Shown in pieces: positions 1-64,000 of a stretch of DNA of 64,000 bases. Position numbers and translations under genes: made by a program. The stretch spans positions 233,173,178-233,237,177 of the forward strand of contig CM057009.1 in the NCBI GenBank assembly GCA_029891345.1. The letters run 5' to 3'. This stretch comes from Dryococelus australis. Taxonomy: Eukaryota > Arthropoda > Insecta > Phasmatodea > Phasmatidae. How positions within the stretch are numbered: the first letter of the stretch is position 1; the number at the start of each line of letters is the position of its first letter. The notes under the pieces are model-generated. The model was not told the origin of the DNA. It did not search any database and worked only from the letters and a program-made list of their open reading frames with translations.

Positions 1-2687
1 CCTGCTAAAACACTTGCAAATATGATGGGTATTGTTAGGGCCCGCCCCCTTAAATGCCTTGCGGTGGCCGAAATAACGCACTTGCTAATCAGTTCTCAGG
101 GTATTTATTTGTTTGAAATAAACTGTTCTCAGATAGACACTTTACATGCAGAGGTGACTTAACAGGTCATGACAGTTACACTGTTAAAAATGGCCTATGC
201 CATACACATGGTAATTATGGAGCTTTAAGCTTCCCTGGGCAATGCAGACCATGGGAGAGTGATGGTTGTGTTACAGGCAACGAAAACGAAATGATTCCTA
301 AAATATAATTCTATTGTTGTGAAATGATAAGTTCATAAAGATGCATGCCACGTGGTGTGTAGAAAAATGCAGAGCTTGTGAACACACACAACAACCCTTG
401 TCGATGCTGAATGTTTACTGACCTCCCACCTTGGCGAGAAAGCTGGTGAATATGGCTTGTACCACAAGGTGGGGAAATACTTCCTGCACTTACATGCTAT
501 CTCCCATCTTACCTGCTGAAACTTAGGAGCTGCATGCTATATTAATTACAAAAGAATTCTTGATGACACACATATGCATAACACTGATGAAATGGACATG
601 AACACAGTGTACAATGAAAAATGTTGAATACACATTTGAAAAAGACATAACAAAACACCAGCGGTACAAAAGGACAATCGAAATATAACTCTTTATTAAC
701 ATGTAACAGAAGTGGAACAGTGTCGGCCGTAAGTCCTTTGACTTGGCATTGTGATAGGTTCTCTTTCATGTATTACTCTGACATGCAGAGTCCTGGCTGC
801 TTGGCCTGACAAACGCTGGTTATACTGCCCCGGCATGTCATATGTTGCCCTTGCACTTTCACACACTGCGAACTTGCCATGCGACCTGCACATCTGCAGA
901 GCACACATCTCAGCTGCAATGGTGGTGGGTGCTCAGCAGAACAAACTACTGTAGGGAAGGGAAACATAGCACACATCAATTTGCAAGTGTATGTATTTCC
1001 ACATCACGAGTTTCACCATCATCTTATTCAATTATTGAGCAAGTTTTGTGCTTTACTTTATGTTTAAATGTAGAATAATTTATGAATATGTTTCAACTGC
1101 AAGATAAGGAGTATAACTTTGTGGAATGTAATTTTTCGCAACTGTGTAAGAAAATAGCTCCAGCATGGTGCACTTAACCTACCAGGGGAGGTTCTGGCAC
1201 CACGGCAGAACAGTTAGTAGTACTTAAGACATGCGAGGGAAAGGCTGGATTTCGTTGTGCCCCACTGACCTGCATCATTTGCACGCTAACCACTTTAGCT
1301 GCAAGAGAGTGATGTAAACATAGGATTCACAAGCACCTATCTGACCACTTGCATCACACAGTAAATTACAGTATTTCGAGCACATCAGGTCGACGAGAAA
1401 AGTCAAGAGCACGCTGGTATAAGTCGCTGAGAACAAGCGAATCCCTTTTCTTTGTAAACTTGATTGCATATCTCACAAAGGTCGTTTTAATCATTATCTT
1501 CCAGGAGGTAACTCCTGGTGGCAGTTAGTCAGCGATCTTGCACCATGTCCGCACGAAGCCACGACCACTGGGTACAACATCCAATTTGACGTGTGTCACG
1601 TGTCCCATCCGAAGCTCATTTGACAGCAGCGATGCCCCAATGCTGCACAGTTGGGATGCGCACTTGACGAGCAGAGCAGTAAGTGCAGTGCTGGGCAAGT
1701 GTAGATGCAATGCAATGCAAACATGAGCACGTGATGTCAGAGCAACCGCTGTAGTGCAGTACTATAAAATATATATTGTATTTCAGTGATATCTTTTATG
1801 TAGGGTTTTGTGTCTAATATGCAAACACGGGCAGTTACATGTTTACATTATTTAGGCAAGGAAACAACCCAGTGCATTTCGGAGTAAGTAAAGTTTGTTT
1901 TTCAGTGTTTTATAATGTATAATTCACAATGTGTGCCATCCTCACCTCATTCGCCCAAATGTAAACATTGTTCCATTTGAAATGTTATTTTTAAGAATCA
2001 TTGATGCATGTTCCAGAGCAAGCTAAGGAATGCAAAGGGTTATTATGTATTTTGCAATGTTAAGAAAGTAGGTCCACATGGCCCGCCTAATTCGGCTGGT
2101 GCGCCACGGAGTGCAGGCAGTCAGCTACGAGCATCTCGGAGGTGTTGTTGAATTTTACCGTGGCTTGGGTTTCACATGCTCGGGCAGCCTTCAACTTTTG
2201 TTAAAAAAAAAAAATCTTAACACTTTTATTTCACCAGATCTGTTGTTCTTTAGGTGCTCGAGACACCACCCCCCTCTTCACCCAGTGCTGGCATCGCCTG
2301 GGGAAGCTTAAAACTTTGCACATAAATTTTGTTGGCTTCTCACCATTTTTACATCTGGCAAGGTACAGCAATGCACGAATGTCTGCAGTAGTGTTGCAGT
2401 GCTTATATGTACCCCCTTTTTGCATAACAAATGGAAGGCACTGTAATTATCGTTTGCAGAAACAGCTTGCTGGTACTGTACCCTTTTCGTTGTTATTGCT
2501 ATCTTGAAAATAACTCCATGTGCCAGGCAGCCATTATGACGACAGGAAAAAATAGCTTGCCTTGCTGTTCACTGATGAAATATCCCCATTAGTTAGGCAA
2601 GATATTTATGAGGTATTCAGGCTCCCAGGGACACTGCTTTCACCCGTCTGACTTCTCAGATATGACGAAGAGTTTAGTGTGTCTGGT
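1..2687. other. host flank without a recognisable gene
   Basis: I see no coding region here. The short open frames at 0.5-1.1 kb and 1.3-1.7 kb overlap one another on both strands, are under 80 codons, and show no domain, signal peptide or codon bias. There is no rRNA- or tRNA-like fold and no long tandem repeat. Base composition is more balanced than in the viral blocks further right. Confidence 0.5.
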
Positions 2688-2850
2688 GTTCTTGCTGCTT
2701 GCTACAGGTTATTGGGCCCTTCTTCCTGCTCACAAGTTTCGTTGCTGGGTCCTTCCACAGCTAGGCGAAGGTCATTGTGGTGTATGACCACCTTCTACCT
2801 GATGTTATTAATGAGGTAGGTAGTGAACCCCAGTGCCTTAGTAACAGCAG
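2688..2850 (-). mobile_element. Ty3/Gypsy integrase-tail fragment (second copy)
   Basis: This stretch is similar over about 160 bp to the integrase C-terminal part of the larger Gypsy fragment near 5.50-5.69 kb. Shared landmarks are GGGCCCTTCTTC, TAGGCGAAGGTC and GTGTATGACCACCTTC, then AATGAGGTAGGTAGTGA. It has the same minus-strand orientation and is a short orphan piece with no terminal repeat nearby. It is an old fossil copy of the same family. Confidence 0.7.
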
Positions 2851-4689
2851 TCTGAGAATATGTAATGAAATGTGACACAAGGCAAATTGCACAAGTAAAG
2901 CATTTCTGCTTAGCTTAATACAACACGTTGTAATTTTAATATGATTGCAATCTTTAAATAACATGGTGATATGCTGCATCCCCAGAGATGATTAGATGAG
3001 TTCGTGCTCCGCTTGGAAGCAGATGTAGGGCAGGAACTGGTGATGTTGCCTGGCACCATGTTCGGTAGAGCAAATGATAATGATGAGGGTCGTACGGCCG
3101 ACGGCCTACAGCGATCTCTGGATCCTCTGTATATTTGTAAAAGAGCTTAATTTGATGACCAATTAAATTTGTCTATTTTTATTTCAAACCCTTTTCTAAG
3201 AAACGAAGTTGTCAGCGACTTCGTATGTCGATGCCAACACTGATTTCACCCTGCTTGTGGGAGGTAGGCCCTGTAAATATATACTTTTAACACTGAAAAG
3301 TGCCCTGATAAATGAGTCTGTGTCAGGGCGCAGTGCCAGATGATACTAAGGAGAATATACTCAATAAAAGTGACTATTCAATGGTTGACCATTTTATTGA
3401 TGTAATGGTACAACCTATGTCCCTGCAAAATAATGTATACCCTCATTAATTCGGACCTGGCACTCGAGACCAGGCGGTGGTCGTTGCTGCGAAAAGTAAG
3501 GCGAGGGCCTTAAGAAGAATTACATGCGGAACACGTCACCGCACGTGTGGAGTCCTAGAATATTACCTCAGGATGCAAGTCAGGCTTCCCCTCGGCTAAA
3601 ATGAATGAAAAAGGTTCCTGAGTTACTTTATACTATTGAATTGAAATATACAGCCTAAATTGAAGTGCAGAGGGTGGTAATCAGAAGTTTACCGCCTGTC
3701 CTGCTGGGTCAGTCGAGTGCTGATGTTGGACTAAAGAACATGGCTGCAGCCTCGCCGAAGCTTAGTGAGCCCGGCATAAAATGCAAAACATGAAAAAACT
3801 TAACTGCACAACTTACATGATTAAATGAATGAACACTTGACATAATTATTCCTACTCGCAAAAAACACATTGGTGACATGTGCATGAACATCAGAGCCCC
3901 AGGTATGATTAAGAATGTAATGTTACGAGTATGTCAGCACACTAGAATTGTGATATTAAATTAAAGTATGCATTATGCAGCTGATTCTCAATGGATGAAG
4001 ACATGTGTGTTCTTTAAACTAACATATGTAAGCTGTATTAATGCATTATGGCTAATAACGGGATTTAATGTTTGCATTTCGCTTCATGTGACGTCGTACG
4101 CATTTCACTAAAGTGGGCGGAGCTATGCTCTGTCTTCTGTGGGATTTTGGAAAGACTCTATGGAAAAATGGGCGGTTTCCCTAGTAAGATATGTTACAAT
4201 ACCTGGTAAAACTCACTGAATTAACTCTAATTAATTAAAACCGCTAGAGAGCCGCTCGCCTCTTTACACTTGCACTGGGAATATTGTTCTTCACCTTCTG
4301 AACCCTCTTGGGGCCACATAGCACACCGGGTTCAGCCGCAAGGCCCGTTGACATAGCCCACATTGGACAGGTGTATTATAAAGCAGCACAGCTTAACTCC
4401 GAGTTCTCTCTAATGGCTGTTGTGTCTAATGGTCGTGACTTCATGGGAAACACCCTTTTAGGCCACATATAAATTTACTATGAAAATTTCCTCTTTCTCG
4501 TAATAAATTAAAAATATGGTTGTCCGCGGCCAATTGTTGCAGTGCGGCAAGAAAAATGGTAGACACAGTTCTTGTCGATGTGCAGTGATCAGGACCGCAA
4601 ACTAATGTTGATCGGTCGGGTACTGCTGTGTGGGTTGTGTGGTTGATGTGACTGTGGTGTTATACATGGGCACAAGGGGTATGTGGACA
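2851..4689. other. non-coding host DNA
   Basis: No supported gene. The region is moderately AT-rich and without tandem repeats. A solo LTR of the neighbouring Gypsy family could hide here, but I found no matching direct repeat pair by eye. Confidence 0.4.
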
Positions 4690-6545
4690 TCTAGAACATG
4701 TCAAACACTCGCCTCTCTGGTGACCGTTTGGTTCCCGCAGACCCCCAAGGACATGTCATGCCGCTAGGTGCAATAGGATGCCGGCGGTCGCAGCTGGTTG
4801 TGGGGCCTCAAGTTGTAAGGCCCGTGATGATGCTGTGCTGCGTTGATTACCGATGCTCCAGGGCTGAGGCAAAGCTGATGGTGAAGAAGTGCAGCAGCAC
4901 ATGTTCGATGAAGGGGATTGGCCCTATCACAAGTAGTGCATGCTGGTTGATGCAGATGATCCTGATGCTTGGAGTGGGGGGAGGGGTCGAAACCAGCTCT
5001 TCCGTTGACTCATCGACGCTGCTGCTGATGCTGCCACTGCTGCTTGGACCTCTTGATGAATGCTGTTCTGGCGAGGGGAAAAAGAGGTGGCCCAGTTGTG
5101 GACTCGTTGATTCTGATGCCCTTTCCCTTGTGCCTGTGATGTGGTCCTTCGATGTGAGGTCAGCCGGTAAAATTGCCTTCTTAAGCATCTTGGCATAATC
5201 ATGTGGGTGGCTTCCCTGTGGGCTGATAGGTATTATAGTTGCCCTTGCTTTATGCGATGTCTCCAGAAGTCAGTGTCTCAACACTGGGTGTCTTGACACT
5301 CTGGACTGGCTCACTCAGTGCTGCAGTGGCTGCTATGCTGTTGTTCGGTTCTGACTGGGATGGTGTGACCTCTTCATCATCCCTCCTCTTATTCCCCTGC
5401 TACCCTGATGTGCATATTGATGCTGGGTGTGGTAGTGGAAAAAAAGGCCCCGAAGAGCACTCCCATCTGTGCTGGAGCTTGTTCTGCATAGCCATTGGGC
5501 ATTCTTGCTGCTTGCTGCGGGCTATTGGGCCCTTCTTCATGCTCAGGAGTTGGGCCCTTCTTCATGCTCAGGAGTTTCAGTGCTCGATCCTTGCACAACT
5601 AGGCGAAGGTCGTCGTGGTGTATGACCACCTTCCGCCTGCTGCTGTCCGTAATGAGGTAGGTAGTGATCCCCAGCACCTTAATAACAATGTGTGGCCCGC
5701 TCCACTTAGGGGAAAAACCTGCGCAAAAGTTCTGTTTTTTGCTACTCAGTCGATGCTCGTGGACGTATACAAGTTGTGTGGGTTTGAATCTTTTTGGTGG
5801 GCAGGTTGTTGCTGGTACCCATTGTGTGATGACCCTTTCCTGCTGTCTGCTTGCATTTTGCAGATATCCTTCTCGGCGATGTCACCTTACTGCTGCACCT
5901 TCTGGTTTTTCACTGTTTGGTTGCCTGATTCTTAATTCTCTAGGGAGGGCAGGACCCTTACCTGCAGTATGACTGCTGTTGACTGACCTGTTGCTATGTT
6001 CACCCTCCTTATGATGGTGAACAAGACCATGGGCAGATGTTCAGCACAACTTGTAAGGGGATTACCTACCCGCAGGCACAACTGAATCTTGAGGTCTTGG
6101 TTTCGCCTCTCAGTTGGATTGGCGGAGGGTGGTACACAGCCGTTGTATGATGCTGGACTATCCACCTGATACACACTTCCCTCCAATACTTCCTTGTGAA
6201 TTGTGTACCATTGTCCGTTAAGAGCATGTATGGGTATCCCCATCGGGGATAGAATTCTGTCTTCAGTAAACGGGCTATGTTGTGTGCCCGTGGACTGGAA
6301 ACTGGTTACGCCTCAGTCCATCATGAAAAGGAATCACTGACCACTAGGTTGAACTTTTTGGCGTTAGAGGTGCATTAATATGGCCCAATCAGGTCCTGCG
6401 AGATTAACTTGAATGGCTCCTGTGGATTCTGTGGCTGTTGTTGAGTAACTCCATCTGCTTATCGACTCTTGAATAAGTTACATTTAATGCACCCCCTCAT
6501 GTATTGCCGGGCATCTCTGGTGATGCTGTGCCAATGAAAATGATT
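4690..6545 (-). mobile_element. Ty3/Gypsy retrotransposon fragment (integrase end of pol)
   Basis: The minus strand carries pieces of a retroelement integrase. Near 6.15-6.25 kb is a TDNGTQF-like core stretch, followed by PSANPTERRNQDLK, the 'NPTER.N..LK' signature of Ty3/Gypsy integrases. Near 5.60-5.70 kb is the C-terminal 'W.GPH.V.K' to 'Y.I...R.V.H.D.LR' module. Reverse transcriptase and gag were not found and no LTR pair was identified. The copy is truncated and decayed, with several breaks. The 4.69-5.24 kb part is probably 3' element sequence or flank and is less certain. Confidence 0.7.
5524..5576. repeat. 25-bp tandem duplication inside the Gypsy fragment
   Basis: The phrase TTGGGCCCTTCTTCATGCTC followed by AGGAG occurs twice in a row. 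The related copy at 2.69-2.85 kb has it once, so the duplication arose in this copy. Confidence 0.8.
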
Positions 6546-6830
6546 CTTGTCCCTGTTTAAATACACACAATTCGAGAAGTATAATTTTTTTATTTATTTT
6601 AAAAAGAATATTTAATAATTGTTTATATTTTTTTTAAATAATTGTAACTATTTATTATATAAAGATTTACACGTAAGCAATCACTAAAAGGGTACGGTAA
6701 AAAAATGTGCAGTTAAAAATTCAACTTTTTATAAATTTAGCCATAAAGATTTTAATGTTCTATATACCATATACTATGTACTATATATACTATATACTAT
6801 ATACTTTTTTTATAAATTACCTCACCACTA
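6546..6830. repeat. AT-rich low-complexity stretch
   Basis: Runs of A and T are followed by imperfect CTATATACTATATAC repeats near 6.77-6.81 kb. No gene. It separates the Gypsy fragment from the Merlin element and may be the original insertion site. Confidence 0.7.
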
Positions 6831-7126
6831 GAAATTGGCAGATCCAAAGTCCATGAAAGCAACAGTGTATGCAATTGCATTTGCCGCCGGCCGAACCGGT
6901 CATGGCAGACACGATCATTTAAACTGGCAGATCCAAGTTTTGCAGATCCAACAAATTCAAGCACAATCGTCGTTGCCGGGCGGGCCCATCATGACATACT
7001 CGACTATTTTAGGTTTTTTTTCCAGATCGTGAATGAATGTTTACACAAACACCACATCAGTAAAAAATTAAAAAAAAAATTTAAACAAACAACTACACAC
7101 TCTCATTCGCACCTGTTAATTAAATC

Positions 7127-7302
7127 AAACAGCAAGTCAATTAAACATTAATTTAAACTTGAATCAAACAGCAACTCAATAAAACCTTAATTTAAACTAA
7201 AACAAACAGCAAGTCAATCACACTTTAAACTGAAACAAACAGCAATTCAATTACACTTTAATTTTATACTGCAATGACAACAGAAACTCAATTAACTTTT
7301 TT
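7127..7302. repeat. short tandem repeat, about 38-bp unit, 4-5 copies
   Basis: The motif AAACAGCAAGTCAAT with spacer TTAATTTAAACT recurs at about 7,127, 7,168, 7,204, 7,237 and 7,279, with 33-42 bp spacing. It lies just beyond the 3' end of the Merlin transposase and may be part of that element's subterminal region. Confidence 0.75.
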
Positions 7303-8460
7303 AAAACTGCGACTGCAATAGCATCTCAATCTCGCTCGTGCCTGCAAATTAAAAACAACCATAGCAAACAGATACCTGTCGAAATTCGGAGAGCCTAGGC
7401 CACTATCTCCTCTGCGCCGATTATAATGGTGCATGTCGGTGGCATGAATCAGCAAAGCGTGCATTCGTTCTCCATACTGATGATTCTTTTTCCAGACGTA
7501 CTCGGCCATGTAGCCGACCCTAGATTTTTTTCCGTCGGCCAAAGCAGGGAATGCTCTATAGCACAGAACACCAACTTCACTCGATGTTTTGAGTGTGCAC
7601 CCTCAACATCTCGCCCCTCTTCATCTTTAGCATGCTTCGAGTGTTCACCATTCCGCTCTTATTGCTGCACACAAATTCCCTCCGGTGATTCACCTGTATG
7701 TGATGGTAGCCATGAATGTCCAAGTTGCTGTAACCACACCAGCAGTCTGAAATTATTGTCGTGCCCAGAGTGATCCACTCGCGAATGATTTTGGTCAGGG
7801 TCGCCGCGTTCCTATTTTCCACTGGCACCAGGAAGAATTTCGTTGGATCTTCCCGCTGCACTCCACCGAAAACCCACTGGCCATGAACTTTGCGACCTTT
7901 GTGGTTCTTGTGTTTCCCCAATTTTGACTCGTCGATCTCGACCACTTTGCCAGGTCCGCCGATGCGTTTTCTGTACGTCAACACACAATATATGCACACT
8001 TAGCGGCAGAAACTCGACCAGACGACGACTGTCTTTCCCGAGCACAAAAGTTCGTTCACTATAGTCTGTTATCGAGGGTATTTTATCAGGCACCAAGGTA
8101 AAAACAACTCGACTATCGTGCCCGAAGACATGTTTGGATCGCCCACGAAACTGCCCTGCCTCGCCGACACTTTAAAGCTGCATTTGTTACCGTCCTCCAG
8201 TCGGTGTCGGCACTAGTAAAACAAGCCCCTGTTTTCCACCAATTTCTCTCTGCCTTCCCCACATTTTTCGCACCACATCGTCGATTTGAGAATGTCATGC
8301 TCGATGAGAAACATGTTTATGTCTGACGAAGAATGAATAATTTGCCTGGCATTCAACATTGTGATTTTACATTTCGCACACACCATCTTGCATTTCGCGA
8401 GAGAAAATTTGCAGAAAAAAAATGATTGGATACGCGATATGGAACAATAATTACCGAATT
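7290..8460 (-). pseudogene. Merlin DNA transposon transposase (ISXO2/IS1595-like DDE), decayed
   Basis: The best open piece (7,577-7,999) contains the ISXO2-like transposase domain: VVEIDESK (first Asp), KGRKVHGQWVFGG, then ISDCWCGY (second Asp) and HTQNIE (catalytic Glu). Upstream at 8.21-8.37 kb is a zinc-ribbon-like CxxC pair (WCEKCG) after a 'FL..HDILK' start, the usual N-terminus of Merlin transposases. The C-terminal 'FGRRKK...YMAEYVWKK' part lies at 7.45-7.55 kb. The frame is lost between the zinc ribbon and the DDE domain (about 8.0-8.22 kb), and stops follow the catalytic Glu near 7.57 kb. At least three lesions make this copy non-autonomous. Terminal inverted repeats were not resolved. 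Confidence 0.85.
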
Positions 8461-8539
8461 TCGATACCCTAAATGGAACTTTGCCGGATACACGAAATGG
8501 CACTAGACTGCAAAGTAAACAATTGGGATGGATACTTTA

Positions 8540-9295
8540 GAGTACACACTGAATGTTAGTATGGTTTTTACATTATGATATGCAATACGGAACAATTACC
8601 TAATCGGTTCTGCGGTAGTCTTATGTAACACCGAGGAAGACTCGTAACTGTCTGGATCACTGGGTTCATTCTCCTACTTCTCCTTCCATCAACATCACAC
8701 CCTTGTTATATTTCATCACCATATTTGGAGAGTGAACTCCTTCCCTCTCTCCCCACTCTTGTTTTTTCAAGAAATCTATTTCCTCACCAAATCAGCACGC
8801 TTGGTTTAATTCATTACCATATTTGAAGTGTGACTTCCATTCCTCTTTCCTATTATTTAAAAAATACCTAATCCCTCACCCTATTGGCATGCTTCATGCT
8901 TGTCCCCTCTTTCGAATTACCCTTCCCCAATTTCCCCCATCCATTGTCGTCACACGTGATATCACATCATCGCCACACTCACCTTTGCTCAAAGTTCCGA
9001 CATTTTAACTCACTCACTTTATTTCTTCTCATTGCGGTGAGAACAACATTATTACTTTCTGCACTGTTACATGCGAAGAATTTATTATATTTGTCATCGA
9101 TCTAGAAGGCAGAATAAAAAAGATGATGTATTCTGTGCAGATCATGATACTGCAACTACAAGTAGGTATACGTGCATTATTTCATCTTTAGGTACATGTA
9201 GGTATTTAAACATATTTAAAAAAAAACTCATTTTTCGTAATTTTATGTGCGTTTGTGTAAAACAATGTCTAGTAAAATTTTATTTCTAGTGCCGG
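8540..9295. other. no gene seen
   Basis: A pyrimidine-rich stretch (8.64-9.05 kb) with repeated CCCTCACC/CTTTCC phrases and short overlapping frames on the plus strand. None has a recognisable domain. This is the junction between the host flank and the first virus-like gene. Confidence 0.4.
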
Positions 9296-9309
9296 GATTA
9301 TAGGTATCT

Positions 9310-9976
9310 TTGCTAGTTGCAGACAATAAATTTAAAACTACAATTTTTCCAAACAAATTGTTTCCTTTCAGAAAAATATCGGATAAAGATTTTCAGCGAC
9401 TATTAAATGACAATTCATTACGACCCGGTAAAGTGCTATGTTCCGTGTGTGGAAAATCTGTATATTCGAGTTTAAATTCTCATTTATATCGAAAGATTCC
9501 GAAAGTTAAAATTAAAAGAATCGCGTACGATTGGCGTAAAGATTTATTGCAGTCTGCATATTCGGTAAATCTTTCGATGGAAAAGTACTTGTCGAAATAC
9601 TCATTTCCTTTGGAAATTTTCATAGAGGGCCATTCTTTGGGCAGTTTACTGGTGCGAATAATATTGGAAATCTACGACTAGGCGGAATTTTTACAAATAA
9701 TTGAAATGCGTATTTTTTGTAGGAGCTCCTTTATACGGTTTGCAGAATTTCAAAAATGTTTTCCATGATTCGCTTTTACCCTTGCTGGTAGAAGATACAG
9801 CCAAGTCAAAATACAATTTCTTTTCAAAAGATCAATTACTAGTGCTCTACGGGCAATTTAGAAAGAATTTCGTGTTGTTGTTACCGTACGAATTTTCTGA
9901 AACAACTCTAATAAAACACGAGTCGTCGACGAAAGTAAACAAATATCACTGGATGTTTGAAAGATTGTATAAATGA
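9310..9976 (+). pseudogene. alpha/beta-hydrolase (lipase-like) gene of the viral fossil
   Basis: Two plus-strand pieces resemble a lipase or acyltransferase of the alpha/beta-hydrolase fold. The first has a CxxC pair (CSVCGKS), the strand phrase 'RIAYDWRKDL' typical of LCAT-like lipases, and the nucleophile elbow EGHSLGS (GxSxG). The second opens with FVGAPLYGLQNFKN, the 'GaP..G' loop that follows the elbow in this family, and ends near a YHW motif that may hold the catalytic His. Lipases or esterases are known accessory genes in several large insect and crustacean DNA viruses. The copy is broken. The family call is fairly secure; substrate is unknown. Confidence 0.6.
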
Positions 9977-10048
9977 GCTAAATGGGGAATATTCGGTTGG
10001 TGTGTAGTCATCACAAATTCATATTATGCTACAATCACCAATCTCGAA

Positions 10049-10273
10049 ATGAATTGCGTGGCGAACAATTCCCTGTCACTAGATGCGAGATGGCCTGCCA
10101 TTCGCGAGAAAAATAATTCAGACAAGGTCACTTTGTGTTTCCAATTTAATTTTTTCGACTATGACGACGGGACGGTCTCCATACGATATTCGTGTTTGAA
10201 TATCTCTCAAAAAACAAGAAACACTCTTAAAATAAACGACCACTCTCCACTCGGCCACACTTTTTTTTACTAA
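10049..10273 (+). CDS. small unrecognised reading frame in viral block
   Basis: A 74-codon plus-strand frame between the lipase-like gene and the next plus-strand frames. It is polar, with 'FQFNFFDYDDGTVSIRYS', an alternating pattern that suggests beta strands. Orientation and spacing match its neighbours, which is the main support. No family recognised; it may be the tail of a longer decayed gene. Confidence 0.35.
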   Translation: MNCVANNSLSLDARWPAIREKNNSDKVTLCFQFNFFDYDDGTVSIRYSCLNISQKTRNTLKINDHSPLGHTFFY

Positions 10274-10377
10274 ACAGCGAATTTATAAAAAAAAAATTAC
10301 AAATTTAATTACGCGAGATGTATGTGTGCATATATGCATATATATGATCAATTAAGTAATTGGACACAACAACCCAA

Positions 10378-10619
10378 ATGGCTCCTACTATCGACATTGC
10401 CTTGAATGATTTTTCTCAATTTTACACTTTGAAGGAACCAGTCGATTCAAACACAGCAAGTAAAAAATACGTAAATTGAGCGACGAATACATTAAACTGT
10501 TGGATATTCGAGAATATAAACTTTCAAACGTCAATATCATTTTCACGTACGATGTAAAAATATCTATAAAAATTATCAAAATCAACTTGTTTCTACTCGA
10601 TGGTATAATCAACTACTAA
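10378..10619 (+). pseudogene. small decayed viral-type gene, unrecognised
   Basis: A plus-strand reading region starting with MAPTIDIALNDFSQFY and ending with a hydrophobic FLLDGIINY tail. The coding character (acidic and aromatic mix, compact spacing to the 251-residue frame) fits a small viral structural gene. It looks broken. No homologue recognised. Confidence 0.4.
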
Positions 10620-10733
10620 GCTCTGTTGAAACTCAACCCGAATCTCAAAATTGATTCCATTTTATCCATAGTTTCAAGATCTAAACAATTCTACTTAAAG
10701 TTGTGTTTACGACATGTTTAAAATTCTTCCAAA

Positions 10734-11489
10734 ATGGATGGGCGAACATTGGGCGATAATCAACCAACAGACCAAATTTTTGCGAGCTACCTGACGAATA
10801 AATCACCGAAAATTATCGAAGACTTTACCCTAGATGTATTCAGGCTCGTGGAAAAACCCAATCAAGTAAACATGGTTTACCTGGTCAAATTAATTTTCCG
10901 ATTCTACGTGACTGAATTTGATAAATTAGGCTCGCTATTGCATATATCGTTTGTACCAATGATGAGTTTTTGCGTAGCATTCGCGCTTGCCGAACATACA
11001 TGCGTAGAGGTGCAAAAGCGAAACAATTTACCCGCGAGTCCCAAAGCAAAAAATACACCGGGATTGGACGATGTTTTGTGCAATTTGTTGTTAAAGTATT
11101 GTAAAAACGTCTTCAAACTCGACGCCGTCTTTGAGCATTACATTTCACCTCTGCTCGGACACTATGGCAGTAAAGCGTCCATGCTAAACGAACACAAATT
11201 CTTTTACCGACGCTGCAATGGCGTTTACCGGAAACTATTCGGACCTCGGGCCAAAGAGTCAATTACAACAGACCAAGTATACGGCTTGTGCACATATCTG
11301 TTTGATAGAAACAGAAATTATTTACCGCTCTTAATCGAAGCCATCAACGATAAACTATCATTTGACGATTTCAATCAACGAATGTTCCCGTTCATTTTCT
11401 GTGGGAAAAACGACCGGTGCCAGAAGCTGGCAATCATCTATGGTTATTTCCACGCGTTTGGTCTTCGAACGACGAACTCAAAAAATTAA
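10734..11489 (+). CDS. 251-residue viral-type protein, frame looks whole
   Basis: One of the longest uninterrupted frames in the fossil block, starting at ATG. The protein is globular-looking with balanced charge and several aromatic clusters (for example FYRRCNGVYRKLFG and FPFIFCGKND). There is no signal peptide and no clear transmembrane segment. It follows a small decayed gene by about 115 bp and precedes a 52-codon frame on the same strand, a viral-style array. I do not recognise the family. Confidence 0.5.
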   Translation: MDGRTLGDNQPTDQIFASYLTNKSPKIIEDFTLDVFRLVEKPNQVNMVYLVKLIFRFYVTEFDKLGSLLHISFVPMMSFCVAFALAEHTCVEVQKRNNLPASPKAKNTPGLDDVLCNLLLKYCKNVFKLDAVFEHYISPLLGHYGSKASMLNEHKFFYRRCNGVYRKLFGPRAKESITTDQVYGLCTYLFDRNRNYLPLLIEAINDKLSFDDFNQRMFPFIFCGKNDRCQKLAIIYGYFHAFGLRTTNSKN

Positions 11490-11511
11490 AACATCAGAGT
11501 GCGTATATATA

Positions 11512-11670
11512 ATGAAATCAGTGTTTGAACATATTCTCAAAATTAATTTACCTAGTTATTCGTTTATGCAAGACTTTTTTACGATAATTCGCGAGCACGA
11601 CGCTATAGTGGAGGTAATCATAAAACAATTAAAGGGAAACGAACAGTTTACGGAAACAATTTCGAAATAA
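11512..11670 (+). CDS. 52-residue viral-type frame
   Basis: Begins with ATG 22 bp after the preceding stop: MKSVFEHILKINLPSYS, then a helix-prone segment rich in I, V and E. No domain recognised. Its close spacing to the 251-residue frame, and the fact that it runs the same way, is the main support. Confidence 0.35.
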   Translation: MKSVFEHILKINLPSYSFMQDFFTIIREHDAIVEVIIKQLKGNEQFTETISK

Positions 11671-11829
11671 TTTAAAGCCTAACAATGTCATACCATAACA
11701 GGCCAACTTAAAACAAAACATATATAATAAGTTTTAATTTTTTTAACAAGTGATAAAGTTTTGGATATTTTTGCGGCAATTTGGGTTCGAATCTCGATAC
11801 CAATATTCACCAGCTGAAAAAAAAAGGGA

Positions 11830-11935
11830 ATAAAATGGTGTACTCTGATTGGTTGTTCTATAAAAAAGGAGGGTGATATCATGTTGTTTGTGGGGCACTC
11901 TAGATAAGTAGTCGCCAAGACTAATCTTATATTGA
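11830..11935 (-). repeat. fragment of the CCAAT-box foldback repeat family
   Basis: Contains GGTGTACTCTGATTGGTTG, a 19-bp exact match to the stretch near 30.42 kb. A short gap then leads to TTTGTGGGGCACTCTAG, similar to the outer ends of the other family members. It sits between viral-type genes, so a host repeat has landed inside the fossil. TGATTGG is an inverted CCAAT box. Confidence 0.6.
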
Positions 11936-12084
11936 ATGAGAATTGGATAAATGAGAAAAACGCACATAACAAAGTAGCAATTTATTTCTGTAAAAAATAC
12001 ACACTTTCTTTATTTAAATTGGTGATATTTGATCATTTTCGTCAACTCGTGTTTATTACTCGATAAATTACATTGTTGTTTGAA

Positions 12085-12716
12085 TTAGTGTTGACAATTT
12101 GCATATTCACTCCACAAACATCTGGCGGGACATACTGGATCCTTACATACCGTAATGTGCCTAAGTTGATCAATATATGTAACGTGCTCTTCTCTTTCAT
12201 GTCGTTCCATGGTTTCAATTACTACAGCGCAATTTTCCGAATCCCGAGGTCTCACGCAACCCATATATGTATAACCACATGGTAATTCAGTCTTTCGGTC
12301 AATTTTAATGCACATGGTTTTGATAATTTGCCAATCAAAATTATAATAATGTAATACTTCCCATTTGACAGTCTTCAAATACGTTGCGCATTTTGCGTTG
12401 CAGGGAATGCTAAACCTCTGAAAATGCGTCATCGCCGGATGTTTACAATACGTAAAGTGTTCATATCCATTGCAGTGTTGTACATGATTTTCCGACTCGT
12501 GAGTATAGTACGAGCTTATGCAACACTGATAATAATTCGGAACCCCACAAGGTAGTTCTGAAGCCAATTCTCAATGTTCCTGATTCGCACCGTACATTAC
12601 AATGTTTCGATCGAAATGTTTGGTTGATATACTGATCAAGTTGTGACCTTCGTCGTAATAACGTATTACAAATGCCATGGTTTCTGTATTACTGACGAAT
12701 CGCATAATGTCTGCCA
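12085..12716 (-). pseudogene. cysteine-rich viral-type protein gene
   Basis: The minus strand encodes a region of about 200 codons, the longest open piece being 160 codons (12,085-12,567). It holds about 18 cysteines in spaced pairs (for example YQCCISS, HCNGYEHFTYC, CGYTYMGC, CKDPVCPARC), suggesting a disulphide-bonded exported or envelope protein. An N-terminal piece starts at MADIMRFVSNTE. The Cys spacing is not a clear chitin-binding or PIF pattern, so no name is given. The gene appears broken. Confidence 0.45.
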
Positions 12717-12802
12717 TTCAGTATATAGGAGTAGTTGCAAAAAATGTTTTTTTTTCTGTAACCATTGGCGTCCCACGGGGAGTCTACATTTTATTTTTTA
12801 GG

Positions 12803-12925
12803 GGGAAATAAATCACCTTCCAAATAAATTGCATTTTTTTGAGGTGGCCGGAATCCCCCCCACCCCAAACTAGACAGAATCACCATAAAAATTATATTTG
12901 GAAGGTGGTTTAATCCTCCTTTTGT
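12803..12925. repeat. small palindromic (MITE-like) element, copy 1
   Basis: Bounded by GGGGGAAATAAATCACCTTCC on the left and the reverse-related GGAAGGTGGTTTAATCCTCC on the right, with a pyrimidine-rich centre. It is a diverged relative of the clearer element at 13.21-13.32 kb. Confidence 0.6.
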
Positions 12926-13212
12926 TATAAACAATATAATATGTGTATTTTTTTTTTAGTTTTTCTTAGTTATAATTAATATTCATATGGTGGTCTGTAA
13001 ACACGAGTTTAGTTGGTCTGTTTTAACCGTTCAGTGTAATGCCGTTGACGATTAGCATAATGTCTGCAAGTGTATAAGTAGAAATCGTTGCAAAAATACT
13101 TTTTTTTTTTTGTAATCGCAGAAGGCGGGGAAAAATAAGTCTACATTTTATTTTAGCCCTTTACTACACAATGTATCATATATGCGATGCCATAAAACCA
13201 AGTCAATTTATA

Positions 13213-13317
13213 AAAAGGGGGACTGAATCACCTTCCAAATAAACCGATTTTTTTGTAGGGGGGACTTTCGGCCCCCTTTAAAAATTCGGTCAGTTAGGAA
13301 GGTGATTCAGTCCCCTC
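13213..13317. repeat. small palindromic (MITE-like) element, copy 2
   Basis: The ends GGGGGACTGAATCACCTTCC and GGAAGGTGATTCAGTCCCC are near-perfect inverted repeats about 105 bp apart outside to outside. The centre holds GGGGGGACTTTCGGCCCCC. The hairpin form and two copies 400 bp apart suggest a tiny non-autonomous DNA element. Confidence 0.75.
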
Positions 13318-13339
13318 TCTTATACAATGTATGATTTTA

Positions 13340-13560
13340 CATCTTACGTAATGATAGTTTATTGTCATTTTCTACCAGATTTTTTAATGTTTCAATTACT
13401 AAGTCTTTGTAATCCGAATTCAGTAATTTAATGAAATGATATTTGGGTACATATTAAATGTTGCATCGTCTCAATTCGTTTTTTCAGACAATTCACCACG
13501 TTGATGTTGTTTGGCACATAGTTGGAGCGCATAATTTCGTGAATTTTTGGTAGGTATTAT
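13340..13560 (-). pseudogene. decayed viral-type frame, unrecognised
   Basis: Minus-strand coding-like stretches include IHEIMRSNYVPNNINVVN and a C-terminal KDLVIETLKNLVENDN. These are helix-rich and similar in style to the next frame upstream, to which they may belong. No family recognised. Confidence 0.35.
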
Positions 13561-13593
13561 CGTTTTTTTTTTTTTTCACGGTAGTGGACAGTT

Positions 13594-13857
13594 TCAACCA
13601 TTCAGTGCAATGCCATTGACGACTCGCATAATATCTGCCAGTGTATAAGTAGGTATATTGAGAATTTTCGTAGACTTGTAGGTAACCATCACAACAATCT
13701 TATAGAGTACGACTTCTGACGAAATACCTGCCTGTATATTGTTTATGTGAATAATGTTTAGTAATTTCGAATCGTCCAGTCTTTTCATCACCTGTTTGTA
13801 ATATTCAATTTCCAAAAAAATTGATGAGATATCATTCTTTCGACCTTGGCCTACCAT
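13594..13857 (-). CDS. 87-residue viral-type frame
   Basis: An open minus-strand frame, MVGQGRKNDISSIFLEIEYY..., ending with YTLADIMRVVNGIALNG. That ending is the part copied elsewhere at 13.0 and 12.7 kb. Mixed helix and strand; no known domain. Confidence 0.4.
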   Translation of the reverse strand: MVGQGRKNDISSIFLEIEYYKQVMKRLDDSKLLNIIHINNIQAGISSEVVLYKIVVMVTYKSTKILNIPTYTLADIMRVVNGIALNG

Positions 13858-13967
13858 CTTTGCGAGCTTTCGACACTGTCCGTTTTTATTTTATCCATAT
13901 ATATTTGTATTTTACCTTAGTTATAAATTAAAGGTTTTTCTCAGAGTGTTTTGCTTATTAGAAATAA

Positions 13968-14640
13968 TTACATTGTTAGTTTTTTGCCTTGTATGCTAAT
14001 CTCGGAATAATTATCGACTAAAATAAGGGTACCGTCCTCCACATCGCCACTCTCATGACTTTCGTCGTAGGGGGGAGTCGAAGGTTTTATGATTACCATT
14101 TCCCGCAAGACTCGGCCGCCACCGCAAAACTGAAATAACACGCCGTTCTCGTCGCCGGAGTCTTTAAAGTGGCCGAAAGTCGAGTGTAGGCACACCAAGC
14201 TATCGTAGTTCTTACAGTCGAAATGTTTAAACACGTTTGACACTCGTAAAATTTCCTTCAAAGGATCCATATTGTTTCGTTTTTCCATTTGCGAAACACA
14301 TGGCGCTCTTGAAGAGAGGAATCGCTGTGTCTCAAGCCACATCCATCGCGAGTTGTTTGGCAATATTTTGAACTATCGTAAAGCCAGAATTCAAAGTTCA
14401 TTTCGACTCGTCGACGATGTTTATTAGGGCAAAATATATTACGTAGTCATTTTTGTATAAATAGAATAACTTTACCGAAATATCATCAAATGCAAAAGAC
14501 AGCATGTCGTGTTTGGTACTGGTAAAATTAAAATTTACGTACAAGTTTCGGGAAAGCTCTTTCCATTTAAATTTGTCAGCAGACTTTGCATTATGATCGA
14601 AACACAAATTGATATAGCGATGGGTTACAAAGTTATTTCT
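13968..14640 (-). pseudogene. decayed viral-type gene of about 220 codons
   Basis: Two minus-strand pieces lie close together: 14,398-14,607 ('SRNLYVNFNFTSTKHDML...DDISVKLFYLYKND') and 13,968-14,363, which ends in an acidic tail (YDESHESGDVEDGTLILVDN). Composition and spacing suggest one gene. No homologue recognised. It appears broken. Confidence 0.4.
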
Positions 14641-15149
14641 GAAACCAAAAATAAATAGATATTTTATGGCTGGAGTTATATTCTGTTGTCGGCGACGTCT
14701 AAAGTGATGGAGGTGGCAATGGTGGTGGAGACAGATTAGATATCTCTAGATGTTTTACAAAATGTTCATGTTTGGGTGCATTAAAAACTTTTCAGTTATT
14801 AAAACCAACACGACTATAATAATCAATAATATTATCCGCAAAAGAAATAAACACATATTATGGAATATAGAAATGAATCACAATTGAAAAAATTATTATT
14901 AATTTTGATTTTTATTAGTAATTGTTAGAGTATTAACAGTCCTATTATTAAAATAAACAGAATGAAATGCCTGGAGGGGGCAAGGGTACCTGTAATGGTG
15001 TCTACATAAACCCTCCAGGCAGCATCATAGTTGGTGTGGGAGGTGCCATTCCCATTACATGCGCACCAGCATAAGGTGGTGGTGCCGAAGGTGCCAAAGG
15101 TGCCAAAGGTACCGACGGTTCCGAAGGTGATGAAGATGGATTCCTTCTT
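14641..15149. other. intergenic; short GAKGAKG-type repeat
   Basis: AT-rich to about 14.95 kb, then a GC-richer patch. Near 15.09-15.13 kb the trinucleotide-periodic GGTGCCAAAGGTGCCAAAGG would read as Gly-X-Y triplets on the plus strand, but only for about seven triplets. Confidence 0.4.
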
Positions 15150-15728
15150 TTAACAGACCTCATCCTCCTCCTCTAAGAATAAGATGAGATCCTTGATGTT
15201 AAAGGAGATGACATCCTTAGCATCGAAGGAGACGGCATCCTCGACGTAGGTGATGACGTCATCGGCATTAAAGGGGATGTCCTCTTCAATGTCAAGGGGT
15301 ATGACTTCTTCCGCGTCAAAGGGGATGACCTCTTCGGAGTCGAAGGGGATGAACTCTTCGGCGTCGAAGAAGATGCCCTCTTTGACATCGAAGGGGATGA
15401 CCTCTTCGGTGTCGAAGGAGATGGCCTCTTCGGTGTCGAAGAGCATGACATCCTCGGCATTGAAGAATTTGGCGTCGTCGTCATCAAGGGCGATGAGGTC
15501 TTCGATGTTGAAGATGCCAAATACTTCAAAGTTGCAGGCGTTTGCCTCTTCAATGTCGGAGGTGTTCGCCCCTTCGATGGCCGCTTCGTCACCGATGTTG
15601 ATGGCCTCTTCAGCGTAGACGGCAACATCATTGGCTTCAAAGATTGTCATCTCGGCCACTGGCAACCACCACAAACCATTCACGGTTGGTTGGCCACCGG
15701 CTGATGGGGTTGATGTCGTTTGTCGCAA
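15150..15728 (-). CDS. acidic octapeptide-repeat protein (192 residues)
   Basis: An uninterrupted minus-strand frame from ATG. Residues about 85-165 are a tandem array of the eight-residue unit F-D-x-E-E-x-I-P (24 bp): units such as FDTEEAIS, FDTEEVIP, FDAEEFIP, FDSEEVIP and LDIEEDIP. The protein is strongly acidic with hydrophobic residues at fixed spacing. Two other frames across the array are also open. Several differences between units (ttc/ttt, gac/gat, gag/gaa, atc/ata) are silent only in this acidic frame, which favours it as the real one. GC content is well above that of its neighbours. Host or viral origin is unclear; function unknown. Confidence 0.55.
   Translation of the reverse strand: MRQTTSTPSAGGQPTVNGLWWLPVAEMTIFEANDVAVYAEEAINIGDEAAIEGANTSDIEEANACNFEVFGIFNIEDLIALDDDDAKFFNAEDVMLFDTEEAISFDTEEVIPFDVKEGIFFDAEEFIPFDSEEVIPFDAEEVIPLDIEEDIPFNADDVITYVEDAVSFDAKDVISFNIKDLILFLEEEDEVC
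15261..15480 (-). repeat. 24-bp minisatellite coding the octapeptide array
   Basis: About nine imperfect 24-bp units (GAAGAGGTCATCCCCTTCGA plus four bases) in the acidic repeat frame. Unit length is a multiple of three, so copy-number change keeps the frame open. Confidence 0.85.
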
Positions 15729-16293
15729 AGTTCACTGCTTATATACTCTGGCTTCGATTGGGACACTTGGAGAAAAAAAAAACCCTTGGCTCTTACCAGG
15801 ACACTAGGAGAAAAACATACTCTGTCTCCTACCCAGGACACTAGGAGAAGAAAAAAAGTAAGAAGGTAGAGGAGGGGGGAAACGTGAGGGGAACCTCCTT
15901 TTTGCATAGTAAAAAAAAGTTATTTCTGCCCCGAGATAATTCTCTCATAATAATGATGCCAAGTTGAGTAATGTATGAGAGTCGCCTCACCGGCCCACGT
16001 ACGAACACTAGTCATGACTTTGAGCAAGCAGGTGCATATCAGATACACCGATGAGAAAAAAAGAAACATTAATGTATGAGTGCGCGAAGTAAAAAAGAAA
16101 AAACTCACTCATAGAGCAATCCCTCCTTACTACCCTGAAATACGAAATAAAAAATTTACTCGGTGCGTGTATTAACACCACACACTTTGGTATAGTGTCA
16201 GTGTGCTAGGGATAGCAGATATAACACTGTTTAGTAGCAGTGTTTTTTTTTATCACTCTTAGTAGTAGTGACCGTTAGTCAAGTTTGGCAGAA

Positions 16294-16544
16294 ATGGATA
16301 AGATTGGCGCAAAAAAGACAAAGTTAAACGGTTTATTTGAAGGAATGGGGGATATATTTATAAATATTTATGATAGTATTTTGATGCACCATAGTAAAAA
16401 AAAATTCAATTACTATTTGCAAAATATACAGAAGCAAAAGAAGAATTGGAAAAAATGCTAGAGGTTCAAAATAAAATAAGGAAGGAGTTGGTTAAGGAGT
16501 ATAAAGAGTTCCGGGAAGAATTGTACAAATATAAAACTTCATGA
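16294..16544 (+). pseudogene. decayed coiled-coil gene
   Basis: A plus-strand frame starts MDKIGAKKTKLNGLFEGMGD. The region ends in a highly charged coiled-coil-like stretch (EELEKMLEVQNKIRKEL, then KEYKEFREELYKY). The helix heptads are visible by eye. It sits downstream of the repeat-coding frame and is probably broken. No family recognised. Confidence 0.4.
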
Positions 16545-16839
16545 AAAAGAAATAGTAAAAGAATCATGAAAGCATTGTCAATGTAACATTACACAGAGAT
16601 GCAGGTTATGTAAAAAAATTAAAAAGTCTGCTTTCCTTAGAAGCAAAAGAAAGAAAGTATTAAGAGTAAATTTTTGTTTGAGTTTAGAGTGTTTTTTGTT
16701 TAATTTTAGGGTAAAACAGATTGTTACATATTTATTTTTTTCACAGCACGTTAACAAGCGAATGTTGGGGGAAAGGGCGAAAGAGAGGAGCCGTAAACAA
16801 CTTTATCAACTTTACAGTGGCTCCTCTTACAACTTCAGT

Positions 16840-17084
16840 GGTTGTCCCTCGTCAAGCCACAGAAGTCTCTCTCCCAGCTATCCCGCACCCAGCCGCAGGA
16901 GCCACTCACTCGGCAGCAGCAGCTCCAGCGGCTGTCCCCCGCCCAGCCACAGGAGCATCTCACCCGGCAGCAGCAACTCCAGCAGCTGTCCCTCGCTCAG
17001 CCACAGACCCAGCAGCAGAAGCAGATCCCTCCTCTCTCCCCACACACCCCAGTCACTACCACAACCCTAACTACAGCTCTTAGC
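16840..17084 (+). repeat. 54-bp tandem repeat, possible Gln/Pro- or Ala-rich coding
   Basis: Two full and two partial 54-bp units containing CAGCCACAGGAGC and CGGCAGCAGCA. All three plus-strand frames are open (Ser-rich, Ala/Pro-rich, Gln-rich). Of seven differences between the two full units, four are silent in the Gln-rich frame (QPQE-LTRQQQLQ), three in the Ala-rich frame and none in the Ser-rich frame. A coding call therefore leans to the Gln-rich frame but is not secure. GC is far above the surroundings. Confidence 0.5.
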
Positions 17085-17089
17085 TAAAT

Positions 17090-17450
17090 TCGAGCTGTGT
17101 AGGGGGGTGTATCGTAGGGAGAGCAGTGTAGGGGAAGTTTTTCAATTGTATGATTTCAGATAGTATGGATAACTTTTTTAAATTATAACCCTTTACAAAA
17201 ATTATATATCCTACCTAACCCATTGGATCCCAATTCCTATTGTAAATTTGTACCCTCGGGTAAATATTAATTAATTTTATATACGTTTTTAAAAAATAGG
17301 TTGTTTTATATATTTAATATTTCATTCTTTTATATATGTAATAATTTATATTTTTATATTTGTAATATTTTTTATAATTACATTATTTTTTAATAAATTT
17401 TATTTATTACAAAAAACGGTATTAATTAATTTTTTTATATTACCTTCAGG
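17090..17450. other. AT-rich spacer
   Basis: Long A/T runs (17.27-17.44 kb) with TTTTATATAT phrases. No gene. It lies 3' of the minus-strand gene that follows. Confidence 0.5.
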
Positions 17451-17452
17451 AA

Positions 17453-18440
17453 TCACCTGTCTCTTGGAAGTTCAATAAAGTGTTTAAACTCATTCAGCCA
17501 AACTGAATTTAAGAAAATGTTTGGCGAGCAAAATAAAGTATGCATTTTGTTGGAGCGGCCAAACACTTTGTAAAAAGCTCGTATCAAACGAGGTTCGAAA
17601 TAACAAGAATGTTCGTACATTTTGGCCGTATCCTTTTCTCCAATCTTTCCTATCTGAGCTTGTAAAACACGATTGCAAATCGCATTCATGATTAGTGAAC
17701 TTGACGTGATTATTTGTCCCATAATATCTGAATGTATGGAAACACATTGAACGTCAATTACATTTTGTGAAGTGTGTTCATGGTTACTTTTGATTGAACA
17801 TGCCAAATTATGAGCTGGTCGTTTGACGAAATGTCTTATGCCGCACGATGTAGCATTTTTTGTTTTTACAGAAGTTGTAAACTCAGTTTTCATATTTCCC
17901 GCATAAATATCGAGCAAGTGAAAAAATACACTTCTCCAGGTAGCGGCATACTCTTCTACAGCGAGTGTGAAAAAAGACGGTCTGAAAATCATAGTATCAA
18001 AGTTTTCCAATTTAGGTACAAAGTATACATCGGCAAAATTTTTTGCACTAATGTACTCTTTAAAAAGGTTGTATATGTAGTCTCCCGATTGGAGTAGGCT
18101 ATCAACTAAATGGATAAATCTCAACGGTGATGTCAAGTATTCATTTAAAGATAGGCCATTAGGCGGTATTGAGACTTTGACCGATCCTCGGATAGAGTTG
18201 CGATTACATTCGTATACAAACATAGTGTGTAATTCCAATTTCGTGAATAGAGGAGTACCGTCCTAGTTCATTGCCAGTCCAGTCGAATGATATGCGTGTT
18301 CCACCGTGGTTTTATTGGAATCATAAATCAGGGAGCAGTTGTGTGCGATGACTCATGAATAGAATTTTTGTACTTGCACGTGAGTGAAAGCCGATGTTGG
18401 TCGTAAATTTCGTTTTTTCTGCATAGAAAACACGATTCAT
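17453..18440 (-). pseudogene. viral-type gene of about 320 codons
   Basis: The longest piece (17,453-18,238) is 261 codons without interruption. A coding-like start, MNRVFYAEKTKFTTNIGF, lies at 18,440 on the same strand. The protein looks globular, with hydrophobic strands (FADVYFVPKLENFDTMIF), a central Lys/Ser/His-rich segment and a C-terminal helix (LNSVWLNEFKHFIEL). There is no signal peptide. Size and position would suit a viral capsid or transcription protein, but I see no diagnostic motif. The gene as a whole appears broken. Confidence 0.45.
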
Positions 18441-18540
18441 TATTTCTTTTTTTTTTTTTACTTTATAACTAGGTATATAAGGAGTCGCTGTTCCCTCGAT
18501 GGTCTTATTGTGAAAGTAGCAGTTGTTGTAACAAGATTAG

Positions 18541-18880
18541 TTAATCTTTCGAGTTAATTTCAAAAGTTTGAGAGGACGACAGTCGTTTGACATATAGATA
18601 GTCTTTGAGTGTGGTGTTTGGGAACTTGGCCCAAAAATCTTTAAACTTTAACGGAATGTAAGTATTGTTATTAAGATCAGTATCAAATTTCTCATCGAAA
18701 TATTCATCAGAGTCTTTGTCATCGTCATTTTCACGAGTGTAAATCCATTCCAAGAGACCGTTGCCAAAATACATGTAATACTGTTTAAATTCGTCCAACG
18801 TTTGCAGTTTTGGGTCATTGTAGATATTTTTTTAATATTTCTAATTCTCTGGTCATTGTAAAACTTAGTTTGTTAGCCAT
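18541..18880 (-). pseudogene. small acidic viral-type gene
   Basis: A minus-strand reading region starts MANKLSFTMTRELEIL. The main open piece (18,541-18,798) has an acidic centre (ENDDDKDSDEYFDEKFD) and a basic C-terminus (DYLYVKRLSSSQTFEI). A TATATAAG-like AT patch lies upstream of the start at about 18.89 kb. No family recognised. Confidence 0.4.
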
Positions 18881-19234
18881 GACTAAAGGTTCTTATATAA
18901 CAAAAAAATTTAGCCCTCCACGATCTTTAGTACACAAAATAAAATATTTATATTGAGGTCTTTCATCTACAACTATCAGATAAATGTGGTGGGTATCGAT
19001 GTCAAAACGATGAAGAGGCGTCAAGAAATCTTGGCTTGCCCCCTCTCGATATACTTTCTAGTTGCTGAAAACATGAAATACTAAATGTGCCAATTACTGA
19101 TTAAGTTATATGAACTGTGTATCTATTCAATCGTCGACACGACAATCTCACTGTAAACTAATTCAAACTCGTTGCTGGAAATTTTGACTCAAAATGCGGC
19201 AAGAACATTGCATGTTTCATATCATTTGATAAAA

Positions 19235-21419
19235 ATTGAATTCATCACCATGATTAACTTGAACACGGTATACAAATTTTTCATGAAAAATAATTGTGAA
19301 GAAAAAATACTACTTTACCATCCAGTCGACTGATGGGCATTTGATGTTGCAAATTGAATTGTATATCGATACTGTAACTTCAGAGGGGATATTGCAAAAT
19401 GTATCTGTCAAACTGAATCAACTACTATCTGAGCCAAAAGTTTAGGAAAATCGATTTTAACTCTGTGCTTATGCGAATTTATAATATTCTAGATGACACC
19501 ATCACAGACGATGACTTTCGTCACGAGTGTATGAGACATATCTTTCACATCGAGCCCTACAACAAAGAAATGTTTGATCCATTGAACGCTCAATACACAA
19601 ACATGCAAGTGTGCCACACCAAGTACATTGGTGGTAGCGTTTTGCATAAACTTACAGGTGAATCGAATGCAGACTCTATCATTTTCTACCACATGGAGCA
19701 GGCTTTAATTTACAATGAGAGGGACTGCGTGGCTGTGGTCGGACTTTACAACAAGTTAAATTTGGCAATTTTCACCAACCAATTGGCCAATCTCTTTAAC
19801 TGCAGCCTCGAAGACAGTTCGATGAGTGCCATTTCTCGCCAGATCGCGAATGCATTCCTGTATCATGCGCTATCCTTTGATATGTTACCAGGATACCAGA
19901 GCAATGATTCCGTATTACTAGCCATGTCCGATCTGAAATGTTTGCTGCTCGCCGAAAGAATGTCCGCGATGGACATTAGACCAATCTACACCAAACCAAA
20001 GTTCAAGTACACGAAAAAGAATATCCTGGTGCCGTCGTGTTTGCAAACCACAATCTTTTTTGGAATGTTATTCATAACGATGACAATATTTTCTACCGAA
20101 ACATCATCAACAAACGACTTTCCAGATCGACCGTCGGTTGCTGCTGTGCCAAAGCATTGAATTTAGTATTTGAAAATGCTTCGATATCTCGAGACACGTT
20201 CGATGAAATGCTGAGGCATGATGTAATTGCTCTGTATGTGATGAAAGACGAAAACCAAAATTATTCGGAATACATGTACATGATATATTCCGGACAGCCT
20301 ATCGGGAAGATGATACTTTCCGTCGCGGTACTAGAGTCGTTGGCAGGCGATACGCCTATTCTGATTCGTTTACTCTCACATGCCAAAACTCCATTCACCA
20401 TAAACTTTATAGAGTCTTTACTCGACTGTAGGAAAACTGTAAAGAAGCAAATGAAATCTCTAAAGTGTGAAATGCAAAATAAAAAAGAAGTCTCTGAAGA
20501 GAGGATTCAAAATATGAATCTAGAGTACTCGGTGTTGGATGCGAAGCAACTTTCTCTTAAAATTATGCTCAATTCAACCTACTAGCTTTTGGGCACTCCA
20601 TCTTTCAAGTTTGTCAGCATTCCCGTAGCTATAGGCACGATGTTGTTTGCACACAAACTTCTCATACATTTCTGTCGAATTACACCTGTGCTGTATCTAC
20701 TGTGCGCGATTCGTGATCACAAAGAAACAATAAACAACCTGACGGAAGAAGTGATCATGCAGCTGGCATATTTCATTCACCAAGATGCCTATGATACATA
20801 CTCTAATCTGGAAGCAAATAAAAAACTGATTGTGTACAACGAGACGAAACTCCGTGCAGTTGTTTGCAAAGTTCCGCGAGAGTATCGCGAAATGGTCTTT
20901 GATGCAGACACTGATGTTTATCAATTTACAAATATTTTGAAATTGGACAGTAACAGGTTTATCGAACTCATGAACAAGGAAATAAACATAATTAATGGAA
21001 GGGGTATCGTTCTCGAAGGCACTGAGATACTCGCATCTATTTCACTAGTGAAGAAAAAATAATTGCTTTTGACAAAACTGGTTGACTACAGTGTATTTTG
21101 CAGTAATCCAAACCAAGATGCACTGACCTTTTTCTTTGCGAATATGACCAAAGTAACCAACTGTTATAAATTTGAAAAATTCCTCGATTTCGAAAATGTA
21201 TTGTTTGCCATTTACAACTACCTCTATTTGGAAGATCAGATGGAATTGTACGAAAATGTAAAGATGGTTAGGCTCAAAAACTCACCTGCACATCAAAGGT
21301 ACATTGATGGTCTCGGTTCTTCCTACATTGACCGTAAGAAAACGGTGCTCTTGTATGATCCCGAAGACTGTCAGGCAGATCGATACTTGACATTGGAAAA
21401 TTATTCCAAATTACCTTAG
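19235..21419 (+). pseudogene. large viral-type gene (about 700 codons), unrecognised
   Basis: Four consecutive plus-strand open pieces (19,465-20,160; 20,037-20,585; 20,589-21,062; 21,063-21,419), plus coding-like sequence from about 19.24 kb, look like one large decayed gene with a few breaks. Composition is even throughout, with conserved-looking stretches (ITDDDFRHECMRHIFHIEPY, KVPREYREMVFDADTDVYQF, AHQRYIDGLGSSYIDRKK). Size fits a viral replication or transcription protein. I looked for polymerase (YGDTDS), RNA-polymerase (NADFDGD) and helicase (GxxxxGKS) motifs and found none. Confidence 0.5.
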
Positions 21420-21452
21420 AGACTTAAAATAAACAATGGTCCACGGCCCGAA

Positions 21453-21689
21453 ATGTATCAGATTAATTATGGTATATATCTACGCAATTACGTAAAAGTC
21501 ATATATGCAATTTTGAATCCAGCCATGCCTCAGACTTCCATGAAAACATACACAAAAACAGTCAATGAATTGTTTAAAAAATGGTTTGAAAGTTATGAAT
21601 TTTATCTAACAGAACACAAAGTTTATTTGGATATTGCAAATGGGAGATTTCCAAAAGAATGTAGTGAATGTGTCATTTACGACAAGTGA
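21453..21689 (+). CDS. 78-residue viral-type frame
   Basis: An ATG-started plus-strand frame 33 bp after the large gene: MYQINYGIYLRNYVKVIYAI, ending in CSECVIYDK. An AATAAA lies about 45 bp after its stop. The tight head-to-tail spacing is the main support. Confidence 0.45.
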   Translation: MYQINYGIYLRNYVKVIYAILNPAMPQTSMKTYTKTVNELFKKWFESYEFYLTEHKVYLDIANGRFPKECSECVIYDK

Positions 21690-21891
21690 TTCATAGAAGA
21701 TGTGAAAATAATTGGTAAAAAATTACAAATAAAAACTATATTTTTAAATATTTTATTTACTTGATTTTATAAAGATAATATACACATGAAGTTATTTTTT
21801 AAAGTACAATACAACATCTGGCTCGACTTGACCACACTTTAGAGAAACCCACATCTACTACATGGTTTATGATTGATTTTAAGTAACTTTT

Positions 21892-22389
21892 CTATGAAGG
21901 TTCAATTTGTATGGGTTTTTCTTCAATTTCATAACAAAAAACAGATATGTCAAAAACCTCACCATTGATGGCCATATTGATTGTATCACTAATAGATGTG
22001 CCAGATGCGTGATTGATGGGTATGTTGGTAGAGATGACTGCATAGTTTGCAACCTCACTGTTGAACACATTGACTACATTGTCTATAGCCTCGCTGTTGA
22101 AGAACGAGTCGATTGTGTTGTCACCAACCTCGTCGTTGACTGATGCATCAACGGCAGTGCCACCAACCTCGCCATTGATTGATGTATTGACAGCAGTATC
22201 ACCAACCTCGTCATTGATTAATGTATTGACTGCAGTGTCATCAACCCCACTATCGACAGATGTGTTGACGGCACTGTCCACTACCTCATCATTGACAGAC
22301 ATGGAAAAATAGATGGCGTTGTAGTTCATTATTCCATGTTTGATGAATCTGTTGTTCACAACCACACACACACCACATCTTCCACCCAT
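21892..22389 (-). CDS. protein with 13-residue tandem repeats
   Basis: An open 165-codon minus-strand frame. The centre has five to six copies of a 13-residue unit like VNDEVGDTAVNTS (39 bp): V-N-D-E-V-V-D-S-A-V-N-T-S, I-N-D-E-V-G-D-T-A-V-N-T-L and so on. Acidic and small residues alternate with Val/Ile, which suggests a beta-solenoid or extended repeat. It begins only 9 bp beyond the end of the MADF-domain frame on the same strand, so the two may be exons or parts of one gene. Confidence 0.5.
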   Translation of the reverse strand: MGGRCGVCVVVNNRFIKHGIMNYNAIYFSMSVNDEVVDSAVNTSVDSGVDDTAVNTLINDEVGDTAVNTSINGEVGGTAVDASVNDEVGDNTIDSFFNSEAIDNVVNVFNSEVANYAVISTNIPINHASGTSISDTINMAINGEVFDISVFCYEIEEKPIQIEPS

Positions 22390-22397
22390 ATTGTGGC

Positions 22398-22739
22398 CTA
22401 ATTTCTCTCTCCCCTTTCTTTAGATTGAATGAATTTCATAAGATTAAAGTACCACAACATTGGTTCATGAACACAACCATTCTTCTTTGCATATTTTATT
22501 TTCTTCCAATGCCTTATGTAGGAATCCCCTAAATACTTTATCCGTCTACTGATGGTGTATTTGTCTACATCATTTTCTCCATACTCGACAGTAAATGCAA
22601 GTATTTCTCGATATCCATTATACCTTGCATTTGCTCATTTATACACATGTTGATCTCTGTTCCAAAGAGCTTCATGTTTTTCATATATGTGAATAAACTC
22701 TTTTACATAGTCTTTACTAGCATACCATTTTGAATCCAT
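22398..22739 (-). pseudogene. MADF-domain (Adf-1/Myb-like) gene
   Basis: The minus strand from ATG at 22,739 encodes a MADF DNA-binding domain: 'KEFIHIYEKHEALWNRDQHVY' followed by 'ARYNGYREILAF', then 'ISRRIKYLGDSYIRHWKKI' and 'LWYFNLMKFI', which match the four-block MADF pattern (F..lY..hp.LW, R..a...I, k...lR..y.re..k, w.yf..l.Fl). MADF proteins are common arthropod transcription factors and also the second protein of PIF/Harbinger DNA transposons. One in-frame stop interrupts the domain, so it is a pseudogene or a misread. No Harbinger transposase is visible nearby. Confidence 0.7.
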
Positions 22740-22858
22740 ACTTCCAGACTCAGTTGACTGGGCTGGCTCTTTGAAGTTCGAGGTATGAGTGCCTCGGGAA
22801 CTGTGGTAGTATTAGTAACAATTCACAGTATTTTATACCTGGTGTCGTAGGAGATTTC

Positions 22859-22891
22859 TTTTTTTTTTTTTTTACCCCCCCCCCCCCCCCT
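22859..22891. repeat. poly-T/poly-C tract
   Basis: About 16 T followed by about 17 C, a homopolymer junction with no coding content. Confidence 0.9.
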
Positions 22892-22985
22892 TCCATCTAT
22901 CAACCTTCTTTTTTATTGTTTTTTATTTTTAACAATAGATACCTATACAGGTTCTTGTAAGTTCAAAAAATAAACATTTCAAGCC

Positions 22986-23249
22986 ATGAACAACAACTGG
23001 GTGGCTGTAGAGACTCTGTGGTTGGAATGGAAACTTTATTATGCCTTGTTCGATATGTGTATGAAATCGGCAAATAGACATAGAAGCCATTCCCATTTTA
23101 ACCAACTATATCCACCACAATTGACTAAATTTTACGAAAAAAGATACATTTTAGCTTATAGCATTGTAATTGCCAATCACTTTAAACATTTCCCATTGTC
23201 ATTAACAATGCAATACATATGTGACGATAACATTTCATTTTCATTTTAA
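22986..23249 (+). CDS. 87-residue viral-type frame
   Basis: MNNNWVAVETLWLEWKLYYA..., rich in aromatic residues and His (HRSHSHFNQLYPPQ). The ATG follows an AT-rich leader. It is the first of two short plus-strand frames in a row. No family recognised. Confidence 0.4.
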   Translation: MNNNWVAVETLWLEWKLYYALFDMCMKSANRHRSHSHFNQLYPPQLTKFYEKRYILAYSIVIANHFKHFPLSLTMQYICDDNISFSF

Positions 23250-23284
23250 ATTTTGATAGTATTTCTTTGTATGGTGAGAAAACA

Positions 23285-23539
23285 ATGTCTAAATCGAATT
23301 CAAGGGATGCAAATTACGATTCAGGCAATCAAATATGGCAAATGACAACATACTTTTTTGTGCTGGAAGACTCAACCAATGGGGTGCTATGGCGAGACTG
23401 TGAACCAATTTACATCATTAAAAAAATTTTGGCCGCCTATTCCAATAAATCTAACATTTTGAACCTGTACAAACATGATGGAAACCAAATAAAAGAGTTT
23501 AAAAAAATTGCCGCCGAGTTAAAGAACATTCTAATATAA
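23285..23539 (+). CDS. 84-residue viral-type frame
   Basis: MSKSNSRDANYDSGNQIWQM..., ending in a Lys-rich helix (KEFKKIAAELKNILI). I chose the internal ATG because the region before it reads as leader and overlaps the spacer. Only 35 bp separates it from the previous stop; AATAAA-like AT sequence follows the stop. Confidence 0.4.
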   Translation: MSKSNSRDANYDSGNQIWQMTTYFFVLEDSTNGVLWRDCEPIYIIKKILAAYSNKSNILNLYKHDGNQIKEFKKIAAELKNILI

Positions 23540-23640
23540 TAAAAAAAAAGATGCAGCTTTGGTGTTTTTTTTATTTGTAACACACTTCCAGCTATAAATA
23601 CGTAGTTTCAGTAGCCGGCATAACAAAGTGTGTGGTGAAA

Positions 23641-24111
23641 TGAAAAGGATGGTACCAGCAAGATCAAAGATGTTCTTTGCAGCAGTTTTACTGTTTTGCT
23701 CAACAAACATCTATGCGGAGAAATTACCATTTTGTTTGCCGACATCGACTACAACAGAAGATTCGTCCATGGTGAAAGCAATTGATATTTCAATTTGGAG
23801 CAGCAGAAGTGGGTTGCTAAAGAAGGATTAATTTGTACAAAGAGCAGAGACAATATTTCGGATTTAGCAAATTCCTATGGCAAGGGTAAAAGTTATTATC
23901 AATGGACGATGAAAGTGTATTTTCTTTGCCATACGTTTACTGCCTCTTAAGTGAAAAGTTTTTTGATCACGGGCATCATATCAATCTTATTACCAATATT
24001 CGCTATTCTGTGGAAAAGTCTCGAACACAAGACAATAAATGGATGTGTACCAATTCGGTAGAAGGAGAAGACATTCTTATAAACATATATACTGGAGGAA
24101 TACCAATGTAA
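23641..24111 (+). pseudogene. secreted or membrane viral-type protein, decayed
   Basis: The 5' part encodes a clear signal peptide: a basic start (KRMVPARSK), a hydrophobic core (MFFAAVLLFCSTNIYA) and a likely cleavage after YA, then a Thr/Ser-rich stretch. Downstream coding-like pieces (VFSLPYVYCLLSEKFF and TNSVEGEDILINIYTGG) are on the same strand. It looks broken. An envelope or secreted role is inferred only from the signal peptide. Confidence 0.4.
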
Positions 24112-25337
24112 AAAACCACTATATATTATTATGAAAATGAATGTTATTGTTAATTGTAGTGCATTGTATTGTATATGTAAATGTAACAAAAATAAATTTT
24201 CACTTTTAATGCATTTATTTCTTTTTTTTTTTGTCTGTAGAACCCTAAATTAAAATATGGAAGGTTCGCATCGTCAAGTGTATCAAATTTACTGACGATA
24301 TTATACTATTTTATAACATTTGGCTGAACATATGCTGTATTACACATAAATATGTGATAAGTTCATTTACACTGAGTTGAAATAAATTTGCATGCACGCC
24401 GATAAGAGAGAGCACACATAACTTTGGTTGTTATATACTTGAAGATTTTTTTCAATAAACTATTTGCTGGTTTTTCTGCAAGCTATTTACAAACAAGCAT
24501 TTTACCCTGTTATTTATAATAAACAGATTATAAAATAAGTGGCGAACAACAAACTAGACACCATCGTGTTTCTTGTGGATTGTATTTATATCAAAATATG
24601 AATTTTCACTCAATTATTTTCAAGGCAAAGTATTTTGGCTATAAATCACCAAGAATTATTTACAGTTTAGCACTACCTATTATATGATTTACGAGCTACA
24701 TTACTGAAAGAATTTATTAAAGAGAAAAAATGAAACAAATAACTTAGAATGAATCCCCCCCTAACCCCTGGAGCATGCTGAAAACTGAAAAAGTGCATGT
24801 CATGGGATTGTCAGAAACGAGTGTAAATTTGTCAACTCATCTGTAAATATAAGTCTTTGACAGAACCAAATAATGTTAACAAGCAGGCACGACCTGACAT
24901 TTTGCATTATAATAATAATTTCCTTCACAGATGCCTAGTTAAATTGTTGTCATTTGTCACCGATATTGTCTGTGATATTAATAAAATATCTTTAACAATA
25001 TATTTTTTTAAATGAAACTTATTATATTATAAAGAGTAAATTAGTTAATTCTACTCAAATAAAAACAAGTTTGCTTATTGGAAAATGCTTCTTGAAGTAA
25101 AAAATAGAAAACTATGTTGTCATTATTACAATTAATTGTTTCCCAACAGATAGCACAAGAAGTTTGACTAGAAAGTATTAAATTAATTAAAATAGTATTC
25201 TTTACTTTTCAATAAAGTAGATATCTTAACAAGAATATGTTTAATGTATTTGTTGTTGTTTACAAAAAAAGCCCATCTTTTTTTATAGTTAATCTACAAA
25301 TAATTGGAAATTAATAAATTCAGGAGAACATTTAATT

Positions 25338-25343
<6 letters not shown>
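24112..25343. other. AT-rich DNA without a gene
   Basis: No coding frame of note. Several AATAAA motifs and A/T runs. This is the left boundary of the host repeat block that separates the two viral segments. Confidence 0.5.

Positions 25344-25371
<28 letters not shown>
25344..25371. repeat. (TA)n microsatellite
   Basis: About 14 TA dinucleotides immediately before the repeated LINE-leader module. Confidence 0.95.
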
Positions 25372-25372
<1 letters not shown>

Positions 25373-25500
25373 GATCTTCGCACCAAACATCCATGCTGGG
25401 AGAATATCCTCCCAAAGGCCTAGCCTGTCACCCTCCTTAAGGGAGTTGGTCAGCCACCGAGGTTTAAGGCTTGCGATGTCGGATGACGGGCGACAGGACA
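25373..25500 (+). repeat. leader module, copy 1 (likely LINE 5' region)
   Basis: Similar over about 95 bp to 28,484-28,590: both contain 'CTGGGAG...CTC.CAAAG.C.TAGCCTGTC', then 'CTCCT.AAG.GAG..GGT.AGCCA.C.GAG'. Internal short inverted repeats (GGGAGAATATCCTCCC) give a hairpin. It sits about 150 bp upstream of the LINE ORF1, so it is probably part of that element's 5' untranslated region. Confidence 0.65.
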
Positions 25501-25626
25501 CTGGAGAAAAGGTAATTGGTGCATTACCTGTTCATTTCTCTGATGACTCGAATAGTTCACAACACACAACACACAAATTTTCACAAACCGAACAAAAAAC
25601 ACAGCTAAAAAGTTAAACAGACACAG

Positions 25627-26785
25627 GTTAGTAAAGTAGTTCCAACTGAGAATTCCTTCTCTTCCTTGGAAAAAGTAGACTCATTAGACGAGAGTCAGAG
25701 TAGTACAGGCACATTAGTTTCACAACAGCATATGTGTAAAACACCACTTGCTCCACCGGTTTACTTAATAAACAACAAAAATGTTGACTGGTTGATTAAA
25801 CAATTTGGCGAGGTATTTTTTGTAAAATTCTCAATAAATAAAAAACAGCATCTGAAGGTTATTGTCAGGAAGGAGAAGCGTTCCTTTTTCTGTGGATGCC
25901 TTCGGAAGAATTTCATGGCATATTACACATACGCGCCAAAAGATGAAAAGCCAATGAAAATATTTATAAAAGGGCTACCACATGGCACAAACATGCAATA
26001 GCATTAAGATGTATTTCGATGACTATGGCTTTAGACCTATACATGTATTGCAATTTAGAACACCAGAAGACAAACCTGCAGTGTATTGGGCTGTTGTACA
26101 TCAAAACAAAGAGTATGCTATAGTAAAAATTAGAACACTTTTTAGCATATCAGTTCGATTAGAACCATATAAACACCCCACTGAGAATGTGTGCAGTGTA
26201 TGCCATATTGTGCAATGGGCCACACTCAGAAATACTGTACACGTGCATATGTCTGCATTTTGTGTGCAAGAAATCACAGAAAAACAGAATGTCTCCTTAA
26301 AGAACAAGACAGATCAAAGTGGGTTTGTACACTTTGCAAAAAAAACGGGACACTCGGCTGTGTGGAAGCAGTGTGGAGTGATCAAGAAATGTATAGAAAT
26401 ACGAAAACGAAAGATGGGGCTTAAACCCATCAAACAAACACAGAATAACAGGCAGGAAATGCGACCATATATTCAATCAAAGGCTGGATTTCCTCCCCTT
26501 CAAGTTGGGAAAACACAAACTGAATAGGGAAACACACACAGGGAACAAACACCTACACAACAGAACAGGGACAAGACACAAAAACACGAGAGAAGAGACA
26601 CCACCACAACAGAAATTGCGACCATGTTCTCAGGACTGCAAGAACTGGCCGCCTTTCTGCAAGAAACATAATTCACAACACTTTTGGACCAATTTAGGCC
26701 CATCATAACAAAGGCAAGAGCCTTAAGAACACTACACAAGAAGCAGATGTTGCTCCTCACAGCACTCGCCACTTTACCACAGTAA
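25627..26785 (+). pseudogene. LINE ORF1 (Jockey/CR1-type gag-like protein with PRE-C2HC and zinc knuckles)
   Basis: The first part (25.93-26.16 kb) is a PRE-C2HC domain: FIKGLPHGTN, then 'YFDDYGFRPIHVLQFRT..DKPAVYWAVV' and 'VRLEPYK'. It is followed by CCHC-type knuckles (26.19-26.42 kb) with 'CAMGHTQKYC', 'YVCILCARNHRKTEC' and 'WVCTLCKK', the normal order for ORF1 proteins of Jockey-group LINEs. A C-terminal helix, MFSGLQELAAFLQET, precedes the stop at 26,785. The frame shifts near 25,997, 26,200 and 26,43x and there is no clear ATG, so the copy is dead. No reverse transcriptase (ORF2) follows. Confidence 0.85.
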
Positions 26786-28483
26786 ACAAACTAATAGTTG
26801 AGGATTATTTAACTATAAAATCACCCCAATTGACACTGTCATATTAAACACACAGTTATTAATATTTAGGGTGCTATGCCCAGGCTGGTTATGTGGGAAC
26901 TTGGGAAAGGTGGGAAATAGCCCCAACCACCACTCGTCTTCCTGGTCAAGTGACACACATGCCAGTCGAGGTAGGAGTCGGGGCCTAACACAATATGACA
27001 TCGCAAATTCAGTCTAGCTTAAACAATTTAATCTAGCATAGACATTTACCAATATCACAATATATTAAAATAAATTGTATTTCAAATAATAATAACGAAA
27101 TTAAATATAAAACAAATAAAAAATAAAACAAATAAAAAATAAAACAAATAGAAAATAAAAAACACAAAATACAAAAACACTTTATAAAAATTAAATAATT
27201 AAACATATTGTGTTTTATATGTTACAAACACCATTATTTACTTGCAATAATGCACCAACCTGATAGTCTGTTTGAGGTCGGGAAGAAGACGATCCTTGTT
27301 GATGAGAGGATGAGGTAGGGCTCTGCTTTGACTAGAGCCTCGCAGACTCTGGCAAAGCCTGGCAGACTCTGGTCCCAAGGGCACCCCTATTGTTTTTGAT
27401 ACTAACACTGGATTTATTTCCTATGTCACAACACTTATGAAACAATAAAACATACTCCGAGGGCTGCTCCTGGGCGATTAGTGGCTCACCGACAAACTGC
27501 AGGCGAGATTAAATAGCACACTTATATACAACATAACAACATGTTAGACAGACGTCACAACACCTACATTCATTCCAGCCAGTAGGCTGGAGGGGAGCTT
27601 CACTCCCCCACCGATAACATTAACATGTAAAATCACACAATAATAGGCGACAAAACAAAAACAGCCTAAATATGGGTCTGGTGCCCCAGACTTACACTGA
27701 CACAGCCCCTGCCCGTGGACCCTATGATTAGTCCAAGTGTCGGGTGGTAATTGCTTTTATAAACACAAAGTAAGTTATGGAAGCTGTGGCTCGCAGTCTT
27801 ATGACACATGTGTCATTCTGGTGGCATATGAGGGTCAGTGTTTCATTTTAATTAGTTATGTATCACTATTTGTTTGAATTATGCAATGAATGTTCAGATT
27901 TGTATTCCTTCACATCGCAATTTCGACATTAATATGCCTGTGTGTTGTTTGACTGGTAAGTTTCTGGAGTTTAGATTCTTTGTTATTTTAAAATGTTTGT
28001 AGGCATATTTGTTCACCATTTCCTTTGTTTTTCTGAGATTAATTATATTTCTGGTTTTACAAACTTACTTATTTAGGCATGGTACATTTTTTTTTCCACA
28101 GAATTAAAATAATTAAGAAAAAACATTGTTTAAGGAGGAATTTTATTACTACTGCAGTGAAATCACTTCTTTATATGTTGGTAACATTGATGAGTAGTGA
28201 AATATTTATTTGATACAATATGAATATAAGTAGCATAATATATTCACCAAGATATAGCACCAAATATGTTTTGAATAAATTATAAAATAATATAAATACA
28301 ACTTTAATTCTCTAAATAATATAAAATATAGTTATATGCATTTTATTATTAAAGTAGCGTTTGGTTCATTCCAAACAATTATAGTGTTAATAGTTTCTTT
28401 ACAAAACATATATATTAAATCAATCTCATGTTATTGTTTATTTCCTCTAAATAAGAGACAACTTATTCACTGATATGGTACAT
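26786..28483. other. non-coding region after LINE ORF1
   Basis: No frame over 60 codons and no reverse-transcriptase motif (Y/FADD) in any frame. There is an A-rich simple repeat (AAATAAAACAAATA, 27.08-27.17 kb) and a short hairpin around CCAGCCAGTAGGCTGG (27.58 kb). It could be a 3' untranslated region of a reduced LINE or unrelated host DNA. Confidence 0.5.
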
Positions 28484-28600
28484 CGACGGACCAGGCTCTG
28501 GTGCTGGGAGGAAAGCCTCTCAAAGACATAGCCTGTCTCTCTCCTCAAGAGAGCAGGTTAGCCATCAGAGCTTTTGGGTTATAGGCACCACATCATGTTG
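28484..28600 (+). repeat. leader module, copy 2
   Basis: Second copy of the module described at 25.37-25.50 kb, same orientation, roughly three-quarters identical by eye. No ORF1 follows it; the 113-bp satellite begins about 330 bp further on. Confidence 0.65.
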
Positions 28601-28928
28601 TTGCTAAGTAGCAGTAAGTAAAATATTGTTTTTAAGTTTAGTTTAATGTTTATTTTATAAAAGTAAATTAATTTAATATATGAATTCCCAGGTGGACAAC
28701 ATTATTTAAAATGGCCCACATGGGACCTAAAATATTTATACACTTTAAAATTGCCCACATGTTGGAACATCTGTAAGTTTGAACTTTTATAATTAATGAG
28801 GTGCACATGGGAACTTGCAAACATGAATATTTGAATTCGTATTGTATATTTTACACTTTAAAATTACCTATATGCCTGGACATCAGTATATTTGGAGTTT
28901 AATAATATATGTATTTTATGTTTACACA

Positions 28929-30170
28929 GTCCCAGGTGGTCAATATTGATTATAAATATCCAGACATACTATGGTGTAAACATGTGAATAACTTGAACAT
29001 GTAAAAATGCTTCAATAATTAAAACATTTTATGTTTGCAAGGTCCCACAGGGTCAATATCAGTTATAAAAATCCAGGTATACCATGGTGTAAACACATGA
29101 ATAACTTTAATGTGTAAAAACATTTTAATAATACAAATATTTTAAGTTTGCAAGGTCGCATGAGGTTAACATTGATTATAAACATTCCGACATACTGTGG
29201 TGCAAATATATGGACAATGTAAAGGTGTAAAAACTCTTCAATAATACAAATATTTTATTTTTACATGGTCCCACATGGTCAATATTGATTATAAACGTCC
29301 AGACATACTACGGTGTAAACATGTGAATAACTTTAAAGAGTTAAATGCTTCAATAATTCAAAAATGTAATGTTTGCAGGGTCACATGTGGTGAATATTGG
29401 TTATAAACATCCAGATATATTATATGGTGTAAGCACATGAATAACTTTAATGTTTAAAAACACTTTAATAATACAAATACTTTATTCTTGCAAGGTCACA
29501 TGTTGTCAATATTGATTATAAACTTCCAGACATACTGTGGCGCTAAGATGTGGACATCTTAAATGTGTAAAAACACTTTAATAATACAAGTATTTTATTT
29601 TTGCATGGTCCTGTGTGGTGAATATTGATTATAAATGTCCAGACAAACTACAGTGTAAACATGTGGATAACTTTATTGTGTAAAAATGCATCAATAATAC
29701 AAATATTTCACGTTTACAAGGTCCCACATAGTCAATATTGATAATAAACATCCAGACAAACTATGGCGTAAACACATGAATAATTTTAATGTTTAAAATG
29801 CTTCAATTATTCAAACATTTTATGTTTGCGAGGTCCCATGTGGTCAAACTTGGTTATAAACATCCAGACATACTGTGGTGCAAATATGTAGATAATTTTA
29901 ATGTGAAAAAATGCTTTAATAATTCAAATATTTAATGTTTGCAAGGTCACACATGGTCAAAATAGGATATAAACGTCCAGACATACTGTGATGCAAATAT
30001 ATGAATAACTTTAATGTGTAAGAATGCTTCAACAATACAAATATTTTATGTTTTCAAGGTCCCACTTACTCTGTTTTAAAATTTGGTTGTACAAATATTT
30101 TATGTTTGCAAGGCACCACTTACTCTGTTTTGAAACTTGGTTGTAACTGTCCGTTATAGGAAGAAACATC
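28929..30170. repeat. satellite array, about 113-bp unit, about 10 copies
   Basis: Units begin with AAGGTCCCACATGGTCAATA, continue TTGATTATAAACATCCAGAC and end AATACAAATATTTTATGTTT. Starts fall near 28,930, 29,041, 29,152, 29,266, 29,379, 29,492, 29,606, 29,719, 29,831 and 29,944, with shortened units after 30,057. A looser prelude spans 28.68-28.92 kb. Divergence between units of roughly 15-20 percent suggests an old array. No coding capacity. Confidence 0.9.
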
Positions 30171-30407
30171 ATAATGTGTTGGTACCTTCATCACCAACTA
30201 ATACCAGGGGCAATTGCATAACTATATGCCAGTAACATGAATCACAAGGGGTTTTCTCTTCAAGGAAAATTACAGTGTAAACAAGACATGAAGAAAAACT
30301 GCAGCTGCACCGGATATTTCCAGCCAAAGATGGTGACATTCTTCAACACAGACGTGGCATGGGAATTTTTTTAGGTCAGTCTTTTAGTGCACAGTAAGTA
30401 ACACTAG

Positions 30408-30505
30408 TGAGATTGTGGTGTACTCTGATTGGTTGATCAATAAAGTGAATAAAAGGGGAAGAATTGTCGATTGTGGAGTACTCTTGCAAAATCTCACAGA
30501 ACTAA
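30408..30505 (-). repeat. foldback-family end fragment
   Basis: Contains GGTGTACTCTGATTGGTTG (identical to 11.84 kb), then ATCAATAAA and GTCGATTGTGGAGTACTCTT, which resembles the outer end of the copy at 53.38-53.42 kb. It is probably a broken member of the foldback family that continues to the right. Confidence 0.6.
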
Positions 30506-30658
30506 CAAACATATACATTGGGCCCTATACAGGTAATTTGTATTCAAAGTGGATCTTGTAAGACAAATTTTGATAATTAATATGATATCTAGGGACCATG
30601 GTTAAATTTGTTTAGTTCCATGTAATTATACCTGAATACCCCACCATAGATTATTCTC

Positions 30659-30672
30659 CCCCCCCCCCCCCT
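30659..30672. repeat. poly-C tract
   Basis: About 14 C in a row at the left edge of the first foldback element. Confidence 0.9.
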
Positions 30673-30675
30673 CAG

Positions 30676-30948
30676 ACTTTCAACAACCAAAGTGCACTAT
30701 TTAATTTCCTGTTGCTACCCCTCTCCAAAGTTTACCTTCATGGCAGAGAAATCTGGAAAAAAGACTTCAGTCGATGGCTATATATTTGCCTTATTTCTTT
30801 TGCTCTGGAGTCGAGGAATGTTAATGTTTGTCTATCCAGGTCTCGGCATCGACTGAAGTCTTTTTTCCAGATTTCTCTGCCATATAGGCAAACTTTGAGG
30901 TGTGGAAGGGAGGGGAAATGAAATATTGCAATGTGATTGGTTGTTCAA
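30676..30948. mobile_element. foldback element A (long inverted arms, promoter plus exon-like ends)
   Basis: The left arm (30,676-30,777) and right arm (30,847-30,948) are inverted copies: ACTTTCAACAACCAAAGTGC pairs with the right-arm sequence around TGTGATTGGTTGTTC, and TCTGGAAAAAAGACTTCAGTC pairs with its complement. In each arm an inverted CCAAT box is followed about 60 bp later by ATGGCAGAGAAATCTGGAAA (MAEKSGKKTSVD). The arms face inward. No transposase is present, so the element is non-autonomous. Confidence 0.8.
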
Positions 30949-31196
30949 ATTAGGAGATGGGGGATTTAACTTCATTTATCTTACAAGGAGTGGATGACAT
31001 TGTAAAGTCTATACAAATCTGTTTATGTTGAAACAAACTTACAAGTGTGTGTCTGGTCCTTATATGAGTAATTAGTATTCCAAATATGTGTTGTAATTGT
31101 GAAGTGAATAATAATTTTACTTTGGACAAGTTAAGTTACCCTTGTTTAAACTGCAAGATTTTACCTGAATGTGTTGTCATCGACGTTCCTTCCCCA

Positions 31197-31625
31197 CTCC
31201 GTCTTTCAACAACCAATCAGAGTGCACTATTTCATTTCCCCTCCCTTCCCCTCTTCAAAGTTTGCCTATATGGGAGAGATTTCTGGAAAAAAGACGTCAG
31301 TCAATGGCAAGGGCTGGACAGAGAAACATCAACCTTCCTCTACTCTACAGAAAAATGAATAAGGCAAGTATAATAATTATATATATAGTATATAGATGTA
31401 TATATAGTATATATAGTTTAAATATATAGACTATTATAATACTTGCCTTATTCATTTTGCTGTGCAGTGGAGAAAATAAATGTTTCTCTGTCCAGCTCTC
31501 AGCATCGACTGTAATCTTTTTTGCAGATTTCTCTGCCATATAGGTAAACTTTGAAGAGGGGAAGGGAGAGGGAAATGAAATGCTCCAATATGATTGGCTT
31601 TCAAAATTATGAGTGGGGGAATTCA
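31197..31625. mobile_element. foldback element B (about 180-bp inverted arms)
   Basis: Left arm 31,205-31,380 and right arm 31,430-31,612 are inverted copies around an AT centre (ATATATAGTATATAG). Each arm carries CCAATCA/TGATTGG, a CCCTCCCTTCCCCTCTTCAA block, then ATGGGAGAGATTTCTGG (left) or ATGGCAGAGAAATCTGC (right, ATG at 31,539), TGGACAGAGAAACAT, and a possible donor site in AATAAGGCAAGTA. The first-exon-like peptide is MAEKSAKKITVDAESWTEKH in the better copy. It is the clearest member of the family. Confidence 0.85.
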
Positions 31626-31794
31626 ACTTCACTCATCACTTTTCTCAGAATTAAATTAAAATATTTTTTCTCTGAATTAAACAATGGTGTTTACAACACA
31701 CACAGTTGTCTTTATTTCTCGATATTAAACAACTGGGATTACAACACACACTTTTGTGTGATGTCATAATCTAAGCCAAGGATTGGATAACCGC

Positions 31795-31945
31795 CTCCTC
31801 CCTTCCAGCAACTATCTATCAGACTACAGAATTTCATTTCCCCGAACTTCCCCTCCTGTTGGTTTAGCTTAAATGGCAGCAGAATCTGAAATCTGAAAAA
31901 AGGAAATCAGTCAATGACAAGAGCCGAACGTGGATACATTGCACC
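31795..31945 (+). repeat. single foldback arm C
   Basis: One diverged arm: TTTCATTTCCCCGAACTTCC, then ATGGCAGCAGAATCTG, GAAATCAGTCAATGACAAG. No partner arm. The short peptide ends early here. Confidence 0.65.
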
Positions 31946-32128
31946 TCATCCCATGGCAAAAGGGGATTTAGGGGGAGGTAAGTATAACAATAAATATTGT
32001 TTTATATTAACTTATGCTCCAAGTAATGTAAACATTTGCATTATATTTATCACCCACAAGTATATAACTGAAGTAATACTTCACTTATATATATATATTT
32101 TAAATAAAGATACTCACTGGGGAACACC

Positions 32129-32400
32129 TTGCTTTGTATGCCTGTTTACCATTATGTTGGCACTTGTACCAGATTTAACACATTATCAATCTCTGAAAAG
32201 GTCATTGTGTCAAAAAAAGTCTTGGTATATCAGTATGTTAATCTTGATTCTACTGAAGAAACTCTTGCTTTGTATGCCCATTTACCATTGTGATGGTACT
32301 TGTGCCAGACTTGACATGTTATCCTACTCTGCACAGGTCATGTCCAAAATTTTTTAGGTATATTAGTATGTTAAGCTTGAAGTGATCTTTGACTATCTTT
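32129..32400. repeat. 136-bp tandem duplication
   Basis: GCTTTGTATGCC occurs at 32,131 and 32,267, and the two copies stay similar through 'TTTACCATT.TG.TGG.ACTTGT.CCAGA' to 'AT.AGTATGTTAA.CTTGA'. Two copies only. Confidence 0.8.
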
Positions 32401-32639
32401 GGCTTGAGTTATTGAAAAATATATAAAAACAAGTTTTTTATGAAAGCCTGATTAAGGTGATAAAAATCATGTACATTATTTACATTGCTTGGTGTCGGGC
32501 CAACAGATAAATGTGTGTGTGTGTGAAGAGAGTTCTGCCAATATCTATCCACTCATTGGCAAGAATTTACAGGGAATTGTAATATTATGATATCAAATTT
32601 TTATTTTTTATTAGAAAAGTACTGCATTTTTGGAAGCGA

Positions 32640-33080
32640 CAATAGAATATTGTAGGTCCTATCACATTTATCAGAATGATTATCTAGTTTGTCACAAACT
32701 TCCTGATAAAACCATTAAATTTGGTATCAGGAAACAAACTTTTATTTTAATACCACATTTGCATAAATTCCTTCAATTGCCTTTCCGACAACTTTTCGTT
32801 GGCCATGCGTACCTTTACTGTCGAAGAGAATTTTGAAATGATATGTGAATTCAGCACGCATTTTTTATATTTTGCATCGACGTACAAAGGCTTGGTCATG
32901 GAAACTGGCCTGTTTGTTTTGTAAAAAAACAAACAAATTGATTAGTAACATCGTATTGAGAAGGTGAATTCCCAAAATATCTTGTCCTGGTGAAAATCCT
33001 GGTATATGTCGAGTCAATAATATGCCGCCCAATAGAGGGGTTGCTTTACGGAGATTACCAAGTTCCACCTTGTCAAGCAA
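32640..33080 (-). pseudogene. decayed viral-type gene at start of block B
   Basis: Minus-strand coding-like pieces: 32,865-33,080 (LRKATPLLGGILLTRHIPGF, then GQDILGIHLLN) and 32,747-32,932 (KFSSTVKVRMANEKLSERQL). The 'ILLTRHIPG...DILGI' phrase faintly recalls the catalytic-subunit region of viral multi-subunit RNA polymerase (LEF-9), but the metal-binding NADFDGD signature was not found, so no name is given. Broken. Confidence 0.35.
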
Positions 33081-33328
33081 GCAATTGACTAGCTGGTTTT
33101 GGGATTGAACTGAACATATTAGAAACTTTTCATGATGGGAAGTAATCGACCTATTATGGTCATGTCCACAACCAAAAGCATTTTCTGTCTGGTAATTATA
33201 GGTTTTGCTGTTATCTGTAATTCGACCGACTTGTTTGAGTACATAAACCTTGTGGGCAAAACACTTTGTTACACCATGTTACAAAACACTTTGAAGAAAC
33301 TGGCATTGAACGAGTCCAACTGGTCGAT

Positions 33329-36300
33329 TCATACACACATGTTGTGACTCAGGGCAACTAAGAGGATATTGTGGTTGTTGTATGGGATCTGGACCGAATT
33401 CAATATGAAATGACTCGGGATATGTTTTGTAGCTTCAAAAGAGTAACTGAAATTATGTTTTTTCCTGCACCATTCTAACTGTAAAGTACCAGGGAATTCC
33501 TCAACTGATTGCATCCAAAATTTATAGATGTCACAAACTTCATTAGAGTGACTATAAAATCCATGTTGAATTCGCCATACAAAATCATGGATGCAAATCC
33601 AATATACACATGATCCAAATACTTGGTGAGTAACAAGTCCCCTTTGGATGTGGTTTTGTACTCTCTTGGGTAGACATGCAAGTGTCTGTACCGACCATAA
33701 AGTTTTTTGAGATGGAGTCACTCAATCTTGGGCTCAATGTGAACAGGAAGGTGAACTCGCGAATTTTCACAAAATGATCGCAGAAAATTAGCAAGGTCAT
33801 TTACATGATTCATGTACATGGGTTGGCCAATATGTTTAATAACAAGGTGTTTCATATCATCATACATTTCGAAGCAATTTCCACATGAATATCGAAAAAA
33901 AGATACATCCCCATAGGAATTGTGAAAACCTGTATGCAACAACCACGAAAAGATGACGAATGCATTACATACAAATCCATCCTCGAACTCGGTCAGCTCG
34001 ATGAACTATTCAACTTGCACTTCATCTCCAATCTTCAAGTTTTGCACCACAAATCCGAAATTATCCTCATTCAGCAGCTCATTTCCATCACCAATCGGGG
34101 ACATTGAACTTGACAATGGCGATATTCGAAAACTGAACTCGGGACAATTGGGCCGTGACAATGCAGCATCTAATGGCAAAGAAGCTGTAGCCACAATTTT
34201 TTCAGTTTAATTGGCATTATCATCGGCAATGAGTTGTTTTTGCTTTACACACAAACATTTCTCAATTGTTGCATAAAAAGGATTCATAGATTGCGAAGTG
34301 TTGAACGGTGTGGTCGTTCTTTCATCGTCATCAACTTCCATACCACAAACATGTTCATCGTGGGAGTCTCCTTCTCTAACACCAACACAACTTTTGTTTC
34401 TTATGCCATTCTTTAAAAAATTACAATACTGAAGAATGCTTTTCGAGTCGAAAATTAAGTTGCCCAAATTGAGTAATTTCGGCAAGTGTTGTCAAAAAAT
34501 GGAATGCATAAACGGAGTAATGCGTTTCAGGTTCACCATGTATTTCTGAGTTAAAATATACAGCAAGTGCACAAACATCTTGAAGGCAATCACCAATTTT
34601 GTGCTGGTAATAAGCTTTAAGTTTTCTACAAATGTTGGAGGCCATTTGTAATTTAGAGTCAAATCATAGAATGTAACCACAAAATTTTCATCGATGGAGT
34701 CGTGGGGTTTGAAACAGGTTCCATTAATGCATACAGCTTTGCCACTATGTTTGAAAATATCAGGCAGAGTAACATTACCATCAACTTGTTGTAGTGCAAC
34801 CGCAATAAGAAATGTGGTACTTTAAGGTAGATGTCGAAACACATGTCTTGTACATGAGTGAAATGGACCAGGGTGATTATCGGTTTTGGAATGTCATAAT
34901 GGTGCTTGATAGACACCAGACACGTTAGGGAAAGCGAAGCTGTTTCAAATACATTTAGTAATGGGTTAAACACATACCTATCATGAAAGATTTGGTAACC
35001 TAGTTGGTCGAGAACAGCCCCGTACTCTTGTATTTCGAGACTAAATGACAACTCGCTTTCACGAATGATCGAAAACTTTCCATTGCCGATCAACAACACC
35101 AAGTTGCCATATCGCCTCGTCAATAAAATGCCCGAAAATAAGAAACTAGCCACCTTACAAGCTGTTGCTGACGATTTATTTTTTTATTCGAGGACGAATC
35201 CCTATTATCACCACCACCAACGTCTCGACCATTGGATTAACCAAATATGACATATTTGTACACGTTGAACAGGTTTGTCCAGTCGAGAGGTCCTTGACAT
35301 AAATACGAAAGCAAAAAGTACAGAATGTCAGTATTGTTGAATCCCGTGTACAAGTGATTTATTACATTTTCATGGGTGCACCAACCACTCAGGATGAACT
35401 TTACATACCGGTTCAGGTTGGAAAACTAGAACACACATCCAATCAACTTTATTAAATTTTTACTGCCGACATAACGAACGAGCAATGACAACATGCTCGC
35501 CACATAACCGCGATTCGCTATCTCCAATAAAACAAAGACGAACCAGTCGTAATTTTCTTTAAACATATGCGATCATGCAGGTCCACATAACAGTTTTCAT
35601 GGAGGATAGTCTTCATCTCCATCGTGTTCACATTCGTCACCATATTCTTCGTCTCTACTTTGTTTCGAATCATTTTTGGAATATTTATGTTTATGCTGAT
35701 CTTGCCATTGCCGTTGTTGCTTACCAAAAGTCCACTTGTTCCGCTATTCATTTACTTCAACAATGATGTTCATGTTTTTAATTTCGATATTATTTTCTTT
35801 GCAATAATATGTGTAGAAAGTGTAGGCCACATAAAAAAAAAGTTTCAACTTCAGCCAATAAACCCTATATGAGTGCATGCATGAGATTTCCCTTGTAATG
35901 ATCAAAGTCTATGTCGGGTTGTCGTTTCGTCTCTTCGAAACGATCATTCACATACTATTGATTTTTTCTAAAGGGGTAAAATTCACAATCGTAAAAAGGA
36001 ACCTGATGTTCGGCACTTCCCCATGCGTACTCGGAAAAGATGACGTCGAATGAAATGTCCAGTTTTTCCACATTAAAGAAAGTGTTCTCCAACTGGTGAG
36101 TCTCAAACTGGAAATCTTTCTCGATTGTGCTGACTCTATACAATTTGTACATCTCGGTAAATACACTCTCATCGTCACTTCCACTTAGACTTTCAATTTT
36201 GTGAGTAATTTCTCCATCAACACACGCGACGAAATACGCAGCGATATATTCAATCCAAACCAGTACTCGGTCAATCCAATGGATGACTTAACCCAACCTT

Positions 36301-36900
36301 CCTCGCAATAACCACCAACGTCGTTTCCTATTTGTACCCGACCATCATTGCCGCAATCAATTCCTCGTCATTTCGCATTCGTCTGATTGTCTGATCGATG
36401 AATGTGTATCGTCTAATGTATTTATCGGCCTGAGTTAATTTTAAAGAAAAAACTTCTCGCGATGAACCACAAGTTATGGAAACTACGATGGCTTCGCCCT
36501 GCTTGAAGGGATCGTAAAAGGGAACAAAAGACACGAGCTCATCCTTAAGAGTCCATATATTTACAGGACTTAGTTTTTTGAAATGATTATACGTGCTTAG
36601 TCATTCGGGAACGTGATCTCGGATGGAGAGCAAGGAACACTGTGCTAGATTTCTCAACACAAACTTGAATGCCCACCCCTCGTTCGATTGCGATTAGATG
36701 TGAGAAAGATGGCAAAAAATGCATGCACACTAACAAAATCCATCACTATGTGTAGAATTAGGTGAAAGTTGGCCTTTTCGGGCCGATGTGTCACCAGACA
36801 AGACCTCTTGACGTAAAATGGGAATGTGGCTGAGTAAAAAGTTAAACAAGTTTAAAAAACATAGAGTGGGTCAAGTAGTCAGAATTGTTTACTACATACG
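33329..36900 (-). pseudogene. very large viral-type gene (over 1,000 codons), unrecognised
   Basis: The minus strand stays coding-like from about 36.9 to 33.3 kb. Open pieces include 36,328-36,534 (SFVPFYDPFKQGEAIVVS), 35,955-36,152 (VEKLDISFDVIFSEYAWGS), 34,659-35,153 (164 codons, with LLTRRYGNLVLLIGNGKFS and HYDIPKPIITLVHF), 34,207-34,485 and 33,329-33,942 (YSCGNCFEMYDDMKHLVIKH). A single gene this size would fit a viral polymerase or helicase, but I could not place any catalytic motif. It has many breaks, or else represents two or three adjacent genes. Confidence 0.4.
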
Positions 36901-37119
36901 CGCAAAATAATTTAAGTAAATCGAGCCAAATTAACAATAAAAAAATTATTCGATTTTTTTTCTTTACGACCAAACATAGGTACATTTACACTTAATTTTC
37001 CATATTACCGATTTGAATCAACATTTCATTTTCTGTAAATTCGGTATTTTTAATAATAAAGTAATTCTTAAAAAAATTCAAATATGCTATCAATTTGTTC
37101 TTGACACAGCCCTACATGT

Positions 37120-37790
37120 TTCGAGATGATGAATTATACTCTAAATGCAGCAATTAATTGCAGTTTTGGATGTTTCTTTTGGAGCAAGTTGAGTTGCCTC
37201 TTCAAATTTCTTTTTTGTATTCAAAATCAAAATTATCATCATTCAATTTCAACACCAAGAAATTTGGGTTCAAACATTTGCTTACTTTTTCTGTACTCTC
37301 TTTGGTGTTATTGGTGACGACAACCTCTTTTGTAGCTCGAGCCAATAATTGTCTCTTCATAACTTCCACGTTGTTGGTTCTTTCTCAGAGGTGATTTGTC
37401 AAATATGCGATGTGATTCTGAAACATGTGTTGTTTACCCTCGCGAATGCACGGGAGAATGTGTTCGTAAATAAAATCTTGGAAATTTTCCACAAAGGGGA
37501 TTTTGGAATACATAATCAGTCTGTAAATACCCGGTTTGTTGATGAAGGTGATGTGGGGCTGCTCGTTGAAAATTACAACTGAAGTTGCATTTGTTGCCAG
37601 TTTGTTGAAAGTTCTTCTATATTTCTCTTTCACATTATTCGTAATAGCTTTCCTGTTGTTTACGAATCTCAATAACCCGGCAACTGTTTTCCCTTTAAAT
37701 AATATATTTTTTTTCTATCCAAAAGATAAACAATTTTGTGTTTGTACAAGAAATGATGACTTTTCGAATCCAATAACTTATTCATTTTTT
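37120..37790 (-). pseudogene. bro: BRO-N family gene, copy 1
   Basis: The open piece at 37,385-37,672 carries the C-terminal half of a BRO-N domain: FNEQPHITFINKPGIYRLI, then FVENFQDFIYEHILPCIRE, matching the family pattern 'FInE.GlY.Li..Sk.p.a..F..Wv.eeVLP.Ir'. Upstream on the same strand is a 'VYLLDRKKIYYLKGK' start-like stretch, and downstream a Lys-rich C-terminal region. BRO proteins are DNA-binding proteins repeated in baculoviruses, entomopoxviruses and other large insect viruses. Broken. Confidence 0.75.
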
Positions 37791-38053
37791 TTAGTTCTCA
37801 TTGGTAAGAGCAGTTTACAGATGCACTGTTTATCGCAAGTTCTCGTGTTCTGATCTCTGTTTTAAATGTAGCCGCATATTTATTGCCATACACCCCTCCT
37901 TTTTTTACACTCGGAAAAACATATTTAAAAAATCTGTATATATATACTTTTTATCTTACTTTAATTTTTTTTCAAAAACGGATACAATGAAATAATGTTT
38001 TCTACACATCAAAGCTCGCAAATTTATTGTGTTTTGTCGGATTGTACATCACA

Positions 38054-38374
38054 CTATTTATTTCTTTTATTGTCGTTTAAACCCAGCACGTGACCTGATT
38101 CGTGAATGAATACCTGTTGGTAAAAAAGATAGGACCATTTATTATCTTTGTCAAAACATATGCTTTTGTAGGGAGGTAGGAATGCATGTGTGCATGTTAG
38201 ACCTTTGCCATCGAACGGGTCTCCATCTACATGGTCGCGGCTGGCAAATTGAATAATGCCGACGTTGGAATTGTTTCTATTCGTGTACATAGAGATTTCA
38301 GTTTCAAATTGGCCATTAAACACTTGGAAAATTAATTGTGTGCTTTTCAAAATGGATTGTTTATTGATATACAA
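38054..38374 (-). pseudogene. mmp: matrixin-type metalloprotease fragment
   Basis: A 106-codon minus-strand piece has the matrix-metalloprotease catalytic layout: GIIQFASRDHVDGDPFDGKG and THAFLPP (the 'FDG.gg.laHAf.P' structural metal loop), CFDKDNKW (the 'hFD.de.W' motif), then the zinc-binding helix HESGHVLGL. Matrixins occur as accessory genes in several nudiviruses, baculoviruses and related viruses, where they may act on host basement membrane. Only the catalytic core is seen; a propeptide was not identified. Fossil copy. Confidence 0.8.
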
Positions 38375-38685
38375 AGGTATTGTGGGAATTAATATTATAA
38401 ATTTTATAGGAAATTCATTTTTGCTTCTCTTGTAAATTTCCGGTATAAAGTATCACATCTCTGTGGAAAAATAAATTAAAACTACAACGACCCAAGTTAT
38501 CCATAATAATAATAATAAACATATAAACACATGCATCTTATGAAGTATTATTACTGTCCATATTTTTAATTTCATGAAAGTTTGTCAGAAAATTAACGTG
38601 GGTTGATGGTAAACATCAAGGTACTTGTGGTTGAAATTCGAAAACACACAATATCATATCAGCCCAGCATTTACAATTGTTTAAT
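38375..38685. other. AT-rich spacer
   Basis: No gene seen between the metalloprotease and pif-3-like genes. An (ATA)n run lies near 38.50 kb. Confidence 0.5.
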
Positions 38686-39210
38686 TTAAAACTGGATGTT
38701 GTCAAATCGCTTGTGAGGATTCCATCCTTGTATGCGAACAGAATCTTGAGTCCCTTCATCATTCCACTCGAGTAGGTAAGTCGAGATACACGCCCATTCG
38801 ATTTCCAAAGGATCGGTGCTTTTCAACAGTCTGACTATTCCGTATTTGGAATCACATTGAACAATACTTGCGCGATAGGAAGAGGTTGTGGGCAATTGTT
38901 GAGTTGTTGTTGTTGCTGTTATTGTTACTGCGGCAGGTGTTGTTTTTATTTGTGGAGTACATTTGTTTTCATCGCAATCGAAACTCAACTTTGATAGATC
39001 ACACAAAATTTGGCAATCTGAAGAATCGATACAGTGAAGCGGTAGTGATAGACAATCGATCATCTTGTGAAACATGCCATTATATGTAAATTTTTTATAC
39101 TCGATTTGATCGCCATAGTTTTCAGGAATGATCCAATGCATTACATGTATGCAAAGCGTAGGCATGGTAAGGGAAATACAAACACAATAAATTAAAATAA
39201 ATGTTTTCAT
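38686..39210 (-). CDS. pif-3: PIF-3-like per os infectivity factor, frame looks whole
   Basis: A 174-residue minus-strand frame. The N-terminus is a hydrophobic signal-anchor (FILIYCVCISLTMPTLCI). Then comes a Cys framework, C-x-DSSDCQILC...F-x-CDENKC, typical of PIF-3. The second half has a QCDSKYGIVRLL to EWACISTYLLEWNDEG stretch that matches the 'CD...G.v..l....l...W.C.S.yp..f.D.G' region of the family. PIF-3 is part of the envelope entry complex of baculo- and nudiviruses. Length is near the usual 180-210 residues. A Thr-rich linker (about residues 85-108) is unusual. Fossil element; the copy looks whole. Confidence 0.75.
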   Translation of the reverse strand: MKTFILIYCVCISLTMPTLCIHVMHWIIPENYGDQIEYKKFTYNGMFHKMIDCLSLPLHCIDSSDCQILCDLSKLSFDCDENKCTPQIKTTPAAVTITATTTTQQLPTTSSYRASIVQCDSKYGIVRLLKSTDPLEIEWACISTYLLEWNDEGTQDSVRIQGWNPHKRFDNIQF

Positions 39211-39369
39211 TAAAGCTTATTTTTATTCCCATTCAGTCAAACAAGTCGTTTTCCATAAAATAGACTAAATATAGCGGAAATTTATCCCTATAATTTTTGG
39301 ATTATAATTATTTTTGCCTTTTTCGAAAATCTTGATTTCAGTTTTAATTTCGCTCGAATCCATTTCCAC

Positions 39370-40330
39370 CCCCATTTATTTATTAGGTCCTTTGAGGTTG
39401 GTTTCTATTTCTCTCAATTCCTCCAACACAGGCTCGTCTAAAGTACTTTCTTCGAGTAATTGCCATGCTATTATTTCCTCACATTCGATTTCGGTTCCCA
39501 ATTCGCTTTCAATGAAATATATTTCGACGTATGTGGTTGTTGGCTTTTCAGTTTCCAAGAATGTGGTTTCGGGCTCCGTTATGTAGGAATTCAGTTCCAC
39601 CGGTACCGTTGTGGATTCGTTAGCAGTATTTACAAGTTCGATTTCTGTTCCATTTTCGCGGAAATATTAAATCAGTCTATGTTATAACCGGTTCGTCAGA
39701 AAGAATGACTTCGGTTTCGGGTTCATTTAATTCGCTAATTTCGAGCGGCTCGTTCTCATCGACATGATCTTCACGGTTAACAATGGCCGATATTGTGACT
39801 TTGTTAAAATTCTCCCAATCATTATCTACGTTATGTAACTTGCATTCATATTCACTATTGTAATCATCATCCTTACCATTATTGCCATCATTTGCTTCTA
39901 TCGTGGCCGTGTTCGGATTCGTTTTCCATGTGAAACTCGTCTCTAGTTTTGTCACCTTCGACCTCCCCGATCGTAGCAGCATTTTTCGAAACTTCGAAAT
40001 AATCATTAGGTGGACCATCTCGTCTAATAATCTCAATTTTTCCATATTGCCAAAACTTTCGTCAATATTATTTAAACCATGTAGAAACACTTCGAGAATG
40101 TATTTTGTAAAGTGATAAACGATAAACACATAAATGGGCGAATTATTCGAAATGTCAATTAAGTCGAGATCTCCTCCTCCACGACGAAGGTTTATCAGTG
40201 TTCGTCGAAACAAGGTTGCTGTAGTTGAGAAATTGTCTAGAAATTGAGTCACTGCCAAAATAAACCGGTTTATTATGAATGGGCGTTTATACTGATCGTC
40301 GAGAACCACTCTGTCTCTAATTTTATGCAA
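39370..40330 (-). pseudogene. viral-type gene with hydrophobic N-terminal half and acidic tail
   Basis: The main piece (39,677-40,330, 217 codons) begins MHKIRDRVVLDDQYKR. It has amphipathic helices (NRFILAVTQFLDNF; FIVYHFTKYILEVFLHGL) and turns strongly acidic at the end. A further acidic piece (39,376-39,600) repeats the EPET/EELxE style. No family recognised. It appears broken. Confidence 0.45.
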
Positions 40331-40659
40331 GAGAAAACGAGTGTTGGTTGATTATCTCTTGTAAAATCACATACATTTCATGTGGTTTGTTACATTGAAT
40401 ATACAATTTTTCGTAGATTTTGGTATGTTACAACTATTGAATATTTTTCCATCTTGCATATGATGCAAGAGTTTATTAAATATTTCACTGTATAGGAATC
40501 ATCGTTTAAGGTAAGATTTTTTTTCGAGAATCCAAAATAGTATCGATGTATTTGTTTATTTCTTCTTTATTAAGTGCTATGATTAGACCTTATATACAAA
40601 AACCATACATAATTACATACAAAAATCACACTTCAGAAATGTATATATTTTTAAAATAA

Positions 40660-41397
40660 AACGTATTAAAAAATACACACATATTCCATCACACGAAGTC
40701 CACAGTGGGTGATATATGTTGAGTAAAGTACCGAATCAACTGCATACTTCACCTCCTCTAGAAAATTTGGTATATGGTTTTCGAGGTTGTGGATCGAGTT
40801 GGTGAATAGGTATGGGGGTAGAAATTGACTGCGCAAAATCTGGTATTTTTCCACACTTGAAATGTAGATATGTTTGTAATTCCTCAGCATGTTTTACACT
40901 ATACTCAACGAATGCTTGTAAGGTACCCACCCTTCATACCAGCATATTCCATGCACATGTAAAATCGAATTTGTTATGGTTGATTTGGTCTCATCACTGA
41001 AACAAGTTATCTTACACGGAGGTAATATGTAGTGCTGTCGAAAATAACCAACTCCTTTATGTAAAATGTTTGAAGAATTTCAAAACCTTGAAAGTCAACT
41101 ATGCAAATCGAGTGAAATTCATCATCTACAACAGAAACAGGAACATTGATGGCAGCAGCTGTAGCATCACCATCTTCACTCTCTCGCCATCTACTGATTT
41201 CCGTTGCATCAGCATCTTTACCCTCTCGACGTCTGCTGATCTCCATCGAGGAATTTGGCCAAGACGATTTCTCAGTCTCTAATGTATGCGAAGCAAATCA
41301 TATATGTCGAGACACTGAGCATTGTATCCATAAATAAAACATCGACAGAAGGTAGGTTGGTGGGCACATGCTCCATGTTTATCACACCTCGTCGACA
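40660..41397 (-). pseudogene. decayed viral-type gene(s), unrecognised
   Basis: Minus-strand pieces include a Cys-rich start near 41.39 kb (MSTRCDKHGACAHQPTFC), 41,007-41,246 (with two tandem EISR-R-E- units and IVDFQGFEILQTFYI) and 40,666-40,890 (NSIHNLENHIPNFLEEVKYA). They may be one gene of about 240 codons or two. Broken, no recognised domain. Confidence 0.35.
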
Positions 41398-41514
41398 TGA
41401 TGCTCTTCTCGACAACAGAGATTAACTGATAAGGTTCGATGCGTCCCTGCAGTTATATACCATCGAGTTACCAATAAGAAAAAATTATTTTATTTATTAT
41501 TATTTTTTAATTAT

Positions 41515-41960
41515 ATGTGAGTTGGTTGAGTAAACTTTGCTGAAGCTCGGTATCGTTCAACTTTTGTTTATTTACGCAATTCAACATGAACATTTTTTTA
41601 TCGTGCCCAAGTGCATTTTGAGCTAATCTCGGATCGACCGCACTTGCACGCACCGAAAAATAATTTCGCCAAGCATGAAACAACACTACCGATCGGGCCT
41701 CACTCCTGTAATTTTTTTGTACAAGGCAATGTAAATCAAATGGATTTTTTCGTATCGGATGACAAAGAGTCTATTCAAGTTTTTGTAAATAGAACAAGAT
41801 GGATGATTCACAAACGTGTTCAGTGTATGCATAAACTGAGAAGGAATACACATTATTGTTGTTTTTGTTTTAATTTCAGTTTTTTCACTTTCAATCAGTT
41901 TGTTAACTTGACTCATTATCAGGGACAACATTTCGTTTTATCGCCTACCCATCTTGTACA
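41515..41960 (-). pseudogene. decayed viral-type gene of about 145 codons
   Basis: Minus-strand pieces: 41,686-41,931 (IPSQFMHTLNTFVNHPSC, KNLNRLFVIRYEKIHLIY) and a C-terminal stretch to about 41,515 (VDPRLAQNALGHDKKMFM, ending NQLTYN). The plus strand here is also open for 120 codons, but the minus reading fits the neighbours' direction. Confidence 0.35.
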
Positions 41961-42017
41961 GGAAATCAATTAAAAGCATAAATTCCACTTCCGATGAGTA
42001 GGGAGCATTCGAGTCAT

Positions 42018-42976
42018 TTAGAGTCTCGGTAAGCACATTTTCTGCATAGTTGTGTATTTTCTTTGCGTTATTCCAAGACAAGACTTTTTTGGACTTTGGT
42101 CAATTTGTATATTGTTATTCTTTTTTCCTTCGATGGTGATGGGAGTTCCATCACTTAAATATAAGATCTGCACACCATAGTGGTTAAGTTTAGCCGCTCG
42201 CCGATAAGCCGAAGTGATCATGGACATTTTAAAGGGTTTTTGGTTGAAGGGATCTATATGTTTCAGTTCGCTCACCATCTTGCAAACAACGGTGCAATAT
42301 GCTCGAGTTTTTTGTAAATACCCAAAAATAAAATATGAAACTAAATCTTGGAAATCTGCCAAAGTACCACAATTTTTCATGAAATTCATGAACTTTAAAT
42401 GGCACCTGATACATCGTTCATGTGCTCTTTCGTGAGTCTTGAAAAAAATCAATGGATTCGAATTGATCAACATCTTATCATACAATGATTGTAAAAGAAT
42501 ACATTTTTATCAGTTGATGAACAATGTTTTTGGGGAGACTATCATAGTATCGTTTAAAGAGTGGATGAATTATTTTCACCGGCACAAAATGTTTCTCTGA
42601 CCAAATGTAGCTTAATATCGTTAGAGATGTAATAAAATTGGCATGTTTTCGATCTATATTTCTTATTTTATAGAAATCTATGTAATAGACGCATTTCTTC
42701 AGTTGTTCAACAAAAAGTCGCGCATATTGTTAAAATTTTTTGTTTTTTATTTTTGTTGATTGTGATACAATTGTTTACCTGATTTGGACATGAACTCCAC
42801 AATTTTCCCAAAGAGTTGGTAATTGCCGATGAATGTACGGTGTGTCTGTACGAATGACACATGATGTTGTGAAACACATTGAACTTATTCATCAGTTGTT
42901 GTATAGTTTCTTCGTACGTGGGTTTTCTCACTCGTTGCAAAACTACAAGCCTTTTTACCATGGGAATATGAGACAA
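42018..42976 (-). pseudogene. decayed viral-type gene with CxxC motif
   Basis: Open pieces are 42,707-42,976 (QQLMNKFNVFHNIMCHSYRH) and 42,018-42,485 (155 codons; HERAHERCIRCHLKFMNFM, then DFQDLVSYFIFGYL). The C-x-x-C-H segment in a helical protein loosely recalls the sulfhydryl oxidase P33 of these viruses, but the match is too weak to name. Broken. Confidence 0.35.
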
Positions 42977-43021
42977 GAAAACAAGAGGTTTTACCCTATT
43001 TCAACACTTTGGGTGTGATGC

Positions 43022-43919
43022 TCATATTTTCACAGATATTCCGATATTGGCCCGATTATTTAACCTTGCATCGGTCGTACTGTATTTCACAAAGTGTTTC
43101 GGGGTGCACAAATCTTGCGAGTCGGCTGAATAGTCCACGTCGAGACCATTGAATCCGGTATTTATAATCGAATATATTAGAGTTAGCAGGAACAGGTGTA
43201 TGTGGTTGGCCTTATTTGTCCAAATGTTGCCAATGTTATTTTGAATGTAGTTGAGCGATTCGTCCAAGATGGCGTTTCGTTGAAAATACTGCTGCTGCAA
43301 CACCGACGATCCAAATTCTTTCCGATTAAATAGATTGTAGGAATTATATTTTACAGTATCTCGTCGCAGATGTCGTTGGATAATTTCGATTTTACAAATT
43401 CAGCTCGAAAATATAGTCTCCGGACAAAGAAGTGTCCAGCGAATGGTGAATGGAGATTTTCGGTTGGATGAGAACGAAGCCAATGAGAGAACTATGCAAT
43501 AACTGCACAGCCTCGTCCACATCAATGTTCAACACTAAATTCTGGTCTTTCAAATAAAGCACGATTACAAATCCGCTCGTTATGTACCCTTCGACGATGA
43601 CGTAAGATTTTACACATTTATTTATTTTACTCGCGAAATATTTTTTTTTTGTTATTGCCGAAAATTTGTTACAAATGCTGTTTAGAATGTTTTGCAGATC
43701 TGTGTGTAAGAAACCGTCCCACAAATTAGTCGCCGAGGCCTTTGGTGAATTGTATATGATTGAAATTATCCTAGTCAAATCATTGTAAGTTTCCACCACA
43801 TCGTTTTCTCGTTTCATATTCAAACACTCTTCGCGAGCATCTAGCGAAAAACCAAACGAAGTGTTCAAAGTAGGTAGATCGTTGGATGCGAATGAAGTTG
43901 CATAGATGAAGGTTGCCAT
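43022..43919 (-). pseudogene. viral-type gene of about 300 codons
   Basis: The N-terminal piece (43,392-43,919) is an uninterrupted 175-codon frame from ATG: MATFIYATSFASNDLPTLNT, with a central VKSYVIVEGYITSGFVIVLY strand-rich core and a DVDEAVQLLHSSLIGFVLIQ region. A second piece (43,022-43,303) continues on the same strand with IWTNKANHIHLFLLTLIYSI. Possibly one gene. No recognised family. Confidence 0.45.
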
Positions 43920-44290
43920 TTTTTATTACTAATAGATAGAATTAGCATACAATTCGGGATACACTATACTTTTTTTTGTATGTTAGTCGTTTACTTATAA
44001 TTATATTGGTCAATATTTTCAAAATGGTAAGGTATAACAATACTAATAAGACTTGAAAAAAAAAAAACAATGTTTCCTTTTCCATTTCACAACATGTTAT
44101 GAGTCAAGGGATAAGAAAATAAAAGGTTTGAAGGAAAAAAAATCACTTTTTTAAATAATGAATACGAAAATAGTGGCGATGCTTTTGACAAGTCTACTAA
44201 TTTTATAATTTTATGCAACACGATTAACAAAACTATACAAATATAGATTGTGTAAAAATAAGTGTCGATTTATTACAGACTTCGCATTAA

Positions 44291-44716
44291 TTGACTGAAA
44301 TTTTTAATAATTTGGTAAACAATTTGAATAATTTCGAAATTAGACAGACAAACTTGTATCAATTAAACTATGTAGTTGCAAACTATTTCATTAATTTAAT
44401 AGATTCACTCGTAAATGGTAACGGTGACAAACTGGAGAAAAAAGGACGCGAAAAAACAACGATAATTGTAAATACGTTACCAGGCTTTGGGGGAGCCATT
44501 AATATTTTATTATCCACACCCTTCACCCAACAAACGTATGTGGGATCTTTAGATCAAGCTATAAATACGATGCGTAACAGGCAAATTAATATTGTGTCTC
44601 CATGGTATGGCACGAGTAACTTTCGGCTCATGAGGGAAAATGTGTTTGATGAGAAACTTGTTGGTTTGATGAACAAATATGATGAGCTCAAACACGAGAA
44701 CCAAGAAGGTGAATAA
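44291..44716 (+). CDS. 141-residue viral-type frame
   Basis: An uninterrupted plus-strand frame opening right after a stop with TTG; no suitable ATG is present, so the true start may be lost or upstream. It has a polar N-terminus, then a compact Gly/Pro-containing core (TTIIVNTLPGFGGAINILLS, INIVSPWYGTSNFRL) that looks structured. It is the only plus-strand frame between 33 and 52 kb and is flanked by minus-strand genes. No family recognised. Confidence 0.45.
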   Translation: MTEIFNNLVNNLNNFEIRQTNLYQLNYVVANYFINLIDSLVNGNGDKLEKKGREKTTIIVNTLPGFGGAINILLSTPFTQQTYVGSLDQAINTMRNRQINIVSPWYGTSNFRLMRENVFDEKLVGLMNKYDELKHENQEGE

Positions 44717-44841
44717 ATGAAAAAAAAAAAAAAATAAGGAAAGGACACTGAAAACTTTTTTAACATTTTTTTATTTGACAATTTACAAACAACATAATGT
44801 AGTCGACGTTTAGCAAAACATGTCTTTTTTTTACAAAGGTG

Positions 44842-45197
44842 ATAGGTAATTCATACGTAATTCATCAAGTCGTAAAATTCAATCGCAAATTCACTTGTCG
44901 GGTAATGTACGAACCTTTCCTTTGCCAGTAAATATGCCATTTCGAAATTTACATTACACTCGCATCCTTTTCGAAAATTCTGACAAAGAAAAGCTTGGTG
45001 GCATAAATCAGAATATCATCGATCGGAACTTGATAACGAATTAATTTTAATATAATGTAGGTTTCCAACTCTTCCTCGTTTATCAAACTGTTTATCTTCG
45101 AATTTAATCGTCTTTTCAGGCAGCGACCGTGAGGTACTCTGAACATTAATATGTTCTTTCCTGGGAAATTAATTCGCCTACAGTGGATGCTCCTCAC
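44842..45197 (-). pseudogene. small basic viral-type gene
   Basis: The N-terminal piece (44,949-45,197) starts MRSIHCRRINFPGKNILMF, then helices with LINEEELETYIILKLIRYQV. A continuation on the same strand ends with HYPTSEFAIEFYDLMNYV. About 115 codons in all. Unrecognised. Confidence 0.4.
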
Positions 45198-45496
45198 TTA
45201 CACTCGCGTTTAAAAACAAAAAAGAAAAATGAAAACTCTACAAAAAAAAAAAACAAAGTTATATAGTAAGGGATTTCATGTCTTTTCTTAGTCTCAAATC
45301 AGTGTTCGTTATTTGGGGCACAATTCTAGGTATGTGTACGACATTCTTATAATGCGCATTTAAAAAATGTGTTCGGAGGAGAAAATGTCTTCATATGGTT
45401 AACAATCATCTTTGTAGGCAGTGTACTTGAAAAAAAAACATAAATAGGTCTCTATATTATTTTTAAAAAATTATTTACATATAAATTACAAAAAAT

Positions 45497-45586
<90 letters not shown>
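45497..45586. repeat. (CA)n(TA)n compound microsatellite
   Basis: About 10 CA units followed by about 35 TA units, with A runs on both sides. Non-coding. Confidence 0.95.
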
Positions 45587-45589
<3 letters not shown>

Positions 45590-45775
45590 TTACAAAAAAA
45601 AAATTTCACATTTTTTGTTCCATATCTTTTAGATTTATACATAATGCAGCGAGCTCAAACTTTAAATACTGCACATTACTGCTGTATAGTTACCGAAAAA
45701 TGGCAAATACTGTTGTTATTTCAGCCTGGCATTTACATAGCGTTTCTAAACCGGCAGGATCCATGATTTTATGAT

Positions 45776-46565
45776 TCAAAAACTTGCCATTTTGATCTGG
45801 AGTAGCAGGAAGGAAGATCTTTGTTTTAGTTCAATCATCTGGTTGACTCGTTCCATGTTTTCATCTTCCACAGTGGAAAGAGTGTATTGGATCACCTTGT
45901 CTGTGATCAAGTACCACGAATTGAAACTTCCCCCACAATGATTTTTGCTAACAATCTTTTTCCGTAAATTGCGATCTATCGTGAAAAGAAAGACATATTT
46001 TCTCAACGGTTCGTTTCCAACAAACGGAATCTGAGAGCTTATCTTTATCTCGTCGACATCGTTCAAATTGACGAGGTTAATGTTTGAACCGAGTAGGTTA
46101 AAAAACTGAAGGTATTTTGCCAACAGTCGGATAAAGTTGGTAATTTCATCATCTTCGGAGCGATAATTACTTGCTTTCACCTTTATTTGATCGTTGCAAT
46201 AAAACTTGAAGTAGATGCAATCAATTTCACCCAACATTGAAACAAACTTTACTTCGGAATTATCTACGACAATGCACGGTAGACATGTTTTGTTCTCGAC
46301 CCGTTGATATTTCACAGCTGGTTTCCCCTCTGGTTGTTGGTTGATTAGTACTTGAATAAATTATTCAATGTATTGAGCTTCTTCGTCATCATCACAACAT
46401 TCGTAATTTTTTGGCTTGACTGATTTGCGAATTTCCGCCATGGGATTAGTAAAAGTATTAGCGCTATTGTCGAGTTGACACGGCTGTGATTCGGGCTGCT
46501 GCTGTTGTTGTTCAGTAGTTTTATTAGGGGTATCAATCGGGCCGAGTTTCTTCTGAGCGACTGGT
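45776..46565 (-). pseudogene. viral-type gene with Gln-rich N-terminal segment
   Basis: The main piece (45,776-46,315) is 179 codons: CLPCIVVDNSEVKFVSMLGE, then 'NLRKKIVSKNHCGGSFNSWY' and a C-terminal helix. On the same strand just upstream is a low-complexity Pro/Gln-rich reading (NKTTEQQQQQPESQPCQLD) with an acidic patch (CCDDDEEAQ). It is next to the pif-2-like gene in the same direction. Unrecognised; broken. Confidence 0.4.
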
Positions 46566-46672
46566 AAAGTAACAACAATTTACCTCCTCTTTTATAGCTG
46601 AGATCTCGAGCCAAAAGAAAAGGATTCTTTCTTCTTTTTTATGCATTCATTTCAATTTTTGGTCTCTTTTTT

Positions 46673-47643
46673 TTACTTTTGTTTCAATATTTTTTCTAAA
46701 GTCAATGGACTATAGGTATTAGTCGCGAGTAAAATTGCACGTTCGCATGAATGTTTTGCAGGGTAGTTTTGTATGGTCGGGTCACTTCCAACCCATTTCG
46801 AAAACCATTTCGTACATGGAAATTTTAGGTCGGAATTCAAGTTTAAAATTTGCGGGCCACAGTCACAATTACCAGTGGAGTAATTGGGCATCGCGTTTTC
46901 TGGTACGTTGAATATCATCGAAGCGCATTTATTTGGAATGTACTGAAACAGCGATCCATTATTCAACAGAATCAATCGATTTTGTAAAGTATTTGATTGC
47001 TCGGCGCACACATTACGGTAATCTCCATCATCCAACTTTTCGTCCACATTCTCTATCCAAAAGTGCTGGGTACCATATCGGTGTACGTTGTATTCGTCGC
47101 TCTATCCACTATCGATCCATTATAACCGACAATCAGGTTGTAACCGATACCTCCAAACAAGTGCGGATAGTGCAGAAGGCAAATGTATTTGTCATCCAAG
47201 TAAATTATTTTACTCAGATGGGGACTACAAGCGGTTGCTTCCGAAGGCATAAAGTAGGTACCTCGATACGACATGTGATTGGTGATGGTTTTGGTCGGAA
47301 AAAACTTGTATTCGAATTCGCCACTGTTGTCGTTACAAATCGAAGTGTAAGATACCGGCTCGTTTTTCCCACCCAGGTCAATGCCGAATCAGCATTTATT
47401 TTGTAGAAACAACTCGTCGCCATTTTCGCCGTCATTTGCACTCACATTCTCCTTCAACGCGATGGTCGGTAGTTTTTCGAAACCCGTCAGCCCGTGTATG
47501 TAATTCATACCAGATTCAAGGTATTTTTTTTTAGAGAAATTGGATTTCCTGTACACCAACGATATGCTAACAGAAACTTGAACAATGAATAGTACGAAAG
47601 CAAATAAAAAATTTATGAATACAGATTTATCATTCCGTTGCAT
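46673..47643 (-). pseudogene. pif-2: PIF-2-like per os infectivity factor
   Basis: The N-terminus (47,389-47,643) has a hydrophobic anchor (FINFLFAFVLFIVQVSVSIS) then 'SGMNYIHGLTGFEKLPTIAL', like the anchor plus 'R.dYi.....Y.p...lP.i' of PIF-2. The central piece has CSPHLSKIIYLDDKYICLLH and YPHLFGG. The C-terminal piece (46,673-47,047) has NKCASMIFNVPENA followed by YSTGNCDCGPQ, matching the highly conserved 'C......f..G.CdCG' block of PIF-2. Total length (about 320 codons) is slightly below the usual 370-400. PIF-2 is a core entry-complex protein of Naldaviricetes. Broken, with about two or three breaks. Confidence 0.8.
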
Positions 47644-47689
47644 AATTTTGCAAAAAGCTTATGATTATATTATCGTTTTTGTCCATTCG

Positions 47690-48110
47690 CAAACATTTTT
47701 TTCTTTTCAAACTGAAGTTCTCTTCTCAATCGTCTGATTTCACCTTCCCAGTCGTTCGCGATCGTTTTTCGATTCCTCTGCCGACATGTTGTTGCCAGTT
47801 TTGTCAACGATTGGTAGAATCTGGCGCACTACCCAATCATTAAAATCTTTTCTAGTCGACAATCGCGATTTCATAATCGAATTATATAGGCCTATTTCCA
47901 TGATGAAAATGGTTCTCGAATTTCCATGATAGCTCGATGATGGTAAACAATTTGATTCTACGAGTTGTCTGTACTTTGCCCGTTCATCTATGATCTATGA
48001 GAACATGTCTCCGAACGGCATCGCAAGTATCCTTGTATTCCAAAAAATTTGCCGCATCCTTTCCTCGAAACCACTGTTTATTATCCTTGTCTAAAATAAA
48101 TTAAATTTTC
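47690..48110 (-). pseudogene. bro: BRO-N family gene, copy 2
   Basis: Minus-strand coding-like stretches carry both halves of a BRO-N domain: 'WFRGKDAANFLEYKDTCDAV' plus RRHV ('WF...Dva..LgY.d...ai..hV'), and 'TIFIMEIGLYNSIMKSRLST' with 'FNDWVVRQILPIV' ('iFI.E.GLY.Li..S....a..F..WV...vLP.i'). It lies about 45 bp upstream of pif-2 on the same strand. Broken. Confidence 0.75.
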
Positions 48111-48275
48111 TTATCATTATATATCAAATATTCCATATTTTCTTATATGTGTGCGGGGTAAATATATATATATATATATATAGAAATAAAGAGAATAGGT
48201 TGAATAAAAAAGAGAGTAACTATAGTTTATTATCTTCATTTTATTTTATTTTGTAAAATACATACACTTTTTTAT

Positions 48276-48875
48276 TCATTTTGATTTATATCTTGAGTTT
48301 GATTTCATTAAATACTCTTGCATTTCGGCCGGCGACAAGCGATTCTGCTCGGGAAAGGAAAATTGTATACAGATGGGTTCTTCTCGATGGACTGCAGGAT
48401 TTACTTTGATGGTTTGCTTCGGTGTAGGTAATGGTGATGTTGGTAGTGGTGGTGATGAAGAAGATCCAAATCCAGAGGTGCCTAGCCATGTATTGTAAAA
48501 TTCATAATTTTCATCTGTCGGTACAAACAATACTATCATGTGAGGCATTATGAGTAGCTGAACTATACTATATCCTTTCTTGGCTTTGAATTTTGAAATT
48601 CCTTGATTTTCCAACTGCACAAAGATATCTCCTCTGTAGTCTTAATATATAAATCCATTATAGGTGTATATACGATGATTGAACTCCAGCCCCGAAAAAC
48701 TCGTAACGAAACCGAAATAGTCTTTGGGTATTTTACATGCCAGGCCGACATCGACATTGGCCACTTAGCCTGGTTGAATTTCAATGTCGTGAGTCGCCTT
48801 CAAGTCGTACCCAGATGCTTCTTCACTAGCATGGACCAATTGATGTTTGAACCATGAGGGAACGATGAGCGCCAT
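48276..48875 (-). pseudogene. dut: dUTPase
   Basis: Starting at ATG 48,875, minus-strand pieces carry the trimeric dUTPase motifs in order: ASGYDLKATHDIEIQPG (motif 1, 'aGyDL.a..d..i.pg'), GLACKIPKDYFGFV and SFSGLEF (motif 2 region), DYRGDIFVQLENQG (motif 3/4 region, 'DYrG.i.v.l.N.g'), KFKAKKGYSIVQLLI (motif 4, 'kGdriaQli') and a GTSGFGSSS stretch (Gly-rich motif 5). A Pro-rich linker and a basic tail follow. dUTPase hydrolyses dUTP to keep uracil out of DNA and is a frequent accessory gene of large DNA viruses. Fossil and broken. Confidence 0.85.
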
Positions 48876-49021
48876 GGAGAAAGACAAATTGTTTCTACAC
48901 CGACAGTTTATATGTGCTCCCCAAAGCAAAAAAAAAAAAAAAAATTCTTTTTCATTTTTTTTACCTAAGAGTGAAAAAAGAGGTATTGTAAATCCCACTT
49001 TTTTTTTGTTTTTTATAAAAA

Positions 49022-49252
49022 TTATCTAATTTTACTCTTGATCAAGGCAATGTTTGGGATAGATTTTTTAATCTCTTGTTGGACGATAGAGTTGTTGAAA
49101 ATTTCCATAAATTTTGTTTTGGCCTCATTCCAAGTGACAAAGGATTTCAAACCGTATTCGTCGTAAAACTCGTACAGGGTTATGTCGTCGATATTACCCC
49201 GAGACTTATATACGGAAATTAGTTTGCATAAATTTACCGAGTGATTGTCCAT
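49022..49252 (-). CDS. 76-residue viral-type frame
   Basis: MDNHSVNLCKLISVYKSRG, then ITLYEFYDEYGLKSFVTWNE and a helical C-terminus. ATG-started, compact spacing to the next frame on the same strand. Unrecognised; first of three similar-size frames in a row. Confidence 0.4.
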   Translation of the reverse strand: MDNHSVNLCKLISVYKSRGNIDDITLYEFYDEYGLKSFVTWNEAKTKFMEIFNNSIVQQEIKKSIPNIALIKSKIR

Positions 49253-49294
49253 ATTGGGTTATTTATCTATTTTTTTAAAGCTTATTTATATACT

Positions 49295-49477
49295 CTATTC
49301 GAGTTGAGACTCACCAACATTATTATTACCATTCATCTTCCCCATCTTTCTATTTTGCAATTGATGCAACCATACCTTTAACATTATTGCGAAAAGTGTT
49401 TTGATTGCTCCCTGAACATCAGTATCGTTGAAAATCTCAAGGAGTTTCGCTAAAGGGTCGTATGGTAAATCAGACAT
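49295..49477 (-). CDS. 60-residue viral-type frame
   Basis: MSDLPYDPLAKLLEIFNDTD, then a hydrophobic helix (KTLFAIMLKVWLHQL). Phrases of the type 'KFMEIFNNSIVQQEIK' in the downstream frame and 'KLLEIFNDTDVQGAIK' here are alike, so the two small frames may share a helix motif or a common origin. Confidence 0.4.
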   Translation of the reverse strand: MSDLPYDPLAKLLEIFNDTDVQGAIKTLFAIMLKVWLHQLQNRKMGKMNGNNNVGESQLE

Positions 49478-49489
49478 TTGTGAAATAAA

Positions 49490-49702
49490 TTAATTACACG
49501 ATTCATTTAGGGAAGTGTGTTTGGGCTCATTGTTAAATCTATCGATAAATTCTTCTATTCTGCCCTCTTCGATATTGGAAAGCATATCTTTCATCAACTG
49601 AAAATTTCGTGCTCGCAGAGCTTTTCGAAAAGCACACGATTCCAGATGGAAATATAATTCTTGTACAAGTATGCAATATAAAATGAAATGCTCGAGATAC
49701 AA
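49490..49702 (-). CDS. 70-residue viral-type frame
   Basis: MYLEHFILYCILVQELYFHL, then FRKALRARNFQLMKDML and an acidic end (EEGRIEEFIDRFNNE). The overlapping frame on this strand is a shadow. Unrecognised helical protein, in line with the two preceding small frames. Confidence 0.4.
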   Translation of the reverse strand: MYLEHFILYCILVQELYFHLESCAFRKALRARNFQLMKDMLSNIEEGRIEEFIDRFNNEPKHTSLNESCN

Positions 49703-50289
49703 AATTTATAACCCCGGGCTTCTTTGGAATTTGTTTTACTTCTTTATACATATCAAGATATTTACAAACACAATTAACCCTTTGTCACATGTAATAAAAA
49801 GTTGCTAAAAATATATGAGGTAAAAGAATAAATTTAAAAATCTTTTTTTGTGTATACCTTTTTATTCAGTATTTATGGATTTCTTTTCTTTTTACATCTC
49901 CTTTTTTTGACAATGTTAATTGGATCTTCATCTACAAAGCATTTTGTACAAGTTTACAAAAATTTTTGTCAAATTACATCGATCTGTTTTCAACAAGATT
50001 AGTACATAATCAAAGAACTCAAAGTAATTGTTATTTTCAGTGCATCCGTGCGATAGAAAGTCCAACATCCACTTTACCTACTCTTACACATATAGTCTCG
50101 ACACTTTGTTATGCTCGAAATAATTTCGTAAAAGCATTTCCGGGAAGGTGTAGATGTTCAATTCGTTGGCTCGACACACTGGTAATTCCAAGTTGTTTTT
50201 TTTTTCACTCTTAATGAGGTCCGTGAGATTGTTACCGTCGTTATTTCCTTTCTCATCGCCATTGTTTTGAGGATTTTTATTGACATTAT

Positions 50290-50530
50290 TTAAGGATGTT
50301 TATTAAAGGAATTTGGAACTGATTTTTCCACCCGACCGCAGGCATTTGCCGTCAAACAAAAACCGTTCTTTACGGGTCTCACCTTGTCGGTAAACATGAC
50401 GAAAATGTGAAATTTTCAACAAGTACCATTATCACACCAGTACAGATAGAATCCATTAAAATCGGCCAAGCATTCGCCGCACGGAACACTGAGTGTTTTT
50501 TCGACGAATTCACTACAGGCGGCAAAAAAA
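50290..50530 (-). pseudogene. small cysteine-rich viral-type gene
   Basis: Minus-strand readings include ACSEFVEKTLSVPCGECLAD and FYLYWCDNGTC, then KVRPVKNGFCLTANACGR. The density of paired Cys suggests a disulphide-rich envelope or secreted protein. Too short to name; appears broken. Confidence 0.35.
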
Positions 50531-50537
50531 CAAATTT

Positions 50538-50789
50538 TTATTTTATTTCAACACATCCTTGTGGAATCTGAAGGAATTCAATCAGCCTAGATTCGCTATT
50601 TTTATACTGATATTTACAAGAAATTAAATATGTGTGTTTAAGTGATTCGATGACTAATAGACCGCTTCGTTCTAGTGTCTTCACCTTTGATAATTTCTTG
50701 GCTTGGTTTTTATTTTTGTTGATCGCATAATTTACATATGAGTGTGTTGGTTTCACTCTTGTCTCCCCTCTTAGTGTAAGTGGCGACAA
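50538..50789 (-). CDS. 83-residue basic viral-type frame
   Basis: MSPLTLRGETRVKPTHSYVN, then a Lys-rich helix (NKNKNQAKKLSKVKTLERSG) and a strand-rich end (LLVIESLKHTYLISCKYQY). Unrecognised. Confidence 0.35.
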   Translation of the reverse strand: MSPLTLRGETRVKPTHSYVNYAINKNKNQAKKLSKVKTLERSGLLVIESLKHTYLISCKYQYKNSESRLIEFLQIPQGCVEIK

Positions 50790-50820
50790 TTATTTACTGA
50801 TGATTACACTTTATGTGTAA

Positions 50821-51384
50821 CTATATAGGAATTTTCGGAGTCAGTAACTGTTTGACCAATTCCGAATCGACGGCTTTGATTTTACTAGAGCGCTCCGATG
50901 CGTTCAACACGATAGATCCATCTGCGATAATGGTCGAATGATCATCCTGGTTATCTATCATTTCCGTTTTACTCGATTTTTTTCTCGATGGAACCGTATC
51001 TTTCAAAGTTTTTTCTTTTTTGTTTGCAGGAACCATTTTCCTCACCTCTATGATGGGCCTGGGTGGAATCTTCCAGTGATGATGGTTGGGTTGTTGATAG
51101 TGACGATGCATCATCTTTTTTATGGGATGTTTTTGTTTATAATTACTGTTTGATTTTTTTACGGGTTCGCCAACGACTGTTGTTGGGACTTGAACCTCTC
51201 TAGCCGTTTTCTCCGCAGCAGCCTCCGTAGTCGATGTTGGCTCTGTCGTCTCTGACGTGGTTGCCATCGTCTCTTTCGACATGGCAATCTTTACAATTTC
51301 CAGAAACAGGTTTCTTATTTTACTCAAACATCGTTCTGCTTTAACGAATTTCTGTTCTAGGTTATCGAAATCCATTTTCGACAT
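50821..51384 (-). CDS. 187-residue basic, disordered viral-type protein; frame looks whole
   Basis: The ATG-started minus-strand frame begins with a coiled-coil-like helix (DFDNLEQKFVKAERCLSKIR). A Thr/Ala/Glu-rich linker (TTSETTEPTSTTEAAAEKT) follows, then a His/Lys/Pro-rich basic middle (KHPIKKMMHRHYQQPNHHHW) and a Lys/Ser-rich tail. The layout suits a viral tegument or DNA-binding protein, but no family is recognised. Confidence 0.45.
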   Translation of the reverse strand: MSKMDFDNLEQKFVKAERCLSKIRNLFLEIVKIAMSKETMATTSETTEPTSTTEAAAEKTAREVQVPTTVVGEPVKKSNSNYKQKHPIKKMMHRHYQQPNHHHWKIPPRPIIEVRKMVPANKKEKTLKDTVPSRKKSSKTEMIDNQDDHSTIIADGSIVLNASERSSKIKAVDSELVKQLLTPKIPI

Positions 51385-51496
51385 ATGACTAATATTTTGA
51401 GTTTGGCATTGAATGTTTTCTTATATACAAGTACGTATTGAAAAATAATAAAATATGCCTTTTTCCTATTTTTTCGTTTTCACCTTTATTGCCCCT

Positions 51497-51844
51497 TCAT
51501 AGAAAGGAAGACATTTTATCATTGTGTTTTCTGTACAATTTGTCGTAGGTGCTGGTGGTGGGAATCCCATCGTGATCGGTCGTCAACTTGACCAATTCTC
51601 TATGGGGCATGGAATCGGTCGGTGTCCTGTTGACTATATGGATATTTGGGTAAAGAAAGAGGGGTTTTGTCATAAAGATGAGTAAATAAATTGCATATCT
51701 GCTTTGTTGACTTTCAAATAGGGTGTTGGCCAAGTCCTCTTCGCGACAGAGGTTATTTAAGTAGTGGTCAGATTCCCTGTTTGAGCACGAGTATGAAATA
51801 TGTGGCAGAAGAGAGTAATCATCCCTCAACTCGAAATTGGCCAT
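51497..51844 (-). CDS. 115-residue viral-type protein with hydrophobic segment
   Basis: ATG-started: MANFELRDDYSLLPHISYSC, a YAIYLLIFMTKPLFLYPNIH hydrophobic stretch that could be a membrane anchor, then a polar tail. Same strand and close spacing to its neighbours. Unrecognised. Confidence 0.4.
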   Translation of the reverse strand: MANFELRDDYSLLPHISYSCSNRESDHYLNNLCREEDLANTLFESQQSRYAIYLLIFMTKPLFLYPNIHIVNRTPTDSMPHRELVKLTTDHDGIPTTSTYDKLYRKHNDKMSSFL

Positions 51845-51993
51845 TTTATTGATGCGTTGGTAAAAAAAAGTTTCAACATTTCGAGGTTAATTCGTACCAT
51901 GTAGTGCATGTTGTTGTCAAAGGGAACAAACTTGATTATGGATTTTCGTATCTTGGAAATTAACTCTTTCGAATCGAAATGGCATTGGGTGAC

Positions 51994-52305
51994 CTAGGGT
52001 GTGAAGCACCTGTACAAGACAGCCGAATTGTAAAACGAACTCTTATTTAGTATCAGGGTTCGAGATGTGTGTGGAGGGAGTAGAATTTCCAAGTTTGATT
52101 CGTCAATGTAATTACACAAGTAATAACGTACTCTGTGCGAATGCGGCTCGAGTTCCACAAAATTGCTGTTGACAAGCACAACGTCCGAGTAATCGTCGAA
52201 AATTGTATCGAGGGGAACGATATCGACGTATTTTGAAATTGCAATTTCACCACAAAAAAAGAGGTATTCTCTTTGTACAATTTCCGGCAAGTGAGCCAAC
52301 AACAA
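51994..52305 (-). CDS. 103-residue viral-type frame
   Basis: MLLAHLPEIVQREYLFFCGE, then SKYVDIVPLDTIFDDYSDVV and strand-rich phrases (RTLILNKSSFYNSAVLYRCF). The antisense frame on the plus strand at the same place is a shadow. Unrecognised. Confidence 0.4.
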   Translation of the reverse strand: MLLAHLPEIVQREYLFFCGEIAISKYVDIVPLDTIFDDYSDVVLVNSNFVELEPHSHRVRYYLCNYIDESNLEILLPPHTSRTLILNKSSFYNSAVLYRCFTP

Positions 52306-52334
52306 TGTGCTTTCATCTTCGTCGTTTTTTATCG

Positions 52335-52699
52335 ATGCATAAATTTGTATATATACAAAGCATGGCCTTATTTCACGAAGTATTTATAAGGTATTACAAA
52401 AGTATTAACGCTATAGGAATGTTGAACGTAAACAAATTATTATTTGATTACATCACCGAAAACTTGCAGAGAATAAATTTCACGACTTGGTTGTATGTTT
52501 CGGGCCTTGGTACTACATCAGAGTGGACAATTTCAAAGAGTGTTTAAAAATTTTGGGTTCAAAACACATTTTAAACGACTGGCATTATGATAATCAAGTG
52601 ACGGAGTTCCAGATAGAATCGGAGCACTCCAATAAACAGGTAAAAGGACTCAGTGTTCCCTACAAAACAAAAGATATAAACTTCGGCTACAAAACTTAA
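52335..52699 (+). pseudogene. decayed plus-strand viral-type gene of about 120 codons
   Basis: Begins MHKFVYIQSMALFHEVFIRY and later reads YYIRVDNFKECLKILGSKH, ending KTKDINFGYKT. It starts about 30 bp from the start of the minus-strand gene just left, giving a divergent pair. Unrecognised; appears broken. Confidence 0.4.
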
Positions 52700-52726
52700 T
52701 TCGTCAATTAATTTTAACTACATAGC

Positions 52727-53060
52727 TTGTATTGTCCATGAAAAACACAAGCCCACCACTACAAGACTTGTACTTGCAGCTACAATTAAATTTTTATTAT
52801 CACTATTACCTTTTAAAAATTGTTTTACCAAAATATATCTCCGAGCCAATCGTGCAAAAAATCGAAACCTACCTCACGAGCAGTTGGGATCCGGGACAAA
52901 ATTAGAAACTCGCGGAAAACGTAGACAATGTTTTTGTGTCCAATCACGGGAGATTTGTTCCCCACATGTCGTCGAATATCGCCGCGATGGCTGTTGAAAG
53001 CGAACAAAATTATTCTCCTTTCAAATGCGATTGTATAAATCGTTTATTCCGAGATGATGC
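52727..53060 (-). pseudogene. viral-type gene ending in a membrane segment
   Basis: The open piece at 52,825-53,007 reads HVGNKSPVIGHKNIVYVFRE and FLHDWLGDIFW. Downstream on the same strand is a strong hydrophobic segment (NLIVAASTSLVVVGLCFSW) near the end, as in tail-anchored envelope proteins. Unrecognised and apparently broken. Confidence 0.4.
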
Positions 53061-53129
53061 CAATCGGTAACTGCGGTAATGATTTATAAAGAAAATAATT
53101 TTTATAAAAAATGGTTTAGTATCGAAGTA

Positions 53130-53440
53130 ACCCACTTGTGTGTGTTGTAATCGATATTACCCTTCCCCCGTATGCCTACTTTCAACAACTTACCAGTTTC
53201 CTCTTCTGCTCTGGGAGGAGGAATTGTGTTTCCACATTCAGCTCTCGGCCTCGATGATGTCTTTTTTCTAGATTCCTCCGCCATACAGGACAAACTGAAA
53301 AAAATGGGAAGAGGGAGGGGGAAGTGAAATACTGCAATGTGATTAGTTGCTGGATGTAGGAGTGGGGAAATGAATGTCGATCGTGGAGCCCTCTGGTGAA
53401 ATCTTGTGGTAAATCGAATTTTAAAGAGAGCATTTGCTGG
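53130..53440 (-). repeat. single foldback arm D inside the viral block
   Basis: A minus-strand arm of the CCAAT-box family: TGTGATTAGTTGC, the purine block GGAAGAGGGAGGGGGAAG, then ATGGCGGAGGAATCTAGAAA (MAEESRKKTSS). The frame stays open further here, for about 60 codons. The outer part GTCGATCGTGGAGCCCTCT resembles the fragment at 30.47 kb. It lies between viral-type genes. Confidence 0.7.
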
Positions 53441-53462
53441 GCTTAAACCCTTAATGTCCATT

Positions 53463-53905
53463 TAAAGTAACCTTATTATGATGTTGGTTTGAAATGAAGG
53501 TGTTATCGGAGGTAAGGGGAATCAGATAAACATTTAATAATAATTAATATTAAAAATTGCATTTTGGCATTATATCAATTTTGGGGACTCCAAATTGAAT
53601 TTTAATGGGAAGAACTTTTTGTGCACATGCAAATTGAATTTTGGAAAGAGACCTTTTTTAGAGTGAAGATGTTATTTGGAGTGGATGTCAAAAATATTTC
53701 CTTTAAAGTAACATGCGATGGTAGTTCATAGTGAAGGTGTTGATTGGGTAGTCAAGGGGAGTCAGATAAACTTTATGTTGAAAATATAAATAATCTAATT
53801 TTAAAAAGGGGGGGGGGGGGCTTTTCGTGCACACCCAAATAGAATTTTGGCATTATACCGATTTTCCAGACCAAAAATTGGATTTAAAAAGGGGGTACAT
53901 TTTGT
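53463..53905. repeat. imperfect tandem duplication, about 235-bp unit
   Basis: TTTAAAGTAAC starts two related units (about 53,463 and 53,701). Both contain 'GTGAAGGTGTT', 'AGGGGAGTCAGATAAAC', 'GTGCACAC.CAAAT.GAATTTTGG' and 'GGCATTATA.C.ATTTT'. A run of about 12 G lies in the second. No coding content. Confidence 0.75.
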
Positions 53906-54140
53906 ATAAGAACCCTCGCCCACAAAGAGTATATTAGTCAAAGTTTTCGAAACCGGAGAGCTAAAATGATCTCCTATACAATGACACCATATGTGCAATG
54001 GTAGTTACTTATATATAGACAAATTGTTTAAAAGAATTTTTTTATGCAATTATGTAATGAACTAATTTTTTTTTATTATTTTTTTTTTCAACCCTTCAAA
54101 TGATACTGTTGATAACATTGTATAAATTGAAATTCCTTTG

Positions 54141-54796
54141 TTATATCAATTGAACGATAGTGTTTATAACATCATGCACATTGAAAGTCTCAGCATCTGG
54201 ATCGAATCTGATAAATGTGCAATTTAGCTTTTTCTCGATGTGTGTTAGTCGTTCGATTTCATATTCAATGTTTCTGTATTTGTGATTATATTCGTCGCAT
54301 TCGACTGCAATTTTGTAATCCAAAAAGGAAAAAACTATTCGGTAATTATTGATTGTATTTTGTAACTTGTAGTTCAGATGCATGAAAAAATTCACAATTA
54401 TTCTGATGTAATTTTTTCCTTTGTTCTCGAAACAAGATTCAATTTTAAGTCTAATTATTTGATCAGTTTTTGTAGTAGGTATTTCGATGTGGGTATTCTA
54501 GAATTTTCTATAAATAAATTCAATCCTTTTTTATTGATGAACATTTTATGTTGTTGCCAATTAGAGCGTATTTCACAGGTGAGGGACAATCCCTTCACGT
54601 CTGCCCAAGTTCTTTTCCATTTTGGTTTGACTAAAGTTAGAATTACATTACGTGGTTTCTTATATCCGAGAAATGAAACTATATCATTCCTTTTGAACCA
54701 TAATTTCTCATTGCCGTTATTATCGACGACCACGAAAATCCAAAAGTCAAAATTCTTATTTCTCGAAAACTGAAGAGTCCTTCTAATTAACGACAT
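54141..54796 (-). pseudogene. bro: BRO-N plus nuclease-like gene, copy 3
   Basis: The N-terminal piece (54,455-54,796) is a BRO-N domain: FWIFVVVDNNGNEKLWFKRN, then FLGYKKPRNVI and SNWQQHKMFINKKGLNLF. The C-terminal piece (54,141-54,395) reads IAVECDEYNHKYRNIEYEIE, then IEKKLNCTFIRFDPDAETFN, the 'a.ECDE.gH.dRn..YE..R...i...l.c.fiRfnPD' block found C-terminally in MSV199/BRO-type proteins and resembling very-short-patch-repair-like nucleases. Such fusions occur in large insect viruses. Broken. Confidence 0.8.
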
Positions 54797-54929
54797 TTCG
54801 CTTGAAATGGTTTTACGAAATTATGCTTAATCCGTTATAAAAACAGGGGATTTTATATCAGTTGGTATTTGACAACGCTTTTAGAAAACTTATATTTTCA
54901 AAATTATTTGTATTAAAGTAAAATTCTTG

Positions 54930-55405
54930 AATTTTCTTCAAATTTTCCCTTTCATTTAGTATAAGTCGTACCAATTTTGTTATGCTTTTATTTTTATTCA
55001 TGTATGCATAACCTTAAATTCTGAATTCATTAGCTTTTTTCTTCAATTCTGAAACTTTCAAGTCTTCTAAATTATTTGAAATTTTTTTTTGAAATAAATT
55101 AATATTAACTATTTGTTCCACCAAAGTATCTCTGTTTAGAATATATTTTTTTTTTATTTTTAGTACTTTTCCAATAGCTTTCAATTTTTTTAATTTAATG
55201 CTTCAATTTCAGTTTTTTTTTTTATAAATTATTGTTTTTACATCCGGATGGTTAGTTTCAACTTTGTCATCCGCTCTATAAGTTCTCGTTTTCTTTTATA
55301 GTAATATACTCTGATATTTAATTGTTTTGCCATTTCCCTCAATTCAATACATTTTTTACTATAAAGTTCTGTATTATGGAAGTTATATTTCGTGAGTTTA
55401 TATTA
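54930..55405 (-). pseudogene. gene with three SAP/Rho-N-like modules
   Basis: Three successive minus-strand stretches share the two-helix SAP/Rho-N pattern of leucine-rich helix, loop, then 'K..LI..i': ELREMAKQLNIRVYYYKRKR with ELIERM (55.26-55.37 kb); LKKLKAIGKVLKIKKKYIL with TLVEQIV (55.1-55.19 kb); LKVSELKKKANEF with SITKLVRLIL (54.95-55.07 kb). SAP modules bind DNA and are common in large DNA viruses. The piece sits directly upstream of the BRO-nuclease gene on the same strand. Strongly decayed. Confidence 0.5.
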
Positions 55406-55564
55406 GTTAAAATATCGAATCCAGCTCTTTTCTAATCTGCTTGTATTATTCCCCATGAGTTATTATTTTAAAGTTGAATTTTTTGAGCAGTTTTTACAAT
55501 ACCTGTTAAATAATTCGACAACTGAAGAGATCTCCTGTCCAACAATGTTGCAGTTGTAATGGTT

Positions 55565-56200
55565 TTTTGTGAAAAGCCCAAGAGATTATATATACAAAAA
55601 AAAAATCAATAAAAATAATTGACTTTTGACTGGTAACCTGTAATTTGTACCCTTTCAAAATCCAACATATATATTTTTTTAATTAAAAATTGTAGTTGAA
55701 TTCTAACTAGTTTACCATTACCATAATATGACAATTATGCCATAAATAGATAAGAGAATACAAACAATAAAGCTTATTTGATTGGCCTAAGTGTAATTTT
55801 TACAGTTTTGGGATTAATGTTGGCGTACTCTGATATTTTGACAAACATAAGAGCAATATCTGGTTATGTTTTGATAGGTGTGGGAAATTTATGTAACCAA
55901 TTACTACACCTCGAGTAAATGAAATAAAAAAATTTATTGACAAACAAGATATAAAAATGTTTTATTTGCCAAAAATAATACATTTGTGAACTATATATTA
56001 TAGTTAAAAACAATGTGATTTTTTTGTCAATACACTTCAATTTTATTGCAGGGAATTTCTCCATATTGCCACTACAATCATGGAAAATTTTCTTCAGTTG
56101 GCCCACGGATGTGGAGATTTGATCTGCAGGAATTCAGTCGAACTATCTCTTCTGTTGTGAACCTGCACCAAAAACTTTAAATGTAAAGTCTTTGATACAT
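55565..56200. other. AT-rich spacer, no gene seen
   Basis: Long A/T runs and several AATAAA motifs. The 80-codon minus-strand frame at 55.86-56.11 kb is rich in Phe/Tyr/Ile and looks like chance opening in AT-rich DNA, though it partly echoes the following gene (its FHDCSGNMEKF resembles WFHDNVVAKWKDF), so a small duplicated piece is possible. Confidence 0.4.
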
Positions 56201-56203
56201 TTT

Positions 56204-56875
56204 ATTTCAATTTCGTTGTTGTTTTTGGAAATCTTTCCATTTTGCCACTACATTATCATGGAACCAAAAATGCAATAATTTCGAATTTCTATCTGCACAC
56301 ATAAATCCACGAAAGTGTCTCCAATAATCATAATGGCCTGCATTACCATATATTGCTACCAGAGACTTAAATGATGGGCATTTGTAAGTTTTTTGCAAAT
56401 CCACAATTTCGAGATAGTGATCGAATTTTCACAACTTCTTTAGCCATTATATTTGATGTGAACCCGCGACAAATATTATATATTTGTTGTAATGGCTCCT
56501 TATCAATTGAAATACTTCTCTTTCAATTTTGTCATAGGGAATTTCGCCATCTTGCCATGCCAATTGGTGAATATTTTCCTTCAGCCAATAGTTTGTCTTT
56601 TTACTTACATCATCCAATGTTTTCCACAGATATGGAGATTTGAAGAGCCGCCTTTCGGTGAAAGCATCAATGTTGGTGACTGCCAGTTCCTTCAGCACAT
56701 ATTCGCTGTTGTTATCATGGAAGCCTTTGCAGATTACAAAACATATTGTATGTTGATACTTGCGAGTGTAACAAGTGCTGGCTCGAAAGCACGTGATTTG
56801 TCTTGGCAGATACCGTCGTATATATATCCACCATGGTCGTGATTTTTTTTTAATTCCTCGGTGGATGTCTTGCAT
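56204..56875 (-). pseudogene. exonuclease-like protein of a widespread arthropod family
   Basis: The larger piece (56,447-56,875) reads ICFVICKGFHDNNSEYVLKE, LAVTNIDAF, then SPYLWKTLDDVSKKTNYWLK and HQLAWQDGEIPYDKIEREV. The second piece (56,207-56,404) reads KCPSFKSL and GHYDYWRHFRGFMCADRNSK. From memory this order ('f..KELAv......f..Py....l....W...n.hgl.W.dG...y......CPs...l.......C..H......CA..n') matches an uncharacterised, RNase-T/DnaQ-like protein family often seen in arthropod genomes and mobile elements. Enzymatic role is inferred. The copy appears broken. Confidence 0.5.
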
Positions 56876-56945
56876 AACTAACTGAAAAAGAAAGTTTCAT
56901 TGAAAAAAAACAATTACATAAGATTACTCATCATTTTTTTCCGAC

Positions 56946-57071
56946 ATGAAAGATATATATGAAAAATATTCCGATGTTGCTGTTAGTAATGCTTTAGACG
57001 ATTGGGAATCATTTTGCAAGACCGAGCCAAAAGTTAACTCCATCGATTCTAGATTTTACGATAACAACTAA
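56946..57071 (+). CDS. 41-residue acidic frame
   Basis: MKDIYEKYSDVAVSNALDDW, then ESFCKTEPKVNSIDSRFYDN. It has an ATG start and a clean stop. It starts about 70 bp from the minus-strand gene, divergently. Acidic and non-random in composition, but short. Confidence 0.3.
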   Translation: MKDIYEKYSDVAVSNALDDWESFCKTEPKVNSIDSRFYDNN

Positions 57072-57870
57072 CAGAACACCGAATTTCTGTAGGTGAAACA
57101 TCACCTAGTAAAATTTATAAACATGAACTTTCTACGATATTGTTTCATCAGCGTAAATAACTGCGAATGTGGTTCATTAGTGTAAATAACCGCGAATGGC
57201 ATCCCGGTACTCATTAAGTTGTCCAAATTTTTGTCGATTCTTCCGACACGTATTATGTTTAGCAGAAATTAAGGAATTTTGCAAGGTTTTTACATATCAT
57301 TACTTTAAAAATTTGTTTGAACAAGATAATTTTTTAATATTTTTACCAGCAACTGCGAATTAATAGTTGGTTATTATTGGGAAACTACGGCATTATTTTT
57401 GGCCACATGTTGTCTCTTTTTATTTTTCATTACACATTCGTTTTTATTTATCATGGTTTGTTGTAGTCTATTTATTATTTTCATTTATGTTTCTCTTGAT
57501 ACGAAAAAAAATGCTACAATTACCAAATGTAAACACATAAAATAAAATAAATATTGGGTGTGAAACCATGTATTTATAAGGTCTATTCTCTCCCAGGGAG
57601 CATAACAGAATGGACACACTCGAGTTCAAAAATTTGTTTATTCTCACTACATGAAGAACTGGATGTGAAAAAGCAACTCGAATAGACACATTTACGAATA
57701 CATGGAGTTGATTACAAAGTTATTGCATACTTGGACACTGCCATTACATCTGATGCCACTTCAAGAAGCATTTTTAATTAATCTGTTGCACGATTATGAT
57801 AAAATGCGACATTGATGGTCGAGCGAGTTAACTGATAGATTCGTGCCAAGAATCTAACAGATCGTATAAA
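57072..57870. other. no gene seen
   Basis: AT-rich. A repeated phrase CGTAAATAACTGCGAATG / TGTAAATAACCGCGAATG occurs at about 57.15 and 57.18 kb. The 73-codon minus frame at 57.47 kb lacks support. Confidence 0.4.
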
Positions 57871-57874
57871 TCAT

Positions 57875-58461
57875 TCAGTAATGAGTTGTAATTGATAAAT
57901 AAATTTTTTTTTTTTTCATTTTTCGTGTTTGGTACGTAATTGTATTTTTTAACATCGACCAGTAGTCGTAACCACCAGTATTTAAATTATGCACCAATCG
58001 TCTATTAAAAAGTATGGGCCCGTCATTATCGGAAGATATTTGGTAACGATAGATACCGATATAGTTTTTACTGTGCAACCCGTACAAAACTTTTGCAAAT
58101 TTATTGGCTTGCGGAAACTGTTCGATAAACATTTTCGCGTGCACCTCATTGCCCACTGTCCAACGCACCACTTTAAAGTTTTTTGCCAAAGCCGCTATGA
58201 AATGATTGGCTCCATGGAATTCGATTTTACATTCGTCTAATAAAGTGCCATTTGAATCGATGACTGCGATGCCTTGCGCTCGCCTTTACTTTGTGAATTT
58301 TCTTTTTTTTTTGCTCTTTTATCGGCTAGTTCGCGATCGTCTTCATCTCCACTGGCGATTCTCTGATTGCGAAATCCTTTTCTCATACCGCCATATCTGG
58401 AATCGCCAACCACATCGGAATCTTCACTATCGCTTCTGATTTGTAAAGCAGAGTTAAACAT
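57875..58461 (-). pseudogene. viral-type gene with charged N-terminus
   Basis: The start piece (58,237-58,461) begins MFNSALQIRSDSEDSDVVGD with mixed acidic and Lys-rich runs (ELADKRAKKKENSQSKG). The main piece (57,875-58,189) reads KVVRWTVGNEVHAKMFIEQF and GIYRYQISSDNDGPILF. No recognised family; it appears broken. Its ATG overlaps the ATG of the plus-strand frame to the right. Confidence 0.4.
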
Positions 58462-59431
58462 GTCTCTTACATTTAATGGGAAGAAACAAATACGTAAATA
58501 CGAGGATTATTCACACCAAAAATTATATCCAAAGTACTATCGATCTATCTGCAAATATCAAAATTGTTGTCATCGGATAATACCGATAACATTTTTGCGC
58601 ACATTTTACTCGGATTGTTGAACAATATAATAACCTTGAGAAATGCCCATTCATGTGTATAGGGACCCTTGTGTTACCTGATGTTCGACAAGGCGGTAGT
58701 GAATGTCGGCCAAATGAGCATGTTTATTAACGACGATGATGTTTTTTTCCCTCCATTTCTCGAAATGATTTTCATGAGTATGGAAATTGTTCGGTCGTTG
58801 CAATGTAGTTACAAGCAGTTGGAATTTAACCGGTGCGAGGAACTTGCTTTCGATCAACTACAACATATCGCACAAAATATGTTTGGCAGCAGTATACCAT
58901 ACCTCGAATGTCATTTCCACATCCCCCACGATCGTCAACTGAAGATCGTCAAACATTTCACAGAACTTGTGGTGCAAGCAGTGCTCGGTTTATGCGAAAA
59001 CGTCTGATTTTATGGAGATTATGTACCTTCTTCTAGAGTGCATTTGGTTCGATTCTTCGATGATTTTGACCGATAATTATAAAAAAAAAGATGCTCGGTA
59101 AAAAAAATCTACGCTCAATATTGAGCATGTGAATTATGTGTTAAATGGTACGACGCCTTTGATTCTAACTTACACATCCGATGGCCGAGTTTTATACACG
59201 CTGGATAAACGCATGAGTGAATTCATATGGAAATTGATTATTTTGAAAAGGTTTCATACGTTTCTCAAATATAAATTTAATTTATCTAGACTAGTCGATC
59301 TGCTCCTTTCCATCGATTCGTTGTGGTTCATTTACGTTGATGAATTTGGCAAAATGGTCACACTACCATCGGAACTGAAAGCCATCGAGTCTGAACTACA
59401 AAATCGTATTTTGCATGGGTGGTTATTTTGA
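58460..59431 (+). pseudogene. decayed viral-type gene(s) of about 300 codons
   Basis: Plus-strand pieces: 58,460-58,621 (MSLTFNGKKQIRKYEDYSHQ), 58,669-59,007 (112 codons; FLEMIFMSMEIVRSLQCSYK, ELAFDQLQHIAQNMFG) and 59,129-59,431 (LTYTSDGRVLYTLDKRMSEF, KYKFNLSRLVDLLLSIDSLW). They are collinear and even in composition, so one gene is likely. Helical, no catalytic motif recognised. Confidence 0.4.
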
Positions 59432-59570
59432 CTATTTTTTTTTTTTGTGTTGAAGTAGCCGATATTGGCGGGTATATTTCAAATATATTTGCTTTGAAAG
59501 TAATCCTTTGATTATAATTTTTCGTTCCCTGAGAGAGAACGTGTGTGTGAGAGAGAAGGAAATGCACTGA

Positions 59571-61264
59571 TGGATTCCTTCACGATTAGTATCATTGTTC
59601 AAGCTGTATTATTGTTTGTAATATTGTTGGTGTATCTGTTTTTACTACATGCGAAAACTCTAAAATACGATCCCTTAAAATCGGGTAAATATTTGTTTAC
59701 TTTGAACCCAGTCAAAAATTAAAAACTTAAATTTGTCACTTTGTGTAAAACGATTACGTATGGTGAGTATGGAGCTTTTGCGACGGGTGCAGAGAATCCA
59801 GAAAGCTCGAAAATCGAGGTGAATTTAATCGGCGAATCGGACAAAACACCTCACGAACAGGGATGGAATTTCGAGAAACAAAAATGGTTCAAATGTAGTC
59901 ACATGCAAACATTTTCACCGAAACTTGTAAAGTCGAAACAGATTATAAAATCCAGCCACACTGTGATTTAAATCCCTTAAACTTTGTGTCAATCTCCCCG
60001 AAACTGAACATTTCTGGAGGCCTGCAGTTGATGTACAGTGATTGTAGTAATCCGAACCAAGTCGATGACATAACGTACGATTATTATTGCATCTTGATGA
60101 ACATCGATAGTTACTAATATGCAAACAAAATTTAAAAAACTTGAGGATATGTATATGAGATGCGGGCGCAATCGTAAATAGATTTTGTAGGTATGCCCAA
60201 AGAATATGATTTTTGATGGCACTGCATACCGTCCGAACAATGATGCGATTAGGATGGAACAGGATATTGCCAACGTTTGTGTCGACAAATTAAACAAAAT
60301 CAGATTGCCTTACGCGAACGATGCCGACATCATTTGTAATTATGGATTACCAGAAATCGTCAAATGTGTGCATGGACTTTCTAAAAGCCGAATAAACTGT
60401 CTACAACCCGAATGTTTGCAAAACGAAAATGGTTATATTTTGCATCCGTATAAGATCAATACCTATTTTTGCCGAAATGGAGAAGTCGAACACTTTAAAG
60501 AATGTAATCAAAAATTAAAATATTCTTATTACGAATGCGATAGATGTCGCTTGACTTATCCCTATGTCGACAAAGTTTTCAACGTAGACACCGGTAGTTG
60601 TGAAAATCCCACCCTCGAACTCCTTCCTGTTCCCTGTCATTTTCCCGAATACCCATCACTGCAGTTAAGGATTAAAATAGTGCCGGATGCGAACAAATTG
60701 ATTTTATCCACACAACATGATAGGAATAAACAACTACAACCGGCCATTGAAAATCAAAATAATATTTTTCTTAAAAACTGCAAAATAATGCTTCATAGTG
60801 TAAGAATGTTGATTCCGGAAAAAAAAATTTGATTTCGGTAAAGTTCTTTTCGAAGAAAGTATCATTTCCGTTAAACCTACACTAAAATTAGAATATAGGA
60901 AATACACTGTAAAATCAAGATTGTATTTGGCGACATTTTTCGCAGGTGTTTTCTTGATGGATTTTCGTAAATCATTGATACCAAGAAGAAATTTTCTTCG
61001 ATTTTATACAAGGGGTTTATAAAATACAAAAAATTTGATACCAAAAAATATACGTGAAAATATAAAAATTTTGCAAATTTGGCCGAGAAGGTGGAAGATG
61101 GCTATTTAATTGACTTTATTGTTGCGAGAAATACACTACAAGTTTTTAAATCGTACCTTCAATTTTCAAAGTCCTTTAAATTTGTTCCCAGTTGGCTCGA
61201 GGCGATGAGACGGTACCCGGACAAAAATTTTGTTTACAACTATCCTCATTTACAAAGTTTTTAA
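59571..61264 (+). pseudogene. vp91: VP91/PIF-8-like structural protein
   Basis: The N-terminus at 59,571 is a signal anchor (ISIIVQAVLLFVILLVYLFL), as in VP91. Further on, plus-strand pieces carry Cys-rich, chitin-binding-like modules: the 208-codon piece (60,206-60,832) starts IFDGTAYRPNNDAI, recalling 'vFDGTaCvP' of VP91, and contains YKINTYFCRNGEVEHFKECN with YYECDRC. VP91 (PIF-8) is a core virion protein and part of the entry complex. The region (about 560 codons) is shorter than typical VP91 (700-850). Broken, with several breaks. Identification rests on layout and one motif. Confidence 0.55.
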
Positions 61265-61294
61265 CCTTCGAACTTTTTTTCCTTGAAGTGTAAA

Positions 61295-61528
61295 TTATGT
61301 AAGGTATGTAATGGCTTTTTGATATGATTCGATCGCGAATCTTAGATTGTCGCATACTTCACTGAAACTTTTCTCTTCGGCAGCCAATTTAAGCAAATGC
61401 ATTCCAGCGAGATAAAGGGCCACTTTAACTTGATTGTTGTCGCATGTTCGTTCTATGATTTCTTTGCAAAAGTGAATACTATAAAGTAGTTCTTTTGGAT
61501 TAATGGTTTTACTATTTTTTTGCCCCAT
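61295..61528 (-). CDS. 77-residue helical viral-type frame
   Basis: MGQKNSKTINPKELLYSIHF; after the start it is almost entirely helical (KVALYLAGMHLLKLAAEEKS, then FAIESYQKAITYLT), like a three-helix bundle. The N-terminal MGQKNSK could be a myristoylation signal (MGxxxS/T). ATG start and clean stop, convergent with the vp91-like gene. Unrecognised. Confidence 0.45.
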   Translation of the reverse strand: MGQKNSKTINPKELLYSIHFCKEIIERTCDNNQVKVALYLAGMHLLKLAAEEKSFSEVCDNLRFAIESYQKAITYLT

Positions 61529-61689
61529 TACTTTGCCAAATTGATGATGAATTCATCAGACAATGGGGTCATTTGGTTCGACGATGGCGATGAATTATTT
61601 TCTTCCCTCGTGGCAAATTGCAACTCATCGGATAATGTGGCGACTTGTGGAACAAGGGTTAAATCCCCCTCGGGAGGAAGGTTTATTTG

Positions 61690-62566
61690 AATTTGAGTCA
61701 TTGGGTCTAATTCGACCGGTGTGTTTACTTCATATATCCGAGTTGGATCGTTTCTGTTACCGCTTCCCCAGCCATTGTATCTTTATTCGAAGGGATTAAA
61801 TTGTGCGATCGTAAGGTTTTTAACATTAAATCATCGAGTGATGTTTGTTGATTACAACACACAGACGAGCTTTTAGGAGACTGGAAGGTTAAAAAATCTG
61901 ATAGGCTGTAATCGGGCGAAATGTTTTGAATCGAAAATGGCAAAGTTGGGGATGTAGTTAGTTCTCATTGTTGTTGTAATCGGGGATTATCTGTCACCAC
62001 TCTTGTTAAAGTCGATTGAATTATTTGAGGTTTTACTTGCATTGTGTCTAGATCGATCAAGGAGACTACTTGCAAATGCGGAATATGCATCGAATTGAAA
62101 CTGGACTGTTCTACCGGCTGCGATTTAAAATGTAGTGTATTCGCACTAATCGAATACACAACTTTTATACGTTTGGTTGGCTGGTGTACTTTTCCATTTG
62201 GAAAATCAAACGTGAAATTTTCTAGACTGTTGATAAAAGAGGATTTATGGTATCTAAGTTACTCGATTCGTTTTTGTGCCCATGGTATCGTTTGTGCACG
62301 AATTTGCGACTGATGCCCGCTTCTTGTACGTGCCCGTAATTTTCAAAATGGTAATTGCCAATCACAGGAACTTTCACTTTCAGTAAATCTTGAACCTTGT
62401 GGCTATCGGATAGGTCAGAATTAAACACCAAAACTATTTTCAACACTGTCAAACCCATATCGAATGATTTAATGACGTTTCGAATTGCTGCCTGAGGATC
62501 GAAACTGAAAGCTTGGATTTGGTTTTTGGAAAGTAAAACATTTTCCCCGACGATTTCATCAGCCAT
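61690..62566 (-). pseudogene. tandem paralogue 1, viral-type
   Basis: The N-terminal piece (62,222-62,566) begins MADEIVGENVLLSKNQIQAF, SFDPQAAIRNVIKSFDMGLTV. It matches the next gene closely over about 75 residues. Later same-strand pieces are Gln/Ser-rich (61,965-62,159; 61,725-61,943). Function unknown; an even, soluble protein. The downstream part looks broken. Confidence 0.5.
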
Positions 62567-62596
62567 TTGATCAAATAATCATAACATATACAGGCG

Positions 62597-63615
62597 TTAG
62601 TAACTTATGTTGTATTTATGTTTAACATCGTCAAGTTTAAAATCCAGTGTTGGAAGTTGTTCTTTTAGAACTATGTATTCAGCACCGCCACTACTTTTGA
62701 AAGTTTCCGAATTTAGTGTCTGTTCGATGAAAGCTCGTAGTTCACAAACACCGCCATACAAACCAATCATTGCCTGTTCGGAAATATTTGGTGTTTCAAC
62801 AAAAAGCATCCACTCATCGACTCTTGTCGAAGTTTTGCCGTGTGGGCGGCCTGATTTTCTAGAGTACCACTCTTGTACTTTTTCTAAAATATATTGTTCG
62901 TTAGGTATATAATTTGGGATAAGTTGGTTTTGGTATAATAATGGTTGTTGTTGCTCGTCAAGTATGTAATTAATAGTTTGTTGTTCTTGCTTTGGTAATT
63001 CTAGTTTTTTATTGGGTATGTAATTATTAGGTACAAAATTTGATGTGTATTTGTTTTGTTCTGGTAATTGCTGTTGTTCTTGTACGAGATTCTCGAATGA
63101 ATAGTTGTTTGAAATATCTGATTGAAACACCATGTCCATTTCGAAAACAGCAGGTGAGTCGATTGCCAATAGTTCATTTAAATATACGGGTGATGGTTCA
63201 CTATCGGGGTTCTTTCATTTTGTGGTAGAGTATTTTGACGTTTTACTTCACACACATTGTTGGCGTTGTTGTGAAAGTAGAATGCGAAATTCTCGTTGCC
63301 CATGAATTGAAGATGCTGTTCGTATTGGTAGATATCATGCGTTCGCCTCACCAATTTTGTTCGACAAGCACCAGCCAACATGTAGTCGTAATTATTGACT
63401 GATTGATCCAACACTGGTGGAATATTCTTAAACAAATATCGCACATTATCAATATCGGTTTTATTTAAATTTATGAGGAAATTATTCTTTATAACTGTTA
63501 GGCCTAAATCGAAACTTTTAAGGATGTTGTGATTCGCTAAATCAACATCAAATGTGTGAATACGGATCTGGTCGTTATAAATAAAAACACTTTCACCGAC
63601 TATTTCACCAGACAT
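62597..63615 (-). pseudogene. tandem paralogue 2, viral-type
   Basis: The N-terminal piece (63,178-63,615) begins MSGEIVGESVFIYNDQIRIH, TFDVDLANHNILKSFDLGLTV. A following piece (62,597-63,169, 190 codons) has a Gln/Pro/Asn-rich segment (NFVPNNYIPNKKLELPKQEQ) and a folded end (GRPHGKTSTRVDEWMLFVET). Head-to-tail with paralogue 1, about 30 bp apart. Unrecognised family. Confidence 0.5.
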
Positions 63616-63640
63616 GATTTTTGCTCTTATATTAGGTATT

Positions 63641-63766
63641 ATGGTAGCTTATAATTTTGAACATTTGTTATCCCAACAGGAAGTATTTGAACTTGTCGAG
63701 TGTAACGAATATGACGATGAAAATATATCTGATGACAAGAGCACAGAACTCAAACACATGGGTTAG
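63641..63766 (+). CDS. 41-residue acidic frame
   Basis: MVAYNFEHLLSQQEVFELVE, then CNEYDDENISDDKSTELKHM. ATG start about 25 bp from the start of paralogue 2, divergent. Resembles the 41-residue frame at 56.95 kb only in size and acidity. Confidence 0.3.
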   Translation: MVAYNFEHLLSQQEVFELVECNEYDDENISDDKSTELKHMG

Positions 63767-63912
63767 ATACATATACAAAATATATAAATTAAAAAAAACT
63801 TGTAAAAAATATTTTTTTTAAATAATTTTTTTATGAAACTTGAATGTTTGCATATAAATTAGATACATCGCAAGTTTTTTTGTTTATCAGTTCGAGAAAA
63901 AACGTAAACTTT

Positions 63913-64000
63913 TTATAAAAATTCATCGTATTGTTCCTTGAAGGTGGTGAAAGATGCATTCTTGAACGTTGAATCACTCAATGGTATAAATTCGTGCCTG
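63913..64000 (-). CDS. C-terminal end of a gene cut by the window edge
   Basis: A minus-strand frame open to the edge reads HEFIPLSDSTFKNASFTTFK, then EQYDEFL and a stop. Coding-like, but too short to identify. Confidence 0.35.
   Translation of the reverse strand, partial: RHEFIPLSDSTFKNASFTTFKEQYDEFL

What the first reader, a model, noticed from the sequence alone, without database searches (positions are those of the whole stretch)
9310..64000. Endogenised large dsDNA virus of the baculovirus/nudivirus/nimavirus class
Pieces matching PIF-2 (anchor plus G-x-C-D-C-G block), PIF-3 (anchor, DSSDC..LC..F.CD framework) and VP91/PIF-8 (anchor plus Cys-rich modules) lie in one stretch with BRO, dUTPase, matrixin and lipase genes and dozens of tightly packed short frames. 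Most are broken, and host repeats lie among them, so it is a genomic fossil. That PIF genes define this class is established; the family assignment is open.
Basis: partly seen in the sequence, partly recalled or inferred. Interest (0 to 1): 0.9.

Follow-up and report, generated by a model that had tools for sequence, protein, structure and literature searches.

The report
Multi-copy fossil virus in stick insect
The chromosomes of a stick insect carry dozens of worn-out copies of a large insect virus, apparently inserted in one ancient burst, and the few copies whose edges were read sit at a jumping-gene sequence, which suggests how they got in.

Summary
Profile searches of separate open pieces confirm PIF-3, PIF-2, three BRO-N, dUTPase and matrixin above the Pfam cut-offs. 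VP91 and lipase are not confirmed. The host genome matches the stick insect Dryococelus australis. The PIF-2 profile scores at 39 other places. The 40 aligned copies form an almost perfect star: summed branches are 3.32 terminal against 0.09 internal. This fits one burst of insertions followed by neutral decay. P74 profiles match at least 145 places. Virus-specific DNA starts near 8,604, and the unit runs 31 kb past the window. It is flanked by direct copies of a repeat, R, that encodes an IS1595/Merlin-type transposase. R also occurs with no virus in the flanks read. Best mechanism: circular viral DNA carrying part of R recombined with R copies in the chromosomes. The rival is movement as a giant Merlin-type composite. 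The class fits Naldaviricetes; order and family stay open, because the LEF-8 search did not complete. My paper searches found no such element in phasmids.

The parts
6543..8602 (.). Left copy of repeat R (Merlin/IS1595-type); its right end is at about 8602; its true left end is not determined
   Evidence: Direct repeat of the unit's right end: 237 differences in 1653 aligned bases; homology with other R copies reaches about 6543
7123..7295 (.). Tandem repeats (unit about 39 bp) inside R
   Evidence: TRF; also in the right R and in the left flanks of other R copies
7580..7999 (-). IS1595/Merlin-type DDE transposase piece
   Evidence: PF12762 E 1.3e-12, 48.4 bits, cut-off 27
8604..64000 (.). Virus-specific region of the provirus in the window; continues to window coordinate 93,572, then right R to 95,416 (C17:233268593)
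   Evidence: Collinear with another copy where compared; right side read as separate stretches L017, L018, L066, L067
9304..9678 (+). Lipase-like piece, not confirmed
   Evidence: LCAT E 0.0095, below cut-off
24458..27426 (.). Stretch largely absent from the one copy compared; probably a later mobile-element insertion into this copy
   Evidence: L051 has about 0.7 kb between the matches to 24457 and 27427; retrotransposon nature is my reading of the frames, no Pfam support
28901..30065 (.). 113-bp tandem array, about 10 units here, nearly absent in the one other copy compared
   Evidence: TRF; L051 joins 28934 to 30087
37388..37714 (-). BRO-N gene piece
   Evidence: PF02498 E 4.4e-17
38057..38452 (-). 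Matrixin metalloprotease piece
   Evidence: PF00413 E 4.7e-13
38689..39216 (-). PIF-3 piece
   Evidence: PF05006 E 1.7e-9, 38.4 bits
46676..47101 (-). PIF-2 piece carrying the profile match
   Evidence: PF04631 E 3e-6, 26.8 bits
47056..47388 (-). Middle piece of the same PIF-2 gene, another frame (frameshifted gene)
   Evidence: Collinear with PIF-2 loci L001-L008
47392..47658 (-). N-terminal piece of the same PIF-2 gene, in a further open piece
   Evidence: Collinear with PIF-2 loci L001-L008
47743..47994 (-). BRO-N gene piece between PIF-2 and dUTPase
   Evidence: PF02498 E 9.6e-7; same position in the eight loci
48279..48641 (-). dUTPase C-terminal piece
   Evidence: PF00692 E 9.6e-5, 22.6 bits, cut-off 22
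54144..54497 (-). DUF559 piece, overlapping the BRO-N piece in another frame
   Evidence: PF04480 E 5.5e-5
54458..54820 (-). BRO-N gene piece
   Evidence: PF02498 E 5.3e-14
55241..55402 (-). Rho_N-like piece
   Evidence: PF07498 E 3.1e-6
60191..60829 (+).
   Evidence: No Pfam match above cut-off, no PDB match, fold unusable

Best explanation
This is one of at least 40 decayed proviruses of a PIF-bearing large insect DNA virus (class Naldaviricetes) in a stick insect genome (Dryococelus australis). SHOWN: a unit of about 89 kb, as far as read, in the window copy, bordered by direct copies of R, a transposase-bearing repeat; the left R is long, the right R lacks R's left part and follows viral DNA; in the five left junctions read, viral DNA starts directly at R's right end; R is abundant in the genome, and the five R copies without virus in the flanks read (left parts read too) also have the long left part; PIF-2 copies form a star phylogeny, with changes private to one copy spread evenly over codon positions. 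INFERRED: the circular viral genome had acquired part of R. It integrated in a short episode by single-crossover recombination between that segment and near-identical R copies in germline chromosomes. This gives host R plus virus plus viral R. The many R copies supplied targets, and the proviruses then decayed without selection for tens of millions of years.
For: PIF/BRO/dUTPase/M10 profiles. 39 PIF-2 places, all over cut-off. All 780 pairs of 40 copies differ by 9-21%, none less. Terminal branches sum to 3.32 and internal to 0.09. PIF-2 changes seen in a single copy: 192/205/180 at codon positions 1/2/3. Direct terminal repeats differ by 14.3% (237 of 1653), about the mean of 13.4% between copies, as expected if both ends were identical at insertion. 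In 7 of 10 R copies examined, homology stops at one point (the last base differs in one of the seven), with unrelated DNA after; 3 of 10 run into viral DNA. Of 10 R copies whose left parts were read, none extends into viral DNA on the left: homology to the viral end starts at L066 9573 in 9 and 9576 in 1. R has 1,377 first-look candidates; only 40 were scored, the window itself and 39 others at 86-88%. By eye, 4 of these 39 lie 41-52 kb from a PIF-2 match and 4 lie 13-14 kb from a P74 match, in consistent orientations (a fifth P74 pair is 7 kb apart).
Against: The left R of copy L001 starts at 7382, so its left part is missing; this needs a truncated host R or a later deletion. Virus-free R copies could also arise by deletion between the two R of a provirus, or R may simply be an independent transposon. 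'Virus-free' rests on about 330 bases read to the right and up to about 1.1 kb to the left of each. Only one right virus-R junction was read. Target-site duplications could not be checked. Most P74 matches lie far from the listed PIF-2 matches (5 of 40 PIF-2 within 100 kb, 0.57 expected), so more than one virus lineage may be present. Third codon positions show a mild excess in pairwise differences (0.143 against 0.120 and 0.112), so some divergence may predate insertion. The 14 control genomes (0 hits each) appear to be prokaryotes and are a weak control.
Confidence: 0.5

Rival explanations
1. Giant composite transposon: two R elements around the viral genome let the Merlin-type transposase move the whole unit by its outer ends, so the burst was transposition inside the germline, as proposed for some endogenous nimaviruses with another transposase.
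For: R encodes an IS1595/Merlin-type transposase; R's right end is nearly base-precise and its reverse complement begins GG, as reported for Merlin ends; R copies and virus copies show similar divergence; star phylogeny; an inverted copy of R's terminal 19 bases with 2 mismatches lies near the viral right end (0.04 expected per 10-kb strand); sesarmid nimaviruses of 265 and 285 kb are thought to insert by such an enzyme.
Against: The left R of copy L001 is truncated and lacks an outer end; no outer left terminal inverted repeat was recognised in the stretches read, which did not reach the left end of full R; no target-site duplication was demonstrated.
Confidence: 0.3
2. Many independent germline insertions of an exogenous virus over a short period by non-specific repair, with R being a terminal repeat of the linear viral genome rather than a host transposon; the virus-free R copies are solo remnants, like solo LTRs.
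For: R borders the provirus on both sides as direct repeats; R copies without virus in the flanks read are common (7 of 10 on the right side); R-R divergence is like inter-copy divergence.
Against: The two R of the window provirus differ in extent (long left, short right), unlike true terminal repeats; nearly base-precise right ends argue against random end joining.
Confidence: 0.15
3. Copies spread by host segmental duplication or satellite-like amplification of one old insertion.
For: Copies are dispersed and collinear.
Against: No pair of 40 copies is closer than 9% and internal branches are nearly nil, which does not fit stepwise duplication; left flanks of the two copies compared differ.
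Confidence: 0.04

Closest known systems
Endogenous nimaviruses of crustaceans (PMC10871703: abstract, Results part 1 of 3 and section 12 read)
   Same: PIF-bearing class of large DNA viruses (Nimaviridae is a Naldaviricetes family, PMC10271883 passages); multi-copy in host genomes (22-477 copies per haploid genome given); viewed by the authors as giant transposable elements; in sesarmid crabs with a Ginger2-like DDE transposase.
   Different: Insect host; unit of about 89 kb against about 268-579 kb for the genomes listed there as complete; direct R repeats with an IS1595/Merlin-type transposase instead of a 46-bp inverted repeat with Ginger2 or tyrosine recombinases.
Labial gland disease virus (LGDV)-like elements in ant genomes (PMC12548425: outline, Results parts 1-2 of 3 and passages read)
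   Same: Decayed clusters of naldavirus genes with premature stops and transposable elements in insect chromosomes; PIF, BRO and an AAA ATPase in the virus; AAA match here in L017 (E 4e-17).
   Different: The passages read report at least three endogenization events with lineage-specific duplication in one ant and 35 loci on one scaffold in another, not a genome-wide star burst at a transposon.
Apis mellifera filamentous virus (PMC4517127: start of abstract in a listing, and passages)
   Same: Encodes PIF-1, -2, -3, P74, at least six BRO and at least two Peptidase_M10 proteins, a combination that overlaps the window's genes.
   Different: Exogenous virus of about 498.5 kb, 50.8% GC; no sequence relation could be tested here.
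Nudivirus remnants in arthropod genomes (Cheng et al. 2020, recalled; not held) and Teratorn, a herpesvirus-piggyBac fusion in medaka (recalled)
   Same: Endogenous large DNA viruses; in Teratorn a virus joined to a transposase and multiplied in a genome.
   Different: Other virus groups or transposases; details recalled, not read.
Merlin DNA transposons (PMC8101967: passages read)
   Same: DDE_Tnp_IS1595 domain; R's end begins GG when read inward.
   Different: Two clear terminal inverted repeats and 8-9 bp target duplications not shown for R here.

Membership tests
Class Naldaviricetes | pif gene homologues | tested here: met
   PIF3 and PIF2 above cut-off in the window; PIF2 at 39 places and P74/PIF0 at 145 in the genome; 0 of 14 control genomes each, which appear to be prokaryotes
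Class Naldaviricetes | DNA polymerase and p33 sulfhydryl oxidase core genes | tested here: inconclusive
   No such hit among 225 window pieces scanned; 20 pieces of the right extension L017/L018 also lacked them; L066/L067 pieces were not scanned against Pfam
Order Lefavirales | lef-4, lef-8, lef-9 transcription genes | not tested
   None among the 225 window pieces, but the whole-genome LEF-8 search was asked ten times and never answered
Nimaviridae | Nimaviral core genes and absence of lef genes | not tested
   No reference proteins at hand; lef genes not tested genome-wide
Baculoviridae/Nudiviridae | pif8/vp91 (listed only for these two among four families, PMC10271883 passages) | tested here: inconclusive
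   60191-60829:+ gives no Pfam match above cut-off and no PDB match
AmFV/LGDV-like filamentous viruses | BRO, Peptidase_M10 (AmFV) and AAA ATPase together with PIF genes | tested here: met
   shared content only, not a phylogeny, and BRO and proteases are widespread
Merlin superfamily (for R) | DDE_Tnp_IS1595 domain | tested here: met
   PF12762 E 1.3e-12
Merlin superfamily (for R) | Terminal inverted repeats beginning GG | tested here: inconclusive
   Right end reads GG inward; an inverted 19-base copy with 2 mismatches near the viral right end; left end of full R not reached
Merlin superfamily (for R) | 8-9 bp target-site duplication | not tested

The most novel reading that the evidence does not exclude
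A naldavirus captured a Merlin-type transposon in its genome and thereby became a giant virus-transposon hybrid that multiplied through a stick insect germline in one burst, with a preference for the (putative) X chromosome; at least two related lineages may have done so.
Probability: 0.3. Interest if true: 0.9.

Novelty: new variant of a known kind. Interest (0 to 1): 0.75.

Why it matters
Endogenous PIF-class viruses are known, but a genome-wide, near-simultaneous burst of dozens of copies of a virus tied to one transposon family gives a mechanism that can be tested. Either homology to an abundant transposon lets circular insect viruses enter chromosomes, or a captured transposase mobilises a whole virus. 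It also extends PIF-class virus fossils to stick insects, for which my literature searches found no virus of this class, and it provides many dated neutral copies of one viral genome. An appreciable part of the repeat content of this endangered insect's genome may turn out to be viral.

Tried and rejected
Left edge at 9.3 kb: rejected. 'Host repeats' of 27.4-36.8 kb as late insertions: mostly rejected, as the one other copy compared shares them. Telomere-targeted insertion as in majaniviruses: no two-unit telomere repeat in the window, no further test. tRNA, Rfam: none. Relatives in viral contigs for PIF2, PIF3 and BRO pieces: none. Protein database for PIF3 and for 10734-11486: none. PDB: none up to E 1 for the VP91-like and PIF2 pieces; for PIF3 at E up to 10, only 7 chance-level matches, best E 0.58. 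Structure of 60191-60829: pLDDT 30.9, not searched further. Copy L037: no viral match in the 20 kb fetched 22-42 kb left of its PIF-2. L001's right end: not found in L068. Host identity: G000 has 646 contigs and 3,415,067,245 bases, the paper gives 1,879 scaffolds and 3,421,391,311 bases, so the versions differ although the N50 scaffold is identical in length.

The alignment-wide Pfam scans used 117 of 162 pieces of 75 aa or more right of 9.3 kb (194 in the window, 32 in the left flank), and 108 of 264 listed pieces of 45-74 aa (364 before those inside long pieces and low-complexity ones were dropped), so weak genes may be missed.
Full report
WHAT WAS CHECKED. The open pieces of the window were searched apart. 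PIF-3, PIF-2, three BRO-N pieces, a matrixin and a dUTPase pass the Pfam cut-offs, along with a DUF559 piece beside one BRO and a Rho_N piece. The lipase is below its cut-off. VP91 is unsupported by profile, PDB sequence or a usable fold. Long open pieces are far more numerous than in dinucleotide shuffles, but so are those of the left flank, so the profiles and the copies carry the case.

HOST. The window lies at C17:233173178-233237177 of a 3.415-Gb assembly. A mitochondrial COX1 copy in it is 100% identical over 447 residues to a Phasmatidae record. The paper's scaffold count and total length differ somewhat from G000's (1,879 and 3.4214 Gb against 646 and 3.4151 Gb). The paper names Scaffold_4 as the X chromosome. 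C17 is the fourth longest of the contigs whose lengths I saw, so it is probably the X (inference). A word search of that paper found no 'virus' and 'viral' once, in a reference.

COPIES. The PIF2 profile finds 39 places at E <= 1e-3, all over the cut-off. None of the 14 control genomes rings, but these appear to be prokaryotes. The window's own copy is not among the 39, so 39 is a lower bound. The first eight loci align collinearly with 45.3-49.1 kb of the window (longer aligned blocks 79-88% identical), with a BRO between PIF-2 and dUTPase. With 31 more loci and the window, 40 copies gave 780 pairs with divergence 0.091-0.207 (mean 0.134). The tree is a star: terminal branches sum to 3.32 and internal ones to 0.09 substitutions per site. 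PIF-2 changes found in one copy only are even over codon positions (192, 205, 180). Changes shared by four or more copies lean to third positions (38, 31, 55), and pairwise differences do so mildly (0.120, 0.112, 0.143). CpG sites change by transition at about 13% against about 5% for other C and G. This fits one burst from very similar genomes followed by neutral, methylation-shaped decay. With a recalled insect rate near 3e-9 per site and year, a mean terminal branch of 0.083 is some 25-30 million years; this is only an order of magnitude.

OTHER VIRAL GENES. P74 profiles match 145 places, with 150 of 380 candidates scored. Only 5 of 40 PIF-2 copies have a listed P74 match within 100 kb, against 0.57 expected by chance. 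So either detection is patchy or further related lineages are present. Both are over-represented on C17: 14 of 39 and 38 of 145, against 3.7 and 13.9 expected. The ranked, capped lists may bias these figures. To the right of the window, L017 holds an AAA ATPase piece (E 4e-17), a gene type reported in AmFV, AmFLV, LGDVs, filamentoviruses and hytrosaviruses (PMC12548425, Results part 2).

BORDERS. A stretch of another copy (L055) is collinear with window 7382-11489 at 87%, across the supposed junction at 9.3 kb. Left of 7382 the two flanks are not homologous apart from 68% similar retrotransposon-like DNA. The right end of the window's provirus lies at C17:233268593. Its last 1.84 kb is a direct repeat of window 6937-8603. 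Over 1653 aligned bases they differ by 14.3%, and over 7382-8603 by 13.8%, against 12.0-12.9% to the L001 copy's repeat. The repeat, R, carries a piece of an IS1595/Merlin-type transposase (PF12762).

R IN THE GENOME. A 1,155-base R probe has 1,377 first-look candidates; the 40 scored are the window itself and 39 others at 86-88%. Of ten chosen R copies, three run on into viral DNA after the right end. In the other seven homology stops at one point and unrelated DNA follows; in one of the seven the last base differs (the output of 132 was cut). Left parts were read for ten R copies, five with virus downstream or PIF-2 at the right distance and five with no virus in the flanks read. In all ten, similarity to the viral right end begins at L066 9573 (9576 in one), while the copies match each other further left. 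So left R is long, and the right R of the window provirus starts abruptly after viral DNA. The reverse complement of R's right end starts GG, and an inverted near-copy of its 19 terminal bases (2 mismatches, 0.04 expected per 10-kb strand) lies 44 bases before the junction. The left end of full R was not reached. No clear terminal inverted repeat was found there (its fuzzy hits mostly fall in a shared inner segment).

MECHANISM. Direct R copies with a long left and a short right one are what a single crossover between a circular viral genome carrying part of R and a resident R would leave. This is my preferred reading (0.5). The composite could equally have moved by its outer ends (0.3), as sesarmid nimaviruses are thought to do with a Ginger2-like enzyme (PMC10871703, section 12). 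The truncated left R of copy L001 favours the first.

CLASSIFICATION AND NOVELTY. The pif genes put it in Naldaviricetes (PMC10271883, passages). LEF-8 was asked for ten times and not answered, so order and family are open. BRO, M10, PIF and AAA resemble AmFV and LGDVs in content only. Searches for phasmids with nudivirus, endogenous viral elements or baculovirus (I saw listings of 20 of 25, none, and 15 of 73 papers) and for Naldaviricetes with endogenous, genome and insect (10 of 10 listed) showed no such finding. The library lacks many papers, including the nudivirus-remnant survey.

Noticed in passing
G000, C17 against other contigs: PIF-2 and P74 copies are over-represented on C17, probably the X chromosome (14 of 39 and 38 of 145, against 3.7 and 13.9 expected).
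   Followed up: partly
G000, whole genome: The COX1 profile has 102 matches (96 of 381 candidates scored), several nearly full length with mitochondrial TGA codons: abundant nuclear mitochondrial copies.
   Followed up: no
window 28901-30065: A 113-bp tandem array of about 10 units here is almost absent in copy L001; possibly an array inside the virus that expanded or shrank.
   Followed up: partly
window 62225-62578:- and 63181-63648:-: Two neighbouring pieces look like paralogues of an unknown protein family (by eye; no Pfam match).
   Followed up: no
window 54144-54820: A BRO-N piece overlaps a DUF559 piece in another frame, perhaps one frameshifted BRO-nuclease fusion.
   Followed up: no
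L066:7759-8472:+: A 238-aa open piece that looks like an ankyrin-repeat protein (by eye; not scanned).
   Followed up: no
window 30.6-31.6 kb, 53.2-53.4 kb, L017:7598-8098: A dispersed inverted-repeat family (arms up to 181 nt) occurs several times in and beside the provirus.
   Followed up: no
window 2967-4862, L053:5405-5847, L054:6390-8072, L055:240-1521: Retrotransposon-like sequence lies left of two proviruses and in the stretch fetched near copy L037; 66-72% similar between these places.
   Followed up: no
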